Part shown: positions 1 through 35,503 of the stretch, piece by piece | Position numbering within the stretch: the stretch's first letter is position 1 | Layout of the letters: the number at the start of each line of letters is the position of its first letter | Assembly (NCBI GenBank): GCA_031274765.1 | Contig: JAISPR010000032.1 | Location: 1-35,503 of the forward strand | Direction: 5' to 3' | DNA: 35,503 nt | Origin: Nitrososphaerota archaeon | GTDB lineage: Archaea > Thermoproteota > Bathyarchaeia > Bathyarchaeales > Bathycorpusculaceae | Made by a program: the position numbers and the translations under genes | Notes under the pieces: generated by a model | The model's database searches: none | The model's input: only the letters and a program-made list of their open reading frames with translations | What the model was told of the DNA's origin: nothing

Positions 1-118
1 TAGGTGGGTACCCTCATTCTTTCTTCTTTAAACGTCTTATGTTCTCCCTTAGTGCTCCATACAACAGTATACCGCAACAAAACTTATTGACCCCACCCAC
101 CTGATTTGACGAATAACC
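1..118 (+). repeat. Family-2 short element (TAGGTGGGT ends), copy a
   Basis: This stretch is nearly the same as 24872-24989: shared segments include CTCATTCTTTCTTCTTTAAA, the GTTCTCCCTTA block, CCGCAACAAAACTTATTGA and a C-rich patch followed by AATTTGACGAATAACC-like sequence. The ends TAGGTGGGT and ACCCACCT are inverted, so it looks like a roughly 100 bp terminal-inverted-repeat (MITE-like) element. It has no coding capacity. It begins at the first base of the window, so its left boundary is not visible; other copies carry a preceding GGCCTTTCGC-ATTTTAGG segment. Confidence 0.75.
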
Positions 119-705
119 AAACATACACCTCACAAATCACATAACCCGATTTCATCACATACCAAAAAATCACCATATTAAACATACATCAAACTCGCAA
201 ATACGAGATTCAAAAATAGCTTAATAACACAAATGACACCTATATAATGTGAGTTTTTCAATTTTTCTACTATAACCTATTTTTGATGGACTTTTCGTGA
301 AAACGGTTCTTTATAGCAGTATTCTACGAAGAATAATTATTTTTTATGAGGGTAATTTTTTCAGAGTTTTTTAGTTTTAATGTTTTTTTGGTTTAAGTAT
401 TGTGTGTTTTGAAAAATATAGGTGATTTAATTTTAAGTAGTTCAAACTAAGCATTTAGGATAAAAAATGAAAACTCATATAGTTGTTGTTCGTTGCTGTA
501 GTTTTTTTTTGTTTTTTCATCGTAGCTTGAAATTACGGTGGGCTTTATGTTTTTTGTTGGGTTTTATTTGTTGGGTTTTATTTGTTGGGTTTTGTGTTTT
601 TGTTTTGTTTTGTTGGGTTTGTTTGGGGTTGGGGCCAATTAATAGTTATGTCTTTAAAAAATATGTTGGGAATGATAGTGCATTATGGACCAAAAAAAAG
701 AAAAA
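119..705. other. Gene-free stretch, partly G+T-rich
   Basis: About 590 bases with no convincing gene. The first 300 bases are AT-rich. From about 540 to 640 the plus strand is almost only G and T, with repeated TTGTTGGGTTT-like units. The 80-residue open frame over this part is an artefact of that composition (runs of F, L, V, C and W). It lies downstream of the stop codon of the secreted-protein gene that reads leftward to 706. Confidence 0.6.
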
Positions 706-2253
706 TTAGGGGATGGGGGAAATCAAACTTAGAATAACCGTTTGATTAGCATTATTTCCACCCGGATTATCGACTTCTATTGTTCCGCCATAGATTTTCC
801 AAGTACCAGCATTAGCAACAAAGAGAGCAACGCGCACATCATAGACTTTCACATATGAACCATTACTACATAGCACAGTCCGCTCATCAACAGTATAGAG
901 TGCAGTCGCATCATTCTTAACAGGTGTCTTTTGAACAGCAGTGTCAAAATCTGCAGAAGTCATATAGTTCTTGTTATTTTTCAACGTAACACCATTAACA
1001 CTAAACTGATTAATGCCATCACCATTACCATTGGCATTACCGTTATTCCAATTTATACCAGTCATCACTAGCTCATCAACGTTTTTAACATAGTAGAAGT
1101 TAATTACATTGCCTGTCACATCAATAGTGATAGTTACACTTATAGGAACCACTGCTTCGTAGCCTTCAATGTCAATAGCGTTTTCAGTCACAGTTTTGCC
1201 AAAGAAACCTGCACCAGACTTCTGAGCAGCCAACACTAAATCAGTACCTTGCTCAAGATAATTCACAACATAATCCGCAGCATCTCTACTATAATAGAAG
1301 TTGATAACATTATCACTAACAGCAAGCGGAACAGTCACAGTATCCGGAGGAACCGCCGTAAAGCCCTCAATCCATATCGCAACCTCAGTCACATCGTTAC
1401 CAAAGAAACCTGCACCAGACTTCTGATCAGCCAACACTAAGTCAGTACCTTGCTCAAGATAATTCACAACATAACTCACCGGTATTGGGATCCATACAGC
1501 GTATAGATTCGTGTCTTCATTAACAATAAGTGGATCCCCAGGCGAGTAGACTACGCCGCCGTTTACACTTGTAGCCCAGCCGGTGAATGTGTACCCAGTG
1601 TGTGGGAGGTATCTTGGTAATTTTGTTATGTCGGCTATTGTGATTGCTGAGCCGCTCACTACAGGGTCAGAGTAGCCAAGTGTGTACTCGGGTCCGTGGT
1701 AAAAGATGCCGCCATCGAAATATGTTACTGTTACTAATTGTGGGAAGTATTCGTTTACTTTGCCAATTATAGCTTGTCCGGTGTTCCAGCCGTTGCCCAT
1801 GTTGATGTGTACAAGTTCATTGCCGATAAGCCAAACATTGGTAAACTTTAACATTGTGTATGCGATATTGTTTGCGTCTTTCTTGTCTACGCCGCCAAGT
1901 ATTGTTCCTTCTGCGGTTCCAAGCCTTGCCGCAGTAGCAATTTTTCCAGCGCTTTGACTTGCAACCAGCATATATACATTGCCAGTTGGTGCATCGGGGA
2001 AATGATACCACCAAACAATAACTGGACCGTTTAGACCATTACCTGACACAGCGTTTACTGCAAAGGTACTTAAAAATTCATCATCTAAATTTTTAAGGTT
2101 GGTATTTACAAGAGTTCTTACTGTAGACGGTACAGTTATATCGGGTGGTAGCTCTGCCGCGTTTGTTGTTGAGGTGAACGCTGTCACAAAACAAACCGTA
2201 ACAAACGCGAGCACAAGCATCAGTGATAATATTTTTTGTGTTTTATTTTTCAT
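706..2253 (-). CDS. Secreted protein with InlB-type and two MucBP-like repeats
   Basis: A predicted exported cell-surface or extracellular protein of 515 residues when started at the ATG at 2253, where an N-terminal signal peptide begins (MKNKTQK, a hydrophobic run through about residue 26, then a likely cut after TNAA near residue 33). The longer open frame to 2406 would bury the signal peptide, so I reject that start. Residues about 34-190 are an unrecognised globular region; about 194-255 resemble an InlB B-repeat (GYTFTGWATSVNGG...NLYAVW); about 262-322 and 328-389 are two near-identical 67-residue MucBP-like repeats, each beginning VVNYLEQGTDLVLA and ending VINFYY. The last 125 residues are unrecognised. 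There is no C-terminal membrane helix or sorting signal. InlB/MucBP repeats are typical of bacterial adhesins, so an adhesion role and horizontal acquisition are inferences. Confidence 0.85.
   Translation of the reverse strand: MKNKTQKILSLMLVLAFVTVCFVTAFTSTTNAAELPPDITVPSTVRTLVNTNLKNLDDEFLSTFAVNAVSGNGLNGPVIVWWYHFPDAPTGNVYMLVASQSAGKIATAARLGTAEGTILGGVDKKDANNIAYTMLKFTNVWLIGNELVHINMGNGWNTGQAIIGKVNEYFPQLVTVTYFDGGIFYHGPEYTLGYSDPVVSGSAITIADITKLPRYLPHTGYTFTGWATSVNGGVVYSPGDPLIVNEDTNLYAVWIPIPVSYVVNYLEQGTDLVLADQKSGAGFFGNDVTEVAIWIEGFTAVPPDTVTVPLAVSDNVINFYYSRDAADYVVNYLEQGTDLVLAAQKSGAGFFGKTVTENAIDIEGYEAVVPISVTITIDVTGNVINFYYVKNVDELVMTGINWNNGNANGNGDGINQFSVNGVTLKNNKNYMTSADFDTAVQKTPVKNDATALYTVDERTVLCSNGSYVKVYDVRVALFVANAGTWKIYGGTIEVDNPGGNNANQTVILSLISPIP
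1075..1474. repeat. Intragenic tandem repeat encoding the two MucBP-like units
   Basis: Two DNA units of about 201 bp lie head to tail within the secreted-protein gene. The segments 1198-1273 and 1399-1474 differ at only two or three positions over 76 bp, much closer than the flanking parts of the same units. This points to recent unit duplication or local gene conversion and would allow repeat-number change. Confidence 0.8.
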
Positions 2254-2671
2254 AATTAGACCTACGTAGTTTAGTTCAAATTTCACTAGCCAGCTTGTTT
2301 GGGTTGCTGTCATATTAGCTTTACTCCATTCTTGCTGGAAAAGAATGTTACAAATTATACATAACCAACATATTTGTTTTAATTTAGCAACACATGCGGC
2401 ATACATGATTTTTGTTCAATATTAATAAACGTAGCTTTTAAATCAAAAAATACGTCAACATACACACGATTCACAATAGCAGTAAAATACTTGTTCACAA
2501 CACACAATCAAACATCGTTAACAATTCAAACCAAATAATATTCATCGTGATTATTTCAACACATAACCAAAAAACAAACACTTGAAACAAAAACACCAAC
2601 CCACAACCAAAACACAAACCAAAAAAATAGCAAACGACAAAGAAACACAACAACACACCACACCACCCAAC

Positions 2672-2931
2672 TTAGGAATTGTACAAAAATAGAGTTTTCA
2701 CTTTTAGATAGATTTGTGAGTTTTACCTCGTTAGGCTGTAAGAGAAGGAGTGAAAAGTATGGAAAAATTGAAAGTTGATGACCAAAAACGTTGACGGAAG
2801 TCTGGTAAAATTACAAAAAATGGCGTTATCTATCCATACGTGAAAACTCTAAAAATAATGCGTAAATATTTTTGCTGAAAATACATGAGGCCCCGACTAT
2901 TATCACAAGTTATTTTCATACAATTCCTTAA
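2672..2931 (+). repeat. Family-5 inverted-repeat element, interrupted copy
   Basis: The outer ends are inverted: TTAGGAATTGTAC at the left and the complement of TTAAGGAATTGTATG at the right. The right half (2852-2925; TATTTTTGCTGAAAATACAT, CCCGACTATTAT, ACAAGTTATTTT) is shared with 13170-13256 in reverse orientation. Compared with that copy, this one carries an extra block of about 159 bp at 2692-2850, annotated separately. Confidence 0.75.
2692..2850 (+). mobile_element. 159-bp nested insertion with 10-12 bp terminal inverted repeats
   Basis: The block starts GAGTTTTCAC (2692-2701) and ends GTGAAAACTC (2840-2849). It is bracketed by direct copies of AAAAATA (2685-2691 and 2851-2857), the expected footprint of target duplication. 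The related copy at 13170-13256 has a single AAAAATA at this point, i.e. an empty site. Inside, an ATG at 2759 follows AAGGAGTGAAAAGT and reads MEKLKVDDQKR, UGA, then RKSGKITKNGVIYPYVKTLK in the same frame, which looks like a broken protein start. The parent element is not recognised. Confidence 0.75.
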
Positions 2932-3007
2932 CCATTTCATACCCCTCAAACACACCAATTAACAGAATCAACCAAACTACAACTAAATTCCCCGATAAGT
3001 TATAACC

Positions 3008-4166
3008 TGAATTCTCGTCAAAGTTGTAATATACGCGGCTGAAAATTATTTGTCGCTTTTCAGCACATATCATTTATTATTTCATATTATATTCGTTTTT
3101 TGTGTGTTAACTCTTGTTTTTTATATGATAACTGCATCATAATTTTTACACATACTGTATGGTATAATTACAGACAACCTCCGAAAACACCTTTCAGAAA
3201 ACCATACTATTTGTACGGTTTTTAACAGATGATTTTGGAAAAATGTGAGTTTTCGGAGGTCACCTACACCCTACAACAAAAATGCGTATTGTAAAAAATA
3301 GTGATAACTATCACCAATACTTTAATTGAAACATTATTAGTAAAATCAAGTTAAAAGCAATACATATACATATATAGTACAAAAACACCGAGAAATTAGG
3401 TTATAACAACACTTAATGGAAAATTAACATAACATTTACATAACAAAACACCTAAAAAAACATAAATGCATTCAGCATCACACAAATATGGTCATAATTT
3501 TTATAACAACAAAATTTATTATCGAAAATAATTCCGACGTATTTAGGTCTTTTTTAACCGTTTAAAGGCTTTATCGATCCAAACATTCAAACACAGTTAC
3601 AACAAATTCGGGAATTTATGTTGGAATAACGTCATCACCGTCAGATTTTGAAACACAATCAACACGTTTATGAAGTGTATTGACATATAGAAGCATTTTG
3701 CTCAAACAATAAAGACACAATCACCTCAGCCCACCCATTAAATCGCCACCATACCACAACATTACTCCACCATAATTTTTGCATTGAATCCAAAATTTAT
3801 AAAAAAATGACCAAATATTGTTTAATTGTAGAAATAGGGTTCTTCGTAACTGAATTCTCATCGTTCTACACCATACATACACATGTATTAATTTTAACTT
3901 GATTTTATAAGTAGTGAGTCAAATAAAATATTGACTGTGGCCGACGCAAAATTTTACAACTTGTATTTTTGTTGGAGCATAATCATCATATTGAAAATAA
4001 AAATTATGATACAATCAACATATAAAAACTATCACACAAATAAAAAAGTTATTGTCTCGATTATATAAATTCGTTAACTAAAACAAACATAATGAAATAC
4101 AATAAACAATATACGTCAAAAAATAATAAATAACTTTCAGCCCCGCATATTACAATTTTAATGAGA
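3008..4166. repeat. About 80-bp inverted pair spanning 1.16 kb
   Basis: The left arm (3008-3090) begins CTGAATTCTCGTCAAAGTTG and continues through TAATATACGCGGCTGAAAA. The right arm (4088-4166), read on the minus strand, begins CTGAATTCTCATTAAAATTG and continues through TAATATGCGGGGCTGAAAG. Similarity extends about 80 bases with scattered differences. The enclosed 1 kb has no coding sequence. Either this is a decayed insertion sequence with long terminal repeats or two small elements of one family in opposite orientation. The CTGAATTCYCG terminus is shared with the element at 20311-20540. Confidence 0.65.
3177..3260. repeat. 84-bp inverted-repeat element or hairpin
   Basis: ACCTCCGAAAAC (3177-3188) and GTTTTCGGAGGT (3249-3260) are perfect 12-bp inverted copies. 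A second, imperfect inverted pair (AAACCATAC / GTACGGTTT) lies inside. There is no flanking gene within 900 bases, so a terminator role is unlikely; a small MITE-like element or a structured RNA are the options. Confidence 0.6.
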
Positions 4167-4227
4167 ATTCAGAGTCAAAACAGATTGATGGAGCCACAAA
4201 TTTCGTTGCAACATAACATCATATAAA

Positions 4228-4275
4228 ACATAATTGAGAACATAAAAGTTTAGAAAAAGAATCAAACACACTACC
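4228..4275 (-). repeat. Partial family-2 element
   Basis: On the plus strand GAGAACATAAAAGTTTAGAA is followed by an ACACTACCTAAAATA end. This matches, in reverse orientation, the left third of the family-2 repeat (compare 31500-31545 and the complement of 1-45). Only this end is recognisable, just downstream of the stop codon of the leftward regulator gene. Confidence 0.5.
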
Positions 4276-4301
4276 TAAAATAACGAAAGATCAAAAATAT
4301 G

Positions 4302-4916
4302 TCACTCCATTATGATAGGGGCACCTGTGAGTTTGGAGAGTTCCACATAACGACACTTAGTTAACGTTTCTAGTTTTTTGCGCAACACGTCCCCAGATAG
4401 ATTTTTTTGTTTAAGCAACAAAATTTTTTTGACAAGTTCCTCATCACCTAAGTCCCTAAACCACGCTTCAAAATCGCTCCGCTGGAGGTGAAACTCTATT
4501 GAATCTGTGCTGACTTTTGGGAGTTTTGTTGTGAAATCTCGCAGGTTATGTGCATGGACACTTAGGGGTTTGTCAATGGTTACATAAAAGTTAAAGGCTC
4601 TATCGTGGGGTGCATAGGAGAGAATAGCTGTTGCTTTTTCTTTTGTGATTTGGGGCAGACCCAATGCTTGTTTGCCACACTCGGTTATGGTGTAGAGACC
4701 TTTTTGGGGTAGGGTGACATAGTTCATGCGTCGCAGGCCCAGGAGGTGCATCGTAACGGATTGGAGTTCTTTTTGGATGTCTTTGGCGATATCAGTGGCT
4801 GTTTGTGGGTTTTCATTTAGGAGCATTGATTCTAGTATTTCTTGTTTAGCAGGTGATAAACTCATAGAGAACACTACAGAAGATATTGTCTTCGAGCTAA
4901 TCAAACTTTTCCTCAT
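4302..4916 (-). CDS. Winged-helix regulator with DUF5752-like C-terminus
   Basis: A 204-residue probable DNA-binding regulator. Residues about 20-95 form an ArsR/MarR-like winged helix (LSPAKQEILESMLL, TATDIAKDIQKELQSVTMHL, then the wing-like YVTLPQKGLYTITECGKQAL). The C-terminal half (PHDRAFNFYV...LSVHAHNLRDF...IEFHLQRSDFEAWFRDLGDE...LRKKLE) resembles DUF5752, a domain often found beside archaeal glycogen-synthase-like glycosyltransferases, and exactly such a gene is divergently transcribed next door. I give the ATG at 4916; a later ATG at 4865 (MSLSPAKQ) lies right before the HTH and is equally plausible. A 12-bp palindrome sits in the shared promoter region. Confidence 0.75.
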   Translation of the reverse strand: MRKSLISSKTISSVVFSMSLSPAKQEILESMLLNENPQTATDIAKDIQKELQSVTMHLLGLRRMNYVTLPQKGLYTITECGKQALGLPQITKEKATAILSYAPHDRAFNFYVTIDKPLSVHAHNLRDFTTKLPKVSTDSIEFHLQRSDFEAWFRDLGDEELVKKILLLKQKNLSGDVLRKKLETLTKCRYVELSKLTGAPIIME

Positions 4917-4946
4917 CAAAAGATATGTTTGAGGGTGGCGGTAAGG

Positions 4947-4976
4947 TTAGTATAGGGGTTTTCTACTCTATAGAGT
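4947..4976 (+). promoter_or_regulatory. Probable promoter and palindromic operator of the glycosyltransferase gene
   Basis: TTAGTATAGG at 4947-4956 is a TATA-like box about 30 bases before the ATG at 4984, placing transcription start almost at the coding start (leaderless or nearly so). A perfect 12-bp palindrome ACTCTATAGAGT at 4965-4976 covers the predicted initiation point. It lies between two divergent genes, one of them a winged-helix regulator, so an autoregulatory operator is a reasonable inference. Confidence 0.5.
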
Positions 4977-4983
4977 GATTGCT

Positions 4984-6234
4984 ATGAAGATTGCCGCCTT
5001 TGTCTATGAATATCCTCCAAAAATTGTTGGTGGACTTGGCACGTATGCTGCGGAGATTACGCGTAAATTTGTTTTAAATGATCATGATGTGACTGTTTTT
5101 ACGATGAATGATGATGCGGGGTCTATGCCGACGCGTGAGATTTGGCGGGGTATTGAAATTCATCGACCGTTGCATATTGATATTTCTGATTCATTGCCTG
5201 ATGTCATATCAGAAGATATCAAAAAGTGGGGGCGTGGGCAACAGTTTTTTGGTAAGCTTATGGTTTATAATTATCTTTCTGCGGCTAAGCTCATCAATGA
5301 ATTAATTAAGCATGAAAATATGAAATATGATATTGTTATTGCGCACGATTGGCTTTCGGCGATGGGGGGCATAACGGTTAAGCGTGAAACGGGGTTACCG
5401 TTTGCTTTTCATGTGCATTCTACTGAAAAGGGCCGCACGATGGGGACGGGTTCAGGAGTGGTTAGTAATATTGAGTTACGTGCAGGTAGGATGGCAGATA
5501 TGGTTGTAACGGTTTCTTTTGCTATGAAAGATGAACTTGTTGGACTGGGTTTTCCAAGGGAGAAAATTCAAGTCAGTTATAATGGTGTTGATCCGCAAAA
5601 GTATAATCCCGAAAATGTTGCAAAGGAAGATATTTTGCGGGTGCGCGCAAGATATGGTATTAAAGCTGATGAAACAATGATACTGTTCATAGGCCGGTTG
5701 GTTGGTGTGAAAGGGGTTGATAAACTCATTTTAGCTATGCCACATATATTATCCACAATACCTAAAGCCAAATTGGTCATTGTTGGGGTGGGGGATCTTC
5801 AGGAGTATCTCACTAATCTCACGCAAATAACCAAGATGGGGAATTATGTTAAGTTTTGTTTTGATTTTATTGCTGAAGAGGAACGTATACTTCATTATGC
5901 GGCATGTGATATTGCAGTGTTTCCAAGTTTTTATGAGCCGTTTGGTATTGTTGCTTTGGAGGCTATGAGTATGGAAAAACCAGTGGTTGTGGGTGCTTCG
6001 GGGGTGAGTGGGATGCGTGAGATTGTTATTTGTTGTGGGCCAGAGCAGTGTGGTTATCATATTGATCCCTATAATCCAAGTGATATTGCATGGGGGGTCA
6101 CTAGTGCGCTTGAGTCGGTGAGTTGGGCAAAGTTGTTGGGTAAAAATGGTAGAAAGCGTGTTTTAGCAGAGTTTACGTGGAATAAAATTGCTGAGAAAAC
6201 TGTGGGGCTCTATGAAACAATCATTAAACGGTGA
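4984..6234 (+). CDS. Glycogen-synthase-like glycosyltransferase (GT4/GT5 type)
   Basis: A 416-residue GT-B fold glycosyltransferase. The start KIAAFVYEYPPKIVGGLGTY carries the sugar-nucleotide loop of glycogen/starch-synthase-like enzymes; the middle has the linker VSYNGVDPQKYNP; the C-terminal Rossmann domain has LFIGRLVGVKGVDKL and the donor-binding E-x7-E motif in FYEPFGIVALEAM. Family knowledge: archaeal members of this group transfer glucose from NDP-glucose to alpha-glucans. The ATG at 4984 is preferred over the in-frame GTG at 4975 because the TATA-like box and family N-termini fit it. It is divergent from the DUF5752-like regulator, which strengthens a role in glycogen or alpha-glucan metabolism. 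A general GT4 transferase acting on another acceptor cannot be excluded. Confidence 0.85.
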   Translation: MKIAAFVYEYPPKIVGGLGTYAAEITRKFVLNDHDVTVFTMNDDAGSMPTREIWRGIEIHRPLHIDISDSLPDVISEDIKKWGRGQQFFGKLMVYNYLSAAKLINELIKHENMKYDIVIAHDWLSAMGGITVKRETGLPFAFHVHSTEKGRTMGTGSGVVSNIELRAGRMADMVVTVSFAMKDELVGLGFPREKIQVSYNGVDPQKYNPENVAKEDILRVRARYGIKADETMILFIGRLVGVKGVDKLILAMPHILSTIPKAKLVIVGVGDLQEYLTNLTQITKMGNYVKFCFDFIAEEERILHYAACDIAVFPSFYEPFGIVALEAMSMEKPVVVGASGVSGMREIVICCGPEQCGYHIDPYNPSDIAWGVTSALESVSWAKLLGKNGRKRVLAEFTWNKIAEKTVGLYETIIKR

Positions 6235-6371
6235 CGGGCTTGCGAAATATCAGGTGGGGGTTGTTTGGCAGGATGTGGGTTGTATGGTTGTGTGAGCTGT
6301 TGTTGTTGGGTTTAGATTTTGGTTGGTTTTAGTGAAAATGTATTTGTGGTTGATGGGGGTTATTTGATTTT

Positions 6372-6767
6372 ATGGTTTTGAGTAAAAAGGATCTTAGGAA
6401 AATGTTTCCCAATCTTTATCGTGAACTAGAAGAGGGAGAAAATAGTGTTACTATTGATGAAGTGCAAGCAGATGTATCAGAAACCAAAAAAGATGATGCG
6501 TCGGGCGCGTTTTTAAATGAATCGGGGGTACAGTGTGCTAGGGGGCCTGATAGGTTGCGTAATTTTAGTCCTCAGGCAGTGGATTTTTTGCGGCGGTGTG
6601 ATACTTTGGCGCAGGCAGAGGAGATCATTGCGTTTTTACAAAAGAGAAAGGAGATTACTGAGGAATATGCGGGGGAACTTTTGGGGCAGCTTAGGGAGAA
6701 AGGGGTGCGGAGTTTTGGGCCTAAAAAAGAAGAGGACTATTACTTCCATGAGGGGGGTATCTATTAG
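6372..6767 (+). CDS. DUF2095-like archaeal protein
   Basis: A 131-residue soluble protein. It has the layout I associate with archaeal DUF2095: an N-terminal DLRKMFPNLYREL segment, a variable acidic middle, then AVDFLRRCDTLAQAEEIIAFLQKRKEIT and the C-terminal block YAGELLGQLREKGVRSFGPKK followed by a YYF tail. Function is unknown for the family. The ATG follows a GGGGGT stretch at 6355-6360 that may serve as a ribosome-binding site. It lies 137 bases after the glycosyltransferase gene on the same strand; the spacer is G+T-rich and may hold its own promoter. Confidence 0.75.
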   Translation: MVLSKKDLRKMFPNLYRELEEGENSVTIDEVQADVSETKKDDASGAFLNESGVQCARGPDRLRNFSPQAVDFLRRCDTLAQAEEIIAFLQKRKEITEEYAGELLGQLREKGVRSFGPKKEEDYYFHEGGIY

Positions 6768-6921
6768 GTAGGATTTTGGTTTGTTGGGTAGGAGAAAGTG
6801 TTTGTTTGGATTTATTTTTTGTTGTAGTTAGGTTGGTCTTTTGGTTTGGTTGTTGGTTGTTGGTTGTTTAGAGGTTATGGTTGCTATGTTTGTTGGTTTG
6901 TAGGTGAGTTGTTTGGTTCTT

Positions 6922-7026
6922 TGTCAAATTATGGGGGTCAAAAGTTTCACTACGAGGGTGGTTGTTGGGGCATAAGGGAGAATAGCAAGTTTAGAGAAGA
7001 AATGAATGTACCCGTCTAAATAGCAA
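6922..7026 (-). repeat. Family-2 short element, copy c
   Basis: Read on the minus strand this matches 1-118 and 24872-24989 in order: GACGGGTACATTCATTTCTT, CTCTAAACTTGCTATTCTCC, CTTATG, then ACTTTTGACCCCCATAATTTG. It ends six bases before a family-1 element. Confidence 0.65.
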
Positions 7027-7031
7027 GGAGC

Positions 7032-7147
7032 GGGGGAGACTGTCTAAAAACTAGAATTTTTTGTGTTTTTGATGGAAATGGTCGGAGAAAAACCGTTCTT
7101 TTGTTATTTTTCAAGGGTTTTTGTTAGTTTTCGGACAGTCTGGGGGG
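7032..7147 (+). repeat. Family-1 element (AGACTGTC ends), copy A
   Basis: A 116-bp unit. AGACTGTCTAAAAAC (7037-7051) and GTTTTCGGACAGTCT (7127-7141) pair with one mismatch and one G-T pair. Both ends are flanked by runs of G (GGGGG left, GGGGGG right) in direct orientation. A second inner stem (AATGGT / ACCGTT) lies in the middle. It is 60 to 90 percent identical by eye to copies B, C and D. Confidence 0.85.
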
Positions 7148-7208
7148 TTTTGGGTGTGTTGGTTTGGGTTTGTTTGCTGTCAGGTAGTTGTAGTTGGTAG
7201 TTGTGGAT

Positions 7209-7323
7209 GGGGGAGACTGTCTAAAAACTAGAATTTTTTGTGTTTTTGGTGTAAACGAACGGAGAAAAACCGTTCTTTTCTTGTTTTCTGGGATTTTTGC
7301 TATTTTTCGGATAGTCTGGGGGG
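7209..7323 (+). repeat. Family-1 element, copy B
   Basis: A 115-bp unit, the same as copy A in its first 36 bases (GGGGGAGACTGTCTAAAAAC and onward). The inner stem is perfect here: GAACGG (7257-7262) and CCGTTC (7270-7275) around AGAAAAA. The outer stem is kept with a G-T pair (right end GATAGTCT). Confidence 0.85.
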
Positions 7324-7489
7324 TTTGTGGAAAATTAAATGGTGGTGATTTGTTGTATATTGTTGAGTTGGGAGTTATTTGTAGGTTGTTTCATTTTATA
7401 AATTCCGTGAATTGGGGGGTAGTGTGTTATTGGTGGTTTTATTATTTATAGTGTGTTGTGGTTTGTCAATATGTTATGGGACAAGGAGG

Positions 7490-8971
7490 TTATTTAGTTA
7501 AGTTTTTGAGGTATTTTAATATGAGTTGGGGTTGGTCAAAAGCGGTTTCCAGAGCTTTTCTTGGATTTTTGATATGGTTTAGAAGGGAGAGTTTTTTATA
7601 TCGGGCCAGCGCCTCAGCTGCTATCATTTTAACGTCCACAGGAGTAAATTCGGGAGTGGTAATAAGGGGCATCCCACTGGGTTGACGGGCCTGTGCATAG
7701 GCATCCCAGGACAAAGCGGCATTAATATAACCCTTAGCTTGACAGTCCTCATAGAGACGAGTCCCAAAAGAGGGGGTTGCTATAAACAAATGCATCCCAA
7801 CATCATATTTCTGTTTTAATTCAAGTGCAAAATCAACCGTGCGTTGCATATTTGCCTTTGTTTCTCCGGGAAACCCAATAATGTAGAAAGCCCCGGTTTT
7901 CAATCCGATTGCTTTAGCATTTTTGGCAAATTCAATCACCCGATTAAGATCAAGACTTTTACAAATCACATTATCAAGAATTTTCTGATCCCCTGATTCC
8001 ACCCCAACAAAAATGCTCTTAGCCCCTGAGCGCTTCATCTTTTTGAGCAGGGCCAAGTTGAGACAATCCGCTCGAACCCCATTTGGAGTTTCCCAGCCTA
8101 TGGGAATTTTTCGCTCAATTAAACCCTCACAAATAGCTTCAAAGCGTTTGAGATCAAAGGTAAGGTTGTCGTCTTCAAAAAAAATGTTTTTCACACCATA
8201 CTTGTCCACAACATATTGTATGTGAGTTAAAACATAATCTGTGGAATGCGCCCGAAAACTCTTTCCCATATGGAGATGGACCGCACAAAAACAACAGTTA
8301 AACATACACCCCCGACTAGTCACCATGGATATGGCTCGATTTTGAAAACTTCGATACCCAATGAGGTGGGGGTTTAGATACTGTTCCATATCAACTAAAT
8401 CATAGGCCGGATAGGGCAGCTCATCAAGATTAGCTATAAAAGGACGCAACGGAGTCACAATAACATTGTCATTTTGGCGGTAAGCAATCCCTTTGATTTC
8501 GCCAAACGATTTTTTATGCTCATAGCAGTGAACAATTTCGCGCATCGCAGACTCGCCTTCTCCACAAACAACTATGTCAACAGTTAGGGTTTCTTTGAGA
8601 AATTCTTTGGGCACCAAAGATACATGAGGCCCCCCGACAACTGTCAAGATGGTCGGATCAGCTTCTTTGACGACCTGGCTGGTTTTGATGGCATTACCTA
8701 TCTGACTAGTGAATGGTCCAGCGATGCCAACAATATCGGGTTTGCGTGTTTGGATTTCTTTTCTGATTTGTGTAAATGATAAGCCAACAGTAGCTGTTTC
8801 ACCGGTATGTTTAAAGGCCTCGCCCATAAAAAAGGCATCCAAGATCTCCACTTGATAACCAGCTTTTTGAAGTACTGAGGCTATATACATCAAGCCTATG
8901 GGTAAATTACCTGCCGGTAGCTCTGAACCCGGATAAAAGGTCTGGGGAGGATTAATCAGGAGAATTTTCAT
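7490..8971 (-). CDS. B12-binding-domain radical SAM protein
   Basis: A 493-residue enzyme of the cobalamin-binding radical SAM superfamily. Residues 1-145 look like a B12-binding Rossmann domain (MKILLINPP, GLMYIASVLQKAGYQVEILD, VVGGPHVS, IVVCGEGE). The radical SAM core carries C222-x3-C226-x2-C229 (CMFNCCFC) for the 4Fe-4S cluster, then FFEDDNLTFD and the GVESGDQKILDNV motif typical of BchE/Elp3-type members, and FYIIGFPGET near residue 365. Substrate cannot be told from sequence; related archaeal proteins include methylases and cyclases. It is a lone gene, transcribed leftward, divergent from the KGG cluster. The ATG at 8971 fits the usual MKILLINPP start. Confidence 0.88.
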   Translation of the reverse strand: MKILLINPPQTFYPGSELPAGNLPIGLMYIASVLQKAGYQVEILDAFFMGEAFKHTGETATVGLSFTQIRKEIQTRKPDIVGIAGPFTSQIGNAIKTSQVVKEADPTILTVVGGPHVSLVPKEFLKETLTVDIVVCGEGESAMREIVHCYEHKKSFGEIKGIAYRQNDNVIVTPLRPFIANLDELPYPAYDLVDMEQYLNPHLIGYRSFQNRAISMVTSRGCMFNCCFCAVHLHMGKSFRAHSTDYVLTHIQYVVDKYGVKNIFFEDDNLTFDLKRFEAICEGLIERKIPIGWETPNGVRADCLNLALLKKMKRSGAKSIFVGVESGDQKILDNVICKSLDLNRVIEFAKNAKAIGLKTGAFYIIGFPGETKANMQRTVDFALELKQKYDVGMHLFIATPSFGTRLYEDCQAKGYINAALSWDAYAQARQPSGMPLITTPEFTPVDVKMIAAEALARYKKLSLLNHIKNPRKALETAFDQPQLILKYLKNLTK

Positions 8972-9107
8972 CGTATGCCCATGTCTATAGTTACCCGCCC
9001 AAATATAAGTTAACTCATATTGCGTCCTTTTCAGACAAGACAGATTAGCCGTTTTTTGTGTAAAATAGTTTCGTTAAGTCGCAGTATGTTATTGCCAGGC
9101 GACAACA

Positions 9108-9174
9108 ACATATATTTATGAGCGGTTATTCGGCTCTATTCTTGTTTACTTTTCCGTAGTATATTAGGAGGTGA
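9108..9174 (+). promoter_or_regulatory. Promoter and Shine-Dalgarno of the KGG-protein cluster
   Basis: ACATATATTTATG at 9108-9120 is a TATA-like box; start of transcription would fall near 9140. The leader ends with AGGAGGTGA (9166-9174), a full match to the archaeal anti-Shine-Dalgarno, four bases before a TTG start codon. Confidence 0.5.
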
Positions 9175-9178
9175 ATTT

Positions 9179-9499
9179 TTGAGTACACGAACTGAAGAAA
9201 CAAAAAAAGGTAAAATGACTGTGGCAGAAGCCGGCAGGAAAGGCGGACAAAAAACAGCTTCAACTCATGGACGAGAATTCTACGAGGAAATCGGACGCAA
9301 AGGCGGAGAAAAAGTTTCAGCTGAACGAGGACCCGAATTCTACAGTGAAATCGGCAGTAAAGGCGGATCTGAGCGAGCTAAACAGCATGAAGGCACAAAA
9401 GAGGCAGAAGGCAAAACCAGTCTCGAAGAAGCAGGGCACCGCGGCGGACAACGAGTTAGGCGCCTAATTCAAGCCGGAAAGGAACATGAAACGCGATGA
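9179..9499 (+). CDS. KGG-repeat (GsiB-like) stress protein 1
   Basis: A 106-residue, very hydrophilic, Gly/Lys/Glu-rich protein made of about four KGG units of the form EAGRKGGQKTASTHGREFYEEIGRKGG. This is the repeat of bacterial general-stress protein GsiB and of the PF10685 'KGG' family, thought to act as hydrophilin or LEA-like protectants under desiccation, heat or acid. The start is TTG at 9179, fixed by AGGAGGTGA four bases upstream. No hydrophobic core, signal or membrane segment. It is the first and longest of six paralogs read in the same direction. Confidence 0.85.
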   Translation: MSTRTEETKKGKMTVAEAGRKGGQKTASTHGREFYEEIGRKGGEKVSAERGPEFYSEIGSKGGSERAKQHEGTKEAEGKTSLEEAGHRGGQRVRRLIQAGKEHETR

Positions 9500-9560
9500 T
9501 CAGAGTCGTAACATTTGTTCCTCTACCTTAACTTTTAATCTTTGAGATGGAGGTGAATTT

Positions 9561-9749
9561 TTGGACGAAAAAAAAGGAAGAATGACTGTAGAAGAGGCGG
9601 GTCGTAGAGGTGGATTAAAAACAGCTTCGACCCATGGAGAAGAATTTTACAGTGAAATTGGACGCAAAGGCGGAAAAATTGGAGGACCAAAAGGAGGACA
9701 GCGTGTCCGCAAACTCATCCAAGAAGGAAAAAAACATGAACCACGATAG
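9561..9749 (+). CDS. KGG-repeat (GsiB-like) protein 2
   Basis: A 62-residue protein: a charged start (MDEKKGRMTVEEAGRRGG), one full THGEEFYSEIGRKGG unit and a basic tail QRVRKLIQEGKKHEPR. TTG start at 9561 with GGAGGTGA at 9549-9556, four bases upstream as in its paralogs. The 61-base gap to gene 1 suggests co-transcription. Confidence 0.82.
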   Translation: MDEKKGRMTVEEAGRRGGLKTASTHGEEFYSEIGRKGGKIGGPKGGQRVRKLIQEGKKHEPR

Positions 9750-9915
9750 TTTTCAAGGTTTAGTTTGTTTTTATTTTTGTCTATCGTAAACATTTGAATC
9801 TAATAGTTACTGTTGCTGTACATGAATAGCCACATACGTTTAAGAATAATGTTTGAAGCTATACAACTGGAAAAAGAGCAAAGCGACGGTCTAACTTTTT
9901 TTGGAGGTGAAATGA

Positions 9916-10167
9916 TTGAACGATGACAAAAGGCGAGGTAAGATGACTGTGGCAGAAGCAGGCCGCCTTGGAGGAGAAAAAACCGCTACAACTCATGGAC
10001 CCGAATTCTACAGTGAAATCGGCAGTAAGGGAGGTAACAGGAGAGCACTCCAACATGAAGGCACTCGTGCAGCTGAGGGCAAAACTAGCCTTGAGGAAGC
10101 AGGGCACCGCGGCGGACAACGAGTTAAGAGACTGATTCAAGAAGGCAAGCACTATGAGGACGAATAA
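9916..10167 (+). CDS. KGG-repeat (GsiB-like) protein 3
   Basis: An 83-residue protein with two KGG units, an insert with RALQHEGTRAAEGKTSLEEA, and the basic tail QRVKRLIQEGKHYEDE. The start is TTG at 9916, after GGAGGTGA (9903-9910); the nearby ATG at 9912 is out of frame and stops after four codons. The 80 bases 9943-10022 are the same as 10463-10542 in protein 5, and the tail region matches gene 1, so the gene is a mosaic of its neighbours. The 166-base gap before it may contain a separate promoter (TTTAAGAATA near 9840). Confidence 0.82.
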   Translation: MNDDKRRGKMTVAEAGRLGGEKTATTHGPEFYSEIGSKGGNRRALQHEGTRAAEGKTSLEEAGHRGGQRVKRLIQEGKHYEDE

Positions 10168-10222
10168 CTGGGGCTCTTTTGAAAAATAGTCAACTGATAG
10201 AGTTTTAAGAGGAGGTGAGGTG

Positions 10223-10405
10223 TTGGTTGATTGTCAAAAGAAGGGGACGATGAGTGTTGAAGAAGCTGGGCGCTTAGGTGGACAAAAAGGCGGACGGAGG
10301 ACAGCAGAAACTCATGGTAGAGAATTCTATGAGACGATAGGACATAAAGGTGGGCAAAAAGTTCGAAGGCTTGTCCAGCAAGGAAAGACATACGAAGATA
10401 GATAA
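10223..10405 (+). CDS. KGG-repeat (GsiB-like) protein 4
   Basis: A 60-residue protein: MVDCQKKGTMSVEEAGRLGG, a duplicated KGG, a THGREFYETIGHKGG unit and the tail QKVRRLVQQGKTYEDR. I choose TTG at 10223 over the GTG at 10220 because it keeps the four-base spacing from GGAGGTGA (10211-10218) seen in the other paralogs. It carries a cysteine, unusual in this family. Confidence 0.8.
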   Translation: MVDCQKKGTMSVEEAGRLGGQKGGRRTAETHGREFYETIGHKGGQKVRRLVQQGKTYEDR

Positions 10406-10438
10406 TTTTTTTACAGGTTAATCATAGGAGGTGAATGT

Positions 10439-10600
10439 TTGTCTGATAAAAGAAAAGGTAAAATGACTGTGGCAGAAGCAGGCCGCCTTGGAGGAGAAAA
10501 AACCGCTACAACTCATGGACCCGAATTCTACAGTGAAATCGGGCATAAAGGAGGTCAAAAAGTAAAGAAGCTCATCGCAGAAGGCAAACAATACGAATAA
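10439..10600 (+). CDS. KGG-repeat (GsiB-like) protein 5, 53 aa
   Basis: A small gene easily missed by length cut-offs: TTG at 10439, stop TAA at 10598-10600, with GGAGGTGA at 10427-10434 and the usual four-base spacer. The product begins MSDKRKGKMTVAEAGRLGG, has one THGPEFYSEIGHKGG unit and ends VKKLIAEGKQYE. Bases 10463-10542 are the same as 9943-10022 of gene 3. Confidence 0.8.
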   Translation: MSDKRKGKMTVAEAGRLGGEKTATTHGPEFYSEIGHKGGQKVKKLIAEGKQYE

Positions 10601-10661
10601 GAATAATCGATGAGTAGGTTCTTTTTTTATTTTTTAGCACTAAAATTTGGAGGTGGAAGCA

Positions 10662-10943
10662 ATGAGTGGACAAATCATAGATACCCGCCGTAAAGGAATT
10701 GGTCAAGGTCGAGGTTCAAGGAAGCAGTATACAAACAGAGCCGGAAGATCAGGTCATGTCAGTCCAGCGATTGTTGTAAAATATCTCAAGGGTATGGGTT
10801 ATCCGGTAAATAAAAAGACCATGATAAGCAGTGCCCAAAGCAAAGATGCGACTGAGGATGTTATAGATTTGATCTCTAAACTGCCCGATAAAACATACAA
10901 TTCACCCATTGACATAACAAAAGAAATAGGTAAAATAGAATAG
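10662..10943 (+). CDS. DUF2795-domain protein
   Basis: A 93-residue basic protein. The N-terminal 30 residues are Gly/Arg-rich (RRKGIGQGRGSRKQYTNRAGR). The rest fits DUF2795: AIVVKYLKGMGYPVNKKTMI, a helical middle, then LISKLPDKTYNSPIDITKEI. DUF2795 proteins are small, of unknown function, and common in bacteria. Start is ATG at 10662 with GGAGGTG at 10649-10655; an in-frame TTG at 10647 would overlap the ribosome-binding site. It sits inside the KGG cluster (61 bases after protein 5), so it may share stress induction. Confidence 0.78.
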   Translation: MSGQIIDTRRKGIGQGRGSRKQYTNRAGRSGHVSPAIVVKYLKGMGYPVNKKTMISSAQSKDATEDVIDLISKLPDKTYNSPIDITKEIGKIE

Positions 10944-11030
10944 CATTGTCCGTTAGTTCAAATCAGCTTAAAATTTTACAGGGAAAATTTGTGTGAACCA
11001 ATGACACAAACATTAGAGAAACATCATGAG

Positions 11031-11076
11031 AACCCCTACGCGGATAATAGCACTATGATAGGGGTTTGTTATTTTA
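11031..11076 (+). terminator. Hairpin followed by T-rich tract
   Basis: AACCCCTA (11031-11038) and TAGGGGTT (11059-11066) form an 8-bp stem with a 20-base loop, followed by TGTTATTTT. It lies after the DUF2795 gene and before the last KGG gene, consistent with a transcript end. Confidence 0.45.
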
Positions 11077-11167
11077 GGCGTTAGGTTCTTGATGTTTGGT
11101 ATTTGTTTGCGGCTCTTTGGAGTCTACAGTTGAGTTGTTAGTAGAGAATTTTGTGGGAGGTGATTTT

Positions 11168-11383
11168 TTGGTAGATGAAAAGAAAAAAAAGATGACCCGG
11201 CAGGAAGCGGGTAAAAAAGGCGGTGAAAAGGTTGCTCGAGAAAGGGGAACCGAATTTTATCGCGAGATAGGCCGTATAGGTGGAGAAAAAGTGGCCGCCC
11301 AACGCGGGACAGAATATTATAAAAAAATTGGTAAAAAAGGCGGCGAGAAACGTAAAAAAAGTCTTGAAAAACGCAAAACATAA
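11168..11383 (+). CDS. KGG-repeat (GsiB-like) protein 6
   Basis: A 71-residue Lys/Arg-rich member with three regular units (EAGKKGGEKVARERGTEFYREIGRIGG and on), ending EKRKKSLEKRKT. It diverges more from the others and its repeats are closest to bacterial GsiB. TTG start at 11168 follows GGGAGGTGA (11155-11163) by four bases; a longer in-frame start at 11096 would ignore that site. It is separated from the rest by a hairpin and about 220 bases, so it probably has its own promoter. Confidence 0.82.
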   Translation: MVDEKKKKMTRQEAGKKGGEKVARERGTEFYREIGRIGGEKVAAQRGTEYYKKIGKKGGEKRKKSLEKRKT

Positions 11384-11881
11384 CCCATGTATTTAACAAC
11401 CCGAATTGTTGCCTGTCCCGAGATTGTGCGACATAGGTCAGGAGCATGTTTAGGTGGTGCTTTTATGTAAGTCAACAAAGTAGAGGTAATCATCAAAATT
11501 TAGTATTGTGATAAGAGTTGAAAACAAGGTCAGTAGTGGATCCTTTGTCAGTTGCACCGTTGTTGTTTGGTAGGTTTGTGAGTGCAACTCTATGTTAGAC
11601 AGTGTTTGTTTGGTAGTTCAGCTGGTTGGCGCACAGCAATAGTTTAAATGCAGTATTTATGTGGGCAGAACGGCTGTTTTGGGTTTTGTGTAAGAGAATT
11701 TATTTTGACATGTTTAGCGTATTGAAAATGTGTCTGTATTTTCGTGTCTTTAGTGGCATGAGGTCATTTTGTTCAATGGACCTTGTAGTGTATGTTATGT
11801 GTTGTGTTCATGTGACTAATGCAATCTTATTTTGTGTCATGTTCTATGAACAAGACAATGAGAATACAGAATAGAGAATGT
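11384..11881. other. Gene-free spacer
   Basis: About 500 bases, T/G-rich on the plus strand, without a credible gene. AGTTGCAC (11550-11557) and GTGCAACT (11582-11589) form an 8-bp stem with a 24-base loop. TAGTTCAGCTGGTTGGCGCA at 11613-11632 resembles a tRNA D-arm but no anticodon or T-arm follows. An 82-codon open frame at 11626-11874 is rich in C, F, M and V and looks spurious. Confidence 0.5.
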
Positions 11882-12511
11882 TTATTGTGTGTTAGCTGAA
11901 TTGGTTTTGCTTTTTGCTTTTATAATTTGTTTAACGTCTTTTTTATAGAATTCGACAATTTCAAATCCGTTGCCTGTTACCAGTCGTTTTAATTTTGTAT
12001 GGTTAAATATTTTATTATCTCCGGCCTCTACTATGGGAGAAACGATCCAATCGATTAATTGTCGCAATCCCCACGGATACCAGGGTTCACCTATGATTAA
12101 AATGCCGTCTTGTTTTAACACCCGTCGGGCTTCTTTTACAAAGTTATCGGCGTTATTTAAATGATGAAGAACGCAACAGATGATCAGCATATCAAAGCTG
12201 TGGTTGGCAAAGTTTAATTTTTCACCACTTGAGATTTCAAAAGTAATATTTGGGTAGCGTTGTTGGCATGTCGCAATCATGTTGGGTGATATGTCAATGC
12301 CATATGCTTGGATTTTAGCTCTGCGGCTGATTTCGTAAATGAGGCGGCCGTTTCCGCATCCTACGTCAAGAACCTTGTCACCCTCTGCTACGGTGCACAA
12401 TTTGAGTACTTCAGGTTTGAATTTTGCGGTAAATTTGCCCTCAGATGTTTGATCGTATGTGGCAGCAATTGTGTTGTATTTTTTGATGGAGTATTTTTCG
12501 TTTTTATTCAT
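11882..12511 (-). CDS. Class I SAM-dependent methyltransferase
   Basis: A 209-residue methyltransferase of the Methyltransf_11 type. Motif I VLDVGCGNGRLIYE binds SAM, followed by the acidic-loop region AYGIDISPNMI, motif II-like FANHSFDMLIICCVLHHL and post-motif RRVLKQDGILIIGEPW. Substrate unknown. The ATG at 12511 is chosen: AGGTCACC just upstream can act as ribosome-binding site and the N-terminus KYNTIAATYDQ is where the family starts; the longer frame to 12589 adds a non-conserved Cys/Gln-rich stretch. It is a single gene flanked by spacers. Confidence 0.85.
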   Translation of the reverse strand: MNKNEKYSIKKYNTIAATYDQTSEGKFTAKFKPEVLKLCTVAEGDKVLDVGCGNGRLIYEISRRAKIQAYGIDISPNMIATCQQRYPNITFEISSGEKLNFANHSFDMLIICCVLHHLNNADNFVKEARRVLKQDGILIIGEPWYPWGLRQLIDWIVSPIVEAGDNKIFNHTKLKRLVTGNGFEIVEFYKKDVKQIIKAKSKTNSANTQ

Positions 12512-13169
12512 ATGGTGACCTGTTTCTTTTTGTCTCTGCCTATTAGATAAAGGACATATATTCAAAAATTGTTGTTGGCACGCTGGCAAACAGGGCCTGT
12601 TAATAGTGTCTGCTTGATGTGAAGCAACAAAATAAAGGCCTGCTTTTGTTGTGAACTATGACTGCTAAGGGGCGGGCTTGAAAAAGTGACGGGGAATAAT
12701 TATTTGGAACCTCAATTAGAAATAGCTTGATAGTTTGTGAGCAAGCAGACGACAAAAAATAGAGGCATGTAATTGATAATAAAAAACAACGCATAGGCTC
12801 TCAAAAATCTCTGTGAACAAAGCCGTCTCTACTAAGACGGAGCCAAAAATATCGACATTTCAGTTAGCAACAGATATATTTGTACAAAATATCCGGCAAG
12901 ATTTGAGAGGTTATATAGCCCAAGTTTATCGTTTTTAGACACTAATTGATTTAAAAAACTCTTTTTGGGTCATTTTGCGAGTTAAATATTTTGCGCGAGA
13001 AATTTATGCAAATATTGACCTATAGACACATGAGTGAAAAAGTTAAAAGTCATTAAAGGTTTAAACGCAAAAAAGAACTCCAATCAGTGTAAAAATTTTA
13101 TGTTGTGCCTAAAGCCGGGAACTCGATATAGACAAGCACTGTTTCCCACCTAACTGACCCTAAAATGCA
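12512..13169. other. Gene-free spacer with a nested hairpin
   Basis: About 650 bases without a convincing gene. At 12796-12844 a GGCTC/GAGCC pair encloses a tighter hairpin CCGTCT (12823-12828), loop CTACTA, AGACGG (12835-12840). No T-tract follows. The rest is AT-rich and shows no protein-like frame. Confidence 0.45.
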
Positions 13170-13256
13170 GGAACTGTATAAAAATAACTTGTAATAATAG
13201 TCGGGAATTACATGTATTTTCAGCAAAAATAATTACACACTATTTTTGCACAGCCC
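13170..13256 (-). repeat. Family-5 element, short intact copy
   Basis: An 87-bp unit with inverted ends GGAACTGTATAAAAATA and the complement of GGGCTGTGCAAAAATA. Its body matches 2852-2925 in reverse orientation (TATTTTCAGCAAAAATAATT region, AATAATAGTCGGGAAT). It lacks the 159-bp block present in the other copy and so serves as the empty site. It ends one base before the stop codon of the leftward regulator gene. Confidence 0.75.
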
Positions 13257-13257
13257 A

Positions 13258-14202
13258 TTAGGTACTGTTTGCGTGCATGACTTGGTGTGAGCCGCTCCAG
13301 GTTTCGCCAATTATCTGCTGAAGTGTTTTTAAGACACAGGCCAACTGTACCCCTTTATGGGTTAGATCGTAGGCTTTGGGAGTTTTTCTTACAAAAATCA
13401 GTTTTTTCCCTTTTAAACCACGCAGATATTTGTAGATAAGCCGCATAGATAGACCTGTTTCTTTGGCGAGTTTACCTGCAGAAATACCCTCAGCAGGCAA
13501 AGTGTCATAGACTTTGCGTTCAGTAATACTAAAGGTTTCTTTGTTTGGGTCACGTTTAGATTTGAAGAAAAAGATATAGTCCCGTTCTTCAGGCGTTACT
13601 ATTAAATCCACGGCACGAAGACGTTTTAGGATACGGGAAGCAATTTTTGGGGCGAGCAGAGTTTCTATGTCTTCTAGGGTTTTGGGTCCGCTAAGCAGTT
13701 CGGGTAGAAGCATTTCTTCGTAGCATTCTGAATGTGGGGGTAAAACAGAGGCAAATTCGGGGAAACTGCATATAGTTTCTGTTAACCGGCCGCCGAAGTG
13801 AGTTGCATAGTATTCTTCGCGGGATTTGTTTGCTAGGCCAACGGCCATTAGGGGTTGGAGGTATTCTGCATTTATGGTGTCTTGGCTGTGGGCGTGTCCA
13901 GCTTTTTTGAGTTCTTGTTGGAGTTGGTTGAGGGAGAACTTGTTGTTGGTTATGGCAGATAGTATGTGGAGGCGGGTTTCGTTTTTTAGAACGTTGAAGA
14001 GTTCTTTGGTATAGTTGGGTTGGTCCATGGCTATTCGGAGGTTGTAGAGTTCGTTTTTTAGTTTGTAGGTTTGGCAGTGGTTTATGCATTCAAGGGGTGA
14101 GGTTGGGGTACAGAGGTGACATTGGGTATCAAGAGATTCTAGCATGGTTGTGAGGTTTTGTTTTGCGTTGTTGGGGAGGGTTTGTTGGAGGACGTTTCCC
14201 AT
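13258..14202 (-). CDS. Two-domain winged-helix regulator with N-terminal four-Cys motif
   Basis: A 314-residue transcription-factor-like protein. Residues 28-43 hold C28-x2-C31-x7-C39-x3-C43 (CHLCTPTSPLECINHC), a possible metal or redox site. Residues about 65-130 form an ArsR-like winged helix (LFNVLKNETRLHILSAITNN); about 150-215 form a middle domain with LLSGPKTLEDIETLL; about 225-295 form a second winged helix (FSITERKVYDTLPAEGISAGKLAKETGLSMRLIYKYLRGL). It is divergent from a second regulator, with three TGAC-N4-GTCA palindromes between them, one of them 19 bases before this start codon. Autoregulation through these sites is likely; the ligand is unknown. Confidence 0.8.
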   Translation of the reverse strand: MGNVLQQTLPNNAKQNLTTMLESLDTQCHLCTPTSPLECINHCQTYKLKNELYNLRIAMDQPNYTKELFNVLKNETRLHILSAITNNKFSLNQLQQELKKAGHAHSQDTINAEYLQPLMAVGLANKSREEYYATHFGGRLTETICSFPEFASVLPPHSECYEEMLLPELLSGPKTLEDIETLLAPKIASRILKRLRAVDLIVTPEERDYIFFFKSKRDPNKETFSITERKVYDTLPAEGISAGKLAKETGLSMRLIYKYLRGLKGKKLIFVRKTPKAYDLTHKGVQLACVLKTLQQIIGETWSGSHQVMHANST

Positions 14203-14220
14203 TTTGTTTGTTCGCCTTTC

Positions 14221-14312
14221 TGACGTATGTCATGTGGATAGAGGGAAATGTAAGGTGGTATGAATTGTTGATAGCCCGTTTTGACATGCGTCAGGTGTTA
14301 TGACAGGCGTCA
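14221..14312. promoter_or_regulatory. Triple operator TGAC-N4-GTCA
   Basis: Three palindromes share one consensus: TGACGTATGTCA (14221-14232), TGACATGCGTCA (14282-14293) and TGACAGGCGTCA (14301-14312). The last two are 19 bp apart centre to centre, i.e. about two helical turns on the same face; the first lies 61 bp from the second. A TATA-like CTTAAATAAT begins at 14315, right after the third site, and serves the rightward gene. The array lies between two divergent regulator genes and is the clearest operator set in the window. Confidence 0.75.
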
Positions 14313-14359
14313 TACTTAAATAATTTACTCTTAAAAATAAAATATATTCGGGTGTAAAC

Positions 14360-14737
14360 TTGATATTACCCTGTGAAATTGGAGTTAAAACAGTACTGCC
14401 AGCAGTTAAGGCTATAATGGCACGAACCATCATGGAAAAGCACGGCTATAACGAAAAACAAACTGCCGCGCTTCTTGGATTGTCCCAATCGGCCATAAGC
14501 CGCTACGTAGGCAGAGAAAGAGGCACAAACCTCATAACCATTGAGAATTCTCCTGAAATTCTAACCCTCATTGAGCAGATGATTCAAGCATTAATAGCTG
14601 ACCCACAAAATAAAATCAAGGTTCTAACACTCTTTTGCCAAATCTGCACTACCACCCGAGAAAAGGGGTTAATGTGTCCCAAATGCGAAAAACATGTACC
14701 TAAAACCTGGACTGAAAAATGTTTCTTCTGCCGCTAG
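14360..14737 (+). CDS. COG2522-type HTH regulator with zinc-ribbon-like tail
   Basis: A 125-residue predicted transcriptional regulator. It opens MILPCEIGVKTVLPAVKAIM, the conserved start of archaeal COG2522 proteins, so the TTG at 14360 is taken as the start. Residues about 28-52 are a helix-turn-helix (YNEKQTAALLGLSQSAISRY). The tail has three Cys pairs (CQIC, CPKC, CFFC) that could bind zinc. It shares its promoter region with the divergent four-Cys regulator, and the TATA-like box follows the second and third operator sites directly. Confidence 0.82.
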   Translation: MILPCEIGVKTVLPAVKAIMARTIMEKHGYNEKQTAALLGLSQSAISRYVGRERGTNLITIENSPEILTLIEQMIQALIADPQNKIKVLTLFCQICTTTREKGLMCPKCEKHVPKTWTEKCFFCR

Positions 14738-14833
14738 CACATCAATGAATTAAATTACCACCAACACAAATCAGAACAAAAATATACAACAAAACCACAA
14801 ATCCACTGTCACAATATTTAAATAAAAAAGAAG

Positions 14834-16021
14834 TTAGGTTTTTTGGATTTCTTCTAGTTCCTTTTTGAGGCTTTCAGCCTTATCGGTTTTTTCCCAGGGC
14901 AACTCATCACGTCCAAAGTGACCAAACGCCGCAGTTTGCTTATATATAGGCCTTAGCAGATCAAGCTGGTCAATGATGGCTTTGGGACGCATGTCAAAGT
15001 ATTTTCTAACAAGCTCAAGAATTTGTTCATCGGCTAGTTTGCCAGTTTCATAGGTATTAATAAGCACCGATATGGGTTGGGCAACACCAATGGCATAGCT
15101 GATTTGGACTTCACATTGGTCAGCTAATCCAGAAGCCACAACGTTTTTGGCGATGTAGCGGGCCATATAACAGCCGCTTCTATCGACCTTGGAAGGGTCT
15201 TTGCCGCTAAAACAGCCGCCGCCGTGACTTCCAACACCCCCATAAGTGTCAACAATGATTTTTCTGCCCGTTAAACCCGAATCTGCAAGGGTTCCACCAA
15301 TGACAAATCGGCCGGTGCCATTTATGATATATTTGATATCTTCAGAGAGCAAAGTACTTGGGATAACATATTTTATAACCTGCTCGATAATCTGTTTTTT
15401 GAGAACCGCATCTTCGATTGACCCATTGTTCTGAGCCGCTATGACAACGGTTTTAACGCATTGAGGTTTGCCATTTTCATATTCAACAGTGACCTGAGAT
15501 TTGCAGTCTGGACGCAAATAGGGCATGGTACCATTTTTACGTACTTCCGCAAGGCGTTTTACAAGTTTGTGGGCAAGCAAAATAGGTAAAGGCATAAGTT
15601 CACTAGTTTCATTACTAGCGTAGCCAAAAACCATACCTTGATCTCCTGCACCCTGTTCGTGGTCCCCGGATTCGTCAATACCCATGGCAATATCAGGGCT
15701 CTGGGCAGTCAAAGAAACCAAAATGCCACAGGTTTCCCAGTCCAGGCCATCTTTGGCGTTGTCAAACCCTATTTCTTTTAGGGTACTGCGAACGATTTTA
15801 GGAATATCTACATAGGCACGTGTGGTGATTTGACCAGTGATTATAACGGTGCCCTGCATAACAAGGGTTTCACAATCTACACGAGCAATGGGATCTTGGA
15901 TAAAAATGGCATCTAGAACGCTGTCAGAGATTTGGTCTGCAACTTTATCTGGATGACCTTCGCCTACCGATTCAGAGGTGAACAAGTATTTTCCGTTTCG
16001 TTTCATGGGGGTTTCTTCCAT
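14834..16021 (-). CDS. metK: S-adenosylmethionine synthetase, bacterial/eukaryotic type
   Basis: A 395-residue methionine adenosyltransferase making SAM from methionine and ATP. It shows the bacterial/eukaryotic family hallmarks: GHPDK (22-26), the hexapeptide GAGDQG (124-129), and [16 protein letters not shown] (267-282; usually GGGAFSGKDP). Most archaea use the very different archaeal MAT family, so this points to replacement by transfer, although some archaea do carry MetK. GGCATATAAG (minus strand, 16058-16067) is a good TATA box placing transcription start about 15 bases before ATG 16021; the in-frame ATG at 16006 is the alternative. No SAM riboswitch is recognisable. Confidence 0.95.
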
Positions 16022-17070
16022 TAAACAATTATGAGCGGTATTTTACCCGCCGGTTTTCTTATATGCCTTTCTGTTTAGGAACATTTTTGAAACCCCCCAC
16101 AAACACAGTTACCCACAGACAACACAAAATATGGGAACACAAAACAATTTCGCAAAAAACCAACATTAAACTTGGTAACATTAACTAAAAATAAAACCAA
16201 AATAAAACAAGACTATAGAACCAAAACACCCAAACTATTGTCCCTATCTGATTCTTCGACACAAACATGAATGGAATTAACCAGTCCTAAACAGTTGCTC
16301 TTACACTGCACGCAACACATCACAGCATCAATATAAATCCACGTGAATCAGTAAACATCCAACCAGATTATCATTGAGCATGCGGGCAAGTCCATTCAAG
16401 ATTAACCATTTACCCACTTGGAATCTCATGAACCCTATTACCTACTCACCAAGAACCCAAAGACTACACCAAATCTTTAGCTTACAAAAGACTTACTCAC
16501 ATTTGGCAGTTTGGAAAAAAATACTTTGAATTATTTATATTGCAGGTTGTTGCGAGTTTTTGGTTATTTTTACAATGTTGTCTTATTTTCCAAATATTTT
16601 TAGGGGACAATTTAATTTTGACTATTTTAGGTCAAACTACCAAAAGTTATTACTTTGTCAAACAAAAAATTATTCAACCCACCGCATACACAATCCCGCA
16701 AGCCCAAATATTTGCCTTACACAACAGCCAACAAAGAACACTTACGACACAACTTTTAGCGTAGCTACAAACACACCTCAGCATATTCATCATTTAAGTG
16801 CCTTACAAAAAACAGAAATAATCTCGCCACCACTCTATCGATTCTGCATATTACTTAGCACACTACATTAAACCTCCACAGATAAATACTGCCACACACC
16901 ACAGCCAACATTTACTCAAAAACTTCCCCACCAACCAGCCACCAAAAACCAACCACTAACAACCCAAACAACACACCAAAAAATACAACAACCCAAAAAA
17001 CTAAACCACCTCACCCGCACACAGATAAATTATAAGTACCCAACCAACACTAATATGTATAGACAACAAT
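16022..17070. other. Gene-free spacer upstream of metK and the DUF4443-like gene
   Basis: About 1 kb. It contains the metK promoter, a family-3 element (16499-16647), and from about 16870 to 17030 an A+C-rich, almost G-free plus strand. Two open frames over the family-3 element (16540-16871) are not protein-like. A TATA-like box (ATAAATTATAAG) at 17024-17035 precedes the gene at 17071. Confidence 0.55.
16499..16647 (+). repeat. Family-3 element, copy A
   Basis: About 149 bp with inverted ends ACATTTGGCAGTTT and the complement of ACTTTTGGTAGTTT. Its body (GAATTATTTATATTGCAGGT, TTTTTGGTTATTTTTACAAT, AAATATTTTTAGGGGACAAT) is shared with 21669-21821 and, reversed, 35233-35384. Confidence 0.8.
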
Positions 17071-17700
17071 ATGGCAACCACACTAAAACAATTCATGCAA
17101 CAAATAGCAGAGAAAAAAGCACCCGGACCCTCCACCTCCTTTACTGTTTTCCACCTCTACTACACCATAGAATTATTAGCTAAACACCCCCAAGGCAGAA
17201 ACAAACTAGCAGAAAAACTCCACGTCGGCGACGGCGCAGTCCGCACCATCATCAGCCGACTCCGAAACACAAACCTAATTGAAACCTCCAAAAACGGCGC
17301 AAACCTGACACCCAAAGGCAAAGAAATCTGGCAACAATTCGAAGACCTTTTCCCCAAACAAACAGACCTCCCCCAATCAGAACTAACCCCCGCAGAATTT
17401 AACCACACCTACCTAGTAAAAAACAAAGGAGAAAAAGTAAGCTCAGGCATCGACCAACGAGACGCAGCTATTATCGCAGGAGCCCGCCAAGCCCTTGTCA
17501 TCGTATATAGAGATAACCATCTCTTGATTAAATCCGTGAGCAACAACATAGAAACCCAATTCCCAAACGCCGCAAAACAACTCTTAGAACAATTAACCCC
17601 GCAAGACAACGATGTAATTATTGTTGCAGGTGCCGAGTCATCCCTAAAAGCTAAACGTGGCGCATTTGCTGCCGCTTGGTCACTTATCAGCAATGGTTAA
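17071..17700 (+). CDS. HTH protein with DUF4443-like C-terminus
   Basis: A 209-residue protein. Residues about 22-90 form a winged helix (FHLYYTIELLAKHPQGRNKLAEKL, DGAVRTIISRLRNTNLIETS, NLTPKGKEIW). The C-terminal part (GEKVSSGIDQRDAAIIAGARQALVIVY ... DVIIVAGA) resembles the archaeal DUF4443 that commonly follows such an HTH. Function unknown, probably regulatory. ATG at 17071; its stop codon overlaps by four bases (convergent) the stop of the GPN GTPase gene. Codon use is C-ending and A+C-rich, unlike the T/G-rich leftward genes. Confidence 0.72.
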   Translation: MATTLKQFMQQIAEKKAPGPSTSFTVFHLYYTIELLAKHPQGRNKLAEKLHVGDGAVRTIISRLRNTNLIETSKNGANLTPKGKEIWQQFEDLFPKQTDLPQSELTPAEFNHTYLVKNKGEKVSSGIDQRDAAIIAGARQALVIVYRDNHLLIKSVSNNIETQFPNAAKQLLEQLTPQDNDVIIVAGAESSLKAKRGAFAAAWSLISNG

Positions 17701-18458
17701 GTGGTGTATTTTTCACCTTCATTTAAAATACGTTCTAAAATCGTATTGATATTAACCATCCCCTCATTGGTTTTTGACGAAACCGGAGAGAGGAGAAATT
17801 TTAATCCCAGCCGATTAATAGCTTGCATCATATTACGGCTAAAGAGACGCTTTGTTCCATCTAGTTTGGCTTCTATGGCATCTTCTAGTGCACGGGGATT
17901 AGCTGACCAGGAGGCAATGGCTTGGGTATCTTTTGGGGGAAGCAAATCGGTTTTTGAGAGCACATGGAATTGGGGCTGAAAGAAGCGGTTGTAGACTGCC
18001 GCAGAGAGAAACATGTTAGAGACATAGTTTAGGGGGTTGATGCTAAAAACAGCGTCAAAGAGATAGAGAAGAGCTTTGGGTTCTTTGGTTAATTCGTTAA
18101 CGATATAGGGTCCGCTTGCACGAAAGGCAAAGAGTTCCATCTGTCCAGGTGTATCTACCAAGACAATGTCGGCGTGTGCTTCGTCGATGTCGCGGGTTAG
18201 GTTTTCGATTTCATCAGCGATTAAATCAGCCGCCATGATAAGTGCTCCATTGGGTCCTAGACCATATTTTTCCATCAGGTCACCAACATCGACATAGTTG
18301 CGTACATCAACATCGGGTTGGTAGGGTAGTTTGAGTGCACCAGGGTCAAGATTAACAACTGCGACATCTTGTTTGCTTATCTTTAACCATTCTGCAAAGG
18401 CAGCAGTAAAAAGAGATTTGCCTGAACCGGCGGTTCCGATGATAAATACTAAGGGCAT
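17697..18458 (-). CDS. GPN-loop GTPase (XAB1/Gpn family)
   Basis: A 253-residue GTPase. Walker A GTAGSGKS (8-15), the diagnostic GPN loop GLGPNGAL (67-72 area), G3 DTPGQ (102-106) and G4 SKTD. Archaeal and eukaryotic GPN proteins are homodimers; in eukaryotes they assist RNA polymerase II assembly, and the archaeal role is unsettled. The ATG at 18458 is chosen because GGGAGAT lies just upstream and the family starts MPLVFIIGTAGSGKS-like; the longer start at 18485 adds nine non-conserved residues. Convergent four-base overlap with the upstream-facing HTH gene. Confidence 0.92.
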   Translation of the reverse strand: MPLVFIIGTAGSGKSLFTAAFAEWLKISKQDVAVVNLDPGALKLPYQPDVDVRNYVDVGDLMEKYGLGPNGALIMAADLIADEIENLTRDIDEAHADIVLVDTPGQMELFAFRASGPYIVNELTKEPKALLYLFDAVFSINPLNYVSNMFLSAAVYNRFFQPQFHVLSKTDLLPPKDTQAIASWSANPRALEDAIEAKLDGTKRLFSRNMMQAINRLGLKFLLSPVSSKTNEGMVNINTILERILNEGEKYTT

Positions 18459-18743
18459 ATGTATCTCCCTTATTGTGACATACAATTTGGGTAAAGAAGG
18501 TTTCTATACAGCCCCAACAACCGCCAGCTTAGCACACAAACACAGCAATACTTTCTACAATCAGGTTAGCAGATTCACATAAACTATTGCTCATCCAACA
18601 CCAAACAACAGGATGTACTTTAGGTCAAGCCAAACACTAAGGATTAAAGTTTATTTTATTTTCATTGTCAACAAAAATTAAAAGTTCGGTGTAAAGTTTA
18701 ATATTGACAAGGTTATGTAAAATTTTTATCGGAGCAAAATAAT

Positions 18744-20081
18744 ATGAATCCACGAAAAATCATAATCATAGGTGCCGCTGGACGAGATTTTCACAATTTT
18801 AACACCGTTTTTAGAGATAACCCCGCTTATAAAGTGGTGGCATTCACTGCTGCACAAATTCCAGATATAGCTAACCGGAAATATCCCCCAGAACTTGCTG
18901 GAGACCTCTACCCCCAAGGCATCCCCATCTACCCCCAAGACGACCTACAAACGCTCATCAAAGAATATGAAATTGATGAATGTATTTTTGCATACAGCGA
19001 CATACCCTACATTAAAGTCATGAACCTCAGTGCACAAGTAAACGCCGCAGGTGCAGATTTTACTCTGCTGGGCTGTAAAAACACCATGCTAAAAAGCATC
19101 AAACCTGTCATTGCAGTTGGTGCGGTTCGCACAGGCTGTGGTAAAAGCCAAACCTCACGGCGCGTCGCAGAAATACTAATGGCCCGCGGTCTAAAAGTAA
19201 TTGCAATCCGTCACCCTATGCCCTATGGCGACTTGGTCGCACAAAAAGTACAACGCTTCGCCACCATAGAGGACCTAAAAAAACACCAATGTACCATCGA
19301 AGAAATGGAAGAATATGAACCCCACATTACCCGAGGCAACGTAATTTATGCAGGAGTAGATTACAAAGCAATTCTCCGCGCTGCAGAAAATGACCCAAAT
19401 GGTTGTGACATCATCTTGTGGGACGGGGGCAACAATGACTTCCCCTTCTATCAACCAGATCTCATGATAACAGTAGTAGACCCCCTGCGTCCAGGACATG
19501 AGCTTGCCTACTATCCGGGCGAAGTAACCCTGCGCATAGCCGATGTGGTGGTGATTAACAAAATTGACAGCGCCAACTTTGACAACATATTAACTGTTCG
19601 AAACAATATCGAACACACAAACCCCAAGGCCACAGTAATAGATGCTGCATCCACCATCAGTGTAGACAAACCAGAAATTATTAAAAACAAAAAAGTATTA
19701 GTCATCGAAGACGGCCCCACTCTGACTCATGGTGAAATGAAAATTGGAGCGGGTATTGTGGCGGCTCGTCGTTTTGGTGCAGCAGAAATTGTTGATCCGC
19801 GCCCCTATGCAGTTGGGAAGCTAGCCGAAACCTACCGTATTTATCCAAATATTGGAGAGTTATTACCGGCTATGGGTTATGGTGAGCAGCAAATGCAAGA
19901 TCTATCCGCCACTATTGAACAGACGCCCTGTGATTCAGTTATCATTGCTACACCAATTGATTTGGGCAGAGTTATTCAGATTAACAAGCCAAATACGCGC
20001 GTGCAATATAACCTACAAGAAATCGGCCGCCCTACTATGGAAGACGTTTTGGAGTCGTTTATTCAGAAAGTAAAAAAATAA
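18744..20081 (+). CDS. Cyclic 2,3-diphosphoglycerate synthetase-like P-loop protein
   Basis: A 445-residue protein of the COG2403 group, which includes cyclic 2,3-diphosphoglycerate synthetase (closes 2,3-DPG to the cyclic form using ATP; a thermoprotectant/phosphate store in some methanogens). An N-terminal Rossmann-like region (KIIIIGAAGRDFHNFN), then the P-loop GAVRTGCGKSQTSRRV (126-141), the IRHPMPYGDL segment, WDGGNNDFPF and VVINKID. Many archaea without cyclic DPG carry this family, so the specific reaction is not assured. ATG at 18744 follows GGAG at 18731-18734. A 7-bp terminator hairpin follows the stop. Confidence 0.8.
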   Translation: MNPRKIIIIGAAGRDFHNFNTVFRDNPAYKVVAFTAAQIPDIANRKYPPELAGDLYPQGIPIYPQDDLQTLIKEYEIDECIFAYSDIPYIKVMNLSAQVNAAGADFTLLGCKNTMLKSIKPVIAVGAVRTGCGKSQTSRRVAEILMARGLKVIAIRHPMPYGDLVAQKVQRFATIEDLKKHQCTIEEMEEYEPHITRGNVIYAGVDYKAILRAAENDPNGCDIILWDGGNNDFPFYQPDLMITVVDPLRPGHELAYYPGEVTLRIADVVVINKIDSANFDNILTVRNNIEHTNPKATVIDAASTISVDKPEIIKNKKVLVIEDGPTLTHGEMKIGAGIVAARRFGAAEIVDPRPYAVGKLAETYRIYPNIGELLPAMGYGEQQMQDLSATIEQTPCDSVIIATPIDLGRVIQINKPNTRVQYNLQEIGRPTMEDVLESFIQKVKK

Positions 20082-20084
20082 AGC

Positions 20085-20113
20085 AGCGGCATATTGCCGC
20101 TTCTAAATTTTTA
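20085..20113 (+). terminator. Intrinsic-terminator-like hairpin
   Basis: AGCGGCA (20085-20091), loop TAT, TGCCGCT (20095-20101), then TCTAAATTTTTA. It starts four bases after the stop codon of the cyclic-DPG-synthetase-like gene. Confidence 0.65.
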
Positions 20114-20303
20114 TGACTTCGTTTCGTTATTCTATAATTGAGTGTGTTGTGTTGGCGGGGTTTGTTTTGACGATTTTTGGGATATGGACGGTGGGTTTGG
20201 TTTAGGGTTGTTTTGTGGATGGTTTCACAGTTTGAGTGTTGACTATATTGGTCTGCGCGGTTTGTTATTTTAGGCGGGTTGTGTCTGAACGCACGTTAAA
20301 CAC
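20114..20303. other. G+T-rich spacer
   Basis: The plus strand is strongly G+T-rich from 20140 to 20290. GCGGTTTGTTATTTTAGGCG at 20259-20278 resembles the outer end of the family-2 repeat (compare 23761-23779) and a similar sequence at 11063-11080. Nothing coding is seen. Confidence 0.45.
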
Positions 20304-20547
20304 ATACAACCTGAATTCCCGAAAAATTTATACCTACAATATGTATTTGGTTTAAAATATCGTTAAAAAGTAATAAGGCGCTTAAAATGGCTAAAAATGC
20401 TGTGAGCAAACAATTTGTGTAGGTATAATTTTTATACCTGCAACGAATAATGTTTTTGCCCATTTTAAACATCTTTTTGCAATTTAACAGTATTTTAAGC
20501 CGAACGTAAACTACAGGTATAAAAAACTCGGGAATTTAGGATACAAC
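20304..20547. mobile_element. 230-bp palindromic element with 7-bp target duplication
   Basis: The element 20311-20540 is flanked by direct ATACAAC copies (20304-20310 and 20541-20547). Ends are inverted: CTGAATTCCCGAAAAATTTA at the left, and CCTAAATTCCCGAGTTTTTT on the minus strand at the right, both followed by TATACCT. The centre holds AGGTATAA / TTATACCT (20421-20439). The two arms, about 110 bases each, align along their whole length (e.g. GCCATTTTAAGC against GCCCATTTTAAAC on opposite strands), so the whole element is one imperfect palindrome. No coding capacity. Confidence 0.8.
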
Positions 20548-21572
20548 GCAACACAACAATCAAAAGACAATCCGCCTGTTGTTATTCTTTCTCAATAATC
20601 CGCCGCATCAAAAAACAAAGCATAGTTAAAACAATATCATCACACACATGTTTTAATGGAGAGCCAATATTTTATTGGGAGGATTGATTGCATTTGTTAT
20701 AGAAAGGATGTAAGTTGTTGTGATAACGGGATTGATTTGGTATATGAAAATTGTAAACACTAGATTTATTGGCGTATAAAATTTGCAAGGTACATAAAAT
20801 AAGGGTGTATAAAATTTGCAGAATTTTTGACAAGCTATTTTAGTTGCAGATAATGTTGTAAAAAGGATTATAAAAGTGATTTGACTCTTTATACAGATAA
20901 TCATAAAATCCCAAAATACAAAAACCCACACTGCATAAAAGCAGATTCAACCACAACAAACACACTACAAACATCAATCACAAAAACCACAAACAAAACA
21001 CACCCACACCCTCGCACCCGCATCAGTGGACTATCCACAAACGTCATTGGACGCATACTAAAAGTCCAACCCCCACCACACAGTACTGGGTAAAAAACTT
21101 CCCTTAAAACCTATCAAAAACCCACCCAGGCGAAATCAAATTAAACTATATGAGATGGGACACTTTTACAATCAAAAACAAAGTCTAGGTCTGGAAGGCG
21201 TACTGTCGAACTATCGGAGAAGGGGTTAGTTGGAAATGCGAAAACCCAAGCGCCCAAACACTAAAGCAGATGCTTGATAGGCTACAGGCTTGGATATCAA
21301 GCTTGCTTTGCAGATAACTGGGAGACATATGTAGAGGTGATTTTATCTGTGCTGCTGGTTCAAACGAAGATCCAGACGCATATAGTGTGGAGCGGAATAA
21401 TTTTGAGTAGCAACTTGGTGTGTGTGGTTTTGTTGGAAGACCTGTATGGTTTGGGAGTTTGCTATGATTGTTTGTCGGTTTTTGTTTGCTTGTTTTCATG
21501 TTAATGGTGGTGTGAGGAAATCTGGAACCTTGAGTTAGGCCTTTTTGAAACATTTCCCTAATTTTTTGGATG
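20548..21572. other. Gene-free spacer, possibly with a decayed HTH fragment
   Basis: About 1 kb. GTATAAAATTTGCA occurs twice in direct repeat at about 20775 and 20811. From 20930 to 21110 the plus strand is A+C-rich. Near 21030-21060 one frame reads GLSTNVIGRILK, and near 21190-21250 another reads RTVELSEKGLVGNAKT; these look like helix-turn-helix and wing pieces of a broken regulator, but frames are disrupted and I do not call a gene. Open frames at 21185-21583 and 21274-21504 lack protein-like character. Confidence 0.4.
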
Positions 21573-21617
21573 TTGGGCGACAATTTAATCTTCAGCTCAA
21601 GTTAAACTACCAAACAG
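21573..21617 (+). repeat. Partial family-3 element
   Basis: GGGCGACAATTTAATC followed by AGTTAAACTACCAAAC matches the right-hand end of the family-3 copy at 16612-16645. Only this end is present, 50 bases before a full copy. Confidence 0.5.
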
Positions 21618-21668
21618 GTATTAAAAACTACGGAAACCCGCAATAAGTTAAAAATAAAAAGTACATAC

Positions 21669-21821
21669 TGACATTCGGCAGTTTGGGAAAAAAATACCTG
21701 AATTATTTATATTACAGGTTGTTGCGTGTTTTTGGTTATTTTTACAATATTTTTCTTATTTTTCAAATATTTTTTGAGCATGATTTAATTTTTGGCCGTG
21801 TTGTGTCAAATTGCCGAATGT
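21669..21821 (+). mobile_element. Family-3 element, copy B, with 10-bp target duplication
   Basis: 153 bp with inverted ends ACATTCGGCAGTTT (21671-21684) and the complement of ACATTCGGCAATTT (21808-21821). It is bracketed by direct AAGTACATAC copies at 21659-21668 and 21822-21831. The right flank ends one base before the stop codon of carS (21833-21835), so insertion was at the very end of that gene. No coding capacity. Confidence 0.85.
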
Positions 21822-21832
21822 AAGTACATACA

Positions 21833-22351
21833 TCACCAAGGATGTTTTTTAAGTTTTAGTTTATACGCTATAAAATTAGTAAGCAAGTGAATCGGCGGAG
21901 TCAACAGTAACACTATAACAATGACTGCCCAGCTTAGCCCGGGCCAACTAATTAGAGCCAAGGGCAAGGCAAACACTACTGCACCCACCACAAAGTCAAT
22001 CTGATCCACAATTGGCAATAAACCACCAGGAGCAATATCTATGCGGCGTTTGATGAATGCCCCCGCCAGATCGCCCAATAATGCACCCAGAGGGATAAGA
22101 AAACTAAATAACAAAGGGTAATCTGTGAAGCCAAAAAGAAAACCTTCCACTACACCAACCAGAATGCCCACGGCCCAACCAAAGAAGAAACCCCGCCAGG
22201 TTTTGTTGTTGCCAAAAATGCGTTTGCCATCGAAGAAGGTTTTGCCAAAGTCCATTTTTGTGCCGCCGCCTACAAGGACAGGGGTAGCGTTTGCACAGTA
22301 GGCGGGAAAAATGAATGTTAGAGCAGCTATGATGAGCGGAACAATATCCAT
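21833..22351 (-). CDS. carS: CDP-archaeol synthase
   Basis: A 172-residue integral membrane enzyme that activates the archaeal lipid precursor: CTP plus 2,3-bis-geranylgeranylglycerol phosphate gives CDP-archaeol, before polar head-group attachment. It carries the family signature YCANATPVLVGGGTKMDFGK, then DGKRIFGNNKTWRGFFFG and the GDLAGAFIKRR loop, with four to five hydrophobic helices. Start ATG at 22351, 13 bases after the radB stop; the two genes likely form an operon. A family-3 element lies immediately after the stop codon. Confidence 0.95.
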   Translation of the reverse strand: MDIVPLIIAALTFIFPAYCANATPVLVGGGTKMDFGKTFFDGKRIFGNNKTWRGFFFGWAVGILVGVVEGFLFGFTDYPLLFSFLIPLGALLGDLAGAFIKRRIDIAPGGLLPIVDQIDFVVGAVVFALPLALISWPGLSWAVIVIVLLLTPPIHLLTNFIAYKLKLKKHPW

Positions 22352-22364
22352 GGTGTTCAGCCAC

Positions 22365-23054
22365 TTAGTGGAGTTTTGTATCTTTTATTCCGTTTCCTCC
22401 TATTTGTATGTAACATACAAAACTGTGGAGGAGTCCGGGTGCTTTTTCAACAGTTGCTTTGATTATTTGGGGTAATTCTGTGGGTTTTAGAAACAAAATG
22501 TTTTCAGCCCAGAATTGTAGAACCCGTGTTGCCACGGGGCGTATTTCTGAGGTTTCGTTGGTGATTATGTTTCGGACTTGACTGATCATGATTAGGGGAA
22601 TTTTTTTGGTTTTTACGGTTTGGGCTAATACTGCGAGCTGACGGTTTAGTTCTCGGTTGGTGCCAAACGCTCGAGGGGATTCTGCGGCTTTGACACTGTA
22701 GAGATAAGTCAGGGTGTCTATGATCATTAAACCGACGCCTAAAGTGTAATTTTCTATGTGGTCGATTAAAGTAGTTTGCTCTCTGAAATCTTTGGGCTTC
22801 ACTAAAACGATGCGTTCGGCGATGTCGTCGAATCTATAGCCAGAGAGTTGGGCAAGGCGTTGAGTTGAGAAGGTATTATCGCAATCTACATAGAGGACTT
22901 TATAGCCCTGTAAGGTACAGTTCACTGCTGCTTGCAGGGCAAGGGTAGATTTGCCGGTTTCGGGTTCACCGTAGATGAGGGTGATTGTTTGTGGGTTTAT
23001 GCCTCCACCGATAGTTTTATCGATGCAGTCTATGCCGGTTGAAATTTGTACCAT
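22365..23054 (-). CDS. radB: DNA repair and recombination protein RadB
   Basis: A 229-residue RecA/RadA-family ATPase lacking the N-terminal HhH domain, as is usual for archaeal RadB, a paralog that modulates RadA recombinase. Walker A GEPETGKS (29-36), Walker B LMIIDT (109-113), and ISQVRN in the L2 region. Starts at ATG 23054 and precedes carS by 13 bases. Confidence 0.92.
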   Translation of the reverse strand: MVQISTGIDCIDKTIGGGINPQTITLIYGEPETGKSTLALQAAVNCTLQGYKVLYVDCDNTFSTQRLAQLSGYRFDDIAERIVLVKPKDFREQTTLIDHIENYTLGVGLMIIDTLTYLYSVKAAESPRAFGTNRELNRQLAVLAQTVKTKKIPLIMISQVRNIITNETSEIRPVATRVLQFWAENILFLKPTELPQIIKATVEKAPGLLHSFVCYIQIGGNGIKDTKLH

Positions 23055-23759
23055 GGAATCACTTAAGGAGTATTAGTTTAATGATAGAATATTGTGTTTG
23101 CACTTAAACTTTTTTTATGCACTACTGTTTGTGCTATCACCTGTATACCAATGTTTTGCTTGTTTCTATACGAGTGCATCTAATCACGGCACGCGGGTTA
23201 AAATGTAACATATGGAGCAGTAAACTGTTTATTGATTATTAAATAAGTCAATTTATACTGTTTTTACGAATAAAACAAACTGTAATGGAGTCAAAATAGA
23301 GCATTGGCTGGTGTAATGCCACATTATTTGTAGCCAAACAATTAAAGAGAAGAAAAGAGATTTCTGCTTTTTGAGACCCGATGCGATACATCCCGGATTT
23401 TCGATATACCCAACTATGTTTCATATGTCAATATGCATTCATTAAAAGATGGAAATTACAAAATTAATTATTGTAAATTTTATTAAATGTATTTTTAAAT
23501 GATTGATGATTAAACATACAGTTATGTGTCACACCACACAACTATAAAATTTCGTACTCGTTTTTTATGAATCAAAAACTAAATTTACTCGCATTTAAAA
23601 TAGAAAAAATAACATAAAATAACAACATATGTGCAAAATAATCTTGATTGCTAAGCCCAACACATAAGCACGTGTTTCGGGAATGCAGGATACATACACA
23701 CATAGCATGTTTCATCCCGTCAATCCACTCAACCCTCAATGTCATCAGGCCAAAAAAAC

Positions 23760-23786
23760 GGCCTTTCGCTATTTTAGGTTAGTACC
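23760..23786 (+). repeat. Family-2 element end
   Basis: GGCCTTTCGCTATTTTAGGT followed by TAGTACCC matches the outer end of copy b (24856-24881). The rest of the element is absent; a run of about twelve C residues follows. Confidence 0.5.
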
Positions 23787-23843
23787 CCCCCCCCCACAAC
23801 TTTACCCCAACCCCACAAAAACACAACCCACACAACACCCCCA

Positions 23844-23958
23844 CCCCCCAGACTATCCGAAAATTAACACAAATCCCAGAAAACAAGAAAAGAACTGTTT
23901 TTCTCCACCCGTTTCCGCCAAAAACACAAAAAGTTCTAGTTTTCAGACAGTCTCCCCC
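23844..23958 (-). repeat. Family-1 element, copy C
   Basis: A 115-bp reverse-orientation copy. Read on the minus strand it starts GGGGGAGACTGTCTGAAAAC and ends TTTTCGGATAGTCTGGGGGG. Compared with copies A and B, an outer-stem A-C mismatch is here a G-C pair, so the stem is improved. Confidence 0.85.
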
Positions 23959-24360
23959 ACAAAAAACCAAGGAACACAAAACTCAACCCGCACCCTAAAT
24001 CCACAATGACATAAATCACAAAAAAACAAAAAACAAACCCAACAACCCCACACCCACAAAACAACAAACAACACACACCCACAAACAACACACACACCAC
24101 CACACCAAACACCCCACAACACAAACACACCAACACCTAAAAACTCATCACCCCTAAACCCCCAAACAACAACTCAATCAACCCCACCACATCACCAAAC
24201 CCCCAAAAAACCACACTAAACAACCAATTACCAAAATAACCCAAAACACCACCCCATAACGATTAACAAACATATCAACAACCCTTACCACATACACATT
24301 TCCTGACCACCCACCAACCAAACAATCTATCAAACACACCCACAACATCACCTCTAACAA

Positions 24361-24830
24361 CTAACAAATTTCCTGCACCATAACCTCCATCCGATACACC
24401 CACCCCATCTTAAAATACACCCAATTCACACACATCACACATTCCAATTGTTTTTCAGTTAAAAACTCACAATTTTTCACCCAAATAGTACTCTTCACAA
24501 AAACATATCCAACCACAATATCTACCCACAGAACCTAATTAACTACATCATCAAAATACTTGATAACACAAAATTTATCGATAACAAAACTACTGCTTAC
24601 AAATTCATTAACTATACCACCTCCAAAAACTAAACTCATATCACTACAACATACGTAACATTTTCACCACACCCCCATACACCTCTAGATCTAGAACAAA
24701 TTCCCCAACTGTTTTCGCATCTTTTCCTAAAGCCACATACATATTTTTTCTTATCTATAGCTACAAGTTTGTGACGTAGCGTGGCCTTTTTGCTTGTTTC
24801 ATCAATACCCAAATTGGTCAAAGTGAAAAA
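24361..24830 (-). pseudogene. Decayed ISL3-family transposase
   Basis: Three frames together spell the DDE domain of an ISL3-type transposase. Segment 1 (about 24812-24740): LGIDETSKKATLRHKLVAID. Segment 2 (about 24727-24648), shifted: GKDAKTVGEFVLDLEVYGG. Segment 3 (24643-24361): DMSLVFGGGIVNEF, VIDKFHVIKYFDDVVN, a stop, then WVKNCEFLTEKQLE and onward to another stop. Family consensus blocks are LGIDE, GRDAKTV, DMSPAF, DKFHV and LKNPENLTEKQ. The N-terminal part is missing; a family-2 repeat lies just upstream. Frameshifts and stops show it is dead. Confidence 0.8.
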
Positions 24831-24855
24831 ATCTGCATTCTTTCTACATCTATTT

Positions 24856-24989
24856 GGCCTTTCGCCATTTTAGGTAGGTGCACTCATTCTTTCTTCTTTA
24901 AACTTATGTTCTCCCTTAATGCTCCATACAACATTATACCGCAACAAAACTTATTGACCCCCCCCCCACCTAATTTAACGAATAACCGC
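24856..24989 (+). repeat. Family-2 short element, copy b
   Basis: The most complete copy: GGCCTTTCGCCATTTTAGGT, TAGGTGCACTCATTCTTTCT, the GTTCTCCCTTAATGCTCCAT block, CCGCAACAAAACTTATTGA, a run of C, then CACCTAATTTAACGAATAACC. It lies between the transposase pseudogene and a truncated ABC-ATPase fragment. Confidence 0.8.
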
Positions 24990-24991
24990 AG

Positions 24992-25145
24992 TTATTCTCT
25001 GCTGTTTCTTGTCTGTAGATATGTGGTAGATGTTGTGATAAAATCAAGATATGTTCCTGTTAGAAACGCGTAGATGTTTAGTGATTCTGGAACGTATCCT
25101 ACGAGGCGTTTTATGGCTATGGGCTTTGTTGAACGTCAAACCCTA
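24992..25145 (-). pseudogene. ABC-transporter ATPase fragment
   Basis: On the minus strand from 25120 to 24992 one frame reads IAIKRLVGYVPESLNIYAFL then TGTYLDFI, the segment after Walker A in many ABC ATPases (consensus: IKRLIGYVPE, LYEFLTGREYLEF). Just upstream, one base out of frame, GFDVQQSP (25143-25121) continues the same domain (consensus GYDVQKSP). It breaks off at the edge of the family-2 repeat at 24990, and neither Walker A nor the signature motif is present. It is a dead remnant. Confidence 0.65.
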
Positions 25146-25327
25146 AATGTTTTACTACTCAACAGGTTCCCACTATAGTGTTTTTACAGCAAAATAACTC
25201 ACATGTAGTGTTTGTTTTTATTTCCCTTATTTTACAGTCATATTTTTGCAGAAACCCATTATGCATAGCGGTTTGCGAGTGAAAAATAACGCTACATACC
25301 CAGCTGAGTAGTAACGAAAAATCATAT

Positions 25328-25712
25328 ATGCATCGAGACCCCGGCGAGACCATCGAATTAGTAGTCACCACCAATAGAAAAGTTATCACAGCAGAAACCT
25401 GTTACAACAGCCACATAATAGCTTTGAGCATACAAAAAATCCTTAAAAACATCGACTACTCCTTAACCGGTGTTACGATAAAAATTGGCAACGGGATCCC
25501 AGCGTTAGAGACCTACTTGAAGAACTCAATTATACCCTGCCAAACAGGTTGAGCTCAAAGTAGTAAATGAAGCCGGGACTAACCGCCCCCTAAAAAAGCA
25601 CAACCAAAGCCAGAAGATAAAGCATATCTCTTCAGCTATACATATAGCTGGGCGATTAGGTAGTTCAGTACACAGGAGACCAATGATTGCAGCAAACCAT
25701 ACAACCCAATAA
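25328..25712 (+). pseudogene. Frameshifted gene, unrecognised (RNase-H-fold-like traits)
   Basis: Frame 1 (ATG 25328 to TGA 25550-25552) gives 74 residues (MHRDPGETIELVVTTNRKVI, DYSLTGVTIKIGNGIPALET). Frame 2, one base over, continues with protein-like sequence from about 25530 to TAA 25710-25712 (QVELKVVNEAGTNRPLKKHN, HISSAIHIAGRLG). A single one-base shift would make one protein of about 128 residues. GNG...E and VNEAG recall the YqgF/RuvC-like domain of Tex proteins, but this is weak. It overlaps the start of the next gene by 26 bases. It may be a sequencing or assembly error, a true pseudogene, or N-terminally truncated. Confidence 0.5.
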
Positions 25713-26778
25713 AACGCTCATAGTAGACGGACCAGCGTCAGTTCAATTGCTTACTGGAAAAGCTGAAGTATTTGGAAGCCCCTTCAAAGAACTCCAGCGC
25801 GTCATCGTCAGAGAAGGTAAACGTACACCTTTTTTTGTTTCTGAAACCGCAGTTTTTGAAGTGGTATTAGGTGCAGGCGCGACCACAAAAGAGATAATGG
25901 GCAATACAGTACCAGAATCATGGAATAAACCAGTCCAGGTTATTTTGGGTCTAGAGAAAAAACCGGTTGTGATCTTGGTTTTAGGCGCAGTTGATACAGG
26001 GAAAAGTAGTTTTTGTACCTACATATTAAACAAAATGGTTGAAGCCAAACGCAGAGTCGCAGTTCTTGACGGTGACTTGGGGCAATCTGATATTGGTCCC
26101 TGTGCAAGCGTCGGCTATGCTGTAACGGCTAAACCCATTGGGGAACTCTATGATTTACGGTACCAAAATGGTTATTTCATCGGTGCCACCTCACCATCTG
26201 TTGCAGTTGCCAAAACACTTGAAGGTTTAAAAACCATGATGGAGGAAACCATCGAGCGACACACAGATGCTATATTAATCAACACCGACGGTTTTGTGGT
26301 AGGCAATGATGCTATCCGCTACAAACTAAATTTGGTTAGAGAACTAAAACCCGATATAGTTGTTGGGGTACAAATTCAAAATGAACTAGAGGAATTAATG
26401 TCTTATCTGGGCGGCGGCGGAGTATTAACTGTTGGAGCATCTGAAGCATTAAATGTACGGAGCCGCGAAAAACGCAAAATTTTACGTGAAATGAGCTACG
26501 CTAAATATCTGCGCAACTCCAAACTCCAATGTTATCCTCTAAGCCAACTCACAGTTGAACCAAGAAACGCAGTACCTAAAACCCAAAAACCTGAAAAAGG
26601 CGTGCTAGTGGGCTTATATGGCAGAGGCAATAGATTTTTAGGTATTGGAATTTTGCGCGCCATCAATCCCACTAGGCGCACTCTAAAGGTTCAAACTGCA
26701 GTCATCACAAAACCCCACCGTCTTATCATTGGAAAAGTTTTTTTGAACCATAAACTTCAAGAAACCCAACAAGACTAA
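25687..26778 (+). CDS. Clp1/Grc3-type polynucleotide 5'-hydroxyl kinase
   Basis: A 363-residue P-loop kinase of the COG1341 family, which phosphorylates 5'-OH ends of RNA (and DNA) and acts in RNA processing. An N-terminal beta-rich domain (residues 1-90), then Walker A GAVDTGKS (100-107), Walker B-region VLDGDLGQSDIGP (126-138), and a C-terminal domain with VGLYGRGNRFLGIGIL. Start is TTG at 25687; AGGAGACC lies eight bases upstream, while the ATG at 25683 is out of frame. Stop overlaps the convergent XPD gene's stop by four bases. Confidence 0.87.
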   Translation: MQQTIQPNKTLIVDGPASVQLLTGKAEVFGSPFKELQRVIVREGKRTPFFVSETAVFEVVLGAGATTKEIMGNTVPESWNKPVQVILGLEKKPVVILVLGAVDTGKSSFCTYILNKMVEAKRRVAVLDGDLGQSDIGPCASVGYAVTAKPIGELYDLRYQNGYFIGATSPSVAVAKTLEGLKTMMEETIERHTDAILINTDGFVVGNDAIRYKLNLVRELKPDIVVGVQIQNELEELMSYLGGGGVLTVGASEALNVRSREKRKILREMSYAKYLRNSKLQCYPLSQLTVEPRNAVPKTQKPEKGVLVGLYGRGNRFLGIGILRAINPTRRTLKVQTAVITKPHRLIIGKVFLNHKLQETQQD

Positions 26779-28697
26779 CTACTAAAAAAGGTTCTAACTT
26801 CATCAGCTAACACACCTTGCTTATCAGGCAAACTTTTCATACCATTTGTTATCCAACTAGGTATGAAACTCTTGCAGTACGCAGAATCAAAACGGTAATC
26901 TAGAAAAACTATAGCACCTTTATCATCTAGTGTGCGGATAGGACGCCCTGCAGCCTGTGTGGCTTTTTTCATAGCCGGTAAGATGTAACCGTATTCCCGG
27001 CCTCTGCCTGGAAAACGGGTTTCATAATAGTCAATTTGGGCTCTAACTCGAGGTGTCGGCTCTGCGTATGGCACGCCCACAACAAGCACCGAATTCATTT
27101 GGTTCCCAGGAAAATCTACACCTTCCGAAGTTCGCCCCCCCTGTACGCCAAGAAAAACTGCCCCACCTTTATCCCCGCATGCCTTGAAATCCTGCACCAA
27201 TTTTTCGTTAGCTTTAGAAGTCATACCACTTTGCTCATAGAACAATGGTTTGAGTAGCTGCTGTTCTAGGCCCTCTGAGAGTAGCGCGTTTAGAACTTGG
27301 AAGCTAGCGGCAAAAATTCCTGTGTTGGTGGGAGTGCTGTTAACGACTGCGTTTATGCAGCTAATCAGGGTCTGATACATTTTTGGGGTACGTTTTTCCA
27401 TTGAAGTGGTAACGCCAAGACAAACTGCAGAGAAAACGTGTTCTTTTGGGAACGGGGAGGGAGCAATAAACTGGACGGTGTTTTGAGGCATTTTAGTTAT
27501 GCGTGCATAGGCTTCCAAGGGCTGGAGAGTACCAGACATGACCACATTAGCATAGGTGGCAGAAAATACGGGTTCGGTTATTTTTGAGGGATCTAATGCG
27601 ACAATCTCGAGTTTAGCAGTTTTGTTACCTTCCTTTGTGAAGTACCGACTTGCTACGTTGATGTAGGAGCTGTCTTCGATTGTTTCGATCCACTTTTGTA
27701 GGTATTCACCCATAGAATTAACATAGGAACGAGGGTTCTTGCCCTCAGCGAGCATTGCTTTTCTTATTGCTAACCCGGCTTCGTGGATGTGTTCAAAGAA
27801 GTCTTTTGGTTTTTGAATACCGCTTTTTTCAATTATGTTTTTTATGTGACTTGTTTGGATGATTTCTTCCTTGTGGATTTTGTCGGTTAGGGTTTCTATT
27901 TCGTTACGGAAATAATGGATGAATTGTTCGATATCGCGATAATTGTATTTTTCTGCTTCTATCTCTGCAGTTTTCATGACAAATGAGGTTAATTGACTGC
28001 TTGAGATGTCTATGGCGGTTTCGGGGAGGTTATGTGCTTCATCCACAACTAGGATAATTTTAGAAAGTTCAGTTTCTAGGTTTTTGAGAAATGCTGTTCG
28101 AATCATAGGATCAAACACATAGAGGTAACTCAGTGCAATGACCTGTGCCTCAGTGATTGCTCCTTTCACCAGTTCGTAGGCGCAGAGTTGCTTTTTTTTG
28201 CAGGACCGCAGAATTTCAGACCCCATATAGGGACGCCTAGCAACCTCTTGTTGCATCTGGGTGTATTCCCAGGAACGGTTCTGTACATTGGTATAATATG
28301 GACATCGGCCTTTGGCTTTGAGCATTTCGCAAACTTCCATAAGGGAGCGAGAGTCAGAGGAACCTTTGGAGGCAAATACATTGAGGCACATTTCGTTACG
28401 GCCTCGAATAGATATTCCCGTGATAGGATGCTGTTTATAAATGGCACGTAGTTCTTCGATAACGCGGTCATGTTGGCGGTGGGTTCTGGCGACATAGAGG
28501 ATTTTGAGGTTTTTTTTCATTGCCACAGGGAGCACTGCAGAGAGTGCTGAGATTGTTTTGCCCAGGCCATTGCTGCCCTCGATGAGTACACTTTGGTGGT
28601 TGTTGACGGCTTTGTTAACAGTAGTTATGAATTCGTCTTGATGTGGACGAGGGCGGCCATAGGGAAAGTATTCTTGAACTTCTGGGGGTAGTTGCAT
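26775..28697 (-). CDS. xpd: XPD/Rad3-family 5'-3' DNA helicase
   Basis: A 640-residue superfamily 2 helicase. Walker A GSNGLGKT (41-48), DEAH box VVDEAH (217-222), and the iron-sulphur domain cysteines C104, C123, C132 and C172 between motifs I and II, as in archaeal XPD. C-terminal motifs include GVQGGRTSEGVDFPG (motif V region) and QAAGRPIRT (motif VI, Q-x-x-GR-x-x-R). Length is normal for archaeal XPD. Its role is DNA unwinding in repair. The start ATG overlaps the stop of the upstream endonuclease-III-like gene in a TAATG arrangement, so translation is probably coupled. Confidence 0.93.
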   Translation of the reverse strand: MQLPPEVQEYFPYGRPRPHQDEFITTVNKAVNNHQSVLIEGSNGLGKTISALSAVLPVAMKKNLKILYVARTHRQHDRVIEELRAIYKQHPITGISIRGRNEMCLNVFASKGSSDSRSLMEVCEMLKAKGRCPYYTNVQNRSWEYTQMQQEVARRPYMGSEILRSCKKKQLCAYELVKGAITEAQVIALSYLYVFDPMIRTAFLKNLETELSKIILVVDEAHNLPETAIDISSSQLTSFVMKTAEIEAEKYNYRDIEQFIHYFRNEIETLTDKIHKEEIIQTSHIKNIIEKSGIQKPKDFFEHIHEAGLAIRKAMLAEGKNPRSYVNSMGEYLQKWIETIEDSSYINVASRYFTKEGNKTAKLEIVALDPSKITEPVFSATYANVVMSGTLQPLEAYARITKMPQNTVQFIAPSPFPKEHVFSAVCLGVTTSMEKRTPKMYQTLISCINAVVNSTPTNTGIFAASFQVLNALLSEGLEQQLLKPLFYEQSGMTSKANEKLVQDFKACGDKGGAVFLGVQGGRTSEGVDFPGNQMNSVLVVGVPYAEPTPRVRAQIDYYETRFPGRGREYGYILPAMKKATQAAGRPIRTLDDKGAIVFLDYRFDSAYCKSFIPSWITNGMKSLPDKQGVLADEVRTFFSS

Positions 28698-29314
28698 TAG
28701 TTTATTCTCCAGTTTGATGCGTAATAAGTGTTAAGATATTTTGTGCAAAGTGGATTATGGGTTTTACAGGTTTTTTGGCTATGTGCAATCAAGCGCAGGT
28801 TCACCAATGAATAATTTTGGGGTTTAATAAACGACTGGAGGCTTTGAGGGGTTGTTTTATAGCCATCATTTGTGACTGTTATTTTCAACTGTTCTGAGAC
28901 CGGTTTAATGTGCTTGCTCACAGGTGTTGGAGGTTTGTTGGCAAAAAACAATAACGCCCCATCGGTTGCTTTTGGACCTACCCTTATCGATATAAGCGCT
29001 TGTCTTACTGCCGCTTGGGGTGAAAAGAGGATAGGTGGGGTACGGTCTAACTGGGTAAGAATTGTTTTGAGGGCTGTATAGATAGTTTTTGGTTTAGTTT
29101 GGTAGAGTTTGGCGATTTGTATACATTCACTTATCGCAGTAATTTTTGTGGTTGCAAGGATTTTGGGGGTTATTGGAAATTTGTCGAAGGGTCTTTTGAA
29201 GGCGTGTTGGGTATTGGTAGCAGGGGTGGTTTGCGAAATAATTGGGGTGACCAGGGTTTGATGTGGATTGGTGCTGTTTTTGACAGGTGGGATAGGTAAG
29301 GTATCTCTTAACAT
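28697..29314 (-). CDS. Divergent endonuclease III-like HhH protein
   Basis: A 205-residue relative of HhH-GPD DNA glycosylases. Conserved traits: HQTLVTPIISQTTPATNTQH (family: ATILSQNTTDKN), ITPKILATTKITAISECIQIAKLYQTK, the HhH-like VGPKATDGALLFF (112-124, Lys115 kept) and VSKHIKPVSEQL. The catalytic Asp of the usual PVDTHI is Ser133 here. Of the four iron-sulphur Cys only C183 and C190 remain; the third position is Tyr193 and the fourth is missing. The protein is unusually rich in Thr, Pro, Lys, Asn and Ile. It is coupled to XPD by TAATG. It may be a binding protein that lost glycosylase activity, or a gene beginning to decay. Confidence 0.65.
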   Translation of the reverse strand: MLRDTLPIPPVKNSTNPHQTLVTPIISQTTPATNTQHAFKRPFDKFPITPKILATTKITAISECIQIAKLYQTKPKTIYTALKTILTQLDRTPPILFSPQAAVRQALISIRVGPKATDGALLFFANKPPTPVSKHIKPVSEQLKITVTNDGYKTTPQSLQSFIKPQNYSLVNLRLIAHSQKTCKTHNPLCTKYLNTYYASNWRIN

Positions 29315-29465
29315 AGCTATAATTGTTATGGCATCTGTCTGTGTTAGCGTCTACTTCACCCTTTGCATAAAACAGTTGCAAATGTGTCTGCGAGCTTATA
29401 AATACCAATTGTGGAGATGTGATGTTTGGGCATCAAGAAACTGCTCTACCGCCATGAGAGCGAAA

Positions 29466-30473
29466 TTAGCGGGATAAGGCTATCCAGAGATGATCTGAGC
29501 TGGGGCAGGGCAGTTCCTTGGTTGAATCTTGGTTTTTTATGAGTAGCCGCTTATGGGGATTTAATAAAAATTCGCCGATGACATCGGCATAGATATGTTG
29601 AGCTGCGAGGGCTTGGATTATTTTTGATACATTTTGGGGTTCTGCGGCGATAAGCAGAGCACCAGAACTAATTAATTGTAGCGGATCGATTTCGTAGTAG
29701 CGACAAATTTTTGCGGTTTCAGGCTCTACAGTTATTTTTTCCTCAAAAATCCGTACACCTAAACCAGCTGCATCTGCCATTTCATGTACACCGTTTAGAA
29801 TACCGCCCTCTGTTGGATCATGCATCGCATGGACTCCGCCAGCATGATATGCTGTTAGAGCGTCTTTGACGATACTGATTTGATTATAAAAGGCGGCGGC
29901 GTCGTTGAGCATGGATTGGCTAAAAACGGTTTGGAGTTGTTGCTGGCGATCGGTAGCAAGAATTGCGGTGCCTTCGATCCCGGCGCTTTTAGTCATGATA
30001 AGCATGTCACCTGCTTTTGCCCCTGCGGCCGTCACATATTTTCCTTTTTCGGTTAGGCCTACAAGGCAACCAACTATGATAGGGTTTGTTATGCCAGGTG
30101 TAGTTTCGCAGTGACCGCCAACAATAGCTATGCCTAGGTCTTCTGCAGCACGATGCATTTGTTTGCTAATGGTTTCAACGATTTTACTATCGGTATTTTG
30201 GGGGAGCATAATACAGCTAAAGAAAAATGCAGGTTCGACACCAAAGGTTGCAACATCATTGGCATTGATGTTTATGGCCTCCCAGCCGATACGTTCTACT
30301 GCGCCTGTGATGGGATCCATAGATATTATGGCGTCTTTGGTGCCCATATCCAATACTGCGCCATCAACACCTGCAGTTGGGCCTAGTTTTATTTCGTTTC
30401 TTTTGGCGCCCAAGTTTTTGAAAACTATATTTTTTAAGATGTCGGGGGGGATTTTTCCGGGTTGGAGTTTCAT
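29466..30473 (-). CDS. AIR synthase-related (PurM/HypE-like) protein
   Basis: A 335-residue ATP-grasp-unrelated PurM-fold protein of the group containing AIR synthase, HypE, ThiL and SelD. Evidence: GPTAGVDGAVLD near residue 32-43, INANDVATFGVEPAFFF, IAIVGGHCETTPG, and AMHDPTEGGILNGVHEMA, the HypE-like ATP-binding blocks. It lacks the C-terminal PRIC Cys of true HypE (ends DHLWIALSR), so it is a HypE-like archaeal family of unknown substrate. It starts 13 bases after the ECF S-component gene and probably shares its transcript, hinting at cofactor or vitamin metabolism. Confidence 0.82.
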   Translation of the reverse strand: MKLQPGKIPPDILKNIVFKNLGAKRNEIKLGPTAGVDGAVLDMGTKDAIISMDPITGAVERIGWEAININANDVATFGVEPAFFFSCIMLPQNTDSKIVETISKQMHRAAEDLGIAIVGGHCETTPGITNPIIVGCLVGLTEKGKYVTAAGAKAGDMLIMTKSAGIEGTAILATDRQQQLQTVFSQSMLNDAAAFYNQISIVKDALTAYHAGGVHAMHDPTEGGILNGVHEMADAAGLGVRIFEEKITVEPETAKICRYYEIDPLQLISSGALLIAAEPQNVSKIIQALAAQHIYADVIGEFLLNPHKRLLIKNQDSTKELPCPSSDHLWIALSR

Positions 30474-30486
30474 AGGTATATCTTTG

Positions 30487-31035
30487 TCAAAGGTAGTTTT
30501 TAAACTGTGGGAAAAGCCGTTGTACTGTATGTGTGATTGGGATGGCTATTATTAGACCTATTACCATTTGGCCTATGTTTAGAGGTATTTCTAGGAGAGC
30601 ATAGATTTCTGATCCGGGGATTAGTATGGCGAGCAGAGTTTCGTAGATGAAATAGCCGATAACCATTATGGAACCGCCTATTGTTATTGAGATGGTGGCT
30701 CGCAGGGTTGTGTTTTGGATGCGTCCAAGTTTGATGTTGAGAAATCCAACTATTGCGCCTTGGGTGCCTTTTATTATCAATGTTCCGGGGGCAAAGTGTG
30801 TAAAGCCCAAGTAAACATCTGAAAGAGCTGCGCCGATGCCTCCGGCGAATGCGCCAACAAAAGGACCAAAGAGCAAAGCGGTGACGTAGATAGCTACTTC
30901 GCCTATATTGAAGTAGCCTGATGTTGCGGGGATGGGTATGGGTGGGATTTGTGAGATTATGATGAATATGAGTGTTGTGAAGAGGGCTGTTGTGGTAATT
31001 ATAGTAGTTGTTTTTGGGGTTGTTTTTGTATTCAT
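30487..31035 (-). CDS. ECF transporter S component (PF07155-like)
   Basis: A 182-residue membrane protein with about six hydrophobic helices. The motif FNIGEVAIYVTALLFGPFVG, then GGIGAALSDVYLG and APGTLIIKGTQGAIVGFL match the S (substrate-binding) subunit family PF07155 of energy-coupling-factor vitamin transporters. Which vitamin is bound cannot be told. No ECF A/T genes are present, as is usual for group II systems. The N-terminus is Thr/Lys-rich. A TATA-like box (minus strand, TTTTTATACAT near 31105-31117) precedes it; no riboswitch is recognisable in the 80-base leader. Confidence 0.85.
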   Translation of the reverse strand: MNTKTTPKTTTIITTTALFTTLIFIIISQIPPIPIPATSGYFNIGEVAIYVTALLFGPFVGAFAGGIGAALSDVYLGFTHFAPGTLIIKGTQGAIVGFLNIKLGRIQNTTLRATISITIGGSIMVIGYFIYETLLAILIPGSEIYALLEIPLNIGQMVIGLIIAIPITHTVQRLFPQFKNYL

Positions 31036-31284
31036 TTGTTTCTTTCTCGAAGGTTGGGGGGGTTATCAATATTTTGGTAGTTAGGCATCTACAATAAACA
31101 GTTTTGGATGTATAAAAACAACATAGTTTTATCAACATTGGAATTTTTTAGCCGTGTATTTTTTGTTGTGTGAAATGTTGTTGTGTAGTTGTAATTCAGT
31201 TGTGCAGTTGTTTGTTAGTTATGATATGCAGGGTTTTTATGTGTTGCAAGTTTGGGTATGATTTAGTTTAGGGGTTTTTGAGTT

Positions 31285-31390
31285 GGGAGACTGTTTGAAA
31301 ACTAGAATTTTTCGTGTTTTTGGAGGAAACGGGCGAAGAAAAGCGGTTTTTTCTTGTTTTCCGAGGTTTTTATTGTTTTTCGGACAGACT
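31285..31390 (+). repeat. Family-1 element, copy D (diverged)
   Basis: About 106 bp: GGGAGACTGTTTGAAAACTA at the left, TTTTTCGGACAGACT at the right, with a middle resembling the other copies (GAAACGGGCGAAGAAAAGCG). The outer stem is preserved through G-C and G-T pairs except one position. Confidence 0.75.
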
Positions 31391-31440
31391 GTTTGGGTTT
31401 GTTATATAGCGGTTTGGTGGGAGGGTTTTCGTTTGATTGG

Positions 31441-31552
31441 TTTGTCAAACGGATAGGGTTAACAAGTGTGTTATGATATTGTTGTTTTGAACATACAGGA
31501 GAACATAAAAGTTTAAAGGTAAATGCGCCCGTCTAAAATAGAAGGGTCTTTG
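31441..31552 (-). repeat. Family-2 short element, copy d (diverged)
   Basis: Reverse-orientation copy: TTTGTCAAACGGATAGGGTT, AGGAGAACATAAAAGTTTAA and GCGCCCGTCTAAAATAG correspond in order to the complement of 24989-24856. It begins 50 bases after a family-1 element, the opposite order from the 7-kb cluster but with the same relative strands. Confidence 0.55.
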
Positions 31553-32115
31553 GTTTTTATTAGTGTATACTGAACTGTTTGGTTTATGTTCATGTTGTTT
31601 TATGAAATAGTTCTGTTTGTTAAGAGTTGTTAGTTGTTAAGGTATTTGTGTATGCGTCAGGTAAAAATAAAGGGTTGGTCTGGTGCCAAAGGCAGGTAGG
31701 TTAAATGTAGGAGTGAAATCGGTGTTAGACTGAACATCTACTTGTTTTTTCAATCAACAAACTTTTGAACTAATGTTTTAACAGTTATTATGAAGGGCGG
31801 ACTGTTTGGGTATTTGGAGTATAGTTTTAACAAAAGTGCCTTGTCAATTTGTTTTGGCTAATTTTTAGTTTTTTGCTATTTTTATTTAACAAAAGCGATG
31901 ACACATGCATATTATGTATATTTTGATATAAAAATTCACCAAACTATACAAATTAAACATAAACACTCAATAAAACCCAACAATGGACCGCACCTATCGG
32001 CTGGAATATTTTTTAAAAACATTTATTTTGGACTTAACTCTAACTTGTTAAGTGTTAAGCAGATATTTTGGGCGTTAACCCCTTAGCAAACAGCTCACAA
32101 ACTGGTGCATGTCTT

Positions 32116-32721
32116 ATGATCAAACAAACTAACGTTATTAAGCGAAAAACTTTTGTTGCCAGAGAAGACCTACTAAACCGATTAAGCGAAATTGCCAAAA
32201 CACATGGCTACAGCTTGTTTGATCTGGTTAATGAGATTTTCCAATTAGAAATAGATTCTAACGACACAGAGTTAAACCTAAAAAAAATGGCGACTGACCG
32301 CAGAAAAATAGAAGACGCTCAACACGCAGGCTTTATGCTTGGATTAGAAAACATCTGGTATGATATGGCTGATTTAGCCTACGACAAAAATAAACGCTTG
32401 GCACATAAAAGCTGGTTTGATACAGGAATCTGGTTTGCTTCCCGCTACACCTCAGAAGACCAAAAAACACCATTAAACGCATTTAAAGAGGACCTACTAG
32501 CCTTTATCTGGAATGCCCCAGACCTACAGCTTGAACAGACAACTAATCAGGTCTCAATCAGAGTTACCAGCCCCCGATTTACAGAAGCATATACGTTTTT
32601 GTTCACCTCATTTCTTTTGGGTGCAATGCAGAGATTGGGTTATAAACCAACAGTTCAAGAGGTTACTCAAGGAGTCATCCGGTTAGACTGCATAAAGGAG
32701 GAAAAATATGGTTCAACATAG
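32116..32721 (+). CDS. Ribbon-helix-helix-like protein with unknown C-terminal domain, paralog 1
   Basis: A 201-residue protein I cannot assign to a named family. Residues about 8-48 (VIKRKTFVAREDLLNRLSEI, GYSLFDLVNEIFQLEI) have the strand-helix-helix pattern of ribbon-helix-helix DNA-binding proteins. The C-terminal half (WFDTGIWFASRYTSE ... SFLLGAMQRLGYKPTVQEVTQGVIRL) aligns with paralog 2 and faintly recalls V4R-like ligand domains. ATG at 32116 is preferred; an in-frame TTG at 32068 would add 16 unlike residues. The gene overlaps paralog 2 by 14 bases, so both are probably made together and may form a heterodimer. Confidence 0.75.
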   Translation: MIKQTNVIKRKTFVAREDLLNRLSEIAKTHGYSLFDLVNEIFQLEIDSNDTELNLKKMATDRRKIEDAQHAGFMLGLENIWYDMADLAYDKNKRLAHKSWFDTGIWFASRYTSEDQKTPLNAFKEDLLAFIWNAPDLQLEQTTNQVSIRVTSPRFTEAYTFLFTSFLLGAMQRLGYKPTVQEVTQGVIRLDCIKEEKYGST

Positions 32722-33307
32722 AGAAAAAAAACTAGTTTACGTTAATCCAGACCTGCTTGAAAAAGCCGCTAAAGCCGCTCAGAGCCAAGGAGAAACAGTG
32801 ACCAAATTCCTTGAAGAAGCCTTGACGCAAGCAATAAAGGTCACAGCAGTGGGCTGTGATTTGGAGCAGTCAGGCGAATTTTTTGAAATTATGCAGGCAC
32901 AAAAAATTCTAGGAGACACATTTGTTCCTTTGATTGTTCTAAACTATTTGACTGAACTTGCCTGTAAAGAACAAAAAGAACAATTGAGCACTATATGGTT
33001 TGAGAGTGGGAAGTGGCATGGCAAATATTTAAAGGAGAGATTTGATGATGACGCTGCTAGAGCGTTAAATAGTTTTCTTGTCGTGAGTCGATGGGACTTA
33101 AGTGAGGTCCAAATAAAACAGATAGATGAGACGCTTCGGATCAGATGTGTTTCCACCGTGCTCACTAAAGAGGCCACAGAACATCTTGCCCGGTTCATCA
33201 GTGGGATCATGGAAGGCATGGGTTATTGTACAATAAAAAACGAGGTTCTCAAAGGCATGATAGTGCAGGATTTCAAACAGCAACACATCATTAATCGGCA
33301 ACTATAG
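32708..33307 (+). CDS. Ribbon-helix-helix-like protein, paralog 2
   Basis: A 199-residue homologue of the preceding gene: N-terminal KLVYVNPDLLEKAAKAAQSQ then GETVTKFLEEALTQAI fits a ribbon-helix-helix; the C-terminal WFESGKWHGKYLKERF ... HLARFISGIMEGMGYCTIKN then EVLKGMIVQ parallels WFDTGIWFASRY and EVTQGVIRL in paralog 1. ATG at 32708 has a strong AAGGAGG at 32696-32702 inside the upstream gene. A regulatory role is inferred from the fold guess only. Confidence 0.75.
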   Translation: MVQHREKKLVYVNPDLLEKAAKAAQSQGETVTKFLEEALTQAIKVTAVGCDLEQSGEFFEIMQAQKILGDTFVPLIVLNYLTELACKEQKEQLSTIWFESGKWHGKYLKERFDDDAARALNSFLVVSRWDLSEVQIKQIDETLRIRCVSTVLTKEATEHLARFISGIMEGMGYCTIKNEVLKGMIVQDFKQQHIINRQL

Positions 33308-33539
33308 AGAAAGCAAGCATTAAAATTTTTGCGATACGAAAAATTAAAATAAAAATAATTCATTTTTACAAAATGAACCGCTAAATGACCCCGCAAAAAT
33401 TTTAACCAACATCACAACCCGCCGCTGAACATCAACATAAACATTGGGAGAGATACTTATAGGGCCACTTTTTGGGTAAATACAGGCGAATACGTTTATA
33501 ATTGGGATTGCATTGGAATTGTGCAGGAAGAAAATAGCC

Positions 33540-33767
33540 ATGAAAGTCTTCAAAGTAACTGGCGAAATCAACAAGCCTAGACTCTCGACTTCATTTGTTA
33601 GAGAACTCTTAGCAGACAAAAGTGAACATGCCGTAGAAAAAGTTTATGCTGAAATAGGCAGCCGCCATCGAGTAAAACGTACCCACATAAAAATCACCAG
33701 TGCAGAAGAAATTTCTGCGCAAGATATCAAAAATCCCATCTTAAAAAAAATAGTCACTGGAGAATAA
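33540..33767 (+). CDS. rpl18a: Large-subunit ribosomal protein LX (L18Ae)
   Basis: A 75-residue archaeal ribosomal protein LX. MKVFKVTGEINKP, then EHAVEKVYAEIGSRHRVKRT and HIKITSAEEIS are the hallmark blocks. ATG at 33540 is chosen (AGGAAG upstream); the frame from 33513 adds nine residues not seen in the family. It leads the LX-pfdA-ftsY cluster, an order common in archaea. Confidence 0.93.
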   Translation: MKVFKVTGEINKPRLSTSFVRELLADKSEHAVEKVYAEIGSRHRVKRTHIKITSAEEISAQDIKNPILKKIVTGE

Positions 33768-33771
33768 AAAG

Positions 33772-34200
33772 TTGACTCAAAGAACCCCAGCGGAAGAAGA
33801 ATTACGTAAACTCAGCGTAGAAATGCGTTATTTAGAGCAGACAGCAGATATACTCCAGCAACGCATAACGATGATTAACACAGCCATCGCAGACCTAACC
33901 TACGCCAATACAACTTTAGACAGTGTGGAGAATGAACAAAAAAATACTGAAATGCTTGTTCCCATCGGCGGTAGCTCTTATGTAAAGGTTAGCCTTGCAG
34001 ACACAGACAAAGTTATTGTCGGTTTAGGCTCGGGTGTTTCCGTCGAAAAAACATTGCCTGACGCAAAAGTTACACTCAAAGAACGTCTCGATGAACTTGA
34101 GAAAAACATGATTTCCGCTCAGCAACAGTTCAACCAGGTGGTTGAACGTATAAGTAGCGGCAGAAACAAACTGGAATCGTTGCTTGCAGATAGCAGATAA
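33772..34200 (+). CDS. pfdA: Prefoldin alpha subunit
   Basis: A 142-residue subunit of the hexameric archaeal chaperone prefoldin, which hands unfolded proteins to the thermosome. Two long coiled coils (residues about 5-55 and 100-140) flank a beta-hairpin core (MLVPIGGSSYVKVSL ... VIVGLGSGVSVEKT). TTG start at 33772, four bases after the LX stop, with GGAGAA at 33759-33764. Confidence 0.93.
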   Translation: MTQRTPAEEELRKLSVEMRYLEQTADILQQRITMINTAIADLTYANTTLDSVENEQKNTEMLVPIGGSSYVKVSLADTDKVIVGLGSGVSVEKTLPDAKVTLKERLDELEKNMISAQQQFNQVVERISSGRNKLESLLADSR

Positions 34201-34223
34201 GTCAAACCAAAGAGCGAAAAATA

Positions 34224-35129
34224 ATGTTTGAGAAGCTCAAGTCAGGGTTTAAAGGCTTAGTAAGCAAAGTAACCACGACTGAGCTTAAAGCAGAAAGTTT
34301 AACTCCAGTTGTAACCGATTTTAAAATGACCCTCGCTGAAAATGATGTTGCTTTTCCGGTCGCAGACAAAATCTGTGATAGTCTAATTGAGAGACTATCA
34401 GGAGTTCAGGTTAAACGGATGGAAGACCGTAAAAAAATCGTTGATGAAAATCTTCGTCAGGTTCTCTTAGAGGTCATGTTAACCAACCAAAAAATTGATC
34501 TGATAGAGAGAGCAGAAGCGTGTCGTAGAAAAAAAGAACCCCTAACACTAATGTTTGTGGGTATCAATGGCACAGGCAAAACCACCACCATCGCCAAAGT
34601 TGCGCGGTTCTTTCATAATAAGGGTTACTCGGTTGTGTTAGCTGGTGCAGACACATACCGGGCGGGTTCAATTGAACAACTTGAGGAACATGGTAAACGT
34701 CTGGGTATCCGCGTGATTAAAAGTACCTACGGCGGTGACCCCACAGCAGTTGCTTACGACACAGTTAATCATGCCAAAGCACATGGAATTAACACGGTTC
34801 TAATCGACACCGCGGGTAGAATGCAAACTAACCAGAACCTAATGAATGAACTTAGCAAAGTCAAGCGTGTTGTGCAGCCTGATTTAACGATTTTCACGGT
34901 GGATTCACTTATTGGTAATGATGCGGTACTACAAGCAGAAGAATTTAACAAAGCAATAGGCATTGACGCAACCATACTCACAAAGGTGGATGCAGATGTA
35001 AAAGGCGGTTCAGCTTTGAGTGTAACATATGTAACGCAGAAACCAATTCTCTTCATAGGTGTTGGGCAGACCTATAAGGATTTAGAATTGTTTAATCCTG
35101 ACAAATTTGTCAACATGGTACTTGGCTAA
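34224..35129 (+). CDS. ftsY: Signal recognition particle receptor FtsY
   Basis: A 301-residue SRP GTPase that docks SRP-ribosome complexes at the membrane. N-terminal four-helix N domain (1-100), then G1 GINGTGKTTT (113-122), the DTYRAGSIEQL insertion-box region, G3 DTAGR (195-199), and G4 TKVD (253-256) with GGSALS. It lacks the long acidic A domain, as is usual for short archaeal FtsY. It begins 23 bases after pfdA and probably shares its transcript. Confidence 0.96.
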   Translation: MFEKLKSGFKGLVSKVTTTELKAESLTPVVTDFKMTLAENDVAFPVADKICDSLIERLSGVQVKRMEDRKKIVDENLRQVLLEVMLTNQKIDLIERAEACRRKKEPLTLMFVGINGTGKTTTIAKVARFFHNKGYSVVLAGADTYRAGSIEQLEEHGKRLGIRVIKSTYGGDPTAVAYDTVNHAKAHGINTVLIDTAGRMQTNQNLMNELSKVKRVVQPDLTIFTVDSLIGNDAVLQAEEFNKAIGIDATILTKVDADVKGGSALSVTYVTQKPILFIGVGQTYKDLELFNPDKFVNMVLG

Positions 35130-35503
35130 CAACAAATTGCAAATACAAGCCACGATAAAAAGTAGCATTTTAGGTAGCTATAAATTAACAGCCGAGGCGA
35201 CATAGCTTTAGTGGAAGAAAAAGGTGTTACTTACATTCGGCAGTTTAACCTAAAACAGTCAAAAATTAAATCATGCTCAAAAAATATTCGAAAAAATAAG
35301 AAAATCATCGTAAACATAACCAAAAACACGCAACAACCGGTAATATAAACAATTCAAAATATTTTTTTCCCAAACTGTCAAACGTGAGTTGTTAATCTTT
35401 TTGGAGGTTTTTTAAAAATTCCAAACCATAGGGATAACTCAAAACATGGATGTATACACCTGAATTGTGCCCAACACATGTAGTGAGATATTTAACAGCA
35501 AAC
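35130..35503. other. Spacer after ftsY, to window end
   Basis: About 370 bases without a gene. It holds a family-3 element at 35233-35384. No further feature is recognisable before the window ends. Confidence 0.6.
35233..35384 (-). repeat. Family-3 element, copy C
   Basis: About 152 bp in reverse orientation. Left end ACATTCGGCAGTTT is intact; the right end reads ACGTTTGACAGTTT on the minus strand. The body matches 21669-21821 reversed (AAATCATGCTCAAAAAATAT, AACCAAAAACACGCAACAAC). Target duplication is not evident. Confidence 0.8.

Follow-up and report, generated by a model that had tools for sequence, protein, structure and literature searches.

An IS1-type MITE nested in an ISAzo13-type MITE in a Bathyarchaeia genome

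The interrupted element and its surroundings

The window analysed here, a stretch of 35,503 nucleotides, is one contig (C47) of a 2.5-Mb, 170-contig MAG that is 95.6% complete. The host is a gut archaeon whose genus is very probably Candidatus Bathycorpusculum (Bathyarchaeia), and a search of named genomes with the IS1 protein of a sister genome found its best matches, including one at 100%, in MAGs of Candidatus Bathycorpusculum. Comparison with 60 genomes of relatives confined all matches to the two elements described below to this same genus.

The outer unit occupies 2675–2927 on the forward strand, where it starts GGAATTGTACAAAAAT and ends ACAATTCC, with TTA on either side (2672–2674 and 2928–2930), taken as its 3-bp target duplication from the sequence and from the TNA flanks seen in the genus. 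Its left end, GGAATTGTACAAAAATA, is common to full-length ISAzo13-family IS ends and runs from 2675 to the insertion point at 2691. The last eight positions of this stretch (2684–2691) form the left copy, CAAAAATA, of the inner target duplication, as deduced from seven sister insertions and an empty site on contig C148. The inner block, GAGTTTTCAC...GTGAAAACTC, follows at 2692–2849, also on the forward strand, and is delimited by copies in its own and a sister genome and by the right end of IS1-family ISs. The right copy of the duplication, TAAAAATA, one substitution away from the left copy, lies at 2850–2857, and the rest of the outer unit at 2858–2927, as evidenced by comparison of copies. 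An uninterrupted outer unit is found on the reverse strand of the same window at 13170–13257, one of its ends being decayed with GCCCA in place of GTTCC.

A third repeat family (CCTGAATTCTC..GAGAAATTAGG), with 41 matches in the genome, lies at 3005–3406 and is itself interrupted by a 92-bp MITE at 3173–3264, GACAACCTCCGAAAAC..GTTTTCGGAGGTCACC, flanked by an exact TACA/TACA. This second nest, ~250 bp downstream of the first, is separate and cleaner: all five third-family copies aligned here lack the insert and have one TACA or TATA at this point, a further five count as empty on match coordinates, and the 92-bp unit also stands alone at six other places, in several of them between 4-bp duplications that contain TA. 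A related element lies in reversed orientation at 3850–4171 (CTGAATTCTC...GAGAATTCAG), so that at least five miniature elements, including two nested ones, are clustered within 2672–4171. Further repeat families are dispersed over the window, one at 7023–7324, 23843–23968 and 31273–31371, another at 16483–16579, 21655–21826 and 35215–35400, and one more at 1–98 and 24871–24965; some have copies in both orientations, and these families are probably other miniature elements. At 9179–11383 lies a group of small, diverged genes with many KGG-type repeats (..GRKGGEK..).

Empty sites and the length of the target duplication

The outer unit, called family 5 in an earlier note on this DNA, is an 88-bp MITE with eight copies in its own genome. 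The block is present solely in the window copy; the other seven are uninterrupted, as are all 13 complete same-genus copies in other genomes, and these copies measure 86–89 bp (87–89 bp for the 13), compared to 253 bp in the window. Two more same-genus elements with the ends of the outer unit are 100 and 131 bp long. The earlier note had read the interruption as transposition of the inner element and had named the block in all other family-5 copies as the finding that would speak against it; none of the seven own-genome and 13 same-genus copies has the block. Together with the solo copies of the block, its IS1 ends and the 8-bp duplications of its sisters, described below, these empty sites establish the insertion.

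At the junctions the sequence reads as the earlier note had claimed, with AAAAATA at 2685–2691 and again at 2851–2857 bracketing the inverted-ended block, and the reverse-strand copy, given there as 13170–13256, indeed has one AAAAATA at the insertion point. That copy is uninterrupted and so a true empty site, but it was not the best comparator. The nearest relatives of the window outer copy are on contigs C139 and C148, and the latter reads CTGTACAAAAATAATGCG at the insertion point, which corresponds exactly to the window flanks minus the block and one repeat; judged by these letters, the C148 copy is the better empty-site comparator. Relative to it, 166 nucleotides were added at the window.

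The length of the duplication was defined from several insertions, as the note had proposed. IS1-family elements duplicate 8–9 bp of their target. Comparison of all end pairs gave exact 8-bp flanking duplications in seven sister IS1-type MITEs of 159–163 bp, namely CATGATAT and TTCGCAAA in G002, ACTTCAAG and GACATTCT in G012, GAAAAAGT in G008, AAAAAGTG in G010 and AAAAATTC on contig C69 of the own genome. These MITEs were used in place of the full-length 785–786 bp IS1 copies, at which one near match (7 nt, one mismatch) and otherwise no duplication was found. The C102 copy of the inner block is flanked by AAACTATT/AAATTATT. The AAAAATA repeat itself stands, but its 7 bp were rejected as the length of the duplication on comparison with the sister copies, and since these show exactly 8 bp, the window duplication, 8 bp with one mismatch, is best read as CAAAAATA/TAAAAATA with one substitution or with slightly eroded ends. 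The 166 added nucleotides then give an element of 158 nt (2692–2849); counting 12-nt canonical ends gives 162 nt (2690–2851), a reading (162 + 8 = 170) that needs four nucleotides lost at the junctions.

Transposase families behind the two sets of ends

The inner block has perfect 10-nt inverted ends, GAGTTTTCAC at 2692–2701 and GTGAAAACTC at 2840–2849, which continue imperfectly over 24 nt. The genome search suggested in the earlier note returned the block with E=4e-51 (88% identity) and E=8e-23, as a near-complete copy on C102 (88%) and degraded copies on C148, C149 and C72, and it is also found in the sister genome G026. It thus occurs without the outer element, and the flanks of the C102 and C47 copies are unrelated to each other. 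The nest is not a chance observation, given that further copies of the block exist in the genome and that the outer unit is present eight times.

Matches limited to the last 43 nt of the block in G002, G004, G008, G010 and G015 could be identified as right ends of IS1-family ISs, at which the frame terminates ..RFTRRTKVVSKCDTMVDTSLKLWKNLTTPDVFTQIQTIALSPYR and the DNA terminates GTGAAAACTCTC. Complete copies of these ISs are 785–786 bp long, with GAGAGTCTTCAC ends matching at 22 of 24 positions, and carry two frames overlapping at a run of A. Compared to the 786-bp IS, the first 23 nt of the inner MITE are up to 91% identical and its last 43 nt 79% identical, which assigns its ends to the IS1 family. 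A remnant IS on C28 of the own genome matches PF03400 (E=8e-14). By blastn, which matched the ends only, the middle of the block has no similarity to any IS found, and the inner MITE therefore did not arise from a known IS by simple internal deletion. Sharing of ends only is common among MITEs; it weakens a claim of direct descent and leaves the assignment of the ends intact. An intact IS1-family transposase was not found in the own genome, where the search gave only the truncated C28 copy with a stop, a divergent match on C71 (38%) and a fragment on C110. An ATG behind a GGAG-like motif in the inner block was considered as a transposase start and rejected, given that its frame closes after 11 codons in both the window and the C102 copy and does not correspond to the IS. 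Exact-pattern scans of viral contigs for the inner and outer elements gave nothing.

In G027, one sister IS1 copy (L075, 584–1682, contig C75) measures 1099 bp and is interrupted by ~313 bp (CCTGAATTCT..AGAATTCAGG ends), an insert that resembles the window's third repeat family. Many contigs of G010, G008 and G002 end 65–120 bp from the end of an IS1-type element, which suggests that near-identical, recently spread IS1-type elements break the assemblies of sister MAGs.

For the outer unit, a 1297-bp IS in G027 has the ends of the MITE, TAA/TAA flanks and a 399-codon frame matching PF07592, the profile of the ISAzo13-family transposase, at E=2e-127. The two elements have ~30 nt in common at both ends; identity amounts to 90% across 30 nt for one end and 83% across 29 nt for the other. 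Further complete ISAzo13-type elements were found in G021 (TTA/TTA) and G002 (TAA/TAA). Among the 31 pairs of outer-unit ends in the genus, full-length ISs included, the 3-nt flanks on the two sides agree in 17, each time as TNA, demonstrating a consistent 3-bp target duplication. A search of the own genome for an intact ISAzo13-family transposase found none, only five partial frames (C90, C95, C129, C143 and C148). An exact-pattern search for the outer end in genome contigs, a set from which records near the own genome were possibly excluded, gave no match.

The combination recurs in a second species, on contig C166 of G002, where a complete ISAzo13 element between TAA/TAA flanks contains, 48 bp in from its end, an IS1-type MITE bearing exact CATGATAT duplications; with this insert the element measures 1477 bp, made up of ~1307 bp and 170 nt of MITE and duplication. 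Together with the window, this means that an IS1-type MITE has nested in an ISAzo13 element at least twice in the genus. It is very unlikely, on the insertions compared, that the IS1-type MITEs of the genus prefer AT-rich ISAzo13-type ends as targets and regularly break them; the hints of such a preference are the window, the G002 insertion, which lies 48 bp into an IS end, and an insertion on C87 of G026 at ~30 bp from an outer MITE.

Order of events and relation to known elements

We are highly confident that the locus is a nested MITE pair. An 88-bp ISAzo13-type MITE inserted first, at a TTA target, and an IS1-type MITE of ~160 bp later entered it at a point 17 bp from its end, where about 8 bp of target (CAAAAATA) were duplicated; the nesting fixes which of the two came first. 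The outer MITE would have been moved in trans by an ISAzo13-family enzyme, and the inner one by an IS1-family enzyme, each recognising the respective ends. Intact transposases of both families would have been present at the time of the insertions; we infer this past presence, since only fragments of both remain in the assembly. Against the nest stand the imperfect duplication in the window, which is exact over 6–7 nt or has one mismatch in 8 nt, and the outermost base pair of the inner copy, T/A versus G/C in its sisters, so that junction decay must be assumed. The interior of the inner element, dissimilar to any IS found, and the failure to find an intact transposase of either family in the assembly also count against it.

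Excision of the block together with one repeat, from an ancestral family-5 element that once held it, would look identical in any single pairwise comparison. That the short outer copies are such deletions is nevertheless hardly credible, considering that seven scattered own-genome copies and 13 copies from other species share the 86–89 bp length, and that the block has copies outside the outer element and transposon ends of its own. It is highly improbable that recombination between repeats, or misassembly of the MAG, placed the block here: although the assembly is in 170 contigs and many contigs of sister MAGs end inside IS1-type MITEs, transposon ends and a near-duplicated target delimit the block, and its distance of 12% from the nearest relative makes a collapsed repeat unlikely. 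Finally, the block might be only a piece, or the cargo, of some longer element, given that it has only its ends in common with the IS1-family ISs found; however, both inverted ends are present, the block recurs as a ~160 bp unit with unrelated flanks on C102 and C47, and its 159–163 bp sisters show exact 8-bp duplications, which leaves next to no probability for this explanation.

The nested pair suggests the action of at least two different transposase families on non-coding elements of the Candidatus Bathycorpusculum group, the relative order being given by the nest, and the boundaries of the elements and the lengths of their duplications (8 bp; TNA) should help to annotate MAGs in which such MITEs coincide with contig breaks. 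Nested MITEs are a known phenomenon and arise by an ordinary process, of which the window case is a clear-cut instance; the understanding of transposition is unchanged by it. The limited literature searched gave no description of an IS1-type and ISAzo13-type MITE pairing in Bathyarchaeia, and no MITE report for Bathyarchaeia; the host is one difference of the inner MITE from known IS1-family ISs and their MITEs.

The inner MITE is similar to IS1-family ISs in its ends, shared with the 785–786 bp elements (PF03400), and in the 8-bp duplication of its sister copies, and differs from them in having no coding capacity and an interior unrelated to the IS copies seen. The sister ISs themselves show the same two-frame overlap around an A-run as InsA/InsB of IS1. 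Likewise, the outer MITE resembles ISAzo13-family ISs in its ~30-nt ends and 3-bp TNA flanks, and differs in being an 88-bp non-coding element whose own genome holds transposase fragments only. In PMC3852290, IS1 and ISAzo13 are absent from the portion consulted of the table of new archaeal MITEs, and nested ('Russian doll') elements are an expected, routine class of the archaeal MITE pipeline; the archaeal MITEs described there are like the present pair in being short and non-coding, with IS-like ends and target duplications.

Follow-up and report, generated by a model that had tools for sequence, protein, structure and literature searches.

Methanosarcina acetivorans is reported to carry two IS1182-family MITEs partnered with ISMac2, one of 160 bp with 14 copies, inverted repeats of 26 and direct repeats of 4, and a second of 169 bp listed with 7 copies, inverted repeats of 25 and a direct repeat of 0 (PMC3852290). 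The IS1182 element ISPse1 is given as 1653 bp long, with inverted repeats of 16/16 and 4-bp repeats (PMC3281130); some IS1182 members are reported to target palindromes, and IS1272 is reported to replace a target stem-loop without duplication (PMC5678879). The IS1202 family (ISAjo2 group) is described as using pdif/dif targets in Acinetobacter (PMC10132070).

The 35,503-nt window (the whole stretch of DNA analysed) from a Bathycorpusculum-group archaeon holds four copies of a repeat, here called family 1, which are very likely members of a MITE family of ~107 nt with 18-nt imperfect ends, multiplied in trans by an IS1182-family DDE transposase or a close relative. Like the ISMac2 MITEs as they are described, family 1 has an archaeal host, is short and non-coding, has inverted ends and is tied to IS1182, and its 4-bp repeats resemble those of the 160-bp ISMac2 MITE only, not the 169-bp one; compared by description and not by sequence, it is unlike both in being ~107 nt long, in its more than 100 copies and in its insertion at G-runs in one orientation. 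The 4-bp duplication agrees with those listed for ISPse1 and the 160-bp MITE, and the genus itself has two elements with NF033551 transposases, of 1629 and 1673 bp, of which the longer is flanked by an exact repeat of 4 bp. Unlike IS1272 as reported, family 1 makes a 4-bp duplication, and its G-run targets are non-palindromic; like the IS1202 family it has terminal inverted repeats and one orientation at a specific target, although the latter is a different family with its own reported targets. The family itself is new, IS1182 MITEs with 4-bp repeats being already known from an archaeon, and the literature searched contained no work joining Bathyarchae- names with "miniature inverted" elements and, for Bathycorpusculum by name, no mention of transposition or repeats.

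The first-pass annotation had placed four copies in the window, and all four are there. In each, the element proper is followed by one G, included in the MITE coordinates given here, and then by the 4-bp repeat. Copy A, on the plus strand, occupies 7036-7142 (GAGACTGTC...GACAGTCTG; element proper 7036-7141, inverted ends 7037-7054 and 7124-7141), between GGGG at 7032-7035 and GGGG at 7143-7146. Copy B, also on the plus strand, lies at 7213-7318 (element proper 7213-7317) with GGGG at 7209-7212 on its left and at 7319-7322 on its right. Copy C is on the minus strand at 23849-23954 (element proper 23850-23954), with GGGG on that strand at 23955-23958 (left) and 23845-23848 (right). These three were correctly seen to lie between direct G-runs, which are exact GGGG/GGGG duplications; copy D, on the plus strand at 31287-31391 (element proper 31287-31390) and with the lowest profile score of the four, has an imperfect pair, TTGG at 31283-31286 and TTTG at 31392-31395. 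The inverted AGACTGTC ends were likewise recognized earlier, although the stem was then put at 15 bp and in fact 18 positions align, imperfectly, with repeats of the AGACTGTCYRAAAACTAG type at both ends. The intergenic tract that holds copy C is 2.2 kb long and ~0.3 kb in four relatives; a blastn search for empty orthologous sites of copies C and D against loci L031-L036 aligned genes only and no non-coding stretches.

Chance cannot account for the four copies. Genome-wide, the left-end pattern occurs 90 times and its reversed control 0 times, and the end motif 347 times versus 13. A profile search with nhmmer gave 136 matches in the same genome, of which 16 are partial and were excluded, leaving 120 full-length copies of 106-107 nt with a mean pairwise identity of 0.81. 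They have no coding capacity and are mostly intergenic; five of the 120 lie in ORFs, called mechanically, of ≥120 aa. All the features of a MITE are observed here: small size, no coding content, many dispersed copies, terminal inverted repeats and a target duplication.

The G-runs on either side of the element represent target duplications of 4 bp. Among the 117 of 120 copies with both flanks available, 71 have exactly matching 4-mers, compared with 37.8 ± 3.3 in shuffled pairs (maximum 49 in 2000 shuffles), and 46 have no exact 4-bp repeat. The excess is also seen in copies whose left flank is something other than GGGG (19 of 54 exact, shuffled 4.5 ± 1.8, maximum 11). The register is -4 to -1 against +2 to +5, where the z-scores by column are 5.0, 6.3, 2.1 and 7.0 and no other register cell exceeds 3.4. 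An empty site is supplied by one copy nested inside another: once the insert and one GGGG are taken out, the outer copy reaches 79.5 bits across model positions 1-105, whereas its pieces taken separately score 41.3 and 22.2.

The choice of target is what makes family 1 unusual within its kind. Insertions are mostly into G-runs, and it is always the same element strand that carries the G's; the left duplication is G-rich on the top strand in 101 of 117 copies and C-rich in 0 of 117. The target consensus, within intergenic DNA rich in G and T, is G-G/T-G-G-G with T's after it; the flanks are non-palindromic, with a complementarity of 2.29 of 12 versus 2.39 ± 0.11 for shuffled flanks. A G-quadruplex target was considered and rejected: 14 of 116 reconstructed sites and 78 of 1444 control G-runs overlap with such a motif, a weak excess (shuffled flanks, 7.8 ± 2.5, with 6 of 200 shuffles reaching the observed value). 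The fixed orientation of the element relative to the G-run implies an asymmetric reading of the two ends or of the target strand.

Repeats of 4 bp are likewise seen in several sister families whose ends are similar. Family 2 of the same genome, with AGACTG ends, has exact 4-bp repeats in 8 of 13 copies, one artefact row being left out (AATC, ATTT twice, AACT, GATT, AATT, AAAT and AACC), and families of 127-130 nt in relatives include several copies with 4-bp repeats; a sister family in genome G022 has exact ones in only 2 of 22 copies. Several of the 127-130-nt sister MITEs were seen by eye to lie inside inverted repeats of the form AACCC-N4-GGGTT, as the palindrome targeting reported for some IS1182 members would predict.

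The tie to IS1182 comes from sister genomes, in which ends of this general type border transposase genes. A locus in G025 (L323) encodes 482 aa matching the IS1182 model NF033551 above its cut-off (E 4.4e-105); the complete element, 1673 bp long in L348, has ends AGACCGTGTGAAAATTAC and AGACTGTGTGAAAAGTC and flanks AAAC/AAAC; and one of 1629 bp in G038 (L349) has similar ends, flanks AATT/ATTT and a gene split in two ORFs. These are sister end types. The family-1 end type itself is found with an IS1182 gene at L384 in G022, where AGACTGTCCGAAAACTAG stands 85 nt ahead of the estimated start of a decayed gene (tblastn E 5e-15; NF033551 E 9.2e-5). Across nine genomes the IS1182 model gave 28 matches, and at 6 of the 17 loci inspected (L369, L370, L371, L380, L384 and L391) an AGACTG-type end with at most two mismatches lies 85-125 nt ahead of the estimated start; the other 11 are without such an end, several of them lacking the N-terminus or lying at a contig edge. 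We thus consider that family 1 is probably moved by an IS1182 transposase. An autonomous element with exactly family-1 ends and an intact transposase was not found; the IS1182 model hits three stretches of this genome, all below the cut-off and none bracketed by family-1 ends. As no intact IS1182 gene was found in the assembly, the source may be lost, unassembled, or within the missing ~4%.

Mobilization by another DDE family, IS5-like or ISH3-like, with similar-looking ends is unlikely, and the evidence for it is of two sorts. On contig C91 the right 41 nt of family 1 adjoins the C-terminal side of a decayed gene with weak matches to the IS1182 and DDE_Tnp_1 models, whose motif looks IS5-like and which has no tblastn match to the L348 transposase, so that the partner could be an IS5-like relative; this layout is, however, opposite to that at L384. 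The genus also has an ISH3-like element (L310) flanked by TTAT/TTAT, but its end, CAGTAGATCA, and that of L311, CAGTAGTTCC, differ from AGACTGTC. An ISH3 partner was sought in 32 genomes and rejected: the 12 matches, spread over 8 of them, all stay below the cut-off, and the ends of both L310 and L311 start CAGTAG. For PF01609 there are 16 matches in this genome, of which 12 loci were fetched and scanned for AGACTG ends, with none bracketed by a pair, and 11 were scanned for any inverted repeats; one of them, L162, has other ends (ACCTGAATTCCCG...). In G010 an end is adjoined by the start of a transposase, presumably IS630-like as named from its sequence and a DDE_3 search; this was set aside as an insertion into a MITE, because query positions up to ~43 and those from 45 onwards have their matches at different sets of places. 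No continuation was found for a long multicopy element where the assemblies of G010, G021 and G029 break at these ends, breaks that near-identical MITE copies would explain as well. Pairs of ends spaced 300-5000 nt apart and flanked by matching repeats (24 rows, in part from loci that overlap) looked like chance or like MITEs lying next to each other.

Family-1 elements would thus be non-autonomous DNA transposons mobilized in trans by a DDE transposase. A putative IS1182-type enzyme would bind the AGACTGTC-type ends, select a short G-run in a GT-rich intergenic tract and insert the element at a cut staggered by 4 nt, with duplication of 4 bp. The chances seem to us evenly balanced that such a transposase has switched its target from palindromes to non-palindromic G-runs, entered in one orientation only despite nearly symmetrical ends, each insertion making a second G-run that can serve as the next target, with a same-direction pile-up in GT-rich intergenic DNA.

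The first-pass annotation had offered two alternatives, MITEs or mobile structured RNAs, and it is the MITE that is supported: terminal inverted repeats, 4-bp duplications and no coding capacity go together with a copy number above 100, with the nesting of copies, and with sister genomes in which the same end type borders IS1182-family transposases. An element that is transcribed, folds by way of its outer stem and inner hairpin, and is copied as RNA is very improbable. Target-primed reverse transcription into G-runs would yield one fixed orientation and short duplications, as are seen, and the consensus alone folds well (-31.8 kcal/mol), which is inevitable with inverted ends; on the family 1 alignment RNAalifold gives only -0.84 kcal/mol, and at gathering scores Rfam has no match in the window. 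The earlier reading was that pairing is often kept where copies differ, and the A-C pair of copies A and B is indeed G-C in C and D. Over 120 copies, with right halves shuffled among them, the outer stem keeps 1970 of 2160 pairs against an expectation of 1971.9 ± 4.2 (715 of 1000 shuffles reach the observed value), and the inner hairpin, for which compensation had also been claimed, keeps 519 of 720, at chance (516.8 ± 3.8; 318 of 1000). At positions 11 and 97 the combinations A-C (46), A-U (40), G-C (13) and G-U (18) are random (Fisher p = 0.30). Substitutions genome-wide thus ignore pairing in both stem and hairpin, and sister families with similar ends adjoin DDE transposases; the sequence gives no support to a structured RNA. 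Least probable of all is a single-strand type element (HUH/Y1, IS200/IS605 or REP/REPIN) placed in one orientation beside a short target, which would fit the fixed orientation at a short sequence but not the terminal inverted repeats or the significant 4-bp duplication, elements of the IS200/IS605 or REPIN type not being known to duplicate their target.

The element is thus identified as mobile DNA, as far as sequence allows, and the compensation suggested by four copies disappears with 120. If the orientation lock is confirmed, family 1 and its palindrome-associated sisters would form a natural set for the choice of target strand and site by a DDE transposase with near-symmetrical ends.

The contig examined here belongs to an archaeal genome of 2.5 Mb in 170 contigs, and its XPD-type helicase shares 93% identity with a Candidatus Bathycorpusculum termitum protein. 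The four copies of family 1 lie at the positions reported in the first-pass annotation; the element proper starts GAGACTGTC and finishes GACAGTCTG, and occupies 7036-7142 (copy A), 7213-7318 (copy B, 71 nt beyond A), 23849-23954 on the minus strand (copy C) and 31287-31391 (copy D). The inter-gene gap around copy C is 2.2 kb here, compared with about 0.3 kb in four relatives (loci L031-L034). Intergenic tracts at 23751-24750, 6501-7500, 31001-31750 and 16501-17250 show extreme strand bias, with one strand carrying G and T and GC skew reaching -0.92.

Family 1 is abundant in this genome. A left-end pattern allowing at most three mismatches gives 90 matches (reversed control, 0), and a 17-nt end motif gives 347 (control, 13), which would amount to about 170 elements, including diverged and sister copies. 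A profile search of the stretches surrounding end matches yielded 136 hits; the 120 of full length are a sample from those stretches, not a genome-wide set. Pairwise identity averages 0.81, and divergence from the consensus is lower in the end columns (0.088) than in the interior (0.135).

A stem exists in family 1 because the ends of the element are inverted repeats; the first-pass annotation had gone further, noting that pairing is often kept where the copies differ and reading them as either a MITE family or a mobile structured RNA. If a stem is selected, each copy's own left and right halves should fit one another better than the halves of other copies. The outer stem pairs in 1970 of 2160 cells, as against 1971.9 ± 4.2 when right halves are shuffled among copies; the observed count is attained by 715 of 1000 shuffles and, in a separate run, by 346 of 500. 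The key example of compensation, position 11 x 97, is A-C 46 times, A-U 40, G-C 13 and G-U 18 (Fisher p = 0.30), and the inner hairpin, also said to keep its pairing, scores 519/720 against 516.8 ± 3.8 (attained by 318/1000 shuffles). RNAalifold returns -0.84 kcal/mol for the 120 copies. Neither the outer stem nor the inner hairpin of family 1 shows a pairing constraint, a negative that is fairly safe because common descent would tend to raise such scores, yet no excess is seen.

Target duplication was assessed in the 117 copies that have sequence on either side. Left-side bases -4 to -1 agree with right-side bases +2 to +5 (z 5.0, 6.3, 2.1 and 7.0; no other cell of the table exceeds 3.4), and flanking 4-mers are identical in 71 of 117 copies, against 37.8 ± 3.3 for shuffled pairs. 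Where the left flank is other than GGGG, the count is 19/54 against 4.5 ± 1.8, with a maximum of 11 in 2000 shuffles. Bases one step beyond the 4-bp repeat show no significant excess (31 against 31.2 ± 1.9, and 86 against 84.6 ± 1.4). On contig C81 one copy is nested inside another, and removal of the insert with one GGGG restores the outer copy (79.5 bits). Twelve pairs of full-length copies lie less than 200 nt apart, all 12 in the same direction, and neighbouring copies on C164 have one G-run in common.

Reconstruction of the target gives G(G/T)GGG and then T's, the five positions being G in 81, 70, 93, 90 and 75%. When each element is oriented by its own interior, at least three G's are present in 101/117 left flanks and 99/117 right flanks, and on neither side in nine copies; three C's in a flank occur in 0 of the 117. 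Sequence around the elements is also rich in G and T on that strand: GC skew exceeds 0.2 in 84/120 and falls below -0.2 in 2/120. Selection relative to genes does not account for this orientation, because the 56 copies that have called genes to left and right in the stretch examined are spread over all four possible gene arrangements (21, 14, 11 and 10). With symmetrical ends, insertions by a DDE transposase would be expected in both directions, and we infer that either the ends are asymmetrical or the target is read asymmetrically.

Relatives carry elements with AGACTG ends but other interiors: 115-118 nt in genomes G021, G039 and G029, about 155-158 nt in G022, 127-130 nt in G005, G026, G027 and G003, and 103 nt in G004. 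The orientation rule is weaker in the G022 family, where orientation was assigned via a short motif with one tie: 13/22 left flanks have at least three G's and 3/22 three C's, and 2/22 copies have exact 4-bp repeats. By eye, and uncounted, several 127-130-nt copies lie inside AACCC-N4-GGGTT-type inverted repeats, with those four N4 bases duplicated. The present genome also holds a second MITE family, whose ends are of the AGACTGCGCAAAAA type (27 + 26 matches, control 0), with copies at C10:16826, C14:8073, C91:24296, C140:16106 and elsewhere (loci L329, L343). Thirteen inspected copies are 111-118 nt long, and eight of them have exact 4-bp repeats, which vary in sequence and are AT-rich. Contigs C40, C55 and C145 start at a second-family copy, suggesting assembly breaks caused by near-identical copies.

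A candidate partner occurs in G025, where a transposase gene, of which 482 aa are in the locus, matches the IS1182 model (NF033551) above cut-off (E 4.4e-105) and has the end AGACTGTGTGAAAAGTC about 100 nt upstream; the element is 1673 bp, flanked by AAAC/AAAC. A 1629-bp relative in G038 has similar ends, flanks AATT/ATTT and a gene split into two ORFs. In G022 a family-1-type end, AGACTGTCCGAAAACTAG, stands 85 nt upstream of where a decayed IS1182 gene is estimated to start, and five more loci (G002, G022, G029) have AGACTG-type ends 93-125 nt upstream of an IS1182 start. Of 28 matches to the model in nine genomes, 17 loci were inspected; such ends precede the start at 6 of them and not at the other 11. 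The three matching stretches in the present genome include none over cut-off, and the one on C91 has a family 1 right end on its C-terminal side, opposite to the G022 layout. The IS1182 family is therefore a likely, though not proven, mover of family 1.

Other repeats occur in and around these elements. Copies of a TAGGTGGGT...CACCC repeat lie at 1-98 and 24871-24965, and by eye its relatives interrupt family 1 MITEs on C70, C17 and C90; it looks mobile, with duplications of about 7 bp, because the C70 insert has AGTTATT on either side (by eye). A third dispersed family (ACATTCGGCAGTTTGG...) lies at 16483-16579, 21655-21826 and 35228-35373, and related sequence interrupts or adjoins, by eye, family 1 copies on C100 and C91. 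Repeats at 3001-3028 and 20305-20433 resemble ACCTGAATTCCCGAAAAA, found at the ends of an insertion sequence at another site in this genome (L162) whose 547-aa open frame matches DDE_Tnp_1, and a family 1 copy on C167 (L104) has a mid-element insert of about 60 nt containing ATCGGGACAATGCCC twice. Four 112-nt repeats spaced 361-520 nt apart lie within 9179-10555; the match of the first ORF (9179-9499) to the KGG stress motif (PF10685) suggests a small cluster of stress-protein-like genes. A minus-strand ORF of 566 aa at 706-2406 matches List_Bact_rpt and contains a 197-nt direct repeat, 74% identical, at 1077-1474.

Repeats of 4 bp, as in family 1, are described for the IS1182 element ISPse1 (PMC3281130) and for an archaeal IS1182 MITE whose partner is ISMac2 (PMC3852290); some IS1182 members are described as targeting palindromes (PMC5678879). 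One-orientation insertion of an element with terminal inverted repeats, as in family 1, has a described precedent in the IS1202 family (PMC10132070). A narrow literature search found no report combining a miniature inverted-repeat element, a G-rich target, same orientation and target site duplication. We place family 1 as a MITE of an already known type, with its oriented G-run target as the unusual trait.
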